Origin: a virus
Reading direction: 5' to 3' (one strand)
IMG/VR virus record: IMGVR_UViG_3300032315_001572
Coordinates: 25,549 to 89,548 of that record
Length of the DNA: 64,000 nucleotides
Shown here: piece by piece, positions 1 to 64,000 of the stretch
How positions within the stretch are numbered: position 1 is the stretch's first letter
Layout of the letters: each line of letters begins with the position of its first letter
The notes under the pieces: generated by a model
The model's database searches: none
What the model saw: the letters and a program-made list of their open reading frames with translations, nothing else
Told to the model about the DNA's origin: nothing
Position numbers and translations under genes: made by a program

Positions 1-276
1 GAAGAATCCGCTAGATCAAACTTTGCAATAGATAGCGTTAAGAATAAATGGATGTGTCAAGTTGGTGGATGGAAATGCCCATATAAAGATCCATATAAAT
101 ATTATGTTAAAGTAAATGATAAAGGCGAAGTAGTAGAAACTAGTCTAGAAGATAATTTTAAAGATATTAAAGGATTTAAAGTAGAAACTCGAACATATGA
201 AGGATGCCCTAAATTTCAAACTAGTTCTGCAAAAAATGAGTTTTTTGATGACTCAAAAGACGAATTTTTAGATTGA
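1..276 (+). CDS. C-terminal part of an unrecognised protein, cut by the window edge
   Basis: The reading frame is open from base 1 and ends at a TGA at 274-276, so the gene begins left of the window; the internal ATG at 52 is not a convincing start. The visible 91 residues contain Cys at three places (MCQVGG, WKCPYK, EGCPKF) and a strongly acidic tail (DDSKDEFLD). I do not recognise the family. An acidic C-terminus is common in phage replication and ssDNA-binding proteins, and the gene lies just upstream of the DNA polymerase genes, so a replication role is possible but unproven. Its stop codon lies inside the -35 box of the next promoter. Confidence 0.7.
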   Translation, partial: EESARSNFAIDSVKNKWMCQVGGWKCPYKDPYKYYVKVNDKGEVVETSLEDNFKDIKGFKVETRTYEGCPKFQTSSAKNEFFDDSKDEFLD

Positions 277-301
277 TATTTTTATAAACTTCTGTTATAT
301 T
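273..301 (+). promoter_or_regulatory. sigma-70-type early promoter (leaderless)
   Basis: TTGATA at 273-278, a 17-nt spacer, and TATATT at 296-301. The -35 box contains the TGA stop of the preceding gene. The -10 box ends 7 nt before the ATG at 309, so transcription should start at or next to that ATG; no Shine-Dalgarno is visible. Confidence 0.6.
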
Positions 302-308
302 GGTAAAA

Positions 309-1055
309 ATGATACCTTTATTTAAATCTCATTATTCTTTAGGAAGATCTATTCTTACCCTAGAGGATAAGTCTGAAAGAGATGAGTATCCAGACTCTAT
401 TATTCAAATAGCTAAACAAAATAAATTAAAAGAGATATTCCTAGTAGAGGATAACATGTCTTCATTTCTTGAAGCTTATACAAATTGCAAAAATAATAAT
501 ATTAAATTGAATTATGGATTAAGAATTTCAGTTACAGAGTCGATGGTTGATAAAACTGAAGAATCAAGAGTTAAAAACTCAAAACTTATACTTTTCTTTA
601 AAAATAAAAAAGGCTATGAATCTTTAACTAAGCTATTTAGTATTGGCGCAAAAGATGGTTTTTATTATGAACCTAGATTAGATTATGCAACAATAAAGAA
701 TAACTGGTCAGACGATCTAATCATGGGTATTCCATTCTACGATTCTTTTATATTTAATAATACTCTAAAAAATAGCATATGTGTTCCTCAAATAGACTTT
801 ACCAAACCAGTAGCATTTATTGAACAGAACGAACTACCTTTTGATTTTCTTATTAAAGATAAAATGCTATCATTTGCAGAAAAGAATAAACTAGAAGTTT
901 TTAATGCAAAAAGCATTTATTATACTGATAGAAAAGACTTTAAAACATATTTGACCTTTAGATGTATCAATAAAAGGACTGTTCTGAATAAACCAGACCT
1001 TGAGCATATGAGTAGTAATGAATTTTGTTTTGAAAGTTGGAAAAATAAAAAATGA
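309..1055 (+). CDS. dnaE: DNA polymerase III alpha subunit, N-terminal PHP-domain half (split gene)
   Basis: This 248-residue protein resembles the N-terminal PHP region of bacterial DnaE polymerases, beginning MIPLFKSHYSLG where DnaE has a metal-binding His-x-His segment. Here the metal ligands look degenerate (FKSHYS in place of VHSDYS), so PHP nuclease activity is doubtful. The protein ends just where the PHP domain would join the palm, and the palm is encoded separately at 2393-4984, so the two would have to act together. ATG 309 is preferred to an in-frame TTG at 300, which overlaps the -10 box. The stop overlaps the next gene by 4 nt (ATGA), indicating an operon. Confidence 0.75.
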   Translation: MIPLFKSHYSLGRSILTLEDKSERDEYPDSIIQIAKQNKLKEIFLVEDNMSSFLEAYTNCKNNNIKLNYGLRISVTESMVDKTEESRVKNSKLILFFKNKKGYESLTKLFSIGAKDGFYYEPRLDYATIKNNWSDDLIMGIPFYDSFIFNNTLKNSICVPQIDFTKPVAFIEQNELPFDFLIKDKMLSFAEKNKLEVFNAKSIYYTDRKDFKTYLTFRCINKRTVLNKPDLEHMSSNEFCFESWKNKK

Positions 1056-1549
1056 AGACATTAGAAATACCAAAAAAGATTAATGCTCATGGTTCTAAAT
1101 GCCGTCAAATTGAAGGCAACGAAGAAAGAACCAGAGATTACAAAGATATGCTTTATTTATACGAAAAACTTTGGGCACAAGATGCAGATTTAATAAATTT
1201 TCATTACTTAGGATCTCAAAGAGTTCTTGATTCAATTTTGGAATTAACAAGAATAGATAGCGAAAATATGCCTAAAGATTTATACTTCGATAAAATATTA
1301 CATAGATTCAAAGAAAGAGATTCTCAAAGAGCAAATATTGTAGATATAGGAAATAGACTCAATACTACAGTTTACATAGTTGCTTTTTTAAAGAACTTGC
1401 AGAGATATAAAATATATAACCTTACGAAAGATGATGGAGTTTGGATAGAAATGAATCAAGCAGAACATATAGAATGGCATCATCAAATGAGAGGCTATAG
1501 TTTTGATGAATTTTTAGATTTTAAACCCTACTATCCAAAGTATATTTAA
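1052..1549 (+). CDS. unknown protein inside the split polymerase operon
   Basis: A 165-residue charged, mostly helical-looking protein overlapping the PHP gene by 4 nt and lying 1 nt before the exonuclease gene. I see no signal peptide, membrane segment or catalytic motif I can name. A His/Trp/Glu-rich patch near residues 130-145 (AEHIEWHHQ) could bind a metal, but that is speculation. Tight coupling to both halves of the polymerase and the proofreading exonuclease suggests a replisome accessory. It has no HNH or LAGLIDADG signature, so it is not an obvious homing endonuclease that split the polymerase. Confidence 0.75.
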   Translation: MKTLEIPKKINAHGSKCRQIEGNEERTRDYKDMLYLYEKLWAQDADLINFHYLGSQRVLDSILELTRIDSENMPKDLYFDKILHRFKERDSQRANIVDIGNRLNTTVYIVAFLKNLQRYKIYNLTKDDGVWIEMNQAEHIEWHHQMRGYSFDEFLDFKPYYPKYI

Positions 1550-1550
1550 T

Positions 1551-2189
1551 ATGGACGAACATCTTCTAAGATATAATAAAAATAAAACTTTGGTATTCAT
1601 AGATTGTGAGACATTTAATCTTTGTCTTAATTTCTGCCATAATATTCCATGGCAAATAGCTATGTTAAAAATCCAAGGCGATAAAAAGATAGATCAAAAG
1701 AATTTCTATTTAAAATGGCAGACAGATTTAAAGATCAGCCAAGATGCAGCTAGAATAACAAGATATGATCATAAGAAAGTTCAAAAAGAGGGACACGATC
1801 CAAAAGAAATATTTCCAACGATTAAAGATTGGCTAGATAATGCAGATTATATTATTGGCCATAATACCCTTGGATTTGACATTTATCTTATAAAAGAGTA
1901 TTATAAATACATGGGTTGTAATTGGGATCATCTTGTAAGTAAATTTATTGATACAAACGCAATAGCAAGAGGTATAAAATACGAAATGCCTTACAATTCA
2001 AAAGATAACTTAACTGAATATCAATATAAAATTCTTCATACTAGAAAAAAGAATGTAAAAAGCTCCTTGACTTTCCTAGGGAAAGAAAATGGAATAGAGC
2101 ATGATTACGAAAAACTTCATGATGCCATTAATGATCTTGACTTGAATTTAAAAGTATGGAATAAATTGAAATGGCAATTAGAGGTATAA
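1551..2189 (+). CDS. DEDDh-family 3'-5' exonuclease (DnaQ-like proofreading subunit)
   Basis: The 212-residue protein shows the three Exo motifs in order: FIDCETF (Asp18, Glu20), IIGHNTLGFD (Asp110), and a C-terminal H-x4-D (His190, Asp195). This is the DEDDh arrangement of the epsilon subunit of Pol III and related exonucleases. It would remove mismatched 3' ends for the polymerase encoded on either side, and its presence fits the degenerate PHP site of the split alpha subunit. The gene starts 1 nt after the preceding stop and is followed 1 nt later by the next gene. A role in DNA degradation or recombination is possible, but proofreading is favoured by position. Confidence 0.85.
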   Translation: MDEHLLRYNKNKTLVFIDCETFNLCLNFCHNIPWQIAMLKIQGDKKIDQKNFYLKWQTDLKISQDAARITRYDHKKVQKEGHDPKEIFPTIKDWLDNADYIIGHNTLGFDIYLIKEYYKYMGCNWDHLVSKFIDTNAIARGIKYEMPYNSKDNLTEYQYKILHTRKKNVKSSLTFLGKENGIEHDYEKLHDAINDLDLNLKVWNKLKWQLEV

Positions 2190-2190
2190 C

Positions 2191-2409
2191 ATGGCATCAC
2201 TAGACGATATTTATGATATAATCCAAAAACTAGAAGATGGTGAAATAGAGTATTTACTTATTACTGTTCAAAAAGGTAAAAAGCAAGGCAAAGCAGATGT
2301 ATTCTTTAGTTTAAAAGACAAAGCTTCCATGAAAATACTAGCAACTGGATTAGATGCTTTTAATAAAGAAATAGATAATATCGAGAAGCAAGATGAAGAC
2401 GATGAATAA
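2191..2409 (+). CDS. small acidic protein, unknown
   Basis: A 72-residue protein with predicted alternating helix and strand (IEYLLITVQKGKK) and a highly acidic tail ending EKQDEDDE. No family recognised. It begins 1 nt after the exonuclease and its last 17 nt overlap the start of the polymerase palm gene, so translation of the two is probably coupled. Being wedged between exonuclease and polymerase, it may be a small replisome subunit, but nothing in the sequence proves it. Confidence 0.7.
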   Translation: MASLDDIYDIIQKLEDGEIEYLLITVQKGKKQGKADVFFSLKDKASMKILATGLDAFNKEIDNIEKQDEDDE

Positions 2410-4984
2410 TATTCTAAAAGACGAAGTTTTATATAGTAAATTTACTACTACTGATCTTGGGTTGCATGGAGTCAGACTTCCAGAATTTAATATTGATGCG
2501 TCCTTAAAAAGACATCTTAATATTAGCGAAGATGTTTCTAATTATGATTTTCTTAGAGCATTAGCTTTGAATGGTTTTAAGGACTTAAAAATAGAAAAAG
2601 ACAATAAAGATTATAAAAAATATATTGACCGAGCAAAACATGAACTAGAAACATTAAAAGAATTAGGATTTACAGATTATATTTTACTAGTATGGGATGT
2701 TATTAATTTTTGTAAGACAAGTAGCATACCAGTTGGATTAGGTAGGGGTTCAGCAGCGGGTTCACTTATTCTTTATCTAATCGGCGTAACTAGAATTGAT
2801 CCAGTTAAATATGACCTTTATTTTGAAAGATTTATATCAAAGATTCGAGCTAAAAAGCAGGTTATTGATGGAATAATGTATCTTGATGGTAGTTTGATGT
2901 GTGACGTTGATTTGGATATTTGCTATTATAATCGCCAAAAAGTATTACAATATTTGGAATCTAAATTTAAAGGTAAAACTAGCAAAATCTTAACTCTCAA
3001 CACTTTGAGTGGAAAACTTTTAATCAAGGAATGTGGTAAAATCGTTGGAGAAAAGACAGAAGAAGAAATGACCAATATTTCTTCATTGATTCCAAAAGTT
3101 TATGGTCAAGTTAAAGATATTAATACTGCATATGAAGAAGTAGAAAAATTTAAAGATTGGTGTGATGAAAATAAAGAAACATTTCAAATTGCCTTAAAAC
3201 TAAGAGATCTTATTAAAAATAAGGGAGTTCACCCATCTGGAGTTCTTCTTTCTTATTATGATTTAGAAACAGTATGTCCAACAGAATTTTCTTCTGATAA
3301 AGAACCAGTTTCAAGTTTTGATATGAATTGGGTTAGTTTATTTAACATTAAACTTGATATCTTGGGCTTAAGAAGCGTGTCAGTTGTAGATGATGTTTGT
3401 AAAAACATTGGTATTAAAGTAGAAGACATTGATCTAAATCATGAATCTATTTATAGAAATCTACAAGATCTAAAATCTCCTCATGGGCTTTTTCAAATCG
3501 AAGCAGAAACTAATTTTAGAGTTTGCCAAAAAGTAAAACCGAAGAATCTTGAAGAACTCAGTGGAGTTTTAGCTTTAGCAAGACCTGGAGCATTACAATT
3601 TGTTGATAAATATGCTGCTCATACAAATTATCAACAATCAGAAAGTATTCATCCGTTTTTTGATGATATTCTAAAGCAAACTGGCGGAGTAGCTTTATAT
3701 CAAGAGCAATTAATGAAGATGGCTAATAAGATTGGATTTACTTTGGACGAAGCAGAAATCTTAAGAAGAATCGTTGGTAAAAAGAAAACAGAGGAAATTA
3801 AAGCTTGGAAAAAGAAGATTGAATCAAAGATTAAAGAAAATAAAATACCCAAAGAAGTAGGAGAGATCCTGTGGAAGATTCTTGAAGATTCAGCAAATTA
3901 TTCATTTAATAAAAGTCACTCGTTGGCTTACGCAGCTTTAGCAGCAGTTACAATTTATTTGAAATTCAATCATCCTCAACAATTCTTTTTATCTTTATTG
4001 AAAATGAGCAGAAACGAACCAGATCCAATTGGTGAAATTTCTAAGATTCAAAAAGAAATGCATGAATTCGAGATTAAATTACTTCCTCCACACATTATCA
4101 AATCAGAAATGGATTTCTCAATAGAAGATAAAGATATTAGATTTGGCTTATTATCTATCAAGGGAATTAGTGATAAGTCTATCGAAAAACTAAACAGCTT
4201 CAGAAATAAGTATTCTAATAAGTTTGAAATTTTCCAAGCAGCAGAAGAAGCTAATCTTAATATTGGAGTATTATCATCCTTGATTCAGGCTGGAGCATTG
4301 AGTGGTTTTAATCAATCTAGAAGTAAAATTGTACTAGAAGCCCAATTATGGAATATTTTAACAGCTAAAGAGAAAAAGTATTCAATTTCATTCGCAGATA
4401 AGTTTGATTATGATTTGATTAAAATTATTAAGCATCTCAATAAATTTACTGACGAAAAGAATCATTTGGTTATTAAAGATAATAGATTAAATACTATTAA
4501 AGCAAAATATGCGCCATATCTTGAAATCTATAATCAGAATAGTAAAAGTGAAAGTTTTGCGAATTGGTATTATGAAAAAAAACTTTTGGGATATACATAC
4601 AATAAAAATTTAAGAGATATTTTTGCAGAGAAAAGAGAAAACCTTAAATATGTTAGCGATATTATAGACGAACCAGTTAATAGTAAAGTGGCATTTGTTG
4701 GCCAAATAGAAGAAGTATATACTGGCGTATCTAAAAATGAAAAGAAAACTAGATATGTAAGACTAAAAATATCAGACGAAACCAGCTCAATAAGCACATT
4801 AATATTTAATGATAATATTGAGAATAATAAATTATTAAATAATAAAGCTTTTGAAGAGGGTAATATCGTTATAGCAAAAGGCTCTAAAAGAGATGATTGT
4901 ATATTTGGAGACTTAATAGCTATTCAAGATCATCAAATTTATATGAAATTAAATGATTTAAAAAAGACAGATAAAAATAATTGA
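2393..4984 (+). CDS. dnaE: DNA polymerase III alpha subunit, palm/fingers/OB half (split gene)
   Basis: An 863-residue C-family polymerase lacking the PHP domain. Family landmarks occur in order: GLGRGSAAGS (115-124), the palm acid motif CDVDLD (Asp171, Asp173), KGVHPSGVL (277-285), KLDILGL with the third acid Asp322, YQEQLMKMA (436-444), LRRIVGKKK (458-466), FNKSHSLAYA (505 on), tandem HhH (SIKGISDKSIEKL) and a C-terminal OB-fold (VAFVGQIEEVY). The PDFDVDF motif of E. coli reads CDVDLDI here and follows a longer loop. With the upstream PHP gene the total is 1111 residues, close to E. coli DnaE at 1160. The start overlaps the previous gene; ATG 2402 is an alternative. No clear clamp-binding pentapeptide was found. 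Confidence 0.93.
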   Translation: MKTMNNILKDEVLYSKFTTTDLGLHGVRLPEFNIDASLKRHLNISEDVSNYDFLRALALNGFKDLKIEKDNKDYKKYIDRAKHELETLKELGFTDYILLVWDVINFCKTSSIPVGLGRGSAAGSLILYLIGVTRIDPVKYDLYFERFISKIRAKKQVIDGIMYLDGSLMCDVDLDICYYNRQKVLQYLESKFKGKTSKILTLNTLSGKLLIKECGKIVGEKTEEEMTNISSLIPKVYGQVKDINTAYEEVEKFKDWCDENKETFQIALKLRDLIKNKGVHPSGVLLSYYDLETVCPTEFSSDKEPVSSFDMNWVSLFNIKLDILGLRSVSVVDDVCKNIGIKVEDIDLNHESIYRNLQDLKSPHGLFQIEAETNFRVCQKVKPKNLEELSGVLALARPGALQFVDKYAAHTNYQQSESIHPFFDDILKQTGGVALYQEQLMKMANKIGFTLDEAEILRRIVGKKKTEEIKAWKKKIESKIKENKIPKEVGEILWKILEDSANYSFNKSHSLAYAALAAVTIYLKFNHPQQFFLSLLKMSRNEPDPIGEISKIQKEMHEFEIKLLPPHIIKSEMDFSIEDKDIRFGLLSIKGISDKSIEKLNSFRNKYSNKFEIFQAAEEANLNIGVLSSLIQAGALSGFNQSRSKIVLEAQLWNILTAKEKKYSISFADKFDYDLIKIIKHLNKFTDEKNHLVIKDNRLNTIKAKYAPYLEIYNQNSKSESFANWYYEKKLLGYTYNKNLRDIFAEKRENLKYVSDIIDEPVNSKVAFVGQIEEVYTGVSKNEKKTRYVRLKISDETSSISTLIFNDNIENNKLLNNKAFEEGNIVIAKGSKRDDCIFGDLIAIQDHQIYMKLNDLKKTDKNN

Positions 4985-5009
4985 CATTTCTAAATATAGA
5001 TAGTAACAT
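4981..5009 (+). promoter_or_regulatory. sigma-70-type early promoter (leaderless)
   Basis: TTGACA at 4981-4986, a 17-nt spacer and TAACAT at 5004-5009. The -35 box contains the TGA stop of the polymerase gene. The -10 ends 8 nt before ATG 5018 and no Shine-Dalgarno is visible, so a leaderless transcript is predicted. Confidence 0.65.
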
Positions 5010-5017
5010 TAAGTAAT

Positions 5018-5560
5018 ATGATATCATTTTATAAACCAAATAGTAAGAATACAGGTACAGCTTGTAGTTTCAGTGTTAATTCAAAAGACAATTCAGTATG
5101 GGGATCATTAATCAAGCAAAGCTCTTGGAACGATGCCAAAAAGATTGGTTCTTTTTCTGAAAATCAAAATAATCCCAATAAAAGTGTTAAGGTTAAATTT
5201 TCATTAACAGAAGCAGCTGGACTTCTTGACTCTCTAGAAAGAAATACAGAATTTTCGGCTTATCATACCTCAGAGAAACAAATTACAAAAATTAAATTAG
5301 CGCCCTATATTAGGGATGAAAAACAAGTTGGATTTTCGTATAGCGTAAATAAAGAAGACAAGCAAAATGTTGAAAACAAACAATCATATTTGATTGGTTT
5401 TTATTTTAACGAAGCAAGATTATTAAAAGAATTTTTGACTTATTCTTTAAATTCTGTTTTTGAAGCTCAACGAATCGAAGCTATAAAGAAAGCAAAAAAT
5501 TCCACAAAAGAAACTAAAGAAGTTGGCGAAGGTAATCAAGAAGATAGCGAACTCTGGTAA
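5018..5560 (+). CDS. candidate single-stranded DNA-binding protein (PC4/whirly-like)
   Basis: A 180-residue protein with a beta-rich first 120 residues (for example KVKFSLTEAAGLLDSLERN, then IKLAPYI and VGFSYSVN), a layout like the ssDNA-binding PC4/whirly-type proteins of large phages. A long charged helix follows, then an acidic C-terminus ending in an aromatic residue (EDSELW). Such tails, like the DDDIPF end of bacterial SSB, recruit partner proteins. It has its own strong promoter directly behind the DNA polymerase, as expected for a protein needed in quantity during replication. The family call rests on pattern resemblance only. Its TAA overlaps the next ATG by one base. Confidence 0.5.
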   Translation: MISFYKPNSKNTGTACSFSVNSKDNSVWGSLIKQSSWNDAKKIGSFSENQNNPNKSVKVKFSLTEAAGLLDSLERNTEFSAYHTSEKQITKIKLAPYIRDEKQVGFSYSVNKEDKQNVENKQSYLIGFYFNEARLLKEFLTYSLNSVFEAQRIEAIKKAKNSTKETKEVGEGNQEDSELW

Positions 5561-7476
5561 TGGAACGAAAAAAGAAAGTTTTAATACAAACAGACTTCTC
5601 TCTAGCCAAAACTGGCTTTGGAAGAAACGCTAAAACTTTACTTAAACATTTATATTTCACAAATAAATATGATCTAGTTCATTATTCGTGTGGAATGACT
5701 TATGATCATCCAGAATTTAAGAAAACTCCTTGGAAAACCGTAGGCTCTTTGCCTAATACTCAACAAGAACTCGATCAATTAAATAGAGATCCTAATTTAG
5801 CTAGAATGGCAAGCTATGGAGCACATCTTTTAGATAAAGTTATTAATGATGAAAAACCAGATATTTATATTGGTGTTCAAGATATTTGGGGGGTTGATTT
5901 TGCTATAGAAAAGCCTTGGTTTAATAAAATCGCATCAGTAATTTGGACCACTTTAGATTCACTTCCTATTCTTCAATCCGCTGTAACTAATGCTCCAAAG
6001 ATTAAAAACTACTGGATTTGGAGTAATTTCGCTACAAAAGCTTTACATAAACTTGGATATAGTCATGTTAAGACTATGCATGGCTCACTAGAAGATCAAG
6101 AATTTTATCGTTTATCGGATTTTGATAGAAATCAACTTAGAAAAAAACATAATATTCCACAAGATGCATTTGTAATTGGATTTGTTTTTAGAAATCAATT
6201 AAGAAAAAGTGTTCCAAATTTATTACAAGGTTACGCTTTATGGAAAAAGAATAATCCAGAAATTAAAAATACATATCTTCTTTTACATACTCATTGGGGA
6301 GAAGGATGGAATATTCATAAACTTGCTTCAGAATTTGGAGTAAATCATAACGAAATATTAACAACTCATATTTGTAGAAATTGTGGAGAATATGAAATTA
6401 AACCATTTTCTGGATTAGATACAGACTGTAGATTTTGTAAAGCACAAAAAAGTCAAACCACAACAAATGTATCAGTAGGAGTCACAGAGCAACAATTAAA
6501 TGAAGTGTATAATTTTATGGATGTTTATTGCCATCCATTTACAAGCGGTGGACAAGAAATACCAATTCAAGAAGCTAAATTAACTGAACTTATTACTCTT
6601 GTCACAAATTATAGTTGTGGAGAAGAAATGTGTGAGGTAGACGCTAATTCTCTCCCATTAGAATGGAATGAATATAGAGAGCATGGCACAGAATTTATCA
6701 AAGCTTCTACTTATCCAGAATCAATAGCTAAACAATTAAGTATTGTATATAAAATGCCACAACATAAAAGACTTGAAATGGGTAAAAAAGCTAGAGAATG
6801 GACTATTAAAAATTTCGGTATTCAAAACGTAGGAAAATCTATAGAAGAATTTATAGATAAACAGCCATTAGCTGATTGGACCAAAGTACTAGAGAACTCT
6901 CAGGACAAGAAAGACCCATATTTTCAAATGCCGAATATTTTAGATGATGGCGATTGGATATTATCAATGTATCATAATATTCTGAAAATGAAGAATATTG
7001 ACAAAAATGATTCTGGCTATCAATACTGGATGGGTGAATTGGCCAAAGGCGCAAAAAGACAAGATCTAGAAAATTATTTCAGAAATGTAGCTTTAAAAGA
7101 AAGCGGAGAAGACAAACAAGTAAAATTCGAAGATCATTTAGATAAAAATGATAAAGGCAGAGTAATTTATGTTATGCCAGAAAGCGCTGGAGACATCTTC
7201 CTTAGTACGTCTTTATTTAAATCTATTAAGAATAGATATCCAGATTATAGTTTATATGTTGCTACAAAACCACAATACAAAGAGATTCTAGAAGGCAACC
7301 CATATGTTCATAAATGGATTGAATATAATCCAATCATGGATAACCTAATTTGGTTAGAAGGCAATAATCAACATGATGGATACTTTGATATTGCTTATTT
7401 GCCATATACTTGCACTCAAAGAAATTTAAATTATCTTCACAATGGTTTAGATAAAGTAGAATTTCAATTAACTTGA
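5560..7476 (+). CDS. multidomain glycosyltransferase: GT4-like, DUF4214-like linker, GT9 N-terminal half
   Basis: A 638-residue protein. Residues 1-435 resemble GT-B family 4 transferases: VLIQTDFSLAKTGFGR at the N-terminus and an EX7E-like site GGQEIPIQEAKL that keeps Glu337 but has Gly in place of the first Glu. A zinc-ribbon-like insert (Cys271, 274, 289, 292) interrupts the C-terminal half. Around 465-530 is a DUF4214-like segment (MYHNILKM, YQYWMGELAKG). From about 545, RVIYVMPESAGDIFLSTSLF matches the N-terminal Rossmann half of GT9 (ADP-heptose transferase) enzymes. The rest of GT9 is in the next gene. Possible targets are host surface glycan, virion glycoprotein or modified DNA; the sequence does not decide. 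Confidence 0.8.
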   Translation: MERKKKVLIQTDFSLAKTGFGRNAKTLLKHLYFTNKYDLVHYSCGMTYDHPEFKKTPWKTVGSLPNTQQELDQLNRDPNLARMASYGAHLLDKVINDEKPDIYIGVQDIWGVDFAIEKPWFNKIASVIWTTLDSLPILQSAVTNAPKIKNYWIWSNFATKALHKLGYSHVKTMHGSLEDQEFYRLSDFDRNQLRKKHNIPQDAFVIGFVFRNQLRKSVPNLLQGYALWKKNNPEIKNTYLLLHTHWGEGWNIHKLASEFGVNHNEILTTHICRNCGEYEIKPFSGLDTDCRFCKAQKSQTTTNVSVGVTEQQLNEVYNFMDVYCHPFTSGGQEIPIQEAKLTELITLVTNYSCGEEMCEVDANSLPLEWNEYREHGTEFIKASTYPESIAKQLSIVYKMPQHKRLEMGKKAREWTIKNFGIQNVGKSIEEFIDKQPLADWTKVLENSQDKKDPYFQMPNILDDGDWILSMYHNILKMKNIDKNDSGYQYWMGELAKGAKRQDLENYFRNVALKESGEDKQVKFEDHLDKNDKGRVIYVMPESAGDIFLSTSLFKSIKNRYPDYSLYVATKPQYKEILEGNPYVHKWIEYNPIMDNLIWLEGNNQHDGYFDIAYLPYTCTQRNLNYLHNGLDKVEFQLT

Positions 7477-7490
7477 TATATCATAAATAA

Positions 7491-8642
7491 ATGAGACTCT
7501 TGGACACATACGCAACAAATACAGGATCAAAAATAGATAAACCATTTATATATACAAAATATTTTCCACTTCCTCAACAAGAATATATAACAATTCAAAG
7601 CCAAACTCCTTATGATTCTAGAAATTATTCATATTGGCAAGAAGTTATTAATTTACTACAACCGTTTTTATCAAAAGCTAATATTTGCATAGTCCAAGTA
7701 GGAACAAAAGATGAAAAACAATTAGGTGGAGTAATTAATTTATTGGGGCAAACCAATATAAATCAATTAGCTTATATTGTTCAAAATTCTAAATTACATT
7801 TTGGTGCGGATAGTTTTTGTGTACATTTAGCTTCAAGCTTCGATCTTCCTATTGTTTCATTATATAGCATTAGTAATCCTAGTGTCGCGGGCCCACATTT
7901 TGGAAATAAAGATAAGCATATTCTACTAAAAGGATATGAAAGAATTGGAAATAAAAAACCATCGTATTCACAAGTAGAAACCCCTAAATCTATTGATGCT
8001 ATTAAACCAGAAGAAATTGCAGAAGGCATATTAAAATTATTAAATATTGAATTTCCTAAAATGCCAGAAACAGTATTTATTGGTCAAGATTTTAATGTTA
8101 AAAGTTTTGAAATTATACCAGATCAACCCATGGATCTTAGCTCGATACCAGTTGAAAATCCAATTATCAGATTAGATTATTCTTTTAATGAAGAAGCTCT
8201 AGAGTCAATCTTATCTCAAAGAAAAAGCATAGTTTTCACTAATAAACCTATTAAAAAAGATACAATTGAAAAATACAAGCAAAATATCAATCAATTAATC
8301 TATATTATTGAAGAAGATAATAGCGTAAATTTTGTTAAATTATTAAAGAGCAATTCTATTAATTATGTTCTATTATCATTCCTACCAGAAGAAGTTTTAA
8401 ATAAATTTAAAATTGATTATATGGATTATAATTTAATCGTTAATAGAAAGCATAAGACAAAAGAAGAGACAAAGATATCAAATATTGATAATTTTTATTA
8501 TAATTCCTCAAGAACATTATATTCTTCTAAAGGTAAAAGTGTGTCTAAATATGACTGGTTAAATGGAACTGGTAATAAAGTAGTAGACGATGTTGAATTT
8601 TGGAAAGAAGTAGATAATTTTTATATTTTTAAGTTGACTTGA
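7491..8642 (+). CDS. GT9 glycosyltransferase C-terminal half plus extra domain (split gene)
   Basis: A 383-residue protein whose first 190 residues resemble the C-terminal nucleotide-sugar-binding half of GT9 enzymes: YITIQSQT, CIVQVGTKDE, and GADSFCVHLASSFDLPIVSLY, matching the family's G-x-D-S-x-x-x-H-x-A core. The N-terminal half lies at the end of the upstream gene, 14 nt away in a different frame, with a stop codon directly before this ATG, so the split is real in this sequence. The last 190 residues are an unrecognised alpha/beta region. The upstream and downstream proteins would have to associate for a complete GT-B fold. Confidence 0.75.
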   Translation: MRLLDTYATNTGSKIDKPFIYTKYFPLPQQEYITIQSQTPYDSRNYSYWQEVINLLQPFLSKANICIVQVGTKDEKQLGGVINLLGQTNINQLAYIVQNSKLHFGADSFCVHLASSFDLPIVSLYSISNPSVAGPHFGNKDKHILLKGYERIGNKKPSYSQVETPKSIDAIKPEEIAEGILKLLNIEFPKMPETVFIGQDFNVKSFEIIPDQPMDLSSIPVENPIIRLDYSFNEEALESILSQRKSIVFTNKPIKKDTIEKYKQNINQLIYIIEEDNSVNFVKLLKSNSINYVLLSFLPEEVLNKFKIDYMDYNLIVNRKHKTKEETKISNIDNFYYNSSRTLYSSKGKSVSKYDWLNGTGNKVVDDVEFWKEVDNFYIFKLT

Positions 8643-8662
8643 GATACAATCTATAGTATCAT
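8634..8662 (+). promoter_or_regulatory. sigma-70-type early promoter (leaderless)
   Basis: TTGACT at 8634-8639, a 17-nt spacer and TATCAT at 8657-8662. The TGA stop of the upstream gene follows the first codons of this box (TTG-ACT-TGA). The -10 ends 6 nt before ATG 8669 and there is no Shine-Dalgarno. Confidence 0.65.
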
Positions 8663-8668
8663 TACTAA

Positions 8669-9487
8669 ATGAGCCCTAAAATTAAATCAGAAGAAAATAC
8701 AATTTCAATTGGTAGTTCGGAGTTATTTAATGTAACTAATAAAGGATTAGATATTCAAATTGAAAATACCATTACACCAACGCCTCAAGTTACTCCTCCA
8801 AAGCTAGTAACCAGAAATAATTATGGTCTTATTGAAGATCAAACTTTAAATTATGTATTTAATGATGATGGTACAATTAATTGGCGTAAAATGGTTAAAG
8901 TTGAACATCTTGTACCTAATAGACAAAAAACTCAAGAAACGGATGTTTCAAAACTTCAAGATAAAGATCTTCTTATACTTTTAGGTGGAATTAAAGAGTT
9001 AGCTCAAATTAGAGGTTATACTAGTGTTGAGTATAAAGTGGTTGCCGCTTCCGAAAATTATTTTGCAACAAGTTGCAGGATTACTTGGCTACCAAATTAT
9101 GAAACTGATGGAAAAGAAGTGATTTTCGAATCACTTGCTGATGCTACTTTAAATAATACAAAGAGTTTCGCCAAATTCTTTCTAGCTGCAATTGCTGAGA
9201 ATAGAGCGTTTGTTCGTTGTGTACGTAATTTTCTTAAAATTAATATTGTTTCTCAAGAAGAATTAGGAGACGCAAAGCTCCTTGATGATTCTTCACCTGT
9301 AAATGAAAATCCAACCTCTCCTCAGTTATTACTTGAAAAAGTTATGAAAGAAAAAGGAATTAATTTTGAAAACTTAAAAAAGAGACTAATTAAAGATAAA
9401 TTTGATAACGCTGAAAATTTTAATACAGTTACAGATATACCAAAAGTTAAGATCTTTGAATTAATTGATAGAATAAAAAAGATATAA
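8669..9487 (+). CDS. candidate Rad52-like ssDNA-annealing recombination protein
   Basis: A 272-residue protein. After a disordered N-terminus (about 1-75), residues 105-200 show strands ending in a helix reading AIAENRAFVRCVRNFLKI. This resembles the core of Rad52-type annealing proteins, where a beta-sheet bearing a charged substrate loop is followed by a helix of the type ETRAxxRALR. The C-terminal 60 residues (PQLLLEKVMKEKGINFENL onward) look like the small helical tail often attached to phage recombinases. It is the last gene of the plus-strand replication block and has its own promoter. The call is by pattern, without alignment, and a different DNA-binding role is possible. Confidence 0.45.
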   Translation: MSPKIKSEENTISIGSSELFNVTNKGLDIQIENTITPTPQVTPPKLVTRNNYGLIEDQTLNYVFNDDGTINWRKMVKVEHLVPNRQKTQETDVSKLQDKDLLILLGGIKELAQIRGYTSVEYKVVAASENYFATSCRITWLPNYETDGKEVIFESLADATLNNTKSFAKFFLAAIAENRAFVRCVRNFLKINIVSQEELGDAKLLDDSSPVNENPTSPQLLLEKVMKEKGINFENLKKRLIKDKFDNAENFNTVTDIPKVKIFELIDRIKKI

Positions 9488-9493
9488 TTTCAA

Positions 9494-10681
9494 TTATTCG
9501 TATGCCACATTTGTCACTTTATAAGAAGCGACTATATGAAGACCTGTGTAACTTTGTAAACTATCATTATCCAACAGGATTTCTTGTGATGCAGAAAATT
9601 CATCTTTAAAATTTTTACGATTGCCAATACTAAAACTAGCAGAAATAATTGGTGGATTATCAAAAGTTGTATTTTCTCCTGGACAAGTAAGTTGCTCATC
9701 TTCTGATTCTAAACCGTAAAAATAAACTATCCCTGAGATACTTTTAATACCTTGCATAGATTCGAAAAATGTAGCGACTTTAACATAGGCTTTAGCTTTG
9801 TAAGTATTCTCAGAATTATCTACTGGAACAAAAATTGGATAGTAATAATCATTGTCCTGTCCAATCCAACAAGCATCTTGGCCATTTCCACACTTAACCC
9901 CATCTTTATTTTGAGCTTGATTGCTTCTTAAAATACTATTTCTTGTATTTACACGTTGCGTAGAAAAAGTTCTACCTTTTGATAAAATTTCTATAGGACC
10001 AGCAAGAGTAGATGTTGCATTTGAAGAACTATTGCTCCACTGACTATATCCAGTGGTTTCGTCATTGAAATAGTTTTCAGCTTGCTCTGAACAACTAATA
10101 CTAGTGCAATCGCCTTCAGTTGGACCACAACTTGAAGCGCCCGTACAACTTGTTCCAGAATCTTTTTCATCAATACCAAAAAATTCATCTATAAAAGAAG
10201 AACTCCAACTACAGTCTTCTTCACATCTAATAATTATTTCAGGATTATCATTTGAGCAAGTAACATTACTATTTTGAACATAACTGGATTTGACTTTTCT
10301 CGAATCACCCTTAATAGGCTCATATTGTGAACTATTATTAGTAAAGCTCATATTACTAGATGAATATGAAACATATTGTATATATGATCCATACTGATCA
10401 ACTTTTCTAACATAATCTTCGCTAACAAAATAACTGCCTCCACTTGCCGCATCTCCATTTCCAGGGCCCCAGCAACAAAGGGTCTCATTGGGATTATCTG
10501 AGAAACCTGCCGTACTAGATCCCCCTCCACTACTAATTCTAGTAGTATATACAGTACCCTCTGGAGTCTCTCCAATTAAACATGGAAAACCTCCAGGAAT
10601 AATTGCAGCTGCTGTGCCTATTGCAAAAAAAGAAAAATTTGGAGCACAACCATTGCAAGATCCATTACATGAACTACTCAT
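9494..10681 (-). CDS. Cys-rich protein, unknown, probably virion-associated
   Basis: A 395-residue protein rich in Ser, Asn, Gly and Cys, starting MSSSCNGSCNGCAP. Clusters such as RCEEDCSW and CTGASSCGPTEGDCTSISC suggest disulfide bonds or bound metal. There is no classical signal peptide, though a hydrophobic Ala/Ile/Pro patch follows the first Cys cluster. No family recognised. The late motif GTGTAAT lies 6 nt before the ATG. It converges with the recombination gene with only 6 nt between stops, and it sits with a tail-tube paralogue, so a decorative or adhesive virion role is likely but not shown. Confidence 0.75.
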   Translation of the reverse strand: MSSSCNGSCNGCAPNFSFFAIGTAAAIIPGGFPCLIGETPEGTVYTTRISSGGGSSTAGFSDNPNETLCCWGPGNGDAASGGSYFVSEDYVRKVDQYGSYIQYVSYSSSNMSFTNNSSQYEPIKGDSRKVKSSYVQNSNVTCSNDNPEIIIRCEEDCSWSSSFIDEFFGIDEKDSGTSCTGASSCGPTEGDCTSISCSEQAENYFNDETTGYSQWSNSSSNATSTLAGPIEILSKGRTFSTQRVNTRNSILRSNQAQNKDGVKCGNGQDACWIGQDNDYYYPIFVPVDNSENTYKAKAYVKVATFFESMQGIKSISGIVYFYGLESEDEQLTCPGENTTFDNPPIISASFSIGNRKNFKDEFSASQEILLDNDSLQSYTGLHIVASYKVTNVAYE

Positions 10682-10687
10682 ATAAGA

Positions 10688-10695
10688 TATTACAC
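10688..10695 (-). promoter_or_regulatory. GTGTAAT late-promoter motif
   Basis: On the minus strand GGTGTAATAT, ending about 6 nt before the ATG at 10681; no Shine-Dalgarno. Confidence 0.55.
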
Positions 10696-10704
10696 CCGTT
10701 TAAT

Positions 10705-11001
10705 TTAAAATTCTTTATATTTAATCAAATGATTTCTAACAAAATATAAGTTAATAAAAAACCCACAAAATGCACTAAAAATATTACTTAAAAATGGATA
10801 AGTTAATTGAAAAAATGGATCAATAAAAAAACTAATAACTAAAGATATCCAAAAACTAGAGCATTCATGACAAAGCAAGGGTTTGTGAATATATGGAATT
10901 CTAGCAATAAAATTTCTAAAAGGTCTAGCAATTTCAGTATCGCTCCAAGCATAAGTTACTCCCAAGCAAACAAACAAATATATTAAAAATTGATAAAACA
11001 T
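10705..11001 (-). CDS. small membrane protein with a CxxCxxFW motif
   Basis: A 98-residue protein with three hydrophobic segments (N-terminal FYQFLIYLFVCLGVTYAW; FWISLVISFFI; and the region near NIFSAFCGFFINLYFV) and the motif LLCHECSSFW in the middle. Short phage and bacterial membrane proteins with this Cys-x2-Cys-x2-Phe-Trp arrangement (DUF1360-like) are known, but their function is not. It begins directly after the stop of the preceding gene, so they share a transcript. It could be an inner-membrane protein acting in lysis or superinfection exclusion; neither is shown here. Confidence 0.75.
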   Translation of the reverse strand: MFYQFLIYLFVCLGVTYAWSDTEIARPFRNFIARIPYIHKPLLCHECSSFWISLVISFFIDPFFQLTYPFLSNIFSAFCGFFINLYFVRNHLIKYKEF

Positions 11002-11475
11002 TTAAATAAAATAAACAACTAATTTATCTTCTTTTTCTACAACGGAAAATGATTTAAAATTAATCTTTTCTTCACTTAGTTTTTTAGCAACATTTTTCCA
11101 ATCTTCTTCTGTTTTGCCAATTTCAAATATTCTTCCGCCACTATTTCTAAACATGTTTTGTTGCATCATTTGCATATGGTTCTCCATTTGGTTAGTTGGT
11201 GCTTGAGAATTTTTAATTTCTTCAGCCTTTTCTTGTATTATTTTTTGGATTTCTTCATTATTAATGAGGCTATTAAAATAACTTTCTTCAGCACTAATCT
11301 TAGCTTGAAGATGAGCTTTTACTCTGTTTTTGCAAGAACAGTTTGGATTGTTTCTGGAACTAGTAAGATCCGCTAAAATTTCTGGAAATTTATCTTTTAA
11401 AGAATTAAACAATGTATCATTCTTGATAAAAGTATTAAAAAACACTGGTGAATTAAGTAGTTGTTGAAATGTCAT
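11002..11475 (-). CDS. unknown helical protein
   Basis: A 157-residue, largely helical protein with a CSCKNRVKAH patch near residues 47-56, a charged coiled region (EIQKIIQEKAEEIKN), a Met/Gln-rich stretch and a C-terminal alpha/beta tail (FSVVEKEDKLVVYFI). No family recognised. No GTGTAAT lies upstream; a TATAATATC sits just before the ATG and might serve as a -10. It abuts the membrane-protein gene and follows the tube-like paralogue by 42 nt. Confidence 0.75.
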   Translation of the reverse strand: MTFQQLLNSPVFFNTFIKNDTLFNSLKDKFPEILADLTSSRNNPNCSCKNRVKAHLQAKISAEESYFNSLINNEEIQKIIQEKAEEIKNSQAPTNQMENHMQMMQQNMFRNSGGRIFEIGKTEEDWKNVAKKLSEEKINFKSFSVVEKEDKLVVYFI

Positions 11476-11517
11476 GTTTATGATATTATAGTATATATAT
11501 TATAGAAAATCTAAAAA

Positions 11518-12324
11518 TTATGGCTGAAGGTATAGCACTTTTGTTTGATTATATTGAGCTTCATTATCACTACTAAATGTAGAATTTAAATTAGTAAGTA
11601 TATTGTTGGGTAAATCAAATGTTGCTAAATTTATATTAGATTGATATTTTTTTATTGATATGTATTGTCCAACATCAGGACTAATGTATCCTGAATTTGG
11701 CAAATTACGGAGATTCGATACAAACGTAGTACTACTTGCGCTACTATTAAATGAAATTTCTTGTTTTATTGGATATTGAATATATACAGTATCTGGCGAG
11801 TAATTTCCAATAGTGTAATTAACGATACGATTTACATCAACATTAATTCCAAAAGATTGAACTCGGTTAGAGTTGAAAAGCGTTAGATTTGAATCTATAA
11901 AACACGGATCTCCGATATTAAATGTATTTAAATTTATTGGTTTTGAAGTAAAAGATATTTCAGAAGCTGGCCAATTAAAAATAATTCCTCTTATATCAAC
12001 TGTTGGATATTCTCCTAGTTTATAATTCAAAGAATAGTTGGTTAAATATCCATTTGTAAATGTTACATATTTATCACCATATTCAATTCTACCAGAAAAT
12101 GAATTAACACCAGTATAAGGCAAAAATCTATCACTATCACTTAATATATAAGATAAATCAAATTGAGCGACTGGAAAACCATCTTTTGTATAGTTAATTG
12201 AATCATTTATAGATATTTGAGGAGCTATTTTAAGATCAACTCCAACATTAAAACTTCTTACTCCAGATACTAAAGAATCATTTAGATAAAAGTTCTGATT
12301 TTCTATAGTATATACATTAAACAT
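11518..12324 (-). CDS. tail-tube-like paralogue (minor)
   Basis: A 268-residue beta-rich protein sharing a scaffold with the proteins at 28602-29750 and 59203-60411: an N-terminal strand set (VRSFNVGVD), FDLSYILSDSDRFL (compare LDFSYINANLSNENIL and FNFSYIPDGVTNENRL), and NGYLTNYSLNYKLGEYPT (compare NAFLTSYSTEGSVGNFPT and NSYLSEYSFNVSLGNLPI). It is shorter and lacks the C-terminal GSNK-x-x-TL-x-F segment of the other two. It is transcribed divergently from the tail-tip operon. It may be a specialised tube-like ring near the tail tip, but this is inference. Confidence 0.7.
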   Translation of the reverse strand: MFNVYTIENQNFYLNDSLVSGVRSFNVGVDLKIAPQISINDSINYTKDGFPVAQFDLSYILSDSDRFLPYTGVNSFSGRIEYGDKYVTFTNGYLTNYSLNYKLGEYPTVDIRGIIFNWPASEISFTSKPINLNTFNIGDPCFIDSNLTLFNSNRVQSFGINVDVNRIVNYTIGNYSPDTVYIQYPIKQEISFNSSASSTTFVSNLRNLPNSGYISPDVGQYISIKKYQSNINLATFDLPNNILTNLNSTFSSDNEAQYNQTKVLYLQP

Positions 12325-12332
12325 TAATTATA

Positions 12333-12340
12333 ATTACACT
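12333..12340 (-). promoter_or_regulatory. GTGTAAT late-promoter motif, minus arm of a divergent pair
   Basis: Minus-strand AGTGTAAT ends 8 nt before ATG 12324; no Shine-Dalgarno. It lies opposite the plus-strand copy at 12348-12356. Confidence 0.6.
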
Positions 12341-12347
12341 ACTTTTT

Positions 12348-12356
12348 AGTGTAAAA
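12348..12356 (+). promoter_or_regulatory. late-promoter motif, plus arm of a divergent pair
   Basis: AGTGTAAAA, the only plus-strand copy I found, heads the tail-tip operon. It is 19 nt before ATG 12376, and that leader contains purine-rich AAGAGG and AAAAGG sequences usable as Shine-Dalgarno sites. Confidence 0.55.
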
Positions 12357-12375
12357 TATAAGAGGTAAAAGGTAT

Positions 12376-12924
12376 ATGGCTAGTATTTTTGATACAGTTC
12401 CATCTTGGAATTCTGGTAGTACTTATAACAAGTACGATATAGTGTTAGGTAGTGATGGAAAATACTATTATTCAATAATAGATTCTAATGCAGGGGCTGG
12501 GAATAATCCAGTAACTCCTGGGAATCTTCAGCTTGATTGGGATGGATACATTCTTTTAAATAGCGTATTATATCCTAATTTTTGGTGGAAACCTTCTTAT
12601 GATGCAAAAATTAATACTAAACCAAGAATTAAAGTAAATAAATTTGGAAATGGATACGAACAAAGAATTAATGATGGAATAAATAATAATTTAATAGAAT
12701 TTTCATTAGTTCTTGACAATAGAAGTGAAAAAGAAACTGTTTCAATTCTGCATTTTTTACAACAAAGAAATGGCCAAGAATCTTTTGTATATAATTTGCC
12801 TACGATTTATTCAAAATCATCAACAAATTTAATTACTAGATTTATTGCTCCAGAATGGGGTTCTTCTTATGTGTCATATAATAACTATAAAATAGATTTA
12901 AATCTTATAGAAGTACCAGTTTAA
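12376..12924 (+). CDS. tail-tip protein, lambda gpM-like, with N-terminal carbohydrate-binding-like module
   Basis: A 182-residue protein. Residues about 80-182 match the minor tail protein M family: RIKVNKFGNGYEQRINDGIN, then an Arg/Glu-rich helix, then a C-terminal strand pair, as in lambda gpM. The first 55 residues are an added domain of the type W-N-x-G-x-T-Y-x-x-x-D-I-V with YYYS, resembling ChtBD3-type carbohydrate-binding modules; a second such segment occurs in the next gene. gpM connects the tape measure and tube to the tip in lambda. It is the first gene of the M-L-K-I-J operon, behind the plus-strand late motif. Confidence 0.8.
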   Translation: MASIFDTVPSWNSGSTYNKYDIVLGSDGKYYYSIIDSNAGAGNNPVTPGNLQLDWDGYILLNSVLYPNFWWKPSYDAKINTKPRIKVNKFGNGYEQRINDGINNNLIEFSLVLDNRSEKETVSILHFLQQRNGQESFVYNLPTIYSKSSTNLITRFIAPEWGSSYVSYNNYKIDLNLIEVPV

Positions 12925-12928
12925 TATT

Positions 12929-14314
12929 ATGCCAACCTCATCTGAAGTTTATAATTTAATAGTAAGTGGCAATCAATCTTTAAATACCGAACTTAGCTCT
13001 TTAACACCATCTACACAGGTTATTTTATATGAAATTGATTTATCAGAAATAGCACCTACAACTATTAATTTTAATTATAATGGAGATCAACCGATTAATA
13101 ATGGAATATTTAGAATATATAATGATTATAATTTATTCAAAATCGTAAATAACCCATATGGAGCATTAAAATGGCAAAATAATTATTATTATCCTTTTCC
13201 AATTTTTTCAGAAGGTTTTGAATATTCTTCTGCAGGAACACTACCAACTCCAAAAGTTTCAATATCTAATCTTTCTCCAGATTATTCTTCTAACTCTTTC
13301 TACAGATACATTAGAATGCAAATGCAAAGTTTAGGAGATATTGTTGGTGCAAAATTTAGTAGAATTAAAACATTTTTAAAATATCTCGATAAAGCAAATT
13401 TTTCTAATAATATTAATCCTTTTAATAAAAATGAAGGATTATATGAAATAGAGCTACCAAGAGATATTTATTATGTAGATAGAAAAACGGTTGAGAATAG
13501 GAATATAGTTGAATATCAATTAAATACAATTTTAGATATAGAAAATTTAACATTACCAGGAAGAACAATTTACGCTAAAAAATGTCCATTTCAATATAGA
13601 GGAGAAGGATGCTGTTACGAATATAATAGCAGATTAACTTATTTGCACAGCGGAATTTATGCAGGTATAGATAATTCTCCTATAACAGTAAGAGGTCTTT
13701 ACACTGCCCCACCAGTAGCTACAGAAAATGATCAGTTATTTTTTGGAAGCGTTTTTAATCCTACTGGAGGTAGGGCACATCTTTCAGCAATATTTAGAAT
13801 AACTGGAGCAAATTATGGAACTAATGGCCCTCTTGGAAATTCTGGACAATGGTCTCAAAATCAAACATATATTTCTGGAGATTTTATTTATTTACAAAAT
13901 AGAGGATTAAAATTTTATTATGTTTGTTTAAATAATCATTTATCTGATCCATTTAATGCTCCACCAAATACTAATTACTGGTCAGCTGATTCATGTTCAA
14001 AAAATATAAACGCTTGTAGATTAAGATGGTTAAAAAATCCAGCTTTTAGACCAGTTATTTGGCCAGCAGATAGAAATGGAGAGAGCTGGACTCAAACAAA
14101 AGATAGAATAGTAAGTTTGGTTGGAAGTGGCGAAAGAATAAGTTTATGGGCAACTGGTTTAAATGGTGTTCCAATTAATTTCCCAAGAAGACCTGGAGCA
14201 GAAGATCCAACTGGAATTAGAGCGCATGGAATTCCAAAAGATATGAATCAAAATTATTTAAATGGATTTCTTCCATTCGGAGGATTTCCAGGAACAAATC
14301 AACCCCAAGCATAA
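12929..14314 (+). CDS. tail-tip protein, lambda gpL-like, with Fe-S-type cysteines
   Basis: A 461-residue protein matching lambda gpL: an N-terminal beta domain (FEYSSAGTLPTPKVSISN, 97-114) and the Cys signature YAKKCPFQYRGEGCC (Cys219, 228, 229) paired with DSCSKNINACRLRW (Cys356, 363). In lambda gpL four conserved cysteines bind an iron-sulfur cluster, and this pattern matches. The two Cys pairs are separated by about 125 residues, far more than in lambda, by an insert holding a W-S-x-N-Q-T-Y-x-x-G-D module like the one in gpM. The protein is about twice lambda's 232 residues. It lies 4 nt after gpM and 2 nt before gpK. Confidence 0.85.
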   Translation: MPTSSEVYNLIVSGNQSLNTELSSLTPSTQVILYEIDLSEIAPTTINFNYNGDQPINNGIFRIYNDYNLFKIVNNPYGALKWQNNYYYPFPIFSEGFEYSSAGTLPTPKVSISNLSPDYSSNSFYRYIRMQMQSLGDIVGAKFSRIKTFLKYLDKANFSNNINPFNKNEGLYEIELPRDIYYVDRKTVENRNIVEYQLNTILDIENLTLPGRTIYAKKCPFQYRGEGCCYEYNSRLTYLHSGIYAGIDNSPITVRGLYTAPPVATENDQLFFGSVFNPTGGRAHLSAIFRITGANYGTNGPLGNSGQWSQNQTYISGDFIYLQNRGLKFYYVCLNNHLSDPFNAPPNTNYWSADSCSKNINACRLRWLKNPAFRPVIWPADRNGESWTQTKDRIVSLVGSGERISLWATGLNGVPINFPRRPGAEDPTGIRAHGIPKDMNQNYLNGFLPFGGFPGTNQPQA

Positions 14315-14316
14315 AA

Positions 14317-15042
14317 ATGATTGATAAAAAAAATAAAAATTTTATTATAAAAGAATGTTCAAAAAATCCATCAGAAGAAATTTGTGGATTTATAGTACTT
14401 AAAAATGATAATTTTATATGCATGCCATGTGAAAATATTGCAAAAAATAAAAAAGAAAATTTTATGATATCTTCTTTGGATTATATTAAAATAAAAAAAT
14501 ATTCAGATCAAATTCTTTATATTTATCATAGCCATATAAATGATAATGAAAATTTTTCTGAACAAGATATTTCTTGCTCTGAAAATTTATGTCTACCAAT
14601 TATAATGTATAATTTAAATAAAAAAATATTTAAAATTCATGAACCAATAAGTATAAAAAAAGAATATATTGGAAGATTCTATCAACATGGAAAATATGAT
14701 TGTTTTAGATTAATTGAAGAATTTTATAAAAAAGAAAAGTCTATAGAATTCAAGTATGATAATAATTTTTATTCAAAATCATTAGAACAAATGGATATAA
14801 AAACAGAATTATATAAATTTTATAAGAATAATAATTTCCAACTTATAGAAAATAAAAGCGATCTTAAATTGCACGATATACTTTTAATAGATGCTTTTGG
14901 AGATCATAAACCAAAACATTTCGCATTGTATATGGGACAAGATAAAATTTTACATCAACCTATGTTTGGTTTCTCAAGAATCGAAAATTATTGTAATTTT
15001 TATAAAAGGCATACAGATTCAATCTTTAGGTTAAAAATATGA
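14317..15042 (+). CDS. tail-tip assembly protein, lambda gpK-like (JAB/MPN plus NlpC/P60)
   Basis: A 241-residue two-domain protein. The N-terminal JAB/Mov34 metalloprotease domain has Glu21 in EEICGFIV and the zinc motif H-S-H-x7-S-x2-D (His71, His73, Ser81, Asp84). The C-terminal NlpC/P60 domain has Cys129 in YDCFRLIEEF and His201 in KHFALYMG. Both catalytic sets look intact. In lambda-like phages gpK is needed for tail-tip assembly and could cut the cell wall during entry. It begins 2 nt after gpL and overlaps gpI by 4 nt. Confidence 0.9.
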   Translation: MIDKKNKNFIIKECSKNPSEEICGFIVLKNDNFICMPCENIAKNKKENFMISSLDYIKIKKYSDQILYIYHSHINDNENFSEQDISCSENLCLPIIMYNLNKKIFKIHEPISIKKEYIGRFYQHGKYDCFRLIEEFYKKEKSIEFKYDNNFYSKSLEQMDIKTELYKFYKNNNFQLIENKSDLKLHDILLIDAFGDHKPKHFALYMGQDKILHQPMFGFSRIENYCNFYKRHTDSIFRLKI

Positions 15043-15803
15043 TAACAGTAAATTTGCATGGTAAATTGGGTGAAGACTTGGGAGAAACATGGGAATTAGA
15101 TGTTTCTTCTGTGGCAGAAGCTTTGCACGCTATAGATATAAATACTAAAAAATTAAGACATTGGTTATTATATAATAAAGATCAATATGAATATGAGATT
15201 TTAGCAGATAATAATAGTTTTTTTGATGAATCTCCTGAGTTTAAAGATATAAATGAATTAAAAAATTCTGAATTTTGTTTAGATATTAAAGATAAAATAA
15301 AAACAATAGATATTGTTCCGTCTGTTATAGGCTCTGGAGCAGTTGGGAAAATATTCGTAGGAGCAGCTCTAGTTGTTGCAGCGGTAGCGATAGCCGTATT
15401 TACGCCATTTATTTTACCAGCCGTAGCTATTGGATTTGCTGGTTTAGCTTTAATTGCAGCAGGAACGAGTGAATTATTATCAAAACCCCCACCATCTGTT
15501 CCTTTTACCGCTCAACAAACTAATCCAATAGATGGACAGGGTGAAGCTGGAGGACCAACATCTTATCTTTTTAATGGTCCAGTAAACACAGTAGGAGAAG
15601 GTGGTCCAGTCCCAATAGGATATGGAGAGCTAATCGTTGGTGGTAATAATGTATTTAGTAGTTATGAAATTGTTTATAGAGCATATGCTGGTAATTTTGA
15701 TACAAATACTTTACAAATTAATAATGCAGGAAATGCTCAGTATTTATTTAACTCTAGGTGTCAGTTAATAAGTCAAGAAGCTTTACAAGCTTTAGCTTTT
15801 TAA
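15039..15803 (+). CDS. tail-tip protein, lambda gpI-like
   Basis: A 254-residue protein with the family layout: an N-terminal beta-grasp-like domain (VNLHGKLGEDLGETWELDV), a central Ala/Gly-rich hydrophobic hairpin (about 100-145, GKIFVGAALVVAAVAIAVF and following), then a Gly/Pro-rich segment (GGPVPIGYGELIVGG) typical of gpI. The hydrophobic region may enter the host membrane or pack inside the tip. It lies between gpK (4-nt overlap) and gpJ (4-nt gap), exactly as in lambda. Confidence 0.85.
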   Translation: MITVNLHGKLGEDLGETWELDVSSVAEALHAIDINTKKLRHWLLYNKDQYEYEILADNNSFFDESPEFKDINELKNSEFCLDIKDKIKTIDIVPSVIGSGAVGKIFVGAALVVAAVAIAVFTPFILPAVAIGFAGLALIAAGTSELLSKPPPSVPFTAQQTNPIDGQGEAGGPTSYLFNGPVNTVGEGGPVPIGYGELIVGGNNVFSSYEIVYRAYAGNFDTNTLQINNAGNAQYLFNSRCQLISQEALQALAF

Positions 15804-15807
15804 GTTT

Positions 15808-18800
15808 ATGGGAAATCCAAATAAATACGCAGATGGTTTACAATATCTTGCATTTCCTGGAAACGTTGGTCAAGGAGTATGTGGATATAATTTTCCAGAA
15901 AGCACAGCTCAAGATGATGTAGGTGGTGGTAATTTATGTTTAAGCTTTAGTGGTACAGCGTTACCTGTTCCTAGTTCTAATCCAGGAGCACCAAATACTT
16001 ACGGTAGAGGTCCAAGTGGATTTCTCGCAAGGCATACTGTATTAGCCGTAATGACTGGAGCCAATATTCAAAAATTTAGTACTAGAGATGGAAGCCCTGC
16101 AGATGGCGCACTCTTTAGGGCGAATACTTTTGGCGCGCCAGATTTACAAACTATTTTTGGTGTGAGTACGGTCGCCTCAGTAGAAGCGGGAACTGATCCA
16201 CAAACTAACGGAGTACGTTTAACTCAAAGATTCAAAGATCAAAGAGCATATACTTCTATTGGTCAAATTAATGTATTAGATTTAGTTTGCGAGGGTCCGA
16301 TTGAAGGGTTTGTTAGTGGATTATATATTCCAAATTTAAGTGGAAAATCAATTGGAGATATAGGATATACTAGCGTTACATTTCAACCATATGAACAAAC
16401 TTACAGTAATCCAGAAACTAGATCAATATATTGGAATGATACTCCAATTACAGATCTTGCAGGATTTTATAATTTTCAATATGTAAATTATAAATACACA
16501 TATGGCGAAAAAACAAATGATCATACAATTTATAATCCATATTTAAATCTTTATGAAGAAAGAAGAGATTACTTTGGCAAACAAGTAGATCAAAACAAAA
16601 TACCATTACAAACCTCAATAACAAAAAGTATAAATGAAACTTTATATGGATTTTATCAATTAACTGGAACTCAAATATTAACACCAAAAACTTATTATGT
16701 ATATAATACCGATGTTTCATCAATTAAAATAAATATAAAAATAAACAGTTTATATGAGCAAATACTAACTGGAGCAAATGCTGGAGACGTTGAACCACAA
16801 GTTGGAGTTTTTACATTTGCAATATATAGAATTCTTTCAGATAATAGTCTTATATTGTTAGATACATCTAAATATAGACCTTATTTAAGAGAAGGATATT
16901 CAGTCGATACTATTCAACTCCAAGGAAAAATAGCTAATAGCCCAGTAATAGTTCCATATGAAATAACGCTAAGACCTTATGCAGAAAATACTCCTTGGTT
17001 TGAAATCTTTCCAAATCAAATTGGTTGGGCTATAGACCTTGTTAAAAAAACAAGAGAAAGCACTGGCGGTGGACTTTTTAACTCTACATCAATAGATAGT
17101 ATAACTGAAGTTTATTCAGATCGTTTTGTTTATCCAGATACTGCTTTAGTTTATTCTAAGTTTGATGCAAGATATTTTAATGATATTCCAACGAGAACAT
17201 ATAAATTAAGATTATTGAAAGTTAAGATACCAGTAAATTATGATCCAGTTGCTAGAAATTATACTGGTCCGTGGAATGGAAAATTTAAAATTGCATGGAC
17301 TGATAACCCAGCTTGGTGTTTTTATGATTTAATTATAAACAATAGATTTGGATTAGGAAAATTTATTGATTCTAGTTTAACAGATAAATGGACTTTATAT
17401 GAAATTGGTCAATATTGCGATGAACTTGTATCCGATGGTCTTGGAGGTTTGGAGCCTAGATTTACTTGTAATTTATATATTAATACAAAAGAAGAAGCCT
17501 ATAAAGTTTTAAACGATATGGCAAGCATTTTTAGAGCAATCGTATATTATTCAGCTGGACAAATAACTGTATCTCAAGATTCATTAAAAGAGCCTATATA
17601 TCTTTTTAATAATAGTAGCGTTATAGAAGGAACATTCAATTATTCTGATGCTTCTAAAAAGTCAAGGAAAACAGTAGCATCTGTAAGATTTAATGATAAA
17701 AATGATAATTTTAAACCAGCAATTGAATACGTAGAAGACAAAAATTCAATATTAAAATATGGAATACGAGAAACAGAAATTGTTGCATTTGGTTGCACAA
17801 GCAGTAGTCAAGCAAAAAGAATTGGCAAATGGCTTTTAACTACTCAAAACACAGAAACAGAATTAGTTGATTTTCAAGTTGGTCTAGAAGGTAATTATTT
17901 AAGACCAGGGGATGTTATCTCAATTTATGATCAATATAGAAAAAATCAATCTTACGCAGGAAGAACTTTAGAGCTAACTAGTGGATACGCAGTATTAGAT
18001 ACTCCATATAATTTTACTAATACATACGCAATTACTGGTGCGAATATGAATAATTCATTTGTATTTAATATATTAACTCCAACTTATAATTTAAATCCTG
18101 GAACACAACTTGGAGACTTGTATATTACTGGTTTTAATATTACATCTTCTGGAGTTACAGGATTAAATAGTTCATTCTTTAGAAGAAGTCAGTTGCAATC
18201 TATTAAAATAAATAGTCCACAAAATTATTTAACTAGTGGATCTGGAATATACTCTAATAATATAAGACTTAATTTTCCAAGCGGTTTAATAGTTAGCGGT
18301 TATAGTTTACCGCAAAACACAGTTTGGAATATAGATATAAATACTTCTGGATATGCAACAGCAGGAATTAATACTAGGTCTGAGATGAACAATGAAGGCA
18401 GAGCCTTGTATCCAGGATATTACCTAGAATCATTTCTTAATAAACCTAAAAAATATAGAGTATTAACCATTACAGAAAAAGAACCAGAAATATTTAATGT
18501 TAATGCTCTTGAATATAATGATCAAAAATATGCAGATATTGACAATGTAAATGATTTAGTTAACGTACCACTTAGACCTGCTGCACCAGTTGCTCCTACT
18601 TTATTTTTAAGTGGAATATTTAGAGATCCTATTACTAATTCTTATCTAAGTAATCCAGCTGGAACACATTATACTACTAATCAAGGCGGAATTAACAGCG
18701 TAATGTATAATATACAACCACCAACAAATAATGCAAGTAATAATCTATATTATGTATATATAAAACCATTCTCTCCTTTTACAAGTGCAACTGTAACTCC

Positions 18801-19041
18801 AGAATCATTTTTATTTGATGCAATATCTCCTTCAACACTTAGAACTGGTTTAAGTCGATTCGATTGGTCTATAGGCACTATACCAGCATTTATAACACCA
18901 ACTGGTGCTGGCACATATTATTTTAGAATATTCGCTGAAAATAATATCGGAGAAAGAACTCCAGCGCTCAATGGATCATACAATCTAACAAATCAAGCTT
19001 CTGTTTTCAGCGTTCAAGCTTCTGGTACAAATGTTTATTAA
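15808..19041 (+). CDS. central tail-tip attachment protein, lambda gpJ-like
   Basis: A 1077-residue protein of the gpJ family. The hallmark INVLDLVCEGPIEGFVSGLY lies near residues 155-175 after an unusually long N-terminal extension rich in Gly and Pro. The middle carries AYKVLNDMASIFRAIVYYSAG and GQITVSQDS, typical of the gpJ hub domains, and the C-terminal third is beta-rich with fibronectin-like character (YYVYIKPF, YYFRIFAENNIGERTPALNG). In lambda the extreme C-terminus binds the receptor, so the last few hundred residues are the likely host-range region. No stop or frameshift interrupts the gene. It ends 3 nt before the next gene. Confidence 0.92.
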   Translation: MGNPNKYADGLQYLAFPGNVGQGVCGYNFPESTAQDDVGGGNLCLSFSGTALPVPSSNPGAPNTYGRGPSGFLARHTVLAVMTGANIQKFSTRDGSPADGALFRANTFGAPDLQTIFGVSTVASVEAGTDPQTNGVRLTQRFKDQRAYTSIGQINVLDLVCEGPIEGFVSGLYIPNLSGKSIGDIGYTSVTFQPYEQTYSNPETRSIYWNDTPITDLAGFYNFQYVNYKYTYGEKTNDHTIYNPYLNLYEERRDYFGKQVDQNKIPLQTSITKSINETLYGFYQLTGTQILTPKTYYVYNTDVSSIKINIKINSLYEQILTGANAGDVEPQVGVFTFAIYRILSDNSLILLDTSKYRPYLREGYSVDTIQLQGKIANSPVIVPYEITLRPYAENTPWFEIFPNQIGWAIDLVKKTRESTGGGLFNSTSIDSITEVYSDRFVYPDTALVYSKFDARYFNDIPTRTYKLRLLKVKIPVNYDPVARNYTGPWNGKFKIAWTDNPAWCFYDLIINNRFGLGKFIDSSLTDKWTLYEIGQYCDELVSDGLGGLEPRFTCNLYINTKEEAYKVLNDMASIFRAIVYYSAGQITVSQDSLKEPIYLFNNSSVIEGTFNYSDASKKSRKTVASVRFNDKNDNFKPAIEYVEDKNSILKYGIRETEIVAFGCTSSSQAKRIGKWLLTTQNTETELVDFQVGLEGNYLRPGDVISIYDQYRKNQSYAGRTLELTSGYAVLDTPYNFTNTYAITGANMNNSFVFNILTPTYNLNPGTQLGDLYITGFNITSSGVTGLNSSFFRRSQLQSIKINSPQNYLTSGSGIYSNNIRLNFPSGLIVSGYSLPQNTVWNIDINTSGYATAGINTRSEMNNEGRALYPGYYLESFLNKPKKYRVLTITEKEPEIFNVNALEYNDQKYADIDNVNDLVNVPLRPAAPVAPTLFLSGIFRDPITNSYLSNPAGTHYTTNQGGINSVMYNIQPPTNNASNNLYYVYIKPFSPFTSATVTPESFLFDAISPSTLRTGLSRFDWSIGTIPAFITPTGAGTYYFRIFAENNIGERTPALNGSYNLTNQASVFSVQASGTNVY

Positions 19042-19044
19042 TTT

Positions 19045-20460
19045 ATGAAAGTAAAAAATTTAAATTTAACTTTGGAGTGGCAAACTATCAGAAATATTCC
19101 TGATTTTTTAAAAATTGATACGCACTTTCCAACTTATAATGTAAAAGTAAAAAATGAAAATGATTATCTTATTCATCAAAATTTAAATTTAAATAATCAT
19201 GAATTTATTATGGAGTCTAATCTTCAATATGAAGATTTTATGCTTAAACCAAAGCTTAGTGTAGAGATTTCTAAAAATAAAACTAAAAATATTTTTAAAT
19301 ATAATTTTGAAAATAATTATTTAAAATATAAAGAATTAAATAATAAATTAGGTTTTTTTAAAAAAATAAAATTTGAAGTAGATTACAATAATGATGGTAA
19401 AGGCGATTTTGAGCTAAAGGCTGAATATGCTGAAATTGAAAATTTGAATAAAAGTATTTTATTTAATAAAATTTACCGCAGTAGCGATTATATTAGCGTG
19501 AAATTACTTTTAGATAAAGAATATTTTAAACAACAAGAAATACATTCTTTACTTGTATTAAGTGAAGTTTCTAATAAGTTAGTTAAAAATAAAAAATTAA
19601 CGAATCTATTCACCGAAAGAGTAGAAGAAAAATGGCTTGATGTTAATGATTCAACTGCATTACTAACAATACCTTTTATTGAAAGTGATATTGTTGAGAT
19701 ATCTGAAAATTTAAATATTAAAATTATTCCACTTAATTACCTTCAATCAGAATTATATAACTTTTTAAGACCAAGAGAATCTCAGGAAGATATTAATAAT
19801 TTATATGAAGAGTATTTTCCTAATCAAACATTTAATATTGGCAAAATATATAAACAATCTGTAAATAACGAAACCTTGGCGTTTTATCAAAATTATTTAT
19901 ATTTATTCAATAATCAAAGCTTAAATTCAAACAGTTTAACTTCAGATTTATCAATTAATGATATGGTATTTAATAGCTATTTTCCATTATTAAACAAAGA
20001 TCAAATCAATAAAACTATATGTTTATCTAATGATTTAAATACAGACGATGTACTTGACAATAATTATAACTTACAAAAGGGATATTTAGGCTTTTATAGC
20101 AAAGACTTAGCCTCCTACGAAGACGTAGCTATTGACTTAGATTACCTTCAAAATCAAGGAGTACTTCAAGCCAAAATCATTGAAATCGAAGAAAATAGCG
20201 ATACTTGCAATATTTATATCGAATTTATAACCACTTTTTATAATAATGAGAAGTTCTATATAGAAACAAGTAATAATTTAAAATATAGTGAAAAATATAA
20301 AACAAATATTGATGGAAAAGATTATATTACATTATTATTCAAATATTCTTATGATTTAGCAAATTTAAATGAATATTTAAATGAAAATCCTTCTATAAAT
20401 AAATCTCAAATTATATCAGATAAAGATTTAATCAACTTTTCGGCAAAATTAATATTATAA
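19045..20460 (+). CDS. unknown protein following gpJ in the tail-tip operon
   Basis: A 471-residue, Asn/Lys/Leu-rich protein with no family I recognise. Near residue 115 it has DYNNDGKGDFEL, which looks like a short calcium-binding D-x-N-x-D-G-x-G-D loop. There is no signal peptide or membrane segment. Its place directly after gpJ suggests a tip-associated or side-fibre role. Its stop is one base from the stop of the tape-measure gene on the other strand (TAA-a-TTA), so there is no room for a dedicated terminator between them. Confidence 0.75.
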   Translation: MKVKNLNLTLEWQTIRNIPDFLKIDTHFPTYNVKVKNENDYLIHQNLNLNNHEFIMESNLQYEDFMLKPKLSVEISKNKTKNIFKYNFENNYLKYKELNNKLGFFKKIKFEVDYNNDGKGDFELKAEYAEIENLNKSILFNKIYRSSDYISVKLLLDKEYFKQQEIHSLLVLSEVSNKLVKNKKLTNLFTERVEEKWLDVNDSTALLTIPFIESDIVEISENLNIKIIPLNYLQSELYNFLRPRESQEDINNLYEEYFPNQTFNIGKIYKQSVNNETLAFYQNYLYLFNNQSLNSNSLTSDLSINDMVFNSYFPLLNKDQINKTICLSNDLNTDDVLDNNYNLQKGYLGFYSKDLASYEDVAIDLDYLQNQGVLQAKIIEIEENSDTCNIYIEFITTFYNNEKFYIETSNNLKYSEKYKTNIDGKDYITLLFKYSYDLANLNEYLNENPSINKSQIISDKDLINFSAKLIL

Positions 20461-20461
20461 A

Positions 20462-23400
20462 TTATCTTTTTACTTGTCTATAAACCGCTGAACTCAATAA
20501 TCCGCCAGGTCTTTGTTGCTCTGTTATCACCCTCATTACTTGAGTTTTTACTTTTTCAGCAAGCTCTTTGGTTTCTTCTGCGTCTTTTTGCTGTTTGTCG
20601 GCTTGACTAGTTTCAGTATTTTCGCTTGTAGCTCCTTGTTGATTTAAATTAACTACAACACTTACATTGTTTGTTGGAGAATAATTATTAGAATTTGTTT
20701 CACTAACGTTGCCAACTGCTCCTCCATCTGCAAATTTTTTAGCTCTTCCAGAATTAAGATCATCAAAGAATTTTTTGCCATACATATTAACTGCTTCTTT
20801 TCTCATTACGAATTCGCCACCCATAAGCATCGCTGGGATATCATCTTTGCTGCTTCCACCAGAAGCAAATTTTCTAACTTCTCCACCTTTAGCTAAAAAT
20901 CCTAATCCAGCAGCTCCAACCCCCAAAAGAGCTTGATAATATGCACCTCTACTTTTTGCATTTTTTTGTTGATTATATTGATCTTGAATTTCTTGATTCA
21001 TTCTAATGTTGTCTTGCAGTGCTTGTCTATTTGATTCGTTGACTCCAGCTACGTAATTTAAATAATCATATAATGCCATTTCTCTTTCTTGCCTTATTCT
21101 ATTTTGGGGATTATTTTGATCAATAATAGCCTGTAAACCAAGTCTTGGATCGATAATATTCTCTCCAGCAGTTGGATAAAGCGGGTCATTATATCTGTAA
21201 ATATTTGTTCCTAAAAATTCAGATTCTCCACCATATGCAAGTCCGTTAATTCTACCACCATTTATCATATGCAACAAACCAGAACCATATTTATCAACAG
21301 CACTTTTTCTAATGACGTATTCTCCTCTGCTCAACATAGCTGGAACATCATCCTTATTCCCTGATCCACCAACTACATTACCACCAGTAGAATAACCTTT
21401 AATTAATCCGCCTTTTGATTTACCAAATAAACTTCCAAATAATCCTCCACCACCTCCTCCAAATATATTACTTGTACTACCAAAAAGTTTTCCAAAAATT
21501 AAATTAGTACTAAACTCAAGAGCTAATTGTTGTATTCTGTCGCTAATATTAAGCGCCATTCTTGTAAAGGCATCGCTAGCAGTAGCTGTTCCATTAGCAA
21601 AAGATAAGAAAGCATTATTAAATTCGCTTTTTATTGTTCGTGCTGTGTCTGCTGCTCCAAGTTGAGCATCTCTAAACGAATCTTCGGCACGATTATCAAA
21701 TTGATCAAAAAATGCTGAACCAATATCTCCAATACTTTTTCTTCCACCTAATATTTGTTTTTCTCTCGCGGCTTGTTGATCTGCTCTATATTGATCCGCA
21801 AAAACTAATCCCCTATCTCTTTGACTTCTACTTGTTAAACGTTCTTGTGCGCCTTCTAAGCCCATGCTAAATTTATCTAAATCTCCATCAGATTGAACAA
21901 GAGCCTCATTTACTTGAGTGATATATTTCGCTTCAACTTTTCTTCTTTCTGTTTCGTTTAATATTTGTTTTCTAAGACCTTCTTGAAGATCTAAAACTTT
22001 TGCAGTTGCAATTCTATTTGCATTTAGATCTAAATTTAAATCTAATACTGTTGAGCTATATTTTTGCAATGACTCTGGACTTAAATTATCTTGAAATTTT
22101 TTCAATGCTTCTGAGCTTGATGAAACATCTCCTGCCAATCCAGCTCTTCTTAAGAAATCTTCTTTTTGATATCTAGCTATACTTTTTATTGCATTACTTA
22201 AGCTTTTTGTATCTATACCTAATTCTTTTAATTTTTTGCTTAATTCAGTTGAGCCTTGATCAAGATCATCAAAAGAAAGTTTTTCTAATTCAGTTAAAGT
22301 CTTACTTACGGTTTCTTTATCTACTCCAGCTTTAAATAGTAGTCTTGTAATAGGCTCTAAAATTGCAACTGTTTCTTTTATTAAATTTTGTTCTTCTGGT
22401 GGAATAATCGATCCTTGAGCGCCAGTAACAGTTGGAGCAAAAATTTGATCTTCTGACATACCTCCAACACTTAATCCTGCTCCTATAACAGGTGTACCTT
22501 GACCATATTTTGCATTTCTGGCTTGAAGATTTGCTATTACGCTTCCTAATTCTTGAGTAAATTCATCTCGTAATTTAGGATTGCTAAGAACTTCTCCTCG
22601 AACAGATGTTCCTCTTGTAGTTCTAAAATTTAAAATTGCATCTGTAAATTTTTGTAATTCATTTCCTTTTAAAGATTTGTCTGAAGTAATTTGCATTATA
22701 CTTGCTAAATTGTCTGCATTTATAGCTGAAGTTTGTAATGCGATTTGAATTTGACCTAAAGTTTGAGTTATATTTTCAAAATTTCCACTTGAAACCGCAT
22801 CTCTTAAAGATTTTTGTAATGTAGATGGAGTATTAGTTAATATTGTAGCTAAATTTTCATTACTATCAGATAGTATTTTTTGTTTCTCTTCAGTACTTAA
22901 AGTTTGATCTGTTAATTTTTCTAAAACTTGATTATAAGATTGTACTGCAGATGAAAATGTTTCTAATTTATCTTTATTACTTTCTGAAACAGATATAGCA
23001 TCTTTTGTTGTTTGATCTAAGCTGTTTAATGAATTAACTAAACTTAACAAAATTCCAGTTAGAAGTGCTCCACCCGCGGCTTTTTTTCCTCCTCCAGCTA
23101 ATAAAGTTGTTCCAGCAAAACTTGCTCCTTGAATCGCGGCTCCAACTCCTGCGCTTGTTTTTTGATCTGTTATACTTTCTTGAATTTTTGAACCTAATCT
23201 ATCTATTGCAATAAATAATGCCGCACTTAAAACTTGTCTAATAATAAACGCAGTACCTGCGCTCGCTGCCAATCCACCTGCTGCCTGTAAAAAAAAGTTT
23301 GGAACAAAACCTTTTGATGCTCCAGCAGTTTTCGCTTTATTAGAACCATATCTTGCTACGCCTTGACCTAATCCCATTGGTTCATCTTTTGTATTGTAAA

Positions 23401-26170
23401 CACCAAGACCAAGTGGATTCGCACCAGAAGTTAATCTAGAATCTTTACCTACTCTTATTCTTGACATTGGAGTTCCAGCACCAGCCTCTCTTCTAATTGC
23501 ATCATTTAATGCTGTGAAATTAGGAATAAATCCTCCAGAAGCTTTTTTACCTTTGGTTGTACTAAACGCTCCAAATTGTCTCATCCCAACTTCTTTATAA
23601 ATTTTATTCGCAAAACTTTGTAAATTATCAGTAGATAGACTACCTTTAAAATCTCCAAGAACAGTACTGAAACCAAATAATTTTTGTAAATTTCTTAAAT
23701 TCTTACCACCTCTGACATCAAAATCTCCAAATCCTTTTTGTGAATCTAATGCTGTATAATTTAATGCTGTTTTTACTCCAATTTCAAAAGCAGAACCGAC
23801 TGCTCCTCTTACTGCACCATATGCGCCTTTTTCTCCAGAACTAGAAAATGCACTAGCTAGTGTTCCTTTATTTACAGTTCTGCCTAAAGGTTTTAAAGTA
23901 TCAATAAAACCAGATGTATTATCTAAAATACTATTAGTTATATTTGTAAATAATCTTCTTTTATCATCAGCTAAATCTCCTTCTAAAGCAGATTTTTTCA
24001 TTCCATAAACTGGCACGTTTGTAATTGCAAATTCTGAAGATTTACCTTTTGGAGAAAATGGTCCAGCTAGTTTTCTTGAAGATCCAATAAATGGCAATAA
24101 TACGCTAGCTATATTACTAACATCCAGTGGAGTTGGTTTATTTAATGCAGCCTTACTTTTTCTTTGAGCAGTCTTTACATCAGATCTAACATAACCTGCT
24201 TTTGCTGCATCTTCTGGAGTTATAGCTTTTGTTTTAATCGCATAAGGAATTTGAGAAGCAGAAAATCTTTTATTATTTATAATATAATCTGCAAAATTAG
24301 GTATAAATCCATTACTTGCATATGGATTAAACCCATATACTGAATTAAATTGACTTTGATAATTTTTTCCAGCATCACTTTGCATTGGAGGCATAATCGC
24401 TGGCTGACTCATTCCAGGAAATTTTTTAACTTTTTCTGCCGAATTATAAGTTACAGAACCTTCTCCAGGGATATTCATTTTACGAACATATCCAGGATTA
24501 TATCCACCAGCTAGTGCTCCTAAAATTTCTGAACTAGCAAAATTAGGAATAAATCCTCCGCTCTTTGCTTTTAATGTACCGCCTTTAGCAGAAACTCCTC
24601 TACCAATTAATCCACCAGTTAATGTAGATGACAATGCAGCAGCTCTTTCTCTTTCTGCTGTTTGTTGTCTAATTATATTTAATATTTTAGTTTCTACATC
24701 TAAAACACTTACTTCTTTATTGTAAACAGATTGAACAAGCGCGGTTTCTTGAGATAGTACTTGATTTATTTTAGCTTGAATTAGTGCTCTTTCTTCAGCT
24801 TTTACATTTAAATTTAAAATTGTTTGTAAAGATTGAGCTGCAAATTTTCCTAAATTAAAAACTAATTTAGTAATAACAGCAGTCAATAAAATAACTCCAG
24901 GACCGCTTATAAAACTTCCAATTCCTTCTAATATACCTTTTCCTATTTTATTTCCTATTCCTTGTCCATCGACATCAATGCTTTCTAATCCTTTATTTAA
25001 TAGATTTAGTAAATTTTCTATTGTAGGTCCAAAAGATATTTTCCCAATATCAGATCCTACTTTAGTTAAGTTAACAAAAGTCTTATTAATTAATGAAGAT
25101 AATGTTTGATTTAAAGCTTCATTTCTTGTTATAGCTTCATTAGTTGCATTAGATGCAGTTTTTAATGCATTACCATATGTAGAATATTCTTTTCCTAGAT
25201 CTGATAAGGCTGCTTTTAAAATATTAATTTGGAATACGCCACCAACAGTTTCTGCAACTTGAGCTCTTTGTGCGTCGCCCAATTTACTAAAAGTATTAGA
25301 AAGATTAGATAATATTTGAACCGCTGGTAATGTATCACCTTCTAGATTCCTTACTTGAATACCTAATTGCTCTAATTGGTCAAGAGTATCTGTTCTTTGT
25401 ATTCTTGTAAAAATAGTCTTTAAAGAGTTACCAATTACTGCTCCACCTCTAGCTGTAGTTTGTTGAACACTTGTAACGATTGCTAATAATTCATCAAAAT
25501 CAACTCCTGCATCAACTGCAGATGATCCTACTCGTTTAATAGCTTCCGCAAGATCAGCACTACTTACTGCGAATGCAGCATCAACATTTGCTAATTTATT
25601 AATAATAGTAGTTGAATCTAGTGCTGCGCTACTAAAGCTATTAATTGTAGCTGTTAAAGCTTCTACTGCGCTTACTGTGTCAAGTCCGCTAAGACGAGTT
25701 AAAATAAGAGCATCCCTTGTTCTTTTTAATGTTTCTTCTAAACCTAAACCTTGACGAGAAAGTTCTGTAGCAGCCTGAGCAACAACATCAAAAGTTTGAC
25801 CTGTATTTTTAGCAATATCGAATAAACTATTGCCAAATTGATTTAATGTATTAGTGCTAACATTTAATATAACATTAATATCTGTTAAAGATTTTTGAAC
25901 ATCTATTGTGCTTTTAACTAAAGAAGTAAAAGCTTTTTCTACAGTATATATTAAACCTGCACTTGCACCGAATGCAATAACACGAGCATTTGACGCATCT
26001 AAGGATTTTTGAAATTCATTTGCGGCACCAGTAATACGTCCAAGTGGCTGAGTAAAGGCTTTTTCATTTAATCCTTTGAATTTAAAATCACGCGCCAAGG
26101 CGCTCTGAATATCTCTTTCGAGTTGCCTTGTATCCGCCCCTACTGAAATTGAAGCTGAAGTCCTAGCCAT
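20462..26170 (-). CDS. tail tape measure protein
   Basis: A 1902-residue protein with the usual features: a coiled N-terminal region with a TP901-like core (SADLAEAIKRVGSSAVDAGV), hydrophobic segments (GPGVILLTAVITKLVFNL; AAGGLAASAGTAFIIRQVL), and two C-terminal copies of KDDVPAML-x2-GE-Y/F-V-I/M-RK-x-AV-x2-YG. GGFIPNF-type motifs (GGFIPNF, NGFIPNF, GGFIPNF, KGFVPNF) recur in the central third. At about 0.15 nm per residue the tail would be near 285 nm; that is an estimate. It follows the chaperone-like genes and converges with the tail-tip operon. Its leader can form a hairpin over the Shine-Dalgarno. Confidence 0.95.
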   Translation of the reverse strand: MARTSASISVGADTRQLERDIQSALARDFKFKGLNEKAFTQPLGRITGAANEFQKSLDASNARVIAFGASAGLIYTVEKAFTSLVKSTIDVQKSLTDINVILNVSTNTLNQFGNSLFDIAKNTGQTFDVVAQAATELSRQGLGLEETLKRTRDALILTRLSGLDTVSAVEALTATINSFSSAALDSTTIINKLANVDAAFAVSSADLAEAIKRVGSSAVDAGVDFDELLAIVTSVQQTTARGGAVIGNSLKTIFTRIQRTDTLDQLEQLGIQVRNLEGDTLPAVQILSNLSNTFSKLGDAQRAQVAETVGGVFQINILKAALSDLGKEYSTYGNALKTASNATNEAITRNEALNQTLSSLINKTFVNLTKVGSDIGKISFGPTIENLLNLLNKGLESIDVDGQGIGNKIGKGILEGIGSFISGPGVILLTAVITKLVFNLGKFAAQSLQTILNLNVKAEERALIQAKINQVLSQETALVQSVYNKEVSVLDVETKILNIIRQQTAERERAAALSSTLTGGLIGRGVSAKGGTLKAKSGGFIPNFASSEILGALAGGYNPGYVRKMNIPGEGSVTYNSAEKVKKFPGMSQPAIMPPMQSDAGKNYQSQFNSVYGFNPYASNGFIPNFADYIINNKRFSASQIPYAIKTKAITPEDAAKAGYVRSDVKTAQRKSKAALNKPTPLDVSNIASVLLPFIGSSRKLAGPFSPKGKSSEFAITNVPVYGMKKSALEGDLADDKRRLFTNITNSILDNTSGFIDTLKPLGRTVNKGTLASAFSSSGEKGAYGAVRGAVGSAFEIGVKTALNYTALDSQKGFGDFDVRGGKNLRNLQKLFGFSTVLGDFKGSLSTDNLQSFANKIYKEVGMRQFGAFSTTKGKKASGGFIPNFTALNDAIRREAGAGTPMSRIRVGKDSRLTSGANPLGLGVYNTKDEPMGLGQGVARYGSNKAKTAGASKGFVPNFFLQAAGGLAASAGTAFIIRQVLSAALFIAIDRLGSKIQESITDQKTSAGVGAAIQGASFAGTTLLAGGGKKAAGGALLTGILLSLVNSLNSLDQTTKDAISVSESNKDKLETFSSAVQSYNQVLEKLTDQTLSTEEKQKILSDSNENLATILTNTPSTLQKSLRDAVSSGNFENITQTLGQIQIALQTSAINADNLASIMQITSDKSLKGNELQKFTDAILNFRTTRGTSVRGEVLSNPKLRDEFTQELGSVIANLQARNAKYGQGTPVIGAGLSVGGMSEDQIFAPTVTGAQGSIIPPEEQNLIKETVAILEPITRLLFKAGVDKETVSKTLTELEKLSFDDLDQGSTELSKKLKELGIDTKSLSNAIKSIARYQKEDFLRRAGLAGDVSSSSEALKKFQDNLSPESLQKYSSTVLDLNLDLNANRIATAKVLDLQEGLRKQILNETERRKVEAKYITQVNEALVQSDGDLDKFSMGLEGAQERLTSRSQRDRGLVFADQYRADQQAAREKQILGGRKSIGDIGSAFFDQFDNRAEDSFRDAQLGAADTARTIKSEFNNAFLSFANGTATASDAFTRMALNISDRIQQLALEFSTNLIFGKLFGSTSNIFGGGGGGLFGSLFGKSKGGLIKGYSTGGNVVGGSGNKDDVPAMLSRGEYVIRKSAVDKYGSGLLHMINGGRINGLAYGGESEFLGTNIYRYNDPLYPTAGENIIDPRLGLQAIIDQNNPQNRIRQEREMALYDYLNYVAGVNESNRQALQDNIRMNQEIQDQYNQQKNAKSRGAYYQALLGVGAAGLGFLAKGGEVRKFASGGSSKDDIPAMLMGGEFVMRKEAVNMYGKKFFDDLNSGRAKKFADGGAVGNVSETNSNNYSPTNNVSVVVNLNQQGATSENTETSQADKQQKDAEETKELAEKVKTQVMRVITEQQRPGGLLSSAVYRQVKR

Positions 26171-26176
26171 GCCTTA

Positions 26177-26194
26177 TTCCTTTACTATAAGGAA
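26177..26194 (-). promoter_or_regulatory. leader hairpin over the tape-measure Shine-Dalgarno
   Basis: TTCCTT and AAGGAA form a perfect 6-bp stem with a 6-nt loop. The AAGGAA arm is the best Shine-Dalgarno for ATG 26170, 6 nt away, so folding would hide it. Confidence 0.4.
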
Positions 26195-26200
26195 TTACAC
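26194..26200 (-). promoter_or_regulatory. GTGTAAT late-promoter motif
   Basis: Minus-strand CGTGTAATTCC, 23 nt before the tape-measure ATG; this longer leader contains a Shine-Dalgarno (AAAGGAA). Confidence 0.5.
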
Positions 26201-26231
26201 GAAATATTATTAATTATGATAGTATTCGCTA

Positions 26232-27242
26232 TTAAGCTCCATGCATTTTTATTAAATCTTCCATGCTCAAAGTTCCACCCTTTTTCTGAGCTTCTTTATG
26301 TAAACTTATGCCATTTTCATCTTTACCTATTTTCGCTAGATCTTCTTTATTAGCGCCAACTATAGAGGTAGCAATTGCACCCTCTGTTTTCTTTTGATTA
26401 TTTTCATTTTTATTTAAGACTTCCTCTGCATTTTTACTGCTTTCTAACCATTCTATGAGCTTATCTGGATCTTCGTAGTATTCATCTGATGGTCTATGCT
26501 TTGCTTCAGATAATGCATTTTTAAAATATCTAGCGTAACCAAATATTTCCATTTGATAGAAAGTTAAATAAACTATAGGTTTTCCATACATATAATACGG
26601 ACTATCATCTGATAGATTAAACAAACCAAGATAATATGGCGATAATGCTATTTTTTTAAGATTATTTTCAGCAAAATTTTTATTAATATTATTATATATT
26701 TCTAAAATTTCAGATAAATCTCTATTTTCTAATTCATCAAATTCCTCTTCAGAGAAGTATTTATATTTTAAATCCTTGTCTTTAAATAAACAATTAAACA
26801 TGTAATATTCATTTATTTTCTTATTAGCATAATCTTCGACAGTAAAACCTAATAATTCTTTTCTTTCTGATGTTAATGTAAATAATTTTATATTTTCTTC
26901 ATTAATTTGCTTATTCATCTGAGCAATGTCATCGTTTTTAAATAACTTAGACTTGGTTTGTTTTAAGCCAGAAATATAAGATTTTATCTTCTTTATCTCT
27001 TCGTTTTTTTTAATTGACCAGAGATTTTCTTTTATAATATATTCTTCTTTTTGCTGTTCTGTTGGAAGCCCATTTTTCTTGGCTTTTTCTATAAATTCTT
27101 GCTTAATATGATCAATATCACCAGAATCAATACTAGTGTTATGTTTAAAATATAACTTATTATTTTTATAATAAGCTATTGTATACCCTTTTAATATATC
27201 AACAAAAAGAATCCTAAGCTTATTTTTGTCTATTGTGTCCAA
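26232..27242 (-). CDS. probable tail assembly chaperone, second gene (gpT-position)
   Basis: A 336-residue charged protein in the position of the lambda gpGT region, between the tube and tape measure. It starts with TTG at 27242, preceded by AAGGA at suitable distance, and is in the same frame as the upstream gene, from which it is separated only by TAA-TGA. There is a long helical charged middle and a C-terminal Lys-rich tail (ENNQKKTEGAIATSIVGANK). I recognise no domain; the role is inferred from position. Most phages make the longer chaperone by frameshift; here the frames already match. Confidence 0.6.
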   Translation of the reverse strand: MDTIDKNKLRILFVDILKGYTIAYYKNNKLYFKHNTSIDSGDIDHIKQEFIEKAKKNGLPTEQQKEEYIIKENLWSIKKNEEIKKIKSYISGLKQTKSKLFKNDDIAQMNKQINEENIKLFTLTSERKELLGFTVEDYANKKINEYYMFNCLFKDKDLKYKYFSEEEFDELENRDLSEILEIYNNINKNFAENNLKKIALSPYYLGLFNLSDDSPYYMYGKPIVYLTFYQMEIFGYARYFKNALSEAKHRPSDEYYEDPDKLIEWLESSKNAEEVLNKNENNQKKTEGAIATSIVGANKEDLAKIGKDENGISLHKEAQKKGGTLSMEDLIKMHGA

Positions 27243-27245
27243 TCA

Positions 27246-28004
27246 TTATTCCTTAGTTTTTTCTTCTTTTTGAACCATTCCAAGAAGTTTTTCGAATTCA
27301 TCTTGAGAAGCTGCTCTACCAATATACCAAAAACTAATTAAATAAAGAAGTTTTTGTATAGCAATTTTTTCTATTCCAGACTCAGATTCTTCAATTTCAT
27401 CGTATCTTTTAAGTTTATCTTCGTAAGTTCCATCTTGAAACAGTTCTTTGAATTTTTTATCATCACCTTGGATAAGGCTCAATTGAAGAACCCACCACAT
27501 GATAGTTTTATTTCTTGCTCTATTTTCTGCGGTTTGCTCAAAAAGATTAGCTTGAGCCATCTCATATTTTTGCAATCTTTCTCTAGCATCATTCATTTTT
27601 GCAATAACAGTTTTAAGATTTTCTTTCTCTTCGTCACTGCGAATAGACTCTTCTTTTATAGATAATTTTTGAAATTCACTTTGAAGATTAAAAAAATCAA
27701 TATAAAGTTCATTATATTCTTTTTGCTCTTCATCACTTAGAACTCCACCATCATTATTAAATCTTTTAGCAAGTAGTGCGCGAGTTAATAGTCCAGCCTT
27801 AATACCCTCTGAAAGTCTAACTCCATAAAACAATTCAGCCTCATCAAATAAACTTCTTGTTGGTTTTTTAATACCTAATTTAACTGGCACAGTAGTTTTA
27901 ATTTTAGAAGTTACCTTTACTTCTTCGCCTTTTTCATTAATAGAAACATCTACTTTTTCTATTTCTTTTTCTTGATAAATATCAAATTCGAACATTGTTT
28001 TCAT
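27246..28004 (-). CDS. probable tail assembly chaperone, first gene (gpG-position)
   Basis: A 252-residue protein upstream of the tape measure. The N-terminal part is beta-rich (KVDVSINEKGEEVKV), followed by a coiled charged region and a helical domain (NKTIMWWVLQLSLIQGDDKKF, YLISFWYIGRAASQDEFEKLL). Position between tube and tape measure and size suit a tail assembly chaperone. It overlaps the upstream gene by 4 nt and ends TAA-TGA directly before the TTG start of the next gene in the same frame. Confidence 0.6.
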   Translation of the reverse strand: MKTMFEFDIYQEKEIEKVDVSINEKGEEVKVTSKIKTTVPVKLGIKKPTRSLFDEAELFYGVRLSEGIKAGLLTRALLAKRFNNDGGVLSDEEQKEYNELYIDFFNLQSEFQKLSIKEESIRSDEEKENLKTVIAKMNDARERLQKYEMAQANLFEQTAENRARNKTIMWWVLQLSLIQGDDKKFKELFQDGTYEDKLKRYDEIEESESGIEKIAIQKLLYLISFWYIGRAASQDEFEKLLGMVQKEEKTKE

Positions 28005-28276
28005 ATTTTTTCTCCATTATTATTAATTAAATCTTGTAAATAGCTTTTAATTTTACCGTAGTAAACTACTCCACCAATTGTTTTAATAAACTGATGTTTC
28101 TTATTGTCATCCCAGTTTTGATAATTTTTAATAAAATTGGGATTTTTAAATGTTGTTAAGCTTGGCTTTAAGATTCCAAAATTATCTTTTAAGCTTTTTT
28201 GTATGCTCTGTACAGAAAGATTTCCTTCGATTATCTCATCTATAGGAAAATTATAATTTAATTTCTTGGTTTTCAT
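28001..28276 (-). CDS. small unknown protein in the tail chaperone operon
   Basis: A 91-residue basic protein (NPNFIKNYQNWDDNKKHQF) with no recognised domain. It overlaps both neighbours by 4 nt (ATGA type), so it is translationally coupled with the putative chaperone gene. An accessory role in tail assembly is likely from context only. Confidence 0.65.
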   Translation of the reverse strand: MKTKKLNYNFPIDEIIEGNLSVQSIQKSLKDNFGILKPSLTTFKNPNFIKNYQNWDDNKKHQFIKTIGGVVYYGKIKSYLQDLINNNGEKI

Positions 28277-28497
28277 TTGAGCGTTATGTTGATTTTACTA
28301 AAATTTTCTTCTATCTCTCTTACTGCATCATTGGCATTATCAAGGATTCTTTTGCGTATTTTTTGATAAGTTTCATCATTTATATTATAACCAGAATCAC
28401 CCAAATCTTCAAGAATAAAAAAGAAATTCTTATATATACTTGTAATTTTTCTCTTTATCTGAAAAAGAGTCATGTCTTTTATAGGATCGTTTTCCAT
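28273..28497 (-). CDS. small unknown helical protein in the tail chaperone operon
   Basis: A 74-residue protein, probably all helical (YQKIRKRILDNANDAVREIEENF), first gene of the operon running through the chaperone-like genes to the tape measure. A late motif lies upstream with a leader of about 37 nt, and a terminator for the tube gene lies just beyond. No family recognised. Confidence 0.65.
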   Translation of the reverse strand: MENDPIKDMTLFQIKRKITSIYKNFFFILEDLGDSGYNINDETYQKIRKRILDNANDAVREIEENFSKINITLK

Positions 28498-28534
28498 AAT
28501 CTTTTACCTTTATCTAACCCTTACCTTAACTTGA

Positions 28535-28541
28535 ATTACAC
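28535..28541 (-). promoter_or_regulatory. GTGTAAT late-promoter motif
   Basis: Minus-strand TGTGTAATTC, 37 nt before ATG 28497, directly downstream of the tube-gene terminator. It restarts transcription into the chaperone and tape-measure operon. Confidence 0.5.
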
Positions 28542-28544
28542 AAA

Positions 28545-28577
28545 AAATAACCCCCACGAGAACGTGAGGGTTATTTT
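28545..28577 (-). terminator. rho-independent terminator after the tail tube gene
   Basis: AATAACCCTCACG and CGTGGGGGTTATT (minus strand) form a strong stem with a short TTCT-type loop, followed by TTTTTTG. It is 25 nt past the stop of the major tail tube gene and should separate this highly expressed gene from the chaperone operon. Confidence 0.85.
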
Positions 28578-28601
28578 ATAACTTAATTTATGTATTATTT
28601 A

Positions 28602-29750
28602 TTAGAATTGTCCGTTGATAAATAATCCATTAGTTGTGTCTTGTGGACCACCAACTTGAGCGCTGAATGTAAGGGTAACAGATTTATTACTACCGATATC
28701 AGAGCTATACTCTTGACTATCTAATTTTGCACCCTTAAGGGTATATTTTGCCATAGTTAGAGTGGAATCCGATGGACTCTTAATTGTAATTGCTGGATTG
28801 TATTTGGCTGAATCATCAACTACAAGGTTAGCTAAATTTCCTGCATTCATTGTTGTGACTTGCGCATCAACACTTAATGTTACTGTTAATGGGAAGTCGA
28901 TTTCTCTTGTGAATGCGAATTTATTTCCTAGTCTTTGAATTGGTGTACGACCTAGATCAAAGCTCAATGTATAGCTTTGAATATTCATCGTATTTACATC
29001 AACTCCACTAGCTAATGTATTAAACAATGATAGAGTAATATCTCCTGGGCGAAGAGCACTAATTGCGTTTCCACTTCCAATTCCAACGTTTTCAACAGCT
29101 TGAGCTAATTGATAATAGTTTGTTAAAGCTGATCCGTCTGTAGGATTAACTGCAGGAACAAAATTTCCACTAATTCCATTTTGGAAATTCATATTCAAAC
29201 CTTCAACATTGATAGTTGTTGTTGGGAAATTACCAACAGAACCTTCTGTTGAGTAGGACGTTAAAAATGCGTTACCGATTCCAATAACTCCGTTATTTGC
29301 AGTAGATCCATCTGCGAATCCTACTGCGTCTGTACCTTCTGGAGTTGTACGAATAAAATAATTTCTTTCGTCTGTAGTTTTATTTAAGAATCCAGAAATA
29401 GCAGAAATAGCAGAATCATTACTTCCAGAAACTACCGTGAATCCTAGAATATTTTCATTAGAAAGATTTGCGTTAATATAACTAAAATCTAATGAAACAG
29501 TTGGATTTGTTAAAATTACACGATCAATAGCTGCTAATTGTCCGAATTGATTAACATCTGTGCGATCTACTGTAAAGCTATAATTAGCTGTTTGAATTCT
29601 TTGTAACTGTTTGACTAGATTACGATTTTGATCTGGTACATTAGTGTTTCCACCGATTCCAGGTGTGAGTGTTCCATAGTGGTAACCTGTTGCTGGAGAT
29701 GGTCCAGCATAAACAGCTTCTGATTGATAAATTATACGATTTCTTGCCAT
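28602..29750 (-). CDS. major tail tube protein
   Basis: A 382-residue Gly/Ser/Asn-rich beta protein. It starts MARNRIIYQSEAVYAG, carries NAFLTSYSTEGSVGNFPTT and LRPGDITLSLF, and ends YSSDIGSNKSVTLTFSAQ then GLFINGQF, nearly the same scaffold as 59203-60411. It lies between the tail completion gene and the chaperone/tape-measure genes, the classical tube position, and has a promoter motif upstream and a strong terminator downstream, which suits an abundant protein. The leader carries a clear Shine-Dalgarno (GGAGAA). Possible C-terminal Ig-like decoration was not distinguished. Confidence 0.8.
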   Translation of the reverse strand: MARNRIIYQSEAVYAGPSPATGYHYGTLTPGIGGNTNVPDQNRNLVKQLQRIQTANYSFTVDRTDVNQFGQLAAIDRVILTNPTVSLDFSYINANLSNENILGFTVVSGSNDSAISAISGFLNKTTDERNYFIRTTPEGTDAVGFADGSTANNGVIGIGNAFLTSYSTEGSVGNFPTTTINVEGLNMNFQNGISGNFVPAVNPTDGSALTNYYQLAQAVENVGIGSGNAISALRPGDITLSLFNTLASGVDVNTMNIQSYTLSFDLGRTPIQRLGNKFAFTREIDFPLTVTLSVDAQVTTMNAGNLANLVVDDSAKYNPAITIKSPSDSTLTMAKYTLKGAKLDSQEYSSDIGSNKSVTLTFSAQVGGPQDTTNGLFINGQF

Positions 29751-29774
29751 ATTAGTTATTCTCCATTTATTGTT

Positions 29775-29781
29775 ATTACAC
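29775..29781 (-). promoter_or_regulatory. GTGTAAT late-promoter motif
   Basis: Minus-strand CAGTGTAATAAC, 24 nt before ATG 29750; the leader carries GGAGAA. This drives the major tail tube gene. Confidence 0.6.
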
Positions 29782-29806
29782 TGATTTTTTTATTTTTTCT
29801 ACTTTT

Positions 29807-30676
29807 TTATTGTCTTGGATATCTATTTTTTGATACCTCAAAATCAACAAAAGCAGAATATACATTTCTATTTAAGCTATTAGTAGCATTAACTATCCTT
29901 GTATCAGTTTTACTAACATTGACTTCATTAATATACAGATAATCATCAGTATTAGCTTTATTTGCTGTATAATTAATATAATTAAAAATATTATTTGGGG
30001 TATTAACTGAGCCTAATGAATTAAATGGCATTTCATTTGCATATATCAAGGGTATTATCTCGCGAGCAGTATCTCTCATTATACTTGTTACAGCATCTAG
30101 GCTAAATACGCTATCAGATAATATGATTGCTCTAACGTTACTAATTGTTTGATCAAATCCACCAAAAGCTAGAGGTTTATTTTTACCACCTTGATATTTT
30201 AAATATATAACAGGATAGGTCTCTGAGCCAACTGGTAATCCAGTAGGATTTTGATATGTTTTAGGATTAATTTGATATTGTGTTTCAAATAATAAATTTT
30301 CTTCAGTTTTACTAGTCAAATACATATTAAAATCTTTAACAGCATAATTACCACTTAAAGCTGTAGTAGGATTACTTATGGGTTGACTAAAATATAATTG
30401 ACCCTCAGAAGCATTAATTCCACTTAAATTATTTTGTCCAGGAACCGTAAAAACTCCATTAACATAAACTCCACTTATGATATTTGCTCCACTTATAGAA
30501 GAGTCTATAACCATTTGCTTTAATGGGGCACCATATGTATAATATCCATAGAACATATTAGTAAGAGGATAAAATACGCTTTGAAAATTTGTATAAGCTT
30601 GTCCATTAGTTGACACTTTATTATCTAACCAAAGTAACATACTAGTCATTAAAATATTATCAAATTGTGGTGTCAT
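29807..30676 (-). CDS. probable tail terminator / completion protein
   Basis: A 289-residue protein directly upstream of the tail tube gene, in the place of a tail terminator. It begins MTPQFDNILMTSMLLWLDNKV, a helical start, then beta-rich segments and a C-terminal region that ends YSAFVDFEVSKNRYPRQ. No diagnostic motif was seen; the call rests on order (connector, completion, then tube). It begins 1 nt after the preceding gene's stop. Confidence 0.5.
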   Translation of the reverse strand: MTPQFDNILMTSMLLWLDNKVSTNGQAYTNFQSVFYPLTNMFYGYYTYGAPLKQMVIDSSISGANIISGVYVNGVFTVPGQNNLSGINASEGQLYFSQPISNPTTALSGNYAVKDFNMYLTSKTEENLLFETQYQINPKTYQNPTGLPVGSETYPVIYLKYQGGKNKPLAFGGFDQTISNVRAIILSDSVFSLDAVTSIMRDTAREIIPLIYANEMPFNSLGSVNTPNNIFNYINYTANKANTDDYLYINEVNVSKTDTRIVNATNSLNRNVYSAFVDFEVSKNRYPRQ

Positions 30677-30677
30677 T

Positions 30678-31268
30678 TTATTTTAAATTCTTTATAAATT
30701 TCGTATAAAGCTCTGTCATATATTTTACTGGTCTATATGCAGCAACTCTAACTTTATTTTTAGATTGAATTCCTCTTCCAGATCTACTAGCTGGAAATAC
30801 CAAGCCATAAACATAATATCCAAATCCAGAAATGCCATCTTCAACACCCTTTACCCAGCTTCTTCCTCGTTCAAATGGAAGAGGTGTTTGAGATTTTATT
30901 TCATCTAAAGAAGGAGTAAATACATTAAATTTTAATTGAAAAGTTTTTTTATCAAAAATTGATTTTTTATCTAAAAATGTATTTTGTTTGATTAATGCAG
31001 TAAGATCATCAACAGGTTTGTCTTGACTATCAAATCCAATAAATGCAAAAAGATTTTCTTTTCCATTTAAAGTATTACTAATATTTTCTCCATCTGGACC
31101 ACTATCTAATTCTTTGGATACAGGATGATCTTGTATTTCATTTATATATTGATCTAGATTTTCTTTTAAAATTTCTTGAGCAAAAATAACTGCTTCTTTT
31201 TTTAAAGCTGCTTCATATGAACTTGCAATTTCTTGTTTAACTTGGTTGAAATTAATTTTAGCAGCCAT
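30678..31268 (-). CDS. probable HK97 gp10-like head-tail joining / tail completion protein
   Basis: A 196-residue protein starting MAAKINFNQVKQEIASSY with an N-terminal helix, then a beta domain (FQLKFNVFTPSLDEI) and an Arg/Lys-rich C-terminal region (RSGRGIQSKNKVRVAAYRPV). Size and place between a connector gene and the tail completion gene suit the gp10 role. ATG 31268 is preferred to 31298 because it lies 1 nt after the upstream stop and avoids a long overlap. Confidence 0.5.
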   Translation of the reverse strand: MAAKINFNQVKQEIASSYEAALKKEAVIFAQEILKENLDQYINEIQDHPVSKELDSGPDGENISNTLNGKENLFAFIGFDSQDKPVDDLTALIKQNTFLDKKSIFDKKTFQLKFNVFTPSLDEIKSQTPLPFERGRSWVKGVEDGISGFGYYVYGLVFPASRSGRGIQSKNKVRVAAYRPVKYMTELYTKFIKNLK

Positions 31269-31269
31269 A

Positions 31270-31710
31270 TTATTTTGTTTGCTCCAATCCATATACATAA
31301 TATGTATTATTTAAATATTTTTTAACAATATCTTCTGTAATAACATTCCAAGTTTTTCCATCAAATTCAAGTTTTATAGTTCTTCCATTCGCGATAAAAT
31401 CTCTTGCATCCTGTTTAACTTTTAAAGTAACATCTCCTTTTACGAAAACTAATTTTAAGTCATTATTAACAACATCTGTATCGTTAGAATTATTATAATA
31501 AATTCTTCCATTAAAAATTCCAGTTACAGGAATATAAGTAAAATTCACTGCATCTGAAGATTGACCATAACCATATAATGGAGCACTTTGAACTTGCTCT
31601 ACAATTCTTACTGGGTCTTTGTGAACAATAAAAGATCTGGAAAAATAAGTAAAAAAATTATCATAATCTTGCGAAAATTCTGCCGCAGCTGTTGAGTTTA
31701 TAAAGCTCAT
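31270..31710 (-). CDS. probable head-tail connector / head completion protein
   Basis: A 146-residue beta-rich protein with a helical start (STAAAEFSQDYDNFFTYF) and strands such as LKLVFVKGDVTLKVK and IKLEFDGKTWNVITED. Its place after the adaptor gene suits a head completion ring (stopper-like). No signature motif. The gap from the preceding gene is 4 nt and the next begins 1 nt after its stop. Confidence 0.45.
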   Translation of the reverse strand: MSFINSTAAAEFSQDYDNFFTYFSRSFIVHKDPVRIVEQVQSAPLYGYGQSSDAVNFTYIPVTGIFNGRIYYNNSNDTDVVNNDLKLVFVKGDVTLKVKQDARDFIANGRTIKLEFDGKTWNVITEDIVKKYLNNTYYVYGLEQTK

Positions 31711-31714
31711 AGTG

Positions 31715-32227
31715 TTATGCTGAGTACCAAATTGTTCTTATATTGCGAAAGGCATTCCTTCCAACTGGATCATAAACTCCTGGAATAGTATCATCCCCAG
31801 CGACTTGCAAAGGAGTAACTTCATTAAGTTCATATTTATTAACGAAATCTTGTAGTTCGTCATATTCTTGTTTTCTAACTGATATGTAACTTTTTAAGAT
31901 TTCATTTTTATTAGCTTTTTGAACGCTACCAATATCATCTTTAATTGTAATAAAGTCTGTTGAGGCTAGACTTCCTGTGCTTTTGATTCTAAGATCGAAA
32001 AAATATACAGAATACATTTTTTTAAATATATATTTTTCAGCGTCACCAAGATTGGGGTTAATCTCCAAGGTAGTACTATCAACTTCGAATGGTCTATTTA
32101 TTAGATTACCAAGTCCACCAATATTTCTTCTTACCCAAGCAGCTATAGCCGCAATACTAAGATCACTAGGTTCGCCCAATTCTTCGTATATTTCTTGAGC
32201 AATAGATGTTACTGTATTTATAATCAT
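31715..32227 (-). CDS. probable head-tail adaptor protein
   Basis: A 170-residue mainly helical protein (TVTSIAQEIYEELGEPSDL, AAIAAWVRRNIGGLGNLI, EKYIFKKMYSVYFFDLRI), the typical helical fold of connector adaptors such as gp6/gp15. It heads the four-gene completion operon leading to the tail tube. A late motif lies 7 nt before its ATG, with no Shine-Dalgarno. The exact family was not tested. Confidence 0.55.
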   Translation of the reverse strand: MIINTVTSIAQEIYEELGEPSDLSIAAIAAWVRRNIGGLGNLINRPFEVDSTTLEINPNLGDAEKYIFKKMYSVYFFDLRIKSTGSLASTDFITIKDDIGSVQKANKNEILKSYISVRKQEYDELQDFVNKYELNEVTPLQVAGDDTIPGVYDPVGRNAFRNIRTIWYSA

Positions 32228-32234
32228 ACATTAA

Positions 32235-32241
32235 ATTACAC
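32235..32241 (-). promoter_or_regulatory. GTGTAAT late-promoter motif
   Basis: Minus-strand TAGTGTAATTTAA, 7 nt before ATG 32227, without a Shine-Dalgarno; heads the connector operon. Confidence 0.55.
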
Positions 32242-32270
32242 TATATGTTATATTTTATTTATAAATAATA

Positions 32271-34154
32271 TTACCAAGAACCAATTGCTGATCTACGCCA
32301 ATTATTATCAGATATGCAAAAATATGAATAATTTTGATCTAATGCCATTTGACCAGATGTTCCAGCGCTATTTGGGGTAGGTGGAGGAGATACAAGAGAT
32401 GTTCCTCCACCACCATTTATTGTAATTGCAGCTGTTGATCCACCAACAGAAACAGATACTCCACCCCCAATAAAATTTAAAGTAGAAGCAGAGCCTTGAG
32501 AAGATCCTTCGTCTTGAATTGTTATTAGTGAAGCTATTCCTTCGCCACTCAATAAAACTCCAGTTCCATTTACAGTTGGTCGAGACGCAAAAGTTTTAAC
32601 TCCACTAATAATTTGATTGCCAGTATTGTAAACTACATTAGACGCAGTTAAACCTCCACTTACAATATTTAATCCATCAGAAGTTATTCGTGCTATTGTC
32701 CTCGCTGCGGTAGTACCTCCAATGTGGAATTCAACAGCAGTATTTGGAGTTTGAGTCCCAATATCTAAGTTTCCACCATTAATAAATAAGTAACCATCAT
32801 AAGCACTACCATTACTAAAGTTTGGATCGTTGTATCCACTATTATTTATTCCAAGATCAAGATAATTAGATGAATCATTACCATTATTTGCAGTGATAAC
32901 CAAGTCGGCAGTAGCATTGGTTCCAGTTGCTCTATTTTGTATATTAATTTGTATATAAGTGTTACCACTTCCAACTATTGATAAGGGGTTATTTGGTAAG
33001 GATAAAGGTGTTATTCCAGAAAGCGAAAATACTCCAGAATTAACAAAAGTTTTGTTTCCAGAAATAATTTGATTTCCAGTAATATAAACTATAGTGCTTG
33101 ATAATAATCCTCCTTGAGAAATGCCAGAAACATAACCGCTAAGTGAATTAATCTTATTATCTAACCTGCTTCCAGTATTGAATGTTTGCCCGCTGAAAAT
33201 AATATCTTGAGAATTAACGTATCCACTAAGACTATTAATCTTGTTATCGAGTCTACTACCTGTGTTAAATGTTTGACCGCTGAAAATAATATCTTGAAAG
33301 TTTACATAACCACTGAGTGCGTTGATTTTGTTGTCTAACCTGCTACCTGTGTTAAATGTTTGTCCACTAAATATAATGTTCTGAGAATTAACATAGCCAC
33401 TGAGTGAATTTATTTTATTATCCAAAGTTGAACCTGTTGCAAATAAATTACTAGTTGAGGCGAAAGAATTCGTATTAATTCCTGTTATTAATCTATTTCC
33501 ACTTACGACTGGTGCAACATCAAAAGTTTTGATTCCAAAGATAATTTGATTTCCAGTTGTGTAAACGATATTATCTCCAGTGGCAACAACTGTAACTACT
33601 ATTGGATCTCCACTTAATAAAAATCCTGTGCCATTTACGGTAGGACGAACTCCAAAATTAATTCTATTTCCAGAAACTACAAAAAGATTATCTTGAGTAG
33701 AATCGCCAAAGAATGTGTCTTGCGCAAAAGTTTTCTTTCCAGAGATGATTTGGTCACCAGTTGTATAGACGATTGTATTCGGTAAAATAACGCTAGAAGC
33801 TTCGCCACTTAGTAGTACTCCTGTTCCATTAACTGTTGGACGACTTATGAAATTTTTGATACCAGAAATTGTTTGATTGCCAGTAGTATAAACAATAGTT
33901 GCTGGCAAGGTTACATTTGCTGCTTCTCCACTTAACAATACTCCCGTGCCATTTACTGTAGGACGAGAAGCAAAAGTTTTGACTCCACTTATAGTTTGAT
34001 CTCCAGTATTATAAACTAAATTAGAAGCAACTACTGGAAAATTACTATCTATATTAAGATTTCTTACAAATATACCAGAAACATCATCTTTAAGATAAAA
34101 TCTTTGACCAGATGATACTCCTGTATTTGAGAAATGAAATATTTGATTGCTCAT
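32271..34154 (-). CDS. tail fibre protein with shared repeats and a GTSGQ tip domain
   Basis: A 627-residue fibre protein. It carries the fibre module PTVNGTGVLLSGE with IVYTTGNQTISGIKNF, then about four coiled-type units ending in LDNKINSLSGYV. It then has a beta-rich region and a C-terminal tip PNSAGTSGQMALDQNYSYF with NNWRRSAIGSW, which matches the small proteins at 56540-56809 and 56811-57029. The gene follows the solenoid protein gene and lies 43 nt before the connector operon. It probably forms a trimeric fibre with the tip domain in host recognition. Confidence 0.8.
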   Translation of the reverse strand: MSNQIFHFSNTGVSSGQRFYLKDDVSGIFVRNLNIDSNFPVVASNLVYNTGDQTISGVKTFASRPTVNGTGVLLSGEAANVTLPATIVYTTGNQTISGIKNFISRPTVNGTGVLLSGEASSVILPNTIVYTTGDQIISGKKTFAQDTFFGDSTQDNLFVVSGNRINFGVRPTVNGTGFLLSGDPIVVTVVATGDNIVYTTGNQIIFGIKTFDVAPVVSGNRLITGINTNSFASTSNLFATGSTLDNKINSLSGYVNSQNIIFSGQTFNTGSRLDNKINALSGYVNFQDIIFSGQTFNTGSRLDNKINSLSGYVNSQDIIFSGQTFNTGSRLDNKINSLSGYVSGISQGGLLSSTIVYITGNQIISGNKTFVNSGVFSLSGITPLSLPNNPLSIVGSGNTYIQINIQNRATGTNATADLVITANNGNDSSNYLDLGINNSGYNDPNFSNGSAYDGYLFINGGNLDIGTQTPNTAVEFHIGGTTAARTIARITSDGLNIVSGGLTASNVVYNTGNQIISGVKTFASRPTVNGTGVLLSGEGIASLITIQDEGSSQGSASTLNFIGGGVSVSVGGSTAAITINGGGGTSLVSPPPTPNSAGTSGQMALDQNYSYFCISDNNWRRSAIGSW

Positions 34155-34163
34155 TTTGATATA

Positions 34164-36491
34164 TTATAGGTTAAATGAACCAATTCCTCCAAAGCAATCT
34201 TTTAAAATTCCACTAATAGTACCACCATTATTATAACCACTACCAAATGAATAATTTCCACCAGTGCAATTTGTAAGAGTTCCACTAATAACGCCACCAA
34301 GAAAACCACCACTAGCAAATGAATAATCTCCACCAGTGCAATCTGTAAGAGCTCCAGTAATTCCAGCTCCGACATCATAACCACCACCACCAGTATAATC
34401 ACCACTAGCAAATGAATTATTTCCACCAGAGCAATTTTTAAGAGTTCCACTAATAGTGTAACCAAAATAACCACTACTAAATGAATGATCTCCACCAGTG
34501 CAATTTATTAAAACTGCAGTTGAACTAATAGTGCCACCAATTGTAGAACCACCAACATTTAGACCATTAGAACTAGCAAATGAACTATTTCCACCAGTGC
34601 AATCTGTAAGAGTTCCACTAATAGTGCCACCAGCACTAGCACCACTACCACCACTAGCAAACGAATTATCTCCACCAGTGCAGCCTGTTAAAGTTCCACT
34701 AATAGTACCACCACCATTATTAACACCACTAGCAAACGAATAGTCTCCACCAGTGCAATTTGTTAAAACTGCAGTTGAATTTATAGTGCCACCACCAAAA
34801 CCACTACCACCAAATGAAAAATCTCCACCAGTGCAATTTGTAAGAGTTCCACTAATAGTGCCACTATTGCCGCCAAATGAATAGTCTCCGCCTGTGCAAC
34901 CTATAAAATTTCCACTAGCACTATTACCACTGCCAAATGAATTATCTCCACCAGTGCAATTTGTAAAGTCTCCACTTGCACTTCCACCACCTCCGCCAAA
35001 TGAACTATTTCCACCATTGCAATTTGTAAAGTCTCCACTTGCATTTCCAAGATTTCCGCCAAATGAATTATCTCCACCAGTGCAATCTTTAAAAGTTCCA
35101 CTAGCATTATTACCACCGCCAAATGAATTATCTCCACCAGTGCAATTTGTAAAGTCTCCACTTGCACTTCCATTGTAGCCAAATGAATTATCTCCACCAG
35201 TGCAATTTGTTAAAACTGCAGTTGAATTAATAGTACCACCACCAAAACCACCACCAGCAAACGAATAGTTTCTACCTTTGCAATTTTCTAAAACTGAAGT
35301 TGAATCAATAGTGCCACCGCTATTACCACCACCAGCAAACGAATAGTTTCCACCAGTGCAATCTTTTAAAGTTCCACTAATAGTACCACCATTAATATTA
35401 CCGCCAGCAAATGAATAATCTCCGCCAGTACAATTTGTAAAAGTTCCACTTGCAGTTCCTTCACCAGCAAATGAATAGTTTCCACCAGTGCAATCTTTTA
35501 AAGTTCCACTAATATTACCACCATTAACATTACCACCACCAAATGAATAATCTCCACCAGAGCAATTTTCTAAAACTGCAGTTGAATCAATAGTGCCACC
35601 GCTATTACCACCACCAGCAAACGAATAGTTTCCACCAGTGCAATCTTTTAAAGTTCCACTAATAGTACCACCATTAACATTACCACCACCAAATGAATAA
35701 TCTCCGCCAGAGCAATTTGTTAAAACTGCGGTTGAACTAATAGTAGAACCACTCGCACCACTCCCACCAAATGAATAGTTTCCACCAGTGCAATTTGTAA
35801 AGTTTCCACTTACGGCTCCATTGTTTCCGCCAAATGAAACAGCTCCGCCAGTGCAATCTGTAAAAGTTCCACTTGCAGCTCCGCCAGAGCCAAATGAGCT
35901 AGTTCCACCAGAGCAATTTGTAAAGTTTCCACTTGCAGTTCCATTACCACCAAATGAATAGTTTCCACCAGTGCAATCTGTAAAAGTTCCACTATACTCT
36001 ATATAACTCCTCATGCCCCAACTAGAATTTGCATCAGAAATAAATAATACATTTTCTGCATATGTTAAATTTAAATTAGTATTTGGAAAATAAGCTGCTG
36101 GATCAGTATTATCGCCATTCATAGAATAAGTTGTATTACTATTTTCTATTGTTAGATTAAATAATTTAACATCATTTGCAGTTTGTTGTACTGTGCCTCG
36201 ATTTGGTTGATCAATATCACTTGTGATATAATGCTTGCTTCTATCTGAAGTAGAGCCAACTATATCAACATATTGAGTATCAAGAATTAAACTTTGAGTT
36301 CCAAGATTATAAGTTGCTGGTGGTAAAATAACAGCTAATCTATTAACAGTTGACAAAGATGCGCCGTTAGGAGTTACTGTTTTTGCAAGAGCGTAAGCTG
36401 CTAAAAGATTATTACCATTAACTATAGCATTATCTGTTACTTTCACAGTAACATAATTGGCGCTATTTAACTTATTTAGTACATCAGCCAT
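34164..36491 (-). CDS. beta-solenoid protein with 26 Cys/Gly repeats
   Basis: A 775-residue protein. The first 170 residues look like the start of a right-handed beta-helix (LAVILPPATYNLGTQSLIL, VDIVGSTSDRSKHYITSD). From about residue 172 to the end there are 26 tandem copies of a unit of about 20-33 residues, starting N/D-C-T/S-G-G-x-x-S-F-G/A-G and continuing G-x-x-S-G-x-F/L-x; the last copy is partial. The regular Cys at each turn predicts a stack of cysteines inside one face of a solenoid. It is probably a virion fibre or decoration; no lyase catalytic residues could be assigned. It sits between two fibre genes with 1-9 nt gaps. Confidence 0.8.
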   Translation of the reverse strand: MADVLNKLNSANYVTVKVTDNAIVNGNNLLAAYALAKTVTPNGASLSTVNRLAVILPPATYNLGTQSLILDTQYVDIVGSTSDRSKHYITSDIDQPNRGTVQQTANDVKLFNLTIENSNTTYSMNGDNTDPAAYFPNTNLNLTYAENVLFISDANSSWGMRSYIEYSGTFTDCTGGNYSFGGNGTASGNFTNCSGGTSSFGSGGAASGTFTDCTGGAVSFGGNNGAVSGNFTNCTGGNYSFGGSGASGSTISSTAVLTNCSGGDYSFGGGNVNGGTISGTLKDCTGGNYSFAGGGNSGGTIDSTAVLENCSGGDYSFGGGNVNGGNISGTLKDCTGGNYSFAGEGTASGTFTNCTGGDYSFAGGNINGGTISGTLKDCTGGNYSFAGGGNSGGTIDSTSVLENCKGRNYSFAGGGFGGGTINSTAVLTNCTGGDNSFGYNGSASGDFTNCTGGDNSFGGGNNASGTFKDCTGGDNSFGGNLGNASGDFTNCNGGNSSFGGGGGSASGDFTNCTGGDNSFGSGNSASGNFIGCTGGDYSFGGNSGTISGTLTNCTGGDFSFGGSGFGGGTINSTAVLTNCTGGDYSFASGVNNGGGTISGTLTGCTGGDNSFASGGSGASAGGTISGTLTDCTGGNSSFASSNGLNVGGSTIGGTISSTAVLINCTGGDHSFSSGYFGYTISGTLKNCSGGNNSFASGDYTGGGGYDVGAGITGALTDCTGGDYSFASGGFLGGVISGTLTNCTGGNYSFGSGYNNGGTISGILKDCFGGIGSFNL
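34170..35980 (-). repeat. tandem coding repeats of the Cys/Gly solenoid
   Basis: Minus-strand units of about 60-100 bp with a near-constant core around GCACTGGTGGAGATTATTC. Between copies the length and linkers vary, giving strong potential for unequal recombination. Confidence 0.75.
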
Positions 36492-36492
36492 T

Positions 36493-39400
36493 TTAACTTA
36501 CTCCTGCGCTTACACTAAGACTTATCCATCCTGTGTAACCTATATTATTTACACCCAAGAGTTGCAAGCTTTCGTTCTTATAAAGATTAATATTAGAGAA
36601 TCCATCTATAGTTCTTTGACCAGATCCTGTTATTAACAATATTCCAGTATTTAAATTCTTAACATAATAATTTATACCAGAAGTTATGCCACTAGGCAAA
36701 GTTCCTATTATATTATTTGAACTATTAGCAATATTTATATAAGTATTACCAAAAATAAAATTACTATTAACATAATTATAAGATGAAAGTTTCTTATTTG
36801 TTATTTGAAGAGTATCAAAAGAACCTGTATTAGCAAAAGTTTTGATTCCACTTATAGTTTGGTTTCCAGTAATATAAACAATAGAGCTTGGTAATGTACC
36901 ACCAGCAGATATTCCAGAAACATATCCACTTAAAGCATTAATCTTATTGTCAAGTCTACTTCCAGTGTTGAAAGTTTGACCACTGAACACTATGTCTTGA
37001 GCGTTAACATATCCGCTTAGACTATTGATCTTACCATCTAATCTACTACCAGTATTAAAAGTTTGACCGCTGAAAATAATATCTTGAGTATTGACGTATC
37101 CACTCAGCGAGTTGATCTTATTGTCAAGTCTGCTACCAGTATTGAAAATTTGACCACTAGCGCTTTGAGAATTTACGTATCCACTTAAAGAGTTAATTTT
37201 ATTATCAAGAACAGATCCAGTAGTAAATAAATTAGCATTTGTGGCATAAGGATTAAGATTAACTCCTGTTATCAATCTATTGCCACTTACGACAGGGAAA
37301 AGATCAAATGTTTTAATCCCAGAGATTGTTTGATTACCTTGATCATAAACTATTCCTGTACCATTTACTGTTGGGTAAACTCCGAAACTTATAGTGTTTC
37401 CAGAAATTACTAAAATATTATCTTGAGTTTGGTCACCAACTATAACATTTTCAGCAAAGTTTTTATTGCCAGAGATAGTTTGGTTTCCAGTCGTATAAAC
37501 AATCGTAGTTGGTAAAGTTATAGATTTGCTATCAACATAACCGCTCAAAGCATTGATCTTGGTATCTAATCTACTACCAGTATTAAACGTTTGCCCACTA
37601 AATACTATGTCTTGGGAATTAACATATCCACTTAAGGTATTAATCTTATTGTCTAGAGTCGATCCTGTTGCGAATAAATTAGCAATTGTAGCATAAGAAC
37701 CAAGTTGTGCTGATCCAGTTAAAACTTGATTTCCACTGATATATATACTATTATATACATTAATAGAAGAGTTACCAGTTATTAGAATATCTATTCCTGA
37801 TAAGAACAGTTTATCAATATTCGAAACTTTGACATTGTTAAAACTTCCAGTTCCAGATACGGCTATATTGTTAAGGAAGGTTTTATTACCAGAGATAAGT
37901 TGATCGCCAGTTGTATAAACGATTGTATTTGGTAAGATGACAGCAGAAACTTCTCCACTCAATAAAACTCCAGTTCCATTAACTGTTGGACGAACTCCAA
38001 AAGTAATTTGATTTCCTGAAATTACTAAAAGATTGTCTTGAGTTTGGTCGCCAACTGTAACGTTTTCAGCAAAGTTTTTATTGCCAGAGATAGTTTGATT
38101 TCCAGTGATGTATACTATACTATTTGGAAGTAGTCCCCCAGCAGAAATGCCAGAAATGTAACCACTTAAAGCATTAATTTTGTTATCTAAAATTGAACCT
38201 GTGGTAAATAATTGAGCGTCGGTTGCAAATGTAGCGTTCAAGCTCCCAGTATACCCCGTAAATAATCCACTTAAGGCAACAATGCTATTATACAAATTAG
38301 ATCCACTTGAAGCTATCTGTCCGCTTAATATAATATTTTGAGAATTAGTATATCCACTTAGCGCATTAATCTTATTGTCTAATATACTTCCAGTATTCAC
38401 TATGATCGGATTAAGTTCTCCACTTAAAACAACTCCTGTACCATTTACAGTAGGACGATTTGTTAAACTAACATTTCCATTGGTTATACTTATATCTACT
38501 CCAGATAAACTTAATGTATCAATATTATTTAAATCAACAGCATTGAAAATTCCAGTTCCAGAAACATTAATATTATTGATAAAAGTTTTATTACCAGAAA
38601 TAATTTGATCGCCTGTAGTGTAAACGATTGTAGTTGGCAAAGTTATAGATTTACTGTCAAAATAACCACTGAGAGAATTAATCTTATTATCTAGTCTCCT
38701 GCCCGTGTTGAATGTTTGACCACTGAATACAATATCTTGAGAATTAACGTATCCACTTAGTGAATTTATTTTATTATTTAGTATACTTCCAGTATTGAAT
38801 ACTTGTCCACTAGTACTTTGAGAGTTTACGTAACCACTTAAAGAATTGATTTTATTATCTAGGGTGGAGCCAGTTGCAAATAAATTAGCGTTTGTAGCAT
38901 AAGAACTTAGGTCAAGTCCTGTTATTAATTTATTTCCACTTATGACAGGGAAAACGTCAAAAGTTTTAACCCCACTGATAATTTGATTACCTTGATCATA
39001 AACTATTCCCGTGTCATTTACTGTTGGATAAACTCCAAAAATAATTTTATTTCCCGAAATTACTAAAAGATTGTCTTGAGTTTGGTCACCAACTATAACG
39101 TTTTCAACGAAGTTTTTATTGCCAGAGATAGTTTGGTTTCCAGTCGTATAAACAATCGTAGTTGGTAAAACTATAGATTTACTATCAACGTAGCCACTTA
39201 GAGAATTAATCTTATTGTCTAGTCTGCTTCCCGTATTGAAAGTTTGCCCACTAAATACAATATCCTGAAAGTTTACATAACCACTCAGCGCGTTGATTTT
39301 GTTGTCTAACCTACTACCTGTGTTGAAATTTTGACCGCTAAATAAATTATCTTGAGAATTTACGTAACCGCTTAGTGAGTTGATCTTATTATCTAATCTA

Positions 39401-42400
39401 CTACCAGTATTAAACGTTTGCCCACTAAACAAAGTATCTTGTGAATTCACATATCCACTCAAGGAGTTGATCTTATTGTCTAGTATGCTTCCAGTATTAA
39501 ATACTTGACCGCTATTACTTTGGGAGTTTACGTAACCACTTAAACTATTAATCTTATTGTCTAAAGTTGAACCTGTTATAAATAAATTAATATTTGTGGC
39601 GTAAGAACTTAAATCTACTCCTGTTAATACTTGATTACCACTTATGTATATATTAGAAGAAGAATAAATTCCAGAATCTCCACCAATGATAATTTTTGCA
39701 CCAGATATAATTAATTCATTTAGATTAATTATATTTATATTTTGAAAAATGCCAGTACCAGAAACTTCAATATTATTAACAAAAGTTTTATTTCCATTTA
39801 TAATTTGATTTCCAAAAGTTAAAACTGAGACTCCGCTTAAACTATTAATTTTGTTATTTAATAAACTACCAGTATTAGCAGTTTGACCACTAAAAATATT
39901 ATCTTGTGAGTTTACATAACCACTCAAAGCATTGATCTTGTTGTCTAATATGCTACCCGTATTAAATACTTGACCACTAGTACTTAGGGAATTTACATAT
40001 CCACTTAAGGTATTTATTTTGTTATCAAGAATTGAACCAGTCAAAGCGGTTTGACCACTAAAGATTATATCTTGTGAATTTAGATAACCACTTAACGAAT
40101 TAATCTTATTGTCTAATCTAGTACCAGTATTAAATGTCTGACCGCTAAAGATAACATCTTGAGAGTTTACATAACCACTCAATGAGTTAATTTTGTTATC
40201 TAAAGTCGAGCCAGTAGCAAATAAATTAGCTGTTGTAGCATAAGCATTGAGATTAACTCCTGTTAATACTGCATTGCCAGAAATATAAAGTGTTCCACCA
40301 GATATATTAACATTTCCATTTATTAAATTTATATTTGTTCCAGAAAAATTAAATTCACTTATATTGCTTAAATCTAAAGCATTAAAAATACCAGTTCCTT
40401 GAACTTCAAGATTGTTAGCAAAAGTTTTAGTTCCACTGATTGTTTGATTTCCAGTAATATAGACTATTGTACTTGGTAATGTTCCTCCAGCTGAAATACC
40501 AGAAACATAACCGCTAAGAGCATTTATTTTGTCATCTAATCTACTTCCACTTGATGCTATTTGCCCACTTAAGATGATATCTTGACTATTAACGTATCCG
40601 CTTAATGAATTAATTTTGTTATCTAAAATTGAACCTGTGGTAAATAATTGAGCGTCGGTTGCAAATGTTGCATCTAAACTTCCAGTATATCCAGTAAACA
40701 ATCCGCTTAAGGCAACAATACTATTGTATAAACTCGATCCTGTTAAGGCTATTTGTCCACTGAAGATAATGTCTTGAGAATTAACATGTCCGCTCAATGA
40801 ATTAATCTTATTATCTAAAACTGAACCAGTAGATGCAATCTGTCCACTAAAAACAATATCTTGGGAGTTTACGTAACCGCTTAATGAATTTATCTTATTG
40901 TTTAATACTGAACCAGTGTTAGCAAGATTACTTGCAGAAGCTGACCAGCCACTAAGTGAATTTATTTTTTCATCTAATATTGACCCTGTATTGATTAAAT
41001 TGCCTGAGAGTGCAGAGAATTTGTTATTAAGATCAGCTAAATCTGTTGTTAAGTTTTGTATTTTGCTTTGTTGAATATTTGCATTAGGATTAACATCAAC
41101 ATCTACAATCGTGCTTGCAGGAGTTTGAAAAACTCCATCTATTACTTTAACAACGCCACTACCTGCAACTGATGGAAGTGTTGTATGAACATGACTTGGT
41201 CTATAAGAATCAAAATAAAAAGTAATTGTTCTATTTGGATTTGTTGTTTTTTTACCAAAAAGCTGAATATAAATTCTTTCGTAATCTTGTACGCCAGTTC
41301 GAGGCATTGTTACGTTTAAAATATATTGAGATGGCGTTGTAGTGTCATAAAGAAAAACAGCATCAGATTCACTTACGTAACGATAACTAGAATTAATTGG
41401 ATCATATATATTAACAACCGCTTTCATTTGAGTCTGAGTAGCGTTTGTGCTATTTGTATTAGCCCAAATATTAAAATCCCAAAGTCCTGCAGGAATATTT
41501 CTTACTCCAGGATCACCAGAAGCAGTTACAAAATGAGTTACTAAATGAAATTGATTTTGAGGAGTTAAATCAGGACTTGTAAAACTACCAGATCCTACCT
41601 CGTAGTTTCGTCCTAATAAACTAAGCGCAGAATATGCATTTGTTGGTAATCCTCCACTTGGAGCAACATTATGATTTACAAAATTAAAATAATAAAATAA
41701 TCCGCCACCACCTCCACCTCCACCTGCATTAGTTCCAGGAATCCAAGTTTCTCCGTTATAAATTAATGTTTGACCAGCACTTGGTGATATTATACTTAAT
41801 GGATATCCTTGAAGTTTATTTATTGTTGCAGAAAGTAAATCTCCAGTTAAATCTCCTCCAATTATACCTTGGCCGCTAGATAAAATTCCATCTCCATTTA
41901 TTGTTGGAGTTTTGTAGAAATTTTTAGTTCCATCTATATTTTGATTACCAGTTGTATAGACTACGTCAGCTAACAGAATATCAGCTTGTCCACTAAGAAG
42001 TACTGGAGTACCATTTACAGTTGGCGTATTAGTAAATTGACCATTAAATTTTGTAACATAATTTCCAGTTAAACTTCCACTTAAACTTCCGCTTAAGCTA
42101 TTAATTTTATTATCTAGTATTGATCCTGTATTAAATAAATTAATAGTTGTAGCGTAAGAATTTAAATCAACACCTGTTATTAATCTATTGCCACTTACAA
42201 CTGGTGCAACATCAAAAGTTTTATTTCCAGAAATAGTTTGATCGCCCGTGATATAAACTAAAGTATTTGGTAAAGCTACAGATCCTGTTTCACCAATTAA
42301 AAGAACCCCACTTCCATTTACGGTTGGTCTAGAGTAAAAATTCTTAACTCCAGAGATATCTTGATTTCCAGTAGTGAATACAACGTTATTTTGAGAAGAA

Positions 42401-42669
42401 GTTCCAGCTGTTCCTGATGCTGTTCCTGATGTTAAATTAATCCATGTATTAGGTATTTGTTGCTTGTACCATAAATTACCATTAACTAATTCTATATAAC
42501 TTGTGCCTCTTGGAGAATTATACAATAATGTTTGACCAGGGGTACTTGTATTCGCAGAATTAGGATTTCCTTCATAACCAAGCACGGTATTATCTGGCAT
42601 TGTCGTGCCAGAATTAAAGAGTATAACTCTTCTCTGCATTTCAAACTGTAATTGGTCTGTGGTTGGCAT
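36493..42669 (-). CDS. giant repeat tail fibre protein
   Basis: A 2058-residue protein built from repeated modules. A coiled unit of about 28 residues, FNTGSRLDNKINSLSGYV followed by NSQDIIFSGQ, occurs many times and suggests a trimeric fibre. It is interspersed with PTVNGTGVLLSGE / TTGNQTISGNKTF modules, roughly half a dozen copies. An N-terminal attachment part starts MPTTDQLQFEMQRRVILFN, with a single beta-rich domain around 300-500 (YYFNFVNHNVAPSGGLPTN). The C-terminus is a short beta region (KNLNTGILLITGSGQRTIDG). It lies 1 nt after and 1 nt before adjacent fibre genes. It is the largest gene here and is probably a long side fibre. Confidence 0.85.
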   Translation of the reverse strand: MPTTDQLQFEMQRRVILFNSGTTMPDNTVLGYEGNPNSANTSTPGQTLLYNSPRGTSYIELVNGNLWYKQQIPNTWINLTSGTASGTAGTSSQNNVVFTTGNQDISGVKNFYSRPTVNGSGVLLIGETGSVALPNTLVYITGDQTISGNKTFDVAPVVSGNRLITGVDLNSYATTINLFNTGSILDNKINSLSGSLSGSLTGNYVTKFNGQFTNTPTVNGTPVLLSGQADILLADVVYTTGNQNIDGTKNFYKTPTINGDGILSSGQGIIGGDLTGDLLSATINKLQGYPLSIISPSAGQTLIYNGETWIPGTNAGGGGGGGGLFYYFNFVNHNVAPSGGLPTNAYSALSLLGRNYEVGSGSFTSPDLTPQNQFHLVTHFVTASGDPGVRNIPAGLWDFNIWANTNSTNATQTQMKAVVNIYDPINSSYRYVSESDAVFLYDTTTPSQYILNVTMPRTGVQDYERIYIQLFGKKTTNPNRTITFYFDSYRPSHVHTTLPSVAGSGVVKVIDGVFQTPASTIVDVDVNPNANIQQSKIQNLTTDLADLNNKFSALSGNLINTGSILDEKINSLSGWSASASNLANTGSVLNNKINSLSGYVNSQDIVFSGQIASTGSVLDNKINSLSGHVNSQDIIFSGQIALTGSSLYNSIVALSGLFTGYTGSLDATFATDAQLFTTGSILDNKINSLSGYVNSQDIILSGQIASSGSRLDDKINALSGYVSGISAGGTLPSTIVYITGNQTISGTKTFANNLEVQGTGIFNALDLSNISEFNFSGTNINLINGNVNISGGTLYISGNAVLTGVNLNAYATTANLFATGSTLDNKINSLSGYVNSQDVIFSGQTFNTGTRLDNKINSLSGYLNSQDIIFSGQTALTGSILDNKINTLSGYVNSLSTSGQVFNTGSILDNKINALSGYVNSQDNIFSGQTANTGSLLNNKINSLSGVSVLTFGNQIINGNKTFVNNIEVSGTGIFQNINIINLNELIISGAKIIIGGDSGIYSSSNIYISGNQVLTGVDLSSYATNINLFITGSTLDNKINSLSGYVNSQSNSGQVFNTGSILDNKINSLSGYVNSQDTLFSGQTFNTGSRLDNKINSLSGYVNSQDNLFSGQNFNTGSRLDNKINALSGYVNFQDIVFSGQTFNTGSRLDNKINSLSGYVDSKSIVLPTTIVYTTGNQTISGNKNFVENVIVGDQTQDNLLVISGNKIIFGVYPTVNDTGIVYDQGNQIISGVKTFDVFPVISGNKLITGLDLSSYATNANLFATGSTLDNKINSLSGYVNSQSTSGQVFNTGSILNNKINSLSGYVNSQDIVFSGQTFNTGRRLDNKINSLSGYFDSKSITLPTTIVYTTGDQIISGNKTFINNINVSGTGIFNAVDLNNIDTLSLSGVDISITNGNVSLTNRPTVNGTGVVLSGELNPIIVNTGSILDNKINALSGYTNSQNIILSGQIASSGSNLYNSIVALSGLFTGYTGSLNATFATDAQLFTTGSILDNKINALSGYISGISAGGLLPNSIVYITGNQTISGNKNFAENVTVGDQTQDNLLVISGNQITFGVRPTVNGTGVLLSGEVSAVILPNTIVYTTGDQLISGNKTFLNNIAVSGTGSFNNVKVSNIDKLFLSGIDILITGNSSINVYNSIYISGNQVLTGSAQLGSYATIANLFATGSTLDNKINTLSGYVNSQDIVFSGQTFNTGSRLDTKINALSGYVDSKSITLPTTIVYTTGNQTISGNKNFAENVIVGDQTQDNILVISGNTISFGVYPTVNGTGIVYDQGNQTISGIKTFDLFPVVSGNRLITGVNLNPYATNANLFTTGSVLDNKINSLSGYVNSQSASGQIFNTGSRLDNKINSLSGYVNTQDIIFSGQTFNTGSRLDGKINSLSGYVNAQDIVFSGQTFNTGSRLDNKINALSGYVSGISAGGTLPSSIVYITGNQTISGIKTFANTGSFDTLQITNKKLSSYNYVNSNFIFGNTYINIANSSNNIIGTLPSGITSGINYYVKNLNTGILLITGSGQRTIDGFSNINLYKNESLQLLGVNNIGYTGWISLSVSAGVS
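36820..42160 (-). repeat. DNA repeats encoding fibre modules
   Basis: Near-identical stretches around TTATCTAATCTACTACCAGT and CCAGAGATAGTTTGG recur throughout this gene and also in the fibre genes at 32271-34154, 42671-44572 and 44683-45504. Confidence 0.8.
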
Positions 42670-42670
42670 A

Positions 42671-44572
42671 TTATACAGTTTCCTCTACTGTTACGTTAGT
42701 AGCTTGAGAACTTGATTGAGTTGCAGCTGTGTCAAGTATTCTAACTATAGTAGGATTTACACTTAAAGAATTTATACTCCAAGAATCTGGATCAGGTGTT
42801 GCTGTTGTTCCAACTGCTCTTTTATTTGGTAAACTTTTAATAACCCATGATAGTGTCATTTTACTATAATCAAGAACAGATGTATTTATATTTACTTCGT
42901 TAGCAAAAGCGGCCAAAGAAACTGTTCTTGATAAGAATCCACCAATGACATATGTTGGTCCAGTTGTTATAGTCGTAACATCTTTGCCAGCTAAATTAGT
43001 AGCAAATATAGCACCCCAAGTATAAGGTCCTTTTATTAAATTATCATTAATATTACTCAATGTAGCTGTCCATGTCGTACCGCTTCCTCCAAATGAACCA
43101 AGAGTACCTCCACCAGTAGGAGCAATTAATGTTGGAGCCGAAAGTAATTGCTGACTTGCTGTAATTGTAACAGTGTAACTTTGAGCGCTTGTGCCATCGT
43201 TTCCTCCAGTTCTTAATCTTGCGGCTGGCACAGAAACTGTAAGAGTCGGAGCAGTGTGCGCTATTCTTACGACTGTACTTGAATTTGTTGTTACAGCGTT
43301 ATTGGCATTTCTTGTTGCAGTTATTCTAAAATTATTAGTGCTTATATTATAATTTCCACCAGCTCTTGTTACTGTTTTAGGTGTTTCGTAAGTTGAAGAA
43401 TTTGTTATAGTCAAATCGCCATTTGGACTTGTATATGAAATTATATCAAAACTAGTTACAGTATTTGATACCGTAGCTTGTTCGCTATCTTTTAACGCTT
43501 GTTGTGAACCTGGATAAGTTATAGTGCTAACAGAAACTGAAGGATAAAGATTATTTAATTTTACTGTATATTGTCCATCTGTGCTTCCTTGACTTGTTGT
43601 TAAGAACCAAGCAGAATAAGAACCATTAGCTTTTTGAACTCTAACTCTTGCACCCAAAGCTTGCACGCTAGTTCCTCTATCAGCAATTATTCTACTAGTT
43701 AGATTATGTGAAGTGCCAGCTGTTACAGAAGTTGTGCTAGCATTAAATGCACCAAAATTATCAATTTCTATTGATACAATTGGTACGTCGGTATCAACAT
43801 GAAAATTGAAAGTGTCACCAGCTTTTAATTCTGTTTGATTTCCACCTGCTGGAATTGAAGGATATCCACCATAAAAATATGCACCAAGCACTTGAGGAGC
43901 AACATCTTGTGTTATTGAAATGCCATAATTTGCTCCATCTTCGTGATCAACTCTAAGTGAAGTTGCATTATTTAAATTAACACCAAAATTATTTACTAAA
44001 AATAATGGTCTATCAGTTTGTCTTAATACTAAAGAAGAAGGTATCTCTTGTCCTGCTATATATAATTTAGGTCTAAATCTAGTTCTGCCTTGAAGAGCAT
44101 AAATATCAACAAGTATATTTTGAGTTGTAGTAGAACAAGAAATTAATGCTGTATTACCGACTCCATCTGCTATATTTTCGTACACATAATCTCCTACGTT
44201 GCCTATTCCTCCACTTGGACTAACGTATGTTATAAAAATTGAACCACCTGCGCCACTAGCTTCAGTAGGTGGTATTGGACTTCCAGCTAATAAAACTCCT
44301 GTTCCATTAACAGTTGGTATAGTACTAAAATTTTTTAATCCATCTATATTTTGATTGCCCGTGGTATAAACGATTGTGTTTGGTAAAGTTACATTTGAAG
44401 CTTCGCCAATTAAAAGAACGCCAGTTCCATTTACTGTTGGGCGAGTATAAAAATTTTTGGCTCCAGATATATTTTGATCGCCAGTATTGTAAACTAAATT
44501 TGGCGCAGAAACTTCATAGGCAAACTTTCCAGTATTGGCTACTAATGTTTTAGCTTTAAAAATCTGTGCCAT
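42671..44572 (-). CDS. tail fibre protein with fibre modules and Ig-like domains
   Basis: A 633-residue protein. Residues 1-110 are two fibre modules (PTVNGTGVLLIGEASNV, NIDGLKNFSTIPTVNGTG). The rest is beta-sandwich-like, with Thr/Ser-rich strands typical of Ig-like or fibronectin-like folds (APTLTVSVPAARLRTGGND, SQQLLSAPTLIAPTGGGT). Such domains may bind host glycan or decorate the virion. It is the first gene of the three-gene fibre block and follows a leader of about 100 nt with two small hairpins. Confidence 0.7.
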   Translation of the reverse strand: MAQIFKAKTLVANTGKFAYEVSAPNLVYNTGDQNISGAKNFYTRPTVNGTGVLLIGEASNVTLPNTIVYTTGNQNIDGLKNFSTIPTVNGTGVLLAGSPIPPTEASGAGGSIFITYVSPSGGIGNVGDYVYENIADGVGNTALISCSTTTQNILVDIYALQGRTRFRPKLYIAGQEIPSSLVLRQTDRPLFLVNNFGVNLNNATSLRVDHEDGANYGISITQDVAPQVLGAYFYGGYPSIPAGGNQTELKAGDTFNFHVDTDVPIVSIEIDNFGAFNASTTSVTAGTSHNLTSRIIADRGTSVQALGARVRVQKANGSYSAWFLTTSQGSTDGQYTVKLNNLYPSVSVSTITYPGSQQALKDSEQATVSNTVTSFDIISYTSPNGDLTITNSSTYETPKTVTRAGGNYNISTNNFRITATRNANNAVTTNSSTVVRIAHTAPTLTVSVPAARLRTGGNDGTSAQSYTVTITASQQLLSAPTLIAPTGGGTLGSFGGSGTTWTATLSNINDNLIKGPYTWGAIFATNLAGKDVTTITTGPTYVIGGFLSRTVSLAAFANEVNINTSVLDYSKMTLSWVIKSLPNKRAVGTTATPDPDSWSINSLSVNPTIVRILDTAATQSSSQATNVTVEETV

Positions 44573-44671
44573 TTTTCTTTTTATTCCTTTTGTTGGTTTT
44601 TAGGCCAAACTGTCGCTTTTTAGAGCGAACTAAAGAGTAAAAGAATTATTAATTCTATTATTCTAGTGAAT
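44573..44671 (-). promoter_or_regulatory. long structured leader before the fibre block
   Basis: About 99 nt between the late motif and ATG 44572. It holds two short inverted repeats, TCGCT/AGCGA (44613-44628) and GTTGG/CCAAC-type (44592-44609), and a purine-rich AAAAGGAA near the start. Confidence 0.4.
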
Positions 44672-44678
44672 ATTACAC
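44672..44678 (-). promoter_or_regulatory. GTGTAAT late-promoter motif
   Basis: Minus-strand CTAGTGTAATATTC upstream of the fibre block, with an unusually long leader of 99 nt. Confidence 0.5.
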
Positions 44679-44682
44679 TAGT

Positions 44683-45504
44683 TTAATTTTGTGTGGAAGC
44701 AAAAGTATGAATTTTTGCGCCAGCTTCTAAAACATTATCAGAAAGTAATCCTGTATATCCTACTTCACTAATACTTCTGATACTAAGATTATACATTACA
44801 TCTCCTGGTACTTCTAATGTTGCTTGAACTTTTGGAGGAGTTGCGAATGGAACTGGATAAATAATTGCGTAAGCATCAAGATTTGTTGGGTTGAGTTCTT
44901 TAAAAAATACTTGTTGACTTGATTTTGTAACATAGGTTGCATTTGCATAGCCACTTAAGCTATCTATTTTATTATCTAAAATGCTACCAGTATTTACAAT
45001 TCGTTCGCTTAATAAAGAGTCTTGAGTATTAACATAACCACTTAATGAATCAATTTTATTATCTAAAAGACTGCCAGTAGCTGCAAGTTGACCACTTATA
45101 GCTATAATATTTGCTGAACTTGAACCACTAAATGTACTAAATAAATTATATAGATTACTACCAGTTAGTGCTAAATTGCTAGAAATTTCATTTGATAGAG
45201 CTTGAAAATATCCACTATTGCCTACTACTTTAATTTCACCAAGAGAAGAATTTACATCTATAGTAATTCCATCTCCACCTGTTATATAAATATTACCTGA
45301 TAAATTATTTACGCTATTTACGTCAGCATTAGCTACATCAATTAAAGTTTTTAAATAACCACTAATTCCAGTAAGTTCGCTATAGTAAGCTAAACCACTA
45401 TTTCCGAACCCAAGTCTTAGTGTTGAGCTATTGTCCCAAGCTGCACTTTGAATTGGAGTTAAATTATATCCACTAAGTCTAATATGTTTGAATGCGCTAA
45501 TCAT
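44683..45504 (-). CDS. tail fibre / hinge protein
   Basis: A 273-residue protein with several LDNKIDSLSGYV-type coiled units (residues 150-200) joining a beta-rich N-terminal part (MISAFKHIRLSGYNLTPI) to a C-terminal beta domain (ATYVTKSSQQVFFKELNPT onward, ending GAKIHTFASTQN). It is a short relative of the giant fibre and could form a hinge or adaptor. A late motif and a Shine-Dalgarno (AAAGGAAA) precede the ATG. Confidence 0.65.
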   Translation of the reverse strand: MISAFKHIRLSGYNLTPIQSAAWDNSSTLRLGFGNSGLAYYSELTGISGYLKTLIDVANADVNSVNNLSGNIYITGGDGITIDVNSSLGEIKVVGNSGYFQALSNEISSNLALTGSNLYNLFSTFSGSSSANIIAISGQLAATGSLLDNKIDSLSGYVNTQDSLLSERIVNTGSILDNKIDSLSGYANATYVTKSSQQVFFKELNPTNLDAYAIIYPVPFATPPKVQATLEVPGDVMYNLSIRSISEVGYTGLLSDNVLEAGAKIHTFASTQN

Positions 45505-45527
45505 AAATATTTGTTTCCTTTCATATT

Positions 45528-45534
45528 ATTACAC
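45528..45534 (-). promoter_or_regulatory. GTGTAAT late-promoter motif
   Basis: Minus-strand TGTGTAATAATATG, 23 nt before ATG 45504; the leader carries AAAGGAAA. Confidence 0.55.
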
Positions 45535-45541
45535 ATATTTT

Positions 45542-46081
45542 CTACTTTTTAACTTGAATATTTAAAAAATATCCATTATTTAGTAAATTGTCGCTAAAAT
45601 TTATATAAAATCCAGCGTTAGTTATTGAACCAATGTTAAAATAATAAGCCATATCATCTATTGCGTTTTGAAATGTGCAAACTACTGATCTTGGAGTAGT
45701 ATTTAGTGGTTCTGGATATTGAATATAGTAGTTATCTGTTCCAGCTGTAAGATTAGCTTTGTAACCAACTATATTTTCACTTTCAAAATATCCACTTAAT
45801 GGAGAAGCGTCAATTTTTATTGATTTATAAGGATTTAAATCTGTATTTGTTAGTATTGAAATTCCAGTGCCAGCAACAAATCTTAAAGTTTCTATTCCAG
45901 TAGGAATTAAATCTGCTTGTCCACTTACATTTATTATTTTAAAAACATTATCAACTCCAGGTTGTCCTGGAGGTCCTTGAGGACCAGGAATATATACGTT
46001 AGCATTCGTAGGAAAACTCGGAGAAGTTACATCCGTTGTGATCGCATTTGGCAAAATTACGTCTACGATTATATCTGCCAT
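45542..46081 (-). CDS. fibre-associated protein with a short collagen-like stretch
   Basis: A 179-residue protein. An N-terminal beta region precedes a short collagen-like GPQGPPGQPG (about 32-41), then a beta-rich domain ending in NGYFLNIQVKK. Short Gly-Pro-Pro stretches often mark trimerising phage fibres. It follows the BppU-like gene by 4 nt and probably shares its transcript. Confidence 0.6.
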   Translation of the reverse strand: MADIIVDVILPNAITTDVTSPSFPTNANVYIPGPQGPPGQPGVDNVFKIINVSGQADLIPTGIETLRFVAGTGISILTNTDLNPYKSIKIDASPLSGYFESENIVGYKANLTAGTDNYYIQYPEPLNTTPRSVVCTFQNAIDDMAYYFNIGSITNAGFYINFSDNLLNNGYFLNIQVKK

Positions 46082-46085
46082 AAAA

Positions 46086-46460
46086 TTAAAAAGATGTTAC
46101 TTCTGGGCTTACAACAAATTTTCCTCTAATTAGTTTTATAGAATTACCAGTTGGTATTCCATAAGGAAATCTTTCTATATCATAAACAAAAACTCCAGCT
46201 GGAATAGATGCCATTGTATAAGAATCAATATTTATATTTACAATTCCAGATTGATAAGATGATCCGTTATTTCCAGATACAATAAATGGATTTAAATTTA
46301 ATAAAATTTGTTGATCTCCTGTATATCCATAAGCATATCTTACAACCCCTCTAACATCATATCCACTTAAATTTATTGGAACATTATATGTATCTCTTAC
46401 TCTTAAAGAAAGTTGTATATTGTCGCCTTGTATAGTTTCTATATTATATGAAGTAGCCAT
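46086..46460 (-). CDS. BppU-like N-terminal-domain protein
   Basis: A 124-residue beta-sandwich protein (MATSYNIETIQGDNIQLSLRVRD..., PINLSGYDVRGVVRYAYGY, IPAGVFVYDIERFPYG) resembling the N-terminal domain of baseplate upper proteins, which mounts receptor-binding fibres on the virion. ATG 46460 is used because the late motif ends 7 nt upstream of it; starts farther upstream would overlap the motif. Confidence 0.6.
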   Translation of the reverse strand: MATSYNIETIQGDNIQLSLRVRDTYNVPINLSGYDVRGVVRYAYGYTGDQQILLNLNPFIVSGNNGSSYQSGIVNINIDSYTMASIPAGVFVYDIERFPYGIPTGNSIKLIRGKFVVSPEVTSF

Positions 46461-46467
46461 ATAATAT

Positions 46468-46474
46468 ATTACAC
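46468..46474 (-). promoter_or_regulatory. GTGTAAT late-promoter motif
   Basis: Minus-strand CGTGTAATATATT, 7 nt before ATG 46460, without Shine-Dalgarno; it fixes the start of this gene. Confidence 0.55.
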
Positions 46475-46497
46475 GAAACAACAAAATAGTTTCTTAA

Positions 46498-48933
46498 TTA
46501 ATAAAAATAAGGAACATAAACTCTACCTAAATTTTCTAGATTAGTTAAAACTACGCCAACCCTTGTTCCCATGCTTAAGTTCATTCCAGTTGAACCAATT
46601 AAACCAACTGGCGAAGATAAGTCTTCTGCGATATAAGACCCAGAAGAGCCTTTGAAACCTGTCACCAACCATCCAGTTTGAGGAGTTTGTGATGATGTAT
46701 AATTATTATTTATATAATAAACACCACTAGAAAAATTGTCTACTATTAACCATCTTGGTTCAAATTGAGGATTGTTATGATTTCCATAAATAACACTAAT
46801 TTCTTGAGAAGGATAAGATTTGGTTAAAGTATTAAAATTATCTGTAGGATTAGATAATGAAGCTCTTAATTTACTCCTATAAAATACTCCAGTAAATTCA
46901 GTAACATAATTTAACTGTGGAGCAGGATTTCCACCAGATAAACCATTTATACCAAAACCTGTCCAACCTACTAATGGAGGAGGATTGTTAAAATTTACAT
47001 CTGTTCCATTTTTATAAAAAACACCCTGTCCAATATTTCTGCCTATAATCCAATTTCCATTATAAGGAGCCACAGCATATGAAAATCCTAAAATTGCATC
47101 TTGATTTGATGATTCATAAAAAGATGATCCAAATAAACTAATATTTCCAGAATAATGAAATATTGGTTTTTTAATAAAAAAATTATTTATAAAATTATAT
47201 TGCGTACCATCATAATTTATTCCTGTAAATGTAGCGTAATATCTTTCTCCTCGTCCAGAATAACCAAATGTTTGAAGTTCAATTTCATCTGCAAGAAAAT
47301 TATATTGTGGATCTTGAAAAATAGTTGTATTTAAAGTTCCGCTATTAGGTACACCATTAGAAGTATTAAGATAATTATTTAAATCTGAACTTACTGTAAT
47401 ATTATCATTATTAAACTTCATTCTGCTTGGTGAATTTATTCTTACTTCACCTGGAGAAACTTCAATATTTGAATTAACAGAAGCAATATTAATTGCCGAA
47501 GTTTTGAAATCTCCTGTAAATTCATATGATATACCAATAAGTATAGAATTATAATCCCCACTTCTTATAACATTATTATTACCAAAAGCGTAATTTTGAA
47601 AACCAGAAACAGAATTATTTGCTCCAAATGCGTATGAATTATTATTTTTTTCTAAGTAATTACTTGATCCAAATACATAAGAATTTGAATTATTTAATAC
47701 TTCATTACCGTCCCCAACGATATAAGAAAATTGATTTAAAGTTGTTTTATTATTGTTTCCAATGAGAAAATTATTATTACCACCACTTCCAGGTATATTT
47801 TCATATCCTCCAAGCGTAAGATAGCCTGTAACTCCAGTAAAAAGTGTTGGTCCTGCTCCAGTAATTCCAGTCAATTCTACTACATATAATAAATTTATTA
47901 TTTCTGGATCTAAAGTATTATTAGATCCAAATATTGAACTGTTGTTTGTTCCGCTTAAATTGTTATAATTTCCAAAGACAGCTGCATTAACATCGTTTGA
48001 ATTTGTTGAATTATTATCTCCGTATATATTATTTAAAAATCCATTTATAGTATTGTTCTCTCCAAATATATAATTTCCAGTTCCTTGGCTATCATTCAGA
48101 GAACCGAAAATAACGGTTTGTTCATCATCAAAATTTGTGTTATCATTTCCAATATTTATATTTTGATAAGAAGATTCATAAGTATTATTATTTCCAAAAT
48201 TTAATGCAAAATTTGAATTTTTAAAAGTATTAAAATCTCCAAATGAAGATATAGAATCAAAAAGATCTGCGCCAGTTATATTTCCAGATAAATAATTTGT
48301 ATTTCCTAAAATTTTATGATTTGAAGATTTTAAAGTTGTATTATTTGACCCAAGAATTAAATAGTCTTGAATCTGAGAAATTGTATTTTCTGAACCAACT
48401 AAAGTTAAATTTAATCCACTATCTAAAGTATTGAATTGTCCAAAAACTGATAATCCCTCTCCTGAATTTAAGGAATTTGAAAATCCTACATTTAAAGAAT
48501 TAAATTGACCACTACTTGTATTAATTGCGCCAAGTGTAAAACATCTTCTATTGTATGCAGCATAATTGAAACCACCTAAAGTATAATTATTTATTGAATT
48601 AATACTAAAATTAGCATATCCAAAATTATAATTTCCTACATAACCACCTGTAATTAAATCTATATCAGATATAGTATCATTATTAATTAAACCCACACCT
48701 CCACCGAATTTAGATCCTGTTATATTTCCTAAGCCAAGGTTAATTGGCATATTTTCTATTGCATTTCCAATTCTAATTGAATCAGAAAAGGAGAAACCGC
48801 TAAAAGTATAATCTCCTGAAACCCCTGTTTCTGTTAAGAAAGCAATTGTTGAAATATTCTCTGGAATCTCAATAAATTTTCCAGCAGATTTATTGTAAAC
48901 TTGAAGATATACGTTTCCAGTAGGATTGCTCAT
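46498..48933 (-). CDS. fibre protein with YadA-like head repeats
   Basis: An 811-residue protein rich in Asn and Gly. From about residue 100 to 490 it shows repeats of 14-17 residues of the type FGSNNTL / FGANNSV / FGNNNVI, similar to the left-handed beta-roll heads of trimeric autotransporter adhesins. An N-terminal attachment part (NVYLQVYNKSAGKFIEIPE) and a C-terminal beta region (about 570-811) flank it. This is probably a trimeric adhesin-like fibre. A late motif lies 9 nt before the ATG and no Shine-Dalgarno is visible. Confidence 0.7.
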   Translation of the reverse strand: MSNPTGNVYLQVYNKSAGKFIEIPENISTIAFLTETGVSGDYTFSGFSFSDSIRIGNAIENMPINLGLGNITGSKFGGGVGLINNDTISDIDLITGGYVGNYNFGYANFSINSINNYTLGGFNYAAYNRRCFTLGAINTSSGQFNSLNVGFSNSLNSGEGLSVFGQFNTLDSGLNLTLVGSENTISQIQDYLILGSNNTTLKSSNHKILGNTNYLSGNITGADLFDSISSFGDFNTFKNSNFALNFGNNNTYESSYQNINIGNDNTNFDDEQTVIFGSLNDSQGTGNYIFGENNTINGFLNNIYGDNNSTNSNDVNAAVFGNYNNLSGTNNSSIFGSNNTLDPEIINLLYVVELTGITGAGPTLFTGVTGYLTLGGYENIPGSGGNNNFLIGNNNKTTLNQFSYIVGDGNEVLNNSNSYVFGSSNYLEKNNNSYAFGANNSVSGFQNYAFGNNNVIRSGDYNSILIGISYEFTGDFKTSAINIASVNSNIEVSPGEVRINSPSRMKFNNDNITVSSDLNNYLNTSNGVPNSGTLNTTIFQDPQYNFLADEIELQTFGYSGRGERYYATFTGINYDGTQYNFINNFFIKKPIFHYSGNISLFGSSFYESSNQDAILGFSYAVAPYNGNWIIGRNIGQGVFYKNGTDVNFNNPPPLVGWTGFGINGLSGGNPAPQLNYVTEFTGVFYRSKLRASLSNPTDNFNTLTKSYPSQEISVIYGNHNNPQFEPRWLIVDNFSSGVYYINNNYTSSQTPQTGWLVTGFKGSSGSYIAEDLSSPVGLIGSTGMNLSMGTRVGVVLTNLENLGRVYVPYFY

Positions 48934-48942
48934 TTAATAAAT

Positions 48943-48949
48943 ATTACAC
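48943..48949 (-). promoter_or_regulatory. GTGTAAT late-promoter motif
   Basis: Minus-strand AAGTGTAATATTT, 9 nt before ATG 48933, no Shine-Dalgarno. Confidence 0.55.
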
Positions 48950-48984
48950 TTTTATTTTAGTAAATAAAAGTTTTCTTATTAATA

Positions 48985-49332
48985 TTACTTACCTTCGGAT
49001 AAAATATCTTTTGCTTTTTTATTTAAACTAACAGTGCTTTCTTTCGATTTTGGAATATTAAAAAGTGAAACATGTTTTCTGAATTCTGCAATTAATCTTT
49101 TTGTAAGAGTTTCACGATTATCGATTGGTACTAAACCAATTTTATTGGCGTGAGATTGTAGGTCGCTCTTGTTCATATCGTTAAGAAAATTAACATATTC
49201 CTTCTCATTAGCGGTTTGATATCTTGAATTGACATTATCACCCCAAATTTGATCTAGTGTTTTATATTGAATATTTTCAATCTTTCCGTGGGTTTGATGC
49301 ATATTTTCTAAATTTACTTTTTTTCTGCTCAT
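48985..49332 (-). CDS. small HeH/SAP-like protein following the capsid gene
   Basis: A 115-residue protein with a helix-extended-helix-like region DLQSHANKIGLVPIDNRET followed by LTKRLIAEFRKHV, typical of small HeH/LEM or SAP-type domains in phage head modules. The rest is charged and flexible. It has its own Shine-Dalgarno (AAGGAGATAT) and an AT-rich TATAATATAG upstream after the capsid terminator. Its function is not known; head-tail joining or DNA binding are possible. Confidence 0.65.
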   Translation of the reverse strand: MSRKKVNLENMHQTHGKIENIQYKTLDQIWGDNVNSRYQTANEKEYVNFLNDMNKSDLQSHANKIGLVPIDNRETLTKRLIAEFRKHVSLFNIPKSKESTVSLNKKAKDILSEGK

Positions 49333-49388
49333 AATATCTCCTTACTATATTATAAATCTAATAGCGCTAATTTCTAATGTTTTATTCA

Positions 49389-49424
49389 AAAAAAAGACCC
49401 AGTAGGGATAAACCTACTGGGCCT
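49389..49424 (-). terminator. rho-independent terminator after the major capsid gene
   Basis: Minus-strand CCCAGTAGG and CCTACTGGG form a 9-bp stem around a 6-nt loop, followed by TCTTTTTTTT. It is 23 nt past the capsid stop and separates capsid from the HeH gene. Confidence 0.9.
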
Positions 49425-49446
49425 TTAATTTTTATCTAAGTATTAA

Positions 49447-50538
49447 TTAGACAATTAGTCCAGCGACTACACGACCGTCAATACAAACGCGACCCTCTTC
49501 GAGAGAACCGTAGAAACCAGTTTTCTCAGAGCGAGCAACGAATTGATCATCTGGAAGAACGGTGAATGTTCCACCGCTTTCAGCTTGACGAGCGATTGGG
49601 CGGATAAAGCCTTCTCTGCTTAGGTCGAGACCAACTACGAGTTCTTTTGTAACGCTATCAAAAGTTTGTGAACCTTTGAATGCATCAAATAGAGCGCTGT
49701 ATTTTTGGCCTACGCCTAGTTCAACGAGTTCATGGAGGGTTACGCCATAAAGCTCTTGAGCGCCAGCACCACGATAGATTTCTTCACGGACACCATCAGG
49801 AAGATTTGTTCCTGCTGCGCCGCCAGTTGTGGTGAATGGTTGATAAGCGAATGCACGGATATCAGCCTTGATTTCTGGACTAATAAATAAATCTGTTAGT
49901 CCGTATGAATCAGTGGTTGTACCACCAGCATAAGAGGTATTAATTCTTTTTACTAGTGTCATTAGGTTGTTTAAATCACCCAATGCGAATGTGCCACCTG
50001 TTGCAGCGTTGATGATTTGACCACCAGCAACTCCGTTGTTTGTCCCAACGGCTGGAGTACGAGCTTCTGCAAGGGCTTTTAATACTACTGCCCAAGCATT
50101 ACGTTCTTGTTTTACGAGAACTTCATTGCTCATTCTCTCTACTGCTTTACTTACTACATCAATACGGCCAGTACGAGCATAGCGCTTTAGGAAGCTAACT
50201 GCTGCATCGAGGCGGTATGTTGAGATTTTCAACTCACTGAAGCCTTCTACTGCTGAAGAAGGAAGTCCACCTGCTACATTTTGACTCCAAACTGTAACAT
50301 AGTCTTGACTTTGGTCAAACCATAGGTCAAGAGGAAGACTAGGATTATCATCTGCATCATAGGGTGCATCAGTATAGATTGCACTGGCTGTGCCAGCTTG
50401 CATTAGAACCTTACTTACAACTGGTCCAATGAAAGCAGCAAAAGCTTCTGAAGCTTCGCGAGCTACTGTAACATCTCTGCTACCCATAGCTTTTACAAGC
50501 TCAACTTGCTCTGGTGTATTTTTTAATTTGATTTTCAT
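49447..50538 (-). CDS. major capsid protein (HK97 fold)
   Basis: A 363-residue protein with a helical start (MKIKLKNTPEQVELVKAMG), Ala/Gly-rich strands, an extended stretch (AIYTDAPYDADDNPSLPLDL) and a C-terminal beta region (GTFTVLPDDQFVARSEKTGF, ending VCIDGRVVAGLIV). It is the last gene of the capsid operon, after decoration protein and protease-scaffold, with a strong Shine-Dalgarno (AAGGAGAA) and a strong terminator. Its base composition is visibly less AT-rich than most genes here, suggesting selection for expression. There is no obvious covalent cross-link lysine. Confidence 0.88.
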   Translation of the reverse strand: MKIKLKNTPEQVELVKAMGSRDVTVAREASEAFAAFIGPVVSKVLMQAGTASAIYTDAPYDADDNPSLPLDLWFDQSQDYVTVWSQNVAGGLPSSAVEGFSELKISTYRLDAAVSFLKRYARTGRIDVVSKAVERMSNEVLVKQERNAWAVVLKALAEARTPAVGTNNGVAGGQIINAATGGTFALGDLNNLMTLVKRINTSYAGGTTTDSYGLTDLFISPEIKADIRAFAYQPFTTTGGAAGTNLPDGVREEIYRGAGAQELYGVTLHELVELGVGQKYSALFDAFKGSQTFDSVTKELVVGLDLSREGFIRPIARQAESGGTFTVLPDDQFVARSEKTGFYGSLEEGRVCIDGRVVAGLIV

Positions 50539-50558
50539 TTTTTATAATTCTCCTTAAA

Positions 50559-51176
50559 TTAGAAGTTGAGTTTGAGTAGAGCAACACCATTTACTGGTTT
50601 GCTAAGTAGAGTGCCGACTTTATTGCTTGGTGTTGCACCATTAGCAGTACTGTCAACTGTACTTAGTTCACCTGCATTTAGGTTACTTATATAAACTCCT
50701 GCGCCAACAGCAGCTGTGTTAGCAATTTCTGTTCCACTATAGACTACAACGCCTCTAGTTAGAACTGGAACACCTTGTCCACTGACGACTACTCCCTTTT
50801 CAGCAGCTTTGCGTGGGAATTGAATGAGCTTTTGGCCATTCTCGTCTAGTTCTTGGGTGGTTACTAATGTAATTCCAAGAGCTGCAGAACCAGAGTTTGC
50901 AGCTGTTACTTTTGCTGTTAAAGCATAGCGATCAGAAACTACGTTTGTAAATCCTGCGCCTACTGCACCAGCTAGATCAGTTGGCACTGTGCCTAGAAAT
51001 CCTGTTCCACCTGGAGTTGTAGAGGCTACGATTGGTTGAAAACCGTTTCCGATAACTTTAACTACTGTACCTGCAGTGGCAATAACGCCATTAGCGTCTT
51101 GAGCTCCACTGTAAGCAAATAGGTTGACTACATCATGTTCGCTGTAATCTCTGAATGGTCTTAATGTATGTGCCAT
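50559..51176 (-). CDS. head decoration / stabilisation protein
   Basis: A 205-residue Gly/Val/Thr-rich protein (LRPFRDYSEHDVVNLFAYS, VASTTPGGTGFLGTVPTD, ending VGTLLSKPVNGVALLKLNF), of the type often found just before the major capsid gene. It lies 20 nt upstream of the capsid gene and shares its higher-GC composition and a strong Shine-Dalgarno (AAGGAGAAA). Probably a minor or decoration capsid protein; no specific family was tested. Confidence 0.7.
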   Translation of the reverse strand: MAHTLRPFRDYSEHDVVNLFAYSGAQDANGVIATAGTVVKVIGNGFQPIVASTTPGGTGFLGTVPTDLAGAVGAGFTNVVSDRYALTAKVTAANSGSAALGITLVTTQELDENGQKLIQFPRKAAEKGVVVSGQGVPVLTRGVVVYSGTEIANTAAVGAGVYISNLNAGELSTVDSTANGATPSNKVGTLLSKPVNGVALLKLNF

Positions 51177-51197
51177 AGTATTTTTCTCCTTATTTGT

Positions 51198-52742
51198 TTA
51201 TTTAATATCAAATCCTTCAAGACCGAAGGCTTTGCTATATTTTTCACGTAGCGAAGGTTCAACGGTTGTTGTTGAATTTGGGATTGAATTTGTTTCGATA
51301 TTTGAATTATCGAGAACTTCATCTACAACTTCGGTTGCAGATTGTTCAGAAGCTGTTGAAGCTTTAACTTCTTCGGTTACTTGAGCAACTTCAGAGGCTT
51401 TAGCTTTTTTCATTTCTTCTTCTTTTGCTTTTTTAGCAGCTTTATTTTTTTCTTTCATAAGAACTGCCATCTTATTTTTGTAAGCAGCAAAAGTTTCATC
51501 ATTCAAATCTTTTACGTCAGTAGCTAGAACTTGACGATCTTCATCAGTTAGATCGTATTCTTCATCAAGAGAAGCCATTCTTACGTTAAATGCTTCTTCT
51601 TTGATTTTAGCAGCTTTTTCTTCCTCTAATTGAGCAAGAACAGCTTTGAGTTTTTCTAGCTCTTCTTTTACTTTACCACTCTCTGTTGAAAGTGATTCGT
51701 ATTTTTCTTGAGCGGCTTTAATAGCGTTATCTTTTTCAGTTCTTTCGGCTACGAAAGTTTCTGAGGCTTTCTTTAGCTCGTCTTGGATGAAATCAGCTAC
51801 GCTAGAAGCAGTTACTTGCTTCAAAAGCTCGTCTGTTATTTGGTTGATATTTTCTATTTTCATAATTATTCTGTTTATAACTCCTTCTTCATTTACAGTA
51901 TTTTCTTCATCTTGTGAAATATTATTTTCAGAAGATACTTCTGAAGAGTCTGACATTTGGTCATTTTCTTCTGGTTTGGATAATTCAATATCCATTTGGT
52001 TTTCGTCTTTGACGGCTACTCCTTGAACATCAGCAGCAGGATTAGCTGTTAAGCCTATTCCTAATGGAATAACATTTCCTAATACTTGACGATAAATAGA
52101 CGTATTTTTATCTACTCTACCAGAGCCACCAAAAGCTTTTAAATTTTTCTTTAATTTTTCTTTTTCTTTTTCATTAGATACAAATGTACCATCTTCTAGA
52201 TTTTTATTATTGCCATTTAATAGAACTAAATCATATTCATTAAATCCAAGCTCCCAGCTAGCGCTAACATTCATGTAATTTTCGCTAGAAGGATCATTAC
52301 TTTCTTCGATAAGATTAGATAATTGAGGATTAATAATTTTCCAAATTACACCACCTAGGGTAATATAATAAGGTTCTTTCATCTTTTTGGCTTCATCTTC
52401 TGTGATTACTTGATTATCGCCAAACTTACTAAAACTAGCTGTTAATATGCAACCAACAACTTTTGTTCTATCGTGTTCAACATTAATTGGTTTATTAACG
52501 AAATTTTTAAGCATTTCTACTGCTGTAGAAGAATCCACTACATCACCATTTTTATTAACTCTATTCACTACACAAGCATCAAAAGCAATAGGAAGAAGAT
52601 CAATATTCTTATCTGTATCAATATTTGGTACAAATTTCTTTAAACTATCAATAGAAGCTAATGAAAGATATTTATCTTTCTCTTCACTAACTAGTGGTTT
52701 AACTTGTAAATTTGCAAATGTGGTTGTAAATTGAAAATTCAT
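51198..52742 (-). CDS. prohead protease fused to scaffold
   Basis: A 514-residue protein. The N-terminal 200 residues look like a phage prohead protease, with NKPINVEHDRTKVVGCIL carrying the catalytic His, and NVSASWELGFNEYDL later in the domain, with a Ser that could be the nucleophile. The C-terminal part (about 280-470) is a long charged coiled coil (AAQEKYESLSTESGKVKEEL, EEEKAAKIKEEAFNV) typical of scaffolds. A single protease-scaffold polypeptide is common in such phages. It is followed 21 nt later by the decoration gene. Confidence 0.75.
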   Translation of the reverse strand: MNFQFTTTFANLQVKPLVSEEKDKYLSLASIDSLKKFVPNIDTDKNIDLLPIAFDACVVNRVNKNGDVVDSSTAVEMLKNFVNKPINVEHDRTKVVGCILTASFSKFGDNQVITEDEAKKMKEPYYITLGGVIWKIINPQLSNLIEESNDPSSENYMNVSASWELGFNEYDLVLLNGNNKNLEDGTFVSNEKEKEKLKKNLKAFGGSGRVDKNTSIYRQVLGNVIPLGIGLTANPAADVQGVAVKDENQMDIELSKPEENDQMSDSSEVSSENNISQDEENTVNEEGVINRIIMKIENINQITDELLKQVTASSVADFIQDELKKASETFVAERTEKDNAIKAAQEKYESLSTESGKVKEELEKLKAVLAQLEEEKAAKIKEEAFNVRMASLDEEYDLTDEDRQVLATDVKDLNDETFAAYKNKMAVLMKEKNKAAKKAKEEEMKKAKASEVAQVTEEVKASTASEQSATEVVDEVLDNSNIETNSIPNSTTTVEPSLREKYSKAFGLEGFDIK

Positions 52743-52746
52743 ATTT

Positions 52747-53340
52747 TTATATATTATTATCTAAACCATAAATAGTTACACCATCTTCTTCATCATCAAG
52801 ATAAAGTTCGTCTGGAGATTCAAAATCAAAATCATTTAAATCAAAATTTTTAATATCTTCTTGTGCTTGTGCAAAATCTTCATCATCTGGTTCAAAATTA
52901 GCTTCAACTGTATAATTATTAGATGAACCACGAGCGATATCACTATCAGCTTTTCTATAAGAATCTTTTACTTTACCACCACCTACCATTTTTAAAAACA
53001 TATTTACGCGTGCCATAGCCCAACCACCTCTAGTCATTCCTGGCCTGTGAGAAGAAGAAAATGCGCCTGCACCACGACGATATACTTTTTTTAATTGACC
53101 AAGAGTTACTTTTTTCTTATTTTTACTATTGTGTTCTTTAACTTTATTTTTAAGAGCTTCAATTACTTTTTTAGAAAATTCAATTGCTTTATCGCTCTTT
53201 GTTCCTGCGCTACCAGGCTTATTTTTAGATGAGCCTTTGCGTCTTTCAGATGGTTTTGCTGGAGTTTGAGCTGCGGATTTTCGACCAGATCTTTTGGCTT
53301 TAATCAAGTCAAAGCCATATTGTTCAGAATTGTAATTCAT
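52747..53340 (-). CDS. DUF5824-like basic capsid-module protein
   Basis: A 197-residue protein: a Lys/Ser-rich basic N-terminus, a core KVTLGQLKKVYRRGAGAFSS followed by SHRPGMTRGGWAMARVNMFL, and an acidic tail (EPDDEDFAQAQED). The core matches the DUF5824 family seen in large phages and viruses. ATG 53340 is preferred to the GTG at 53361, which overlaps a GTGTATATT element. It is the first gene of the capsid operon. Its function is unknown; DNA binding is possible. Confidence 0.7.
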   Translation of the reverse strand: MNYNSEQYGFDLIKAKRSGRKSAAQTPAKPSERRKGSSKNKPGSAGTKSDKAIEFSKKVIEALKNKVKEHNSKNKKKVTLGQLKKVYRRGAGAFSSSHRPGMTRGGWAMARVNMFLKMVGGGKVKDSYRKADSDIARGSSNNYTVEANFEPDDEDFAQAQEDIKNFDLNDFDFESPDELYLDDEEDGVTIYGLDNNI

Positions 53341-53354
53341 ATTCTTATATATAA

Positions 53355-53362
53355 TATACACC
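53355..53362 (-). promoter_or_regulatory. variant late-promoter motif (GTGTATATT)
   Basis: Minus-strand AGGTGTATATTATATATAAG, 14 nt before ATG 53340; a variant of the GTGTAAT element in the position expected to drive the capsid operon. Confidence 0.4.
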
Positions 53363-53390
53363 TAAACGTTATATTTTTAATTAATTTTAA

Positions 53391-53540
53391 TTATTTTTTG
53401 TATAATTCTTTAGAAACGTCGTCTGCAGAACCCATTGTTGGAGTTTCTGGATATTTTGTTGGTAATTCTCTGCTATCTAGATTCGGCTCTGAACAACTAA
53501 CTAGTAAAAATAAAGGCAATATCAATATTAATTTTTTCAT
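53391..53540 (-). CDS. small lipoprotein
   Basis: A 49-residue protein, MKKLILILPLFLLVSC followed by SEPNLDSRELPTKYPETP, with a lipobox-type LVSC at residues 13-16 and a short polar mature part ending SKELYKK. The late motif lies 7 nt before the ATG. Presumably anchored to a membrane after cleavage. A role in superinfection exclusion or lysis is possible; the protein is too short to say more. Confidence 0.7.
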   Translation of the reverse strand: MKKLILILPLFLLVSCSEPNLDSRELPTKYPETPTMGSADDVSKELYKK

Positions 53541-53547
53541 AAAGATT

Positions 53548-53554
53548 ATTACAC
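53548..53554 (-). promoter_or_regulatory. GTGTAAT late-promoter motif
   Basis: Minus-strand AAGTGTAATAATC, 7 nt before ATG 53540, abutting the stop of the upstream gene at 53556. Confidence 0.55.
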
Positions 53555-53555
53555 T

Positions 53556-55895
53556 TTATACTATAACCATTTGCTTACCATCGTTAAATGATCCGAGTTC
53601 ATTTTTAAATTCCCCAGTAACAAAAGCTCCATCTTCTAAGTATTGAAAGTATTTAAAAGATCCTACGCTTGGATAATAAAAAATAAATGGTTTTATTTCA
53701 TTTTTATATCTTTTGAATGAAAGATGTGGAATACGAGATAAGCTGTTTTGATCTCCTAAATTATATTTTTGTATTGAGCCGCCTTTGTTTGTTATATAAA
53801 ATCCGCTACGATTACTAAATCCTCTATATGATATGCCATAATAATTTTCTCCAGAATTGTATTTAAAATTATTAAAAAAATATGAATCATTTAAGGCAGC
53901 ACTATCTATAATACTATTTGTCCAATTTGTTCCATTGTATTCTGATATATTTAAATATCCTGTTTGTTCATTTTGGCTACGTGTTGGATATGCTAAAATA
54001 GGATTTCCATCGCTTTTAAAATCTAAATAAATTTCACTAGATTCTCTATAACTTTGAGATATTCTAGTTTGCGTCCAACCAGTTGTAATTGGATCCATTT
54101 CGTAATAAAATACTCCAGTCTGTGCACCTTGGACAAATGATCCATCGGCTGCTGTAATTAAACAATATTTATTAGTTATTGGATTAACTTTAAAATCTGT
54201 CTGAATGCCATAATTTCCCGTATATGGCGTATTATAATATGTATAACCCGATCCAATTGAATCTGCTTTTATTAATGCTCCTCCATAACGTGTTGGACTA
54301 GTTGCGAAACCTAAAACGCTCATAATTACTTGATTTGTATTTTTATCAAAATCAAATGGCCCACCACCGATAATAGTCATTTTCGTATTTGTGCCACTAA
54401 AATTAATATCTCCAGATGGAAAAGCTAATCCTGTCCAAGATGTTCTTTGAAGATTTGCTGGATAATAAAAATTTACGTTAGGTGGAGCTATCGTTGTAAA
54501 ATTTGGTTGATTAGTAACAGGATTGATTTTTATATCATAAGAAAATATAGTTTGTGCGGTTGGTATTGGTTTTGGTGATAAATTTTTAGAGCTAGCAGTT
54601 ACTTGAGGAGATTTATATTCATAAAAAGTATAAATTCCGACTGTATAAACTTTTAAATCATCTTTCAAAAAATCTAATCCAAATTCATAATTGCTTGATT
54701 GATCTATACTTTTTAAAATATTTTCTCCAGAAAAAGTTGTTTCATTAATAGTCGATGGCGAATTACTTATATTTTTTATATATTTAATAATATTATCTTT
54801 TTTATAAAAAACAATTGGTTGAAGATCAGAGTCTACTTTTAAATAACTATTTTTAGTTTTATCAAAATAACTTTCTCCACTTAGCAAATCAATAAAATTT
54901 TGGCCAAAAGCAGATATATTTGGATCCCAATTTGTTTCAGTAATAAACTGTTTATTAAATACTATTTTATTTTTGTCTTCTATGTAACTGATATACCAAT
55001 AATTATCATTATTTAAAGATTTTTCTAATTGAGGTTTTTGATATATTATATCATTTTGACGGGCTACAAGTTTTCCAGAAAGCCAAATATTGTTGCTATT
55101 TTTAATATTTATATAAGTTCCACTTGTATTTCCTGCCATTAAAACTACTGGTTGATTTATTTTTTCATCAATTTTAGAAACGGCATATCTTTTATTATCG
55201 CCAGAATTTAAAGTGTTTACGTTGGTTATTGTCCATAAAATTCCATTATATTTAGCAGATTTTAAAACTGAAGAATCACCTTGTATAAAATGAACGAAAG
55301 GATAATTATCACTAGGATCAAAAAGCAAAGTAGCATAATTTATATTATTTGCTGCTGAAGCTCCGTTAGATATTATAGTCTTTACAAAAGATGATCCATC
55401 GTATTTATAATAATTTAAATCATAATTAGTTGAATCATAAGATATACATGCTGGTAAATTATCATTGGGATCGTATTGTAAATCAATTGAATCGTTGTTT
55501 GCTGCTGGGCCAATATTTCCTACCGATATATTGCTCCAAGTTTCATTACTTAATTTTGAATAATGTAAATAATAATTTGGTGCAACATAATTGTAATATG
55601 CAAAAGATGGATTCTGATCTGATGGGTCATATCTTACAATCATATTAGTACTCGAGTAAGATGGTGAATTAATTATATACTCTTTTAGATTTCCATCTTT
55701 TTTAACCTGTGCATAGAAATTTGATTCGCCACTTTTTGTTACTAATGTATATTCTGATAAAATTAAATTTTCTGTTTCAGCGGATGATGATAGACTATAT
55801 GAATTAGTATAAATTATATTATTATTATAAACTCCTGGAATTCCAATGGTATATAATCTACCATTTCCTAAATTTGTTGTCTGAAGTATACCCAT
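53556..55895 (-). CDS. large beta-rich (propeller-like) virion protein
   Basis: A 779-residue Asn/Ser/Tyr-rich protein with recurring segments such as RYDPSDQNPSFAYYNY, QYDPNDNLPACISYDS and LFDPSDNYPFVHFIQGD. Such D-P-x-D-x-x-P-x-x-x-Y units repeated at roughly 45-60 residues suggest a beta-propeller. Later regions are beta-rich without obvious repeats. It could be a receptor-binding or tail-tip accessory protein. A late motif lies 7 nt before its ATG and overlaps the stop of the endolysin gene. Confidence 0.65.
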   Translation of the reverse strand: MGILQTTNLGNGRLYTIGIPGVYNNNIIYTNSYSLSSSAETENLILSEYTLVTKSGESNFYAQVKKDGNLKEYIINSPSYSSTNMIVRYDPSDQNPSFAYYNYVAPNYYLHYSKLSNETWSNISVGNIGPAANNDSIDLQYDPNDNLPACISYDSTNYDLNYYKYDGSSFVKTIISNGASAANNINYATLLFDPSDNYPFVHFIQGDSSVLKSAKYNGILWTITNVNTLNSGDNKRYAVSKIDEKINQPVVLMAGNTSGTYINIKNSNNIWLSGKLVARQNDIIYQKPQLEKSLNNDNYWYISYIEDKNKIVFNKQFITETNWDPNISAFGQNFIDLLSGESYFDKTKNSYLKVDSDLQPIVFYKKDNIIKYIKNISNSPSTINETTFSGENILKSIDQSSNYEFGLDFLKDDLKVYTVGIYTFYEYKSPQVTASSKNLSPKPIPTAQTIFSYDIKINPVTNQPNFTTIAPPNVNFYYPANLQRTSWTGLAFPSGDINFSGTNTKMTIIGGGPFDFDKNTNQVIMSVLGFATSPTRYGGALIKADSIGSGYTYYNTPYTGNYGIQTDFKVNPITNKYCLITAADGSFVQGAQTGVFYYEMDPITTGWTQTRISQSYRESSEIYLDFKSDGNPILAYPTRSQNEQTGYLNISEYNGTNWTNSIIDSAALNDSYFFNNFKYNSGENYYGISYRGFSNRSGFYITNKGGSIQKYNLGDQNSLSRIPHLSFKRYKNEIKPFIFYYPSVGSFKYFQYLEDGAFVTGEFKNELGSFNDGKQMVIV

Positions 55896-55902
55896 TAAAA
55901 GT

Positions 55903-55909
55903 ATTACAC
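55903..55909 (-). promoter_or_regulatory. GTGTAAT late-promoter motif
   Basis: Minus-strand GTGTGTAATAC, 7 nt before ATG 55895, overlapping the endolysin stop codon. Confidence 0.5.
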
Positions 55910-56530
55910 ACTTAATGATTCTTCTATAAGTTTAGCTTCTGCGTCTCGCCTTCTACTCATGCCCTTTTCTATGCTTCCACCAATCCATATTCTTTTCATA
56001 TTTCTTATTTGATTAGCAATAAATGATAAAGCTTTTTGATCATAGTTCGATACTAATTTCATACCATCTCTTATTAATTTCATTTCGCGGCGACGATCAC
56101 CTTCTAATGCATTTCCTCTATTAAATACAAGACTAACCAATCCACCTTTTGCATCTTCTGGAAGATTATCAAAATTAGGAAAAGTTTGTTTTGTTAAATT
56201 CCAAAACTTTGTTACTGTTTTATTATTAAATACTTTGAGCGCAAGTTCCCAAGGAATAGTTATATCTTTTAATCCTCTTATAAGATTTTTAGTATTATAT
56301 CCTTTAATACCAACTACTTTATATAATCTATCAAAAGTTTCTTTAGGAAGATCTTTCCAATCTTCACTAAATTCTGTTTTATTTACATAACCTAAATCGT
56401 AACCAACGCCAATAGTTACTCCACTTTGCTCTCCTGGCCATGCTGGATTTTTTAAAAATTTATTATAATAATTTTCTCCACCACCAACTTCAAATTCTAA
56501 AATAAGATCAAGAGATTTTTTTGAAAGCAT
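55904..56530 (-). CDS. endolysin, pesticin/T4-lysozyme-like muramidase
   Basis: A 208-residue protein with a probable catalytic Glu14 in LEFEVGGGEN and a conserved turn TIGVGYDLGYVN (39-50) with Asp45, as in pesticin-type and GH24-related lysozymes. A helical C-terminal part follows (NRGNALEGDRRREMKLIRDG). There is no signal peptide or SAR segment, so it probably depends on the nearby holin-like protein to reach the wall. It is 9 nt after the preceding gene. Confidence 0.8.
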   Translation of the reverse strand: MLSKKSLDLILEFEVGGGENYYNKFLKNPAWPGEQSGVTIGVGYDLGYVNKTEFSEDWKDLPKETFDRLYKVVGIKGYNTKNLIRGLKDITIPWELALKVFNNKTVTKFWNLTKQTFPNFDNLPEDAKGGLVSLVFNRGNALEGDRRREMKLIRDGMKLVSNYDQKALSFIANQIRNMKRIWIGGSIEKGMSRRRDAEAKLIEESLSV

Positions 56531-56539
56531 TTTTATATT

Positions 56540-56809
56540 TTACCATTCAGCCATAGAAACTCTTATCCAGTTATCATCTCCTGCGCTATAATAAATATAA
56601 TTACCATCTGAAGCCAATTGTCCACTTGTACCTGGAGATGATATAGTTGAAGGATAATAAGTGCTATAACTATATAAATTCAAGAGTCCATCTTCTGGTG
56701 ATGTGGTATATGGAAGGTAAGTAGATAAATATCCTAATCCTTGATTTTGTTTAGAAATCAAAAGCTCATTATTTTTCGCCTGATTATAAGAAAAAGAAAT
56801 TTCGCCCAT
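56540..56809 (-). CDS. small fibre-tip protein with a GTSGQ-type C-terminus
   Basis: An 89-residue protein. N-terminal MGEISFSYNQAKNNELLISKQN resembles the start of the protein at 57130-57846. The C-terminal part, SSPGTSGQLASDGNYIYYS with DNWIRVSMAEW, matches the tip of the fibre at 32271-34154. It lies 1 nt after its neighbour. Probably a fibre subunit or tip adaptor. Confidence 0.7.
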   Translation of the reverse strand: MGEISFSYNQAKNNELLISKQNQGLGYLSTYLPYTTSPEDGLLNLYSYSTYYPSTISSPGTSGQLASDGNYIYYSAGDDNWIRVSMAEW

Positions 56810-56810
56810 T

Positions 56811-57029
56811 TTATTGCCATTGAGCTAGAGCTGTTCTAACCCATAGATCGGTAGCTTTACAAAAATAAAGATATTCGCCATCTGCAGTAATTTGTCCTGC
56901 TGTTCCTGGAGATGTTGAAGTTGCTGGAACATAAGATGTATCCATTACGAATCCTCCACTATATCCAGCGTCTGTAATAAAATCTGCTAAAGATGCTATA
57001 AGGTCTGCTGGAAATTCTTCTGTTTTCAT
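56811..57029 (-). CDS. small fibre-tip protein with a GTAGQ-type C-terminus
   Basis: A 72-residue protein with a helical N-terminal half (TEEFPADLIASLADFITDAG) and a C-terminal SPGTAGQITADGEYLYF with WVRTALAQW, the same domain as in two other proteins of this window. A late motif lies 10 nt before its ATG. Confidence 0.7.
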   Translation of the reverse strand: MKTEEFPADLIASLADFITDAGYSGGFVMDTSYVPATSTSPGTAGQITADGEYLYFCKATDLWVRTALAQWQ

Positions 57030-57039
57030 TCTATATTAG

Positions 57040-57046
57040 ATTACAC
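57040..57046 (-). promoter_or_regulatory. GTGTAAT late-promoter motif
   Basis: Minus-strand TGTGTAATCTAATATAG, 10 nt before ATG 57029. Confidence 0.5.
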
Positions 57047-57129
57047 AATTTTAAAGATTTATTATAATAATTTAATATAGTTACTTTAAATTGTAAAATA
57101 ACATCTAACGATTCTCTTGATATCATATT

Positions 57130-57846
57130 TTATAATAATGAAAATACTGGAGTTGTTGTAATTTGAGGGCAAACATTATTAATATAAGCCGCTAGTTGCC
57201 AATTATTTGATGGAAATTTATCACTATTATTATAACTATTTGTGAAATATACTTCGTCTGAGCTTCTCATGTTATAAGACCCATCACCGCCATATCCATC
57301 TGGAGTTAGTGGGGTAGTTATATGGTAACTAAGATTATCTATTGGTCTATATCTAAAACTTGGTGCATCTAAATAAATCCATGTTCTATTTAAAAATGAA
57401 AAACTACAGTTTGCATCTGGATCAGATTGTAAATTGTTAAGTACTAACGATTGACCAAAAGTTATAAAATTAGGTGGGGCTTTATATAATGATATTTTTC
57501 CATTGCTAAAAGAAGAAACTTGGATATTACTTGGCCAAGTAGCTTCCCAAGGATTAGCTGCTGGATTTGTAGAGCTTGTTAAAGGAAGGAAATTATTCAA
57601 TAAATACTGCATGGCCCAGAAGGATGAAGTTGAACTAATAATTCTAATCCTAATTCCCTGATCAATACTCCTAATATACCATGGTTTTCCATTTATAAGA
57701 GAATTTTGTAAAAGATATACTCCATTAGGATCTATGCCAGGCGGTAAAATAGATCCTTCAGAAACGATAACTTGGGTAGGATTTTGTTTTTTAATAGAAA
57801 TTCTATTATTTTTACTTGAATTGTAATTCGCTTGTAAACGCCCCAT
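57130..57846 (-). CDS. fibre-associated protein with shared N-terminal attachment motif
   Basis: A 238-residue protein starting MGRLQANYNSSKNNRISIKKQN, similar to the start of 56540-56809, which suggests a common attachment segment. The rest is beta-rich (GVYLLQNSLINGKPWYIRSI, NRTWIYLDAPSFRYRPIDN). No catalytic motif. Between this gene and 57029 lies about 100 nt of AT-rich DNA with only the late motif visible. It lies 5 nt after the lipoprotein gene. Confidence 0.65.
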   Translation of the reverse strand: MGRLQANYNSSKNNRISIKKQNPTQVIVSEGSILPPGIDPNGVYLLQNSLINGKPWYIRSIDQGIRIRIISSTSSFWAMQYLLNNFLPLTSSTNPAANPWEATWPSNIQVSSFSNGKISLYKAPPNFITFGQSLVLNNLQSDPDANCSFSFLNRTWIYLDAPSFRYRPIDNLSYHITTPLTPDGYGGDGSYNMRSSDEVYFTNSYNNSDKFPSNNWQLAAYINNVCPQITTTPVFSLL

Positions 57847-57851
57847 TTTAT

Positions 57852-58268
57852 TTAATTATTTATTTTATCTATAGTCTTGTCTAAGATATTATCTTGAGGT
57901 ACTTTTTCTTTTGACCAAGAGTTCATAACTCCAAAATAAACAAGATGTTCACTACTAATAATAAATAATTCATTGCCAAAATTATCTTTATAAGGTTTAA
58001 TTCCAGAATCAATTTTTAGTTCTATTGCTTTTTCTTTTTTAAATTTGATTTTATACATACCAATTAAATTATTATATCTCTCTCGCGCTTGGGGAGTAAT
58101 TAATGCATCGTCTCCAACAAAAGAGATTAATCCACCATTATCCTTTTGATATTGTTTTGGAGTAGTTGCGTCATATGAAGATTTATTGTCTTCTATCTTA
58201 TTTGGTGTTATAGTCGCACAACCAATTAAAAGAATATTAAGAACTAATACGCTTGCGAATTTCTTCAA
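57852..58268 (-). CDS. lipoprotein, possible outer-membrane spanin partner
   Basis: A 138-residue protein with a lipoprotein signal, MKKFASVLVLNILLIGC, and a polar mature domain (ITPNKIEDNKSSYDATTPK). Its start overlaps the end of the preceding small membrane gene by 32 nt in another frame, and a Shine-Dalgarno (AAAGGAGAAAG) precedes it. Such overlap resembles spanin Rz/Rz1 pairs, although its size is larger than usual for Rz1. A role in disrupting the outer membrane is inference. Confidence 0.7.
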   Translation of the reverse strand: MKKFASVLVLNILLIGCATITPNKIEDNKSSYDATTPKQYQKDNGGLISFVGDDALITPQARERYNNLIGMYKIKFKKEKAIELKIDSGIKPYKDNFGNELFIISSEHLVYFGVMNSWSKEKVPQDNILDKTIDKINN

Positions 58269-58437
58269 GATCTTTCTCCTTTACTGCTTTTTCTATTTCA
58301 CTTTGATTATGTACTTCTTTTTGAGCTTCTTGACGCTCTTTCATTTCTTTTGTATTCTTTGCGCCGAATACGTTATTGATTGCTGCGAATATTCCAGATA
58401 CTGCAGAAAGTAAAGCTTGGAGTATTCCAGTTGGCAT
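58237..58437 (-). CDS. small membrane protein with charged helix, possible inner-membrane spanin
   Basis: A 66-residue protein: a hydrophobic N-terminal segment (GILQALLSAVSGIFAAINNV) followed by a charged helical region (KEMKERQEAQKEVHNQSEIE). The membrane-plus-helix design suits an i-spanin or an antiholin. Its last 32 nt overlap the following lipoprotein gene. It starts 2 nt after the upstream lipoprotein. Confidence 0.6.
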   Translation of the reverse strand: MPTGILQALLSAVSGIFAAINNVFGAKNTKEMKERQEAQKEVHNQSEIEKAVKEKDLEEIRKRISS

Positions 58438-58439
58438 AA

Positions 58440-58889
58440 TTACTCTACGTAACTTGCTGTGGCATCTTTACATCCAGATGCAATAGCGTTAAGTACCTTT
58501 ACTGCGAGAGCGCCATTTCCATCTAATCTTGCAAATTGTTGAGCATAAAGATCTTTTATTACAGTAACATAATTTGCCCAATGAGTTTTTTCTGCTGGAA
58601 GGTAATCGTTAAGAGCTTTTTGAAGTTGCTCTGGAGTTGGAGTAGTTCCAGCTGTTAATCCTTCTACAATAGCTGCAACATGATTAATCATTTTAGCTTT
58701 TTCAATTCTATCGTTACCAGAAACTGCTTGATCAAGAACAACAGTGCAAGCTAATATAACTGCTGGTTTGACATAAGGAAGAGTATTTTCAACACTTGTT
58801 GCAACGTCAACTTTTCCAGTACTAGTTGTAGCACAACCAACAAAAAATACGCTCAAAAGAGCAACTGCAATTAATTGTAATTTATTCAT
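58440..58889 (-). CDS. lipoprotein of unknown function in the lysis cassette
   Basis: A 149-residue protein with a lipoprotein signal, MNKLQLIAVALLSVFFVGC, cleaved before Cys, then ATTSTGKVDVATSVENTLP and a helical domain (LDGNGALAVKVLNAIASGCKD). Its start overlaps the holin-like gene by 4 nt, and GGAGAAAA precedes it. Probable roles are lysis or superinfection control, but no family is recognised. Confidence 0.7.
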   Translation of the reverse strand: MNKLQLIAVALLSVFFVGCATTSTGKVDVATSVENTLPYVKPAVILACTVVLDQAVSGNDRIEKAKMINHVAAIVEGLTAGTTPTPEQLQKALNDYLPAEKTHWANYVTVIKDLYAQQFARLDGNGALAVKVLNAIASGCKDATASYVE

Positions 58890-59170
58890 ATATTTTCTCC
58901 ATGTGTTCTATCTTTTGCTTCACTTGTTTGAGCTACTGTTCCACCAGTAACTGCTGCATCTTTTACTGTTAATGCAAAAATAATACCAGATACAACTGCG
59001 ACTAATTTTGCAATTCCAGTGATATAAACTTCTGCTATATCTGGAAGAAATGCTACTAAAGTTGGATCTGAATGAATTGCTATTGCCGTAGTAACTGCTA
59101 CAACTGTTGCAATTCCAGATGAGCTAGATCTCCAATTAGGGCCAAATATTTTAGATAGCATAGTTTTCAT
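58886..59170 (-). CDS. holin-like membrane protein
   Basis: A 94-residue protein with two likely membrane segments (SSGIATVVAVTTAIAIHS and ITGIAKLVAVVSGIIFALTV) and a hydrophilic C-terminus (TSEAKDRTHGENI). Size and position, first in the lysis cassette and followed by lipoproteins, suit a holin. A late motif lies 5 nt before the ATG with no Shine-Dalgarno. Confidence 0.7.
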   Translation of the reverse strand: MKTMLSKIFGPNWRSSSSGIATVVAVTTAIAIHSDPTLVAFLPDIAEVYITGIAKLVAVVSGIIFALTVKDAAVTGGTVAQTSEAKDRTHGENI

Positions 59171-59175
59171 AAGAT

Positions 59176-59182
59176 ATTACAC
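59176..59182 (-). promoter_or_regulatory. GTGTAAT late-promoter motif
   Basis: Minus-strand TAGTGTAATATC, 5 nt before ATG 59170; no Shine-Dalgarno. It heads the lysis cassette. Confidence 0.55.
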
Positions 59183-59202
59183 TATATTATATATATTAAA
59201 AA

Positions 59203-60411
59203 TTAAAATATCAATACTTTCTTTTGATTATTCAAAACACCATATAATATATTCCCGCTAATAAACAATCCTCTTCTTCCAAAATCTGGATCAAGATCAA
59301 AATCAAAACTTAAAGTTGCAGTTTTATTGCTTCCGATAGAAGAGTCATAATTAATATTTGTAAATTTACAGCCACTAAAAGTTAATTTTGTTTGATCTAC
59401 TCCTATTTTTCTATTATTAAAATTAACAACAATATTGTAATCATCATCTCGATTTAATGTATCAAAAAATGAACCAGAAAGATCTTCTTTAACAATAAAA
59501 CTTGTATTTAATTTTCCATTAATTGGAAATTCTATTTTTCTTAATAATGGGAATTTGTAATTAATTGATCTATAAGGTTTTCTATTAAAAGATAAAGTAT
59601 AATCTAAACTTTGAATTATATCATTATAAAATAAAACTCCAGTAGTATTATTTGTGTAAAAAGTAACACTAGCGTCTCCTGGCAAAAGAATATTTTGTCC
59701 ACTTATTCCAGTTTGATTATAATTTAAAGCTTTTGGAATAATAATTGTATCATTATTTACTTGATTGATTCCAGATCTTAAATCTAACAAAGTATACTTT
59801 ACGCCAGATCCACTATTGTAAAAAACAATATTATCCGCAACATAATTTTGATTTACTATTGGCAAATTTCCAAGTGAAACATTAAAAGAGTATTCACTAA
59901 GATAAGAGTTTTGAAAATGTAATAATCCATAATTTTGACTATTTGAATTTATTATTTGAGTAGTATTAGTTGGATTAATTAATGAGTTTGTTAGTGTCGC
60001 ATTTTCAGAAAATAAATCATCATTATTTTCATTTATAACAAGATAAAAATCTCTATCATTTAATAAGCTACTGTTAGTACATAGTCCAGAAAACATTGGT
60101 GCATTAAATCCAGAAAAATGATTAACATTGAAATTTAATCTATTTTCATTTGTAACACCATCTGGAATATATGAAAAATTAAAAGTTACTTCTGGTGGTC
60201 CAGAAATTCCACGAAATATATTTTGTTTTTGACCAAAGCCTTGAGCATTTAATCTTGATTGTTGAATTGAATAATTAAAGCTTTGTATTTTCTCTAGTCT
60301 TTTAAGAATAATATTATTAGCTAAATAATAATCAGAACCCGCATTCTGCTCTCCACTATATGGAGCAACATATAAGCCTTCTACATTGTAGATTATTCTA
60401 TTTCTGGCCAT
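59203..60411 (-). CDS. tail-tube paralogue, second large copy
   Basis: A 402-residue protein clearly related to the major tail tube at 28602-29750: the same start MARNRIIY, the same LLPGDASVTFY and IQSLDYTLSFNRKPYRSIN-type segment, and the same ending YDSSIGSNKTATLSF with GLFISGNI. It lies beside the portal gene rather than the tube cluster. It may be a minor tube protein, a tail-completion ring or a second tube type. A late motif and Shine-Dalgarno (AAGGATTAAGG) precede it. Confidence 0.75.
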   Translation of the reverse strand: MARNRIIYNVEGLYVAPYSGEQNAGSDYYLANNIILKRLEKIQSFNYSIQQSRLNAQGFGQKQNIFRGISGPPEVTFNFSYIPDGVTNENRLNFNVNHFSGFNAPMFSGLCTNSSLLNDRDFYLVINENNDDLFSENATLTNSLINPTNTTQIINSNSQNYGLLHFQNSYLSEYSFNVSLGNLPIVNQNYVADNIVFYNSGSGVKYTLLDLRSGINQVNNDTIIIPKALNYNQTGISGQNILLPGDASVTFYTNNTTGVLFYNDIIQSLDYTLSFNRKPYRSINYKFPLLRKIEFPINGKLNTSFIVKEDLSGSFFDTLNRDDDYNIVVNFNNRKIGVDQTKLTFSGCKFTNINYDSSIGSNKTATLSFDFDLDPDFGRRGLFISGNILYGVLNNQKKVLIF

Positions 60412-60431
60412 AACCTTAATCCTTGTATAGG

Positions 60432-60438
60432 ATTACAC
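60432..60438 (-). promoter_or_regulatory. GTGTAAT late-promoter motif
   Basis: Minus-strand AAGTGTAATCC, 20 nt before ATG 60411; the leader carries AAGGATTAAGG. Confidence 0.5.
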
Positions 60439-60441
60439 TTT

Positions 60442-62373
60442 TTAAGCTTTACTATGATACAACAATGAAGCTATGTAATTTGAGACTTGATGTTCAACTG
60501 CAATCTCTTGAATATTATTAATTTGCTCTTGATTTTGATCAAAAGGTTTTTCTATATATTCTTCAATTTTAGATGTCCAATTCTCTGGAACTTCATTAGC
60601 TATAATAATTTCAGATATATTTTCTGCGCTTTCTTTTTGTTGATTGCTTAATTTTTTAACATTAAACTTTTTTCTAACAGCAGATTTAACTTCTTCTTCT
60701 AGATTTTGAGATGCTAAAATATTATCTTTGATTTTAAGGACTGAGAATGAAGCTTTTGTGCCAATTGGTTTTACATTTTTTGTAGATTGAGGTACTCCAG
60801 TAGAACCAGATGGTCTTCCAGCTTGACCAGCTGCACTTCCACCAATAAGTGGTTGATATAAACCTTCGTCTCTTAATTCTTTGAATTTTCTTTGAGATTG
60901 TACGGACTCTTCTTGAGTTGGCAATCTTCCAGTATCGATTGCAGCCAATCCTTCTTCTGCAGTTAGTACTCCTAACTCAACTAGTCTATTGTAAATTCTA
61001 GAGTATTGAACATCATCTTTAATATCAATATCTTGGAATGTTGGAGTTGGAAAATTCTTAAAACCAATATCTTTGCTCATTCTTCTAATTTCTGGAATTA
61101 AAAATTCATTGATAAATACTTCTCTGGCCTGTTTTAATCTTTGAACAAATACTTGAACTTTAATGCTTGTGTTTGCGAATTTTTCATTGCCAATAAGAAT
61201 ATTATTTAATCCAATTTGAATATCACGATCTACTACTTCATACTTTTGTGGTCCAATTAGATTGCCAATATCTGGAATTACGAATTGAGCTTTTGTTGTA
61301 TAATCAGCAATAAGAACTCTTCCGATGCTTTGGTTTTCAAATAATTGTTGCATCGCTTGAAGATTTTTTTGATTTACTCCGCCTTTATCAGGAGTATCTC
61401 CCATTGTAACTAATAGAACTGCTTGTTGCATTGTTCTTGTTACTGCCATGTCCATTTTCTTCATTTCAAGTTTCCAATTGATATCATCAAGAACTGGAAA
61501 ACCCATTGGAATAGAAAGTGGCTCGTAATCTTGCTTTTTATAAAATACTGCTGCAAGCTTGCTCTTGTCTAGTGGAACAAGAATATAGGAATTATTTTTA
61601 TTTTTAATTTTCTCTTTAACATCTTGAGGAAGATTTTTATAAACTTCAATATCTTCATCTGTTTTTGGATCTCTTAGTCTTTCTAATTCGTAATCACTCA
61701 ATAATTTGTAATAAACATTAAAAGCATAATTAACTGTTCCGCCAACGTAGATGTCAGCTGGGTTAACAATTGTATATCTTGCTGGAAGTTTAACTGAACC
61801 ATCTTGAGCAATTGATTTTAATTTAGAACCAAAAGTTTGTGTTATTTTTAAAAGTTGTTCGCTAGTTAAAGATGTGTCAAATCTATAAGTGAATACGTTT
61901 CCGCTTCTGTAGTACTCTCTAAAGAATTGATCTTGGAAACTTGCTAGATTGATTTTCTTAAAATATGCTTCAAAAAATTCTCTTGATTTTTGACTTCCAC
62001 CAGTTAGATAAATTTGACTATCTGAAAACTCGGTCATCAAATCAATTGTATTTCTGAAAATACCTACATTGTAATAAGCTTTTTGGCATAGAATAATAGC
62101 ATCTCTAACATCTAAAGTAGAAAGATTTCTTACATAATTAGAATATCTAAAAGGAATAATACCTGTATCAATATTAGTAAACCTATTAGTTCTTTCTATA
62201 TCTGCTGCAGCATTTCTACGCATACCAGTTGAAGCCCTAATCTCTGCTATTTTTGCTCTTTTCTTGTCTGATGCATCAGTTCCGTATACCATAAGTGGTG
62301 TTACTTGATCTTGTGGGAGTGGTAATTCTACTGAGGCTTTGGTTTCTTCAATTTTTTTAGTTTTTTTGCTCAT
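60442..62373 (-). CDS. portal protein
   Basis: A 643-residue protein with the layout of a phage portal: disordered N-terminus with Lys-rich start, an alpha/beta wing (YVRNLSTLDVRDAIILCQKA, FFREYYRSGNVFTYRFDTS), a long stem helix region (LKQAREVFINEFLIPEIRR), and a disordered, Gly-rich C-terminal part (GGSAAGQAGRPSGSTG) ending in a helical region. It follows the terminase gene directly (late motif between) and precedes a tube paralogue. Portals form a dodecamer at the packaging vertex. The assignment rests on fold-like layout and position. Confidence 0.8.
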   Translation of the reverse strand: MSKKTKKIEETKASVELPLPQDQVTPLMVYGTDASDKKRAKIAEIRASTGMRRNAAADIERTNRFTNIDTGIIPFRYSNYVRNLSTLDVRDAIILCQKAYYNVGIFRNTIDLMTEFSDSQIYLTGGSQKSREFFEAYFKKINLASFQDQFFREYYRSGNVFTYRFDTSLTSEQLLKITQTFGSKLKSIAQDGSVKLPARYTIVNPADIYVGGTVNYAFNVYYKLLSDYELERLRDPKTDEDIEVYKNLPQDVKEKIKNKNNSYILVPLDKSKLAAVFYKKQDYEPLSIPMGFPVLDDINWKLEMKKMDMAVTRTMQQAVLLVTMGDTPDKGGVNQKNLQAMQQLFENQSIGRVLIADYTTKAQFVIPDIGNLIGPQKYEVVDRDIQIGLNNILIGNEKFANTSIKVQVFVQRLKQAREVFINEFLIPEIRRMSKDIGFKNFPTPTFQDIDIKDDVQYSRIYNRLVELGVLTAEEGLAAIDTGRLPTQEESVQSQRKFKELRDEGLYQPLIGGSAAGQAGRPSGSTGVPQSTKNVKPIGTKASFSVLKIKDNILASQNLEEEVKSAVRKKFNVKKLSNQQKESAENISEIIIANEVPENWTSKIEEYIEKPFDQNQEQINNIQEIAVEHQVSNYIASLLYHSKA

Positions 62374-62385
62374 ATATTGTTAAAT

Positions 62386-62392
62386 ATTACAC
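62386..62392 (-). promoter_or_regulatory. GTGTAAT late-promoter motif
   Basis: Minus-strand AAGTGTAATATTTAAC, 12 nt before ATG 62373, directly after the terminase stop. Confidence 0.55.
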
Positions 62393-64000
62393 TTATTTTA
62401 TCATTATTGGGGTGAAAGTCTGAGATATCTCTTCTTTTGGAGCTGTCATTATATCATAATAGCATTTTAAACCCCAATTTCCTAATAAAAGTGCTGAATA
62501 ATTATCTTTTCTAGCTTTATTAGATGAACTACTTCTTTTTAAGTGTTGAGGTAAATCAAAGGATTGAGTACCCCTAGCTGTAGATGAGTGTTCTACCAAA
62601 GTGCATTGTTTTTTAGTTTGATAGATAAAGTCGTCTTGATTTTCAATAAAGTCTAGAGTAGACCAGTCTTTTTTTTCTTCTGTTTTCATTAACTCTAATG
62701 GGATACTTTGACCGAATACAGTTTCAAAGAAATTATCATTAGCGCAAGTTTTACTAGCAAACCATATCTTTTTATAATCAATAGAGGCTTGCAAATGTTC
62801 GTTGGCTTTACGAATAAAGTTGCTTGTGAAGACTTGATTAAAAGCTATTTTCTTAGATTCTAGATTATAACTATTTCTAACTTTACGAACTTCTTGCTCA
62901 TAATCCACACCTTCTAAATCAGAATTAAATTCAAAAGTATTGATTACTAAATTATTGCTTTTAAATAATTCAGATTGATTACAAGCAGAAAGAAATATGT
63001 CTGCTCCAGCATTATCCAAAATCATAAATACAATATTAAAATTAGTCATAAGATAATAAAAGTAATTAACGTGATTTTTTAAGTTTCCTAATCCAGCGTA
63101 AGTGTGAACCAATGTACCAGTTTTTGTTTCTTCATCAATCTCCATTACTGCCATAGCAAAATAATCTGCATTAGGACTATCACTCATATTAGGATCAATA
63201 CCAAGAATATATTTTTTTCCAGAAGTTCCTTTCATTAAAGTGTGAGGAGCTTGACCATTGGGTATAGTGCAATCTTCCATCTTTTTTGCGCTAAAGTAAC
63301 TATCACTACCATCAATAAATCTTGCACAATATTCTCTCAAAAAGCTGCTATGACTTGATCCTCCATTTTGAGCTTCTTCAATAATCGTTTTATCAATCAT
63401 CTCTAATGGCAAAGCTTCATAACTTAATTGAGATACAAAATAAGATGCTTCTGTGTTTTCTTTTGAATAGATTTTTTCTATCCATTCATTATATGTTTTA
63501 TAAAGATTTTCAAATGTATAACTCGCAGAAGAAAGAGCTATCATTTTACTATTATTTTCAAAAACCATTCTATCTTCTTCTTTCATCGCTCCTTCTCTAA
63601 TTAAAGCGTCTTCCATTTCTCTAATTTCCATTCGTTCTTTCATATTCTGTGGCGCAACTAAGAATGGCATTAATACAGTTTTAACAATATCTTCTGATAG
63701 TAAGAGAAACTCGTCAAGCACTAATACGTTAGCGCGAAATCCTCGGATCTTTTCTCCGCTTAAGGGAATAGCTACAATACTTCCGCCATTAATTGACCAT
63801 TCGTATTGATCATTTCTTTTACTTTTTGAACCAAAAGCTTGTTGAAGAAGTTCTGCTCCTTTACTATTTACGATTTTCTCTAGATTATTAAATATGAACC
63901 TAGCTGTTCTGAAAGTTGGTCCTGCAATTAGAATTTTAGTATTAGGTTCAAAAACGCATTGAAGAAAACAAAATACACTTGCTATAAAACTTTTACCACA
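62393..64000 (-). CDS. terminase large subunit (partial, N-terminus outside window)
   Basis: At least 535 residues; the frame stays open to the right edge, so the start is beyond 64000 and the internal GTG at 63721 is not the real start. The ATPase domain shows the end of the P-loop, CGKSFIASVF, at the very edge, then ILIAGPTFRTARFIF and the Walker B VLVLDEF (63700-63725). The RNase-H-like nuclease has ILGIDPNMSDSPNADYFAM, FMILDNAGADIFL and KDNYSALLLGNWG, giving the expected acidic residues. It packages DNA by docking on the portal encoded next. The late motif between them suggests separate transcript starts. Confidence 0.93.
   Translation of the reverse strand, partial: CGKSFIASVFCFLQCVFEPNTKILIAGPTFRTARFIFNNLEKIVNSKGAELLQQAFGSKSKRNDQYEWSINGGSIVAIPLSGEKIRGFRANVLVLDEFLLLSEDIVKTVLMPFLVAPQNMKERMEIREMEDALIREGAMKEEDRMVFENNSKMIALSSASYTFENLYKTYNEWIEKIYSKENTEASYFVSQLSYEALPLEMIDKTIIEEAQNGGSSHSSFLREYCARFIDGSDSYFSAKKMEDCTIPNGQAPHTLMKGTSGKKYILGIDPNMSDSPNADYFAMAVMEIDEETKTGTLVHTYAGLGNLKNHVNYFYYLMTNFNIVFMILDNAGADIFLSACNQSELFKSNNLVINTFEFNSDLEGVDYEQEVRKVRNSYNLESKKIAFNQVFTSNFIRKANEHLQASIDYKKIWFASKTCANDNFFETVFGQSIPLELMKTEEKKDWSTLDFIENQDDFIYQTKKQCTLVEHSSTARGTQSFDLPQHLKRSSSSNKARKDNYSALLLGNWGLKCYYDIMTAPKEEISQTFTPIMIK

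Follow-up and report, generated by a model that had tools for sequence, protein, structure and literature searches.

The locus studied in this work raises the question of whether a short sequence, GTGTAAT, repeatedly found before the genes of an uncultivated virus, is a promoter and, if so, which factor would read it. According to the analysis reported below, GTGTAA(T/A) constitutes the sole, -10-type core element of the late promoters, probably read by a phage sigma factor on the host RNA polymerase core; we assign this reading a probability of roughly 0.85. The window, i.e., the whole stretch of DNA analysed, covers the final 64,000 bases of an IMG/VR record (IMGVR_UViG_3300032315_001572) that is 89,548 bases long, and window coordinates are used unless the record is named.

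Distribution of the GTGTAA element

The window contains 19 copies of GTGTAAT on its minus strand and a single one on its plus strand. In the whole record, the minus (late) strand harbors 20 copies, compared to a mean of 6.9 in shuffled sequences (maximum of 14 in 200 shuffles), and the plus strand 1 versus 6.0 expected. GTGTAAT is also the top start-associated 7-mer of all: 15 out of 21 copies have an annotated start within the next 45 nt (binomial, 3.5e-22), and 73% of its unique occurrences fall within 40 nt before an ATG-ORF, versus 9.4% for permuted 7-mers. The identical script, applied to T4 and HTVC008M as control genomes, revealed no start association of GTGTAAW (1/6 and 2/26, respectively) and recovered TATAAATA in T4 at 14–28 nt. 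These data confirm the element noted in a previous sequence-only reading, which proves to be enriched over shuffled sequence and tied to gene starts. The sites leading into genes are the following:

62386..62392, minus strand: GTGTAAT, 12 nt before the portal-like gene 60442-62373
60432..60438, minus strand: GTGTAAT, 20 nt before gene 59203-60411; GTGTAA kept in 44/44 unique orthologous upstream regions
59176..59182, minus strand: GTGTAAT, followed at 5 and 14 nt by two in-frame ATGs of gene 58886-59170; 35/35 orthologues
57040..57046, minus strand: GTGTAAT, 10 nt before gene 56811-57029; 9/9 orthologues
55903..55909, minus strand: GTGTAAT, 7 nt before gene 53556-55895
53548..53554, minus strand: GTGTAAT, 7 nt before position 53540, where a 49-aa ORF starts
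48943..48949, minus strand: GTGTAAT, 9 nt before gene 46498-48933; 2/2 orthologues
46468..46474, minus strand: GTGTAAT, 7 nt before gene 46086-46460; 5/5 orthologues
45528..45534, minus strand: GTGTAAT, 23 nt before gene 44683-45504; 4/4 orthologues
44672..44678, minus strand: GTGTAAT, about 99 nt before gene 42671-44572; conserved in two relatives (G002 and G004)
32235..32241, minus strand: GTGTAAT, 7 nt before gene 31715-32227; 3/3 orthologues
29775..29781, minus strand: GTGTAAT, 24 nt before gene 28602-29750; 47/47 orthologues
28535..28541, minus strand: GTGTAAT, 37 nt before gene 28273-28497; within 45 nt in 2/3 orthologues
26194..26200, minus strand: GTGTAAT, 23 nt before the tape-measure gene 20462-26170 (PhageMin_Tail, 1.6e-29); 3/3 orthologues
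12333..12339, minus strand: GTGTAAT, 8 nt before gene 11518-12324 and paired divergently with the 12349 element; 3/3 orthologues
12349..12355, plus strand: GTGTAAA, 20 nt before gene 12376-12924, the first of a lambda-type tail-tip operon; 3/3 orthologues
10689..10695, minus strand: GTGTAAT, 7 nt before gene 9494-10681

Hence, at least sixteen minus-strand genes carry the element, as previously proposed: 15 sites are directly followed, at 5–37 nt, by the ATG of an ORF of 49 aa or more, and the sixteenth (44672) lies at a greater distance, with a long leader in which a GGAA-type Shine-Dalgarno and a small inverted repeat are present. Three further minus-strand sites (8771, 29515, and 52345) are intragenic, with no downstream start. 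The distances to the ATG given earlier (5, 7–10 and 12 nt; 20–24 nt) were correct, as was the assignment of an element to the plus-strand tail-tip operon, whose genes following 12376-12924 match tail-tip PHROGs. Similarly, the absence of a -35 box was recovered, the 45 nt upstream of this record's elements embedding no information-bearing box.

Two points of that reading have to be amended. The core GTGTAA held and the fixed final T did not, position 7 being either T or A. Moreover, the restriction to late genes has exceptions in the early region outside the window: GTGTAAT precedes a lone minus-strand gene there, and the plus-strand gene at record 20744 has a conserved GTGTAAA before it.

Conservation of the element and the lineage harboring it

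The presence of GTGTAA at orthologous genes is all-or-none (47/47, 44/44, 39/39, and 35/35 unique relatives), while its spacer to the ATG drifts; upstream of the portal gene it was retrieved in 80/80 near relatives and in 74/76 members of a second clade. Nearly all late operons of the family are preceded by the element; internal operon genes have it before none of their orthologues. Motif discovery carried out on the second clade (portal 54% identical) recovered the same element, and its unbiased recovery was obtained in every clade.

The lineage is a large, water-borne, uncultivated siphovirus family, abundant in freshwater and marine metagenomes; scans of IMG/VR with portal queries retrieved at least about 560–600 relatives each. 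In the GenBank phage collection searched, nothing resembled the terminase, portal or sigma, apart from the portal of a Bacillus phage, matched at 22%. A crAss-like phage, the first guess on the basis of GC and gene sizes, was rejected because the proteins are those of a lambda-type tail-tip siphovirus, without similarity to GenBank phages. One relative (54% portal) lies in a contig binned as Flavobacteriales; we distrust this bin because the early promoters resemble the sigma70 type TTGACA/TATATT and Shine-Dalgarno sequences are present.

Distance to the start codon

The element-ATG distance is 7–9 nt in 60 out of 106 dissimilar elements and 0–6 nt in only 5/106, i.e., there is a sharp lower limit of 7 nt. 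An A is found at +8 downstream of the element in 15/17 of this record's elements and in 31/46 near-clade elements having the ATG further off (p=1.4e-4); in the distant clade the +8 A is not significant and the A peak lies 1 or 2 bases later. The putative start position, taken from the A preference only, would resemble that of a phiEco32-type single element devoid of an upstream box. At 59170, the 5-nt spacing would place +1 within the start codon, except if initiation slips or translation begins at the second ATG.

It had been argued that starts close to the element lack a Shine-Dalgarno and that those further away possess one. In this genome the relation is evident (p=0.003), whereas it is weak family-wide (p=0.09), so that the argument finds partial support. 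Overall, the late mRNAs are likely leaderless. Nor is this property confined to the late element, since the sigma70-type early promoters of the family would also place the start codon at +1. In the window these are represented, as a contrast class, by:

4981..5009, plus strand: early sigma70-type promoter TTGACA-N17-TAACAT, 8 nt before the early gene 5018 (record 30529)
8634..8662, plus strand: early sigma70-type promoter TTGACT-N17-TATCAT, 6 nt before the early gene 8669 (record 34182)

A further sigma70-like match (d=6) at record 27424 was discarded as a promoter, as it sits inside a coding sequence conserved in relatives.

A candidate late sigma factor

The dedicated sigma factor which the sequence-only reading expected elsewhere in the genome is matched by a probable candidate, whose gene would lie past the end of this record. 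The 61/61 near relatives reaching the locus possess, next to the terminase genes and directly after a small zinc-ribbon partner gene, a gene for a 227-aa protein that combines sigma region 2 with a Cys-rich linker and a C-terminus resembling sigma4. The position of this gene is fixed at 4.58 kb upstream of portal in all 61. In this virus, the corresponding side of the window contains:

62393..63721, minus strand: terminase large subunit, partial by frame, with a weak PHROG terminase match

The expected place of the sigma gene would be about 66,270-66,953 in window coordinates, some 2.3 kb past the record end; this place derives from L003, and 96%-identical relatives carry the gene just beyond the terminase large subunit.

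Region 2 is ECF-like, the linker has a Cys5 arrangement (CxxC...C...CxxC), and the C-terminal domain is degenerate and sigma4-like. PF04542 (sigma region 2) matched 41/41 diverse members (best 1.3e-6); on the same library T4 gp55 (0.086) and phiEco32 gp36 (0.0019) both scored more weakly. Region 4 was retrieved by Pfam in 1/41 members (E 0.015). PHROG 1740, annotated as RNA polymerase sigma factor, matched 36/41 members (best 1.3e-6), the sigma family covering only about 140 of the 567 positions of the profile. Two structure models of modest quality (pLDDT 70–72, pTM about 0.4) retrieved mostly sigma factors with Foldseek, none with an E-value below 0.001, and the C-terminal helices matched SigD sigma4 structures with a TM of 0.71–0.78 of the target at E>1. 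A sequence search against solved structures with the first sigma alignment gave nothing significant, an ECF sigma region 2 chain appearing at E 0.64.

As regards other components, probing the relatives for a multisubunit RNA polymerase gave no match; a search for a T7-type RNA polymerase was uninformative, as its own controls gave no match either. The bacterial beta-clamp domain PF02768 was absent from the six records searched.

In the slot before the zinc-ribbon/sigma operon, TATAAT and GTGTAAW alternate between clades: the former is found in this clade and the latter in most members of the other clades. This exchange in an orthologous slot, together with the 7-nt lower limit and the near-clade A at a fixed distance, upholds the interpretation of the element as a -10-type promoter.

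Alternative explanations

The element might be a promoter read by a host alternative sigma, or by sigma70 with a phage activator, the phage sigma serving other genes. The link between phage sigma and element rests on co-occurrence, one relative (133.6 kb) carries a second, ordinary sigma gene, and the alternation with TATAAT would also fit. However, sigma70 depends most on the base at -11, and it is precisely this base that the change from TATAAT to GTGTAA alters; no upstream -35 or activator-box signal was seen; and the element is kept, always accompanied by the sigma gene, in two clades which probably have different hosts. We therefore consider this explanation improbable, though the least so among the alternatives to a promoter read by the phage's own sigma.

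Much less probable is a translation element acting at the RNA level, such as a non-Shine-Dalgarno ribosome-binding or regulator site. A location 5–12 nt before many starts, which lack a Shine-Dalgarno, is that of a ribosome-binding site, but such an element should not skip all the orthologues of internal operon genes, occur 20–24 and about 99 nt upstream together with a separate Shine-Dalgarno, be exchanged with TATAAT, or form the divergent pair 12333/12349. In addition, the 28535 element is directly preceded by a terminator-like hairpin with a T run, in an arrangement that is the same in G003. Finally, strong conservation and strand bias, taken alone, would fit another DNA site (for packaging, recombination or a repressor operator) located between operons by chance; the 7-nt lower limit and an orientation strictly towards the start of the gene are instead promoter properties, and the element moves to the plus strand where the tail-tip operon does, making this the least credible of the three.

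Comparison with known phage promoters

A literature search for GTGTAAT as a phage promoter found nothing relevant. The closest analogue of the GTGTAA(T/A) putative promoters is represented by phiEco32, whose middle/late promoters (tAATGTAtA) are single elements with no -35 box and with starts 6–8 bp downstream, and whose gp36 is a small ECF-like sigma working with the host core RNA polymerase and reported to lack region 4 (PMC8948821). The two systems share single-element promoters without -35 before middle/late genes and a small ECF-like sigma, and a GTGTATA variant found here (AGTGTATA) is one base away from AATGTATA. Unlike phiEco32, the present family has a sigma4-like C-terminal domain, a Cys5 linker, a zinc-ribbon partner and starts that would lie on the ATG. 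No profile similarity of the sigma to gp36 was found (hhalign E 0.61).

Salmonella phage 7-11 has bipartite late promoters, GTAAtg-(16)-aCTA, with an upstream box, served by gp47, a complete small sigma with regions 2 and 4 (PMC8948821). The family's only, weak, match to a phage sigma profile is to region 4 of gp47 (E 0.0086); in contrast to 7-11, no upstream promoter box was seen here.

T4 late promoters (TATAAATA) are also -10-only and are read with gp55/gp33/gp45, gp55 lacking sigma4, which gp33 supplies on a separate chain (PMC2988020). The parallel with T4 drawn earlier holds for the -10-only late promoters and for a phage-encoded specificity factor containing sigma region 2, and is no more than an analogy as to gp55: no profile similarity was found (hhalign E 0.43–0.45, probability 0.1), and the sigma considered here appears to keep a region-4-like domain. 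Furthermore, the T4 elements lie 14–28 nt from the ATG versus mostly 7–9 nt here.

Possible scenario and its implications

Starting from what the sequences contain (the element, its enrichment, conservation and spacing, the sigma gene and its fixed position), we infer the pairing of this sigma with the element, the timing, the start sites and the host RNA polymerase as the enzyme. The early genes would be expressed first, from host sigma70-type promoters. Then the sigma operon would come on, driven in this clade by a TATAAT promoter and, in most members of the other clades, by a GTGTAAW promoter, which would create a self-feeding loop. The phage sigma, with the host RNA polymerase core, would in turn activate the structural operons via GTGTAA(T/A). 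At most elements initiation would occur at, or within 1–2 nt of, the ATG, yielding leaderless mRNAs; the 20–24 nt class would give a short leader.

If the start codon lies at +1 in both the early (host sigma70) and the late (own sigma) programmes, leaderless translation would be the default for the lineage. We advance this tentatively and at somewhat less than even odds, together with the idea of a one-piece sigma2-sigma4 factor acting at a -10-only promoter alongside a zinc-ribbon partner. A natural one-piece factor of this kind with a -10-only promoter has been asked about in the T4 literature and was said not to have been found (PMC2988020).

Knowledge of the late promoter makes it possible to map operons and correct start codons in hundreds of genomes that otherwise lack annotation, and GTGTAA(T/A) represents a sequence tag for recognising members of the lineage. 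If the start-codon-at-+1 rule is true, these phages would be a model for the leaderless translation of abundant structural proteins; and, by pairing a single chain with promoters that have no -35 box, the phage sigma would permit a direct test of why the T4 late factor is split in two.

Genome Organization and Gene Content

The window takes up bases 25,549-89,548 of an IMG/VR record that is 89,548 bases long and has no end repeats. In the window, replication genes and glycosyltransferases occupy the left part on the plus strand and structural genes the right part on the minus strand; amid the latter lies a single plus-strand tail-tip operon, with gene matches to lambda-type minor tail PHROGs. 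Positions 1759-19133 of the record represent a variable sugar-modification cassette, an array of about 20 genes, many of them (by inspection) glycosyltransferase-, methyltransferase- or nucleotide-sugar-like and most lacking orthologues among the compared relatives. DNA polymerase III alpha is apparently split (window 300-4984):
window 300-1055, PHP-domain-like ORF, followed by small ORFs
between these and the polymerase core, separate exonuclease ORF
window 2393-4984, polymerase core ORF

Distribution and Conservation of the GTGTAA Element

On the record's minus strand GTGTAAT is found 20 times, where 6.9 would be expected; the plus strand has a single copy. Of the window's minus-strand sites, 15 lead directly into an ATG-ORF, one lies 99 nt ahead of a gene with a conserved leader, and the remaining three fall within genes; the plus-strand tail-tip operon has the variant GTGTAAA as its element. 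The leader (about 99 nt, window 44573-44672, from GTGTAAT to gene 44572) harbors a conserved inverted repeat, TTCGCT...AAGCGA, and a Shine-Dalgarno, and is a possible regulated 5' UTR. At window 28535-28580, a terminator-like hairpin, CCCTCACG-TTCT-CGTGGGGG, with a T run after it, directly abuts a GTGTAAT promoter, a junction also present in the compared contig G003. Two sites are located in the record as follows:
record 408-1691, minus strand, 427-aa gene whose ATG is preceded at 7 nt by GTGTATA, a variant frequent in the distant clade
record 21021-21794, minus strand, lone gene inside the early region, left of the window, with GTGTAAT 7 nt before its ATG

The latter GTGTAAT adjoins a divergent TTGACT/TATCAT early promoter, so that late and early promoters stand back to back.

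The link to gene starts noticed in the sequence-only reading was borne out, GTGTAAT ranking first among the record's 7-mers for start association, with 15 of its 21 copies no more than 45 nt from a start (3.5e-22). Across the record together with 80 relatives, 73% of the unique copies have an ATG-ORF beginning in the next 40 nt, versus 9.4% on average for permuted-letter 7-mers; single-base variants reach 0-11%, apart from those at position 7, which is often A as well. Hypothesis-free motif discovery returned AGTGTAA/GTGTAAT/GTGTATA as top words in all clades.

Presence at a given gene is uniform across relatives, the element standing before every orthologue or before none: five element-bearing genes retain it in 47/47, 44/44, 39/39, 35/35, and 9/9 unique upstream regions, and operon-internal neighbors in no orthologue. 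The exceptions are the gene at 28497 (two of three), a gene without the element in its only relative, and a GTGTAAC in coding sequence before 52742. GTGTAA precedes the portal gene in 80/80 near relatives and, in the clade with a 54%-identical portal, in 74/76 members; the other two have it about 90 nt upstream.

Promoter Geometry

In a set of 106 dissimilar elements, the gap between element and ATG is most often 7, 8, or 9 nt (60 elements), and in five it is 0-6 nt. At 8 nt past the element an A is favored (15/17 in the record; 31/46 near-clade elements with the ATG further downstream, p = 1.4e-4) and thus has the appearance of a start nucleotide; in the distant clade the preference falls 1-2 bases later, position +8 itself not being significant. 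Moreover, the slot ahead of the zinc-ribbon/sigma operon, 7-8 nt from the ATG, is occupied by TATAAT in the record's clade and by an equally spaced GTGTAAW in most members of the other clades, which implies that the element substitutes for a canonical -10 box. A search for a conserved box upstream of the element found none. As controls, GTGTAAW showed no start association in T4 or pelagiphage HTVC008M, and the same script recovered the T4 TATAAATA with its 14-28 nt spacing. Spacing peak, +8 A, and TATAAT exchange uphold the promoter reading, and we assign a probability of about 95% to the element being real and a promoter. In the short-spacing class, the start codon quite probably lies at or adjoining +1.

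Probable Leaderless Transcripts

The proposal that long spacings go with a clear Shine-Dalgarno and short ones do not is weaker than it first seemed: Shine-Dalgarno strength differed significantly between the two classes in the record's genome (p = 0.003), but not family-wide (p = 0.09).

In the record and four relatives, early genes are preceded by TTGAC-N16-18-TAnnnT, which lies exactly 6 nt from the ATG-ORF in 25 of the 41 contexts that have one downstream (altered spacers, 0-1); some of the 25 are mutually orthologous and at least one is in coding sequence, the excess still being plain. By the known sigma70 geometry, this spacing puts +1 on the ATG. Early mRNAs, judged from sequence, thus appear leaderless as well, which would make leaderlessness a trait of the phage-host pair and not of the late element. 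In the SAR11 T4-like phage HTVC008M (1-50000), seven TATAAATA sites have an ATG-ORF beginning in the next 40 nt; for five of them the gap is exactly 5 nt, unlike in T4, so the late mRNAs of HTVC008M also look leaderless.

A Predicted Late Sigma Factor

The divergent sigma factor expected outside the window was found in relatives. A sigma region 2 model retrieved a 227-aa protein from 19 of 20 longer relatives, and tblastn located its gene in 61 near loci, upstream of the portal by about 4.58 kb; the sequence of the other loci ends short of that position. Since L003, a 96%-identical contig, runs from the window's right end through this gene, it is expected here about 2.3 kb past the record end. 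The 133.6-kb relative G001 additionally carries a second, more ordinary sigma gene (102934-103410, 209 aa, regions 2 and 4).

The late sigma is a sigma-70 family phage factor: Sigma70_r2 matches all 41 diverse members, more strongly than it does T4 gp55 or phiEco32 gp36. With two AlphaFold models (pLDDT 70 and 72), Foldseek returned mainly sigma factors and matched the C-terminal helices to sigma4 domains, with no hit at E < 0.001; the sigma4 assignment is tentative. The linker between the two domains has invariant or nearly invariant Cys residues. Immediately upstream, its frame touching that of the sigma, lies the gene for a protein of 119-155 aa that begins with a zinc ribbon; the two occur together in 160 of 177 sigma-bearing loci. 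The zinc-ribbon protein may be a co-activator or an anti-sigma. That the predicted 227-aa sigma reads the GTGTAA element is, in our judgment, very likely.

The predicted system works like that of phiEco32 gp36, with its single-element promoters tAATGTAtA (PMC8948821), T4 gp55 being a looser functional analogue; the late sigma is not detectably a member of either family. A T4 review raises the question of why a fused late sigma does not exist (PMC2988020); the present family may be a one-piece factor of that fused kind, with promoters lacking a -35 element.
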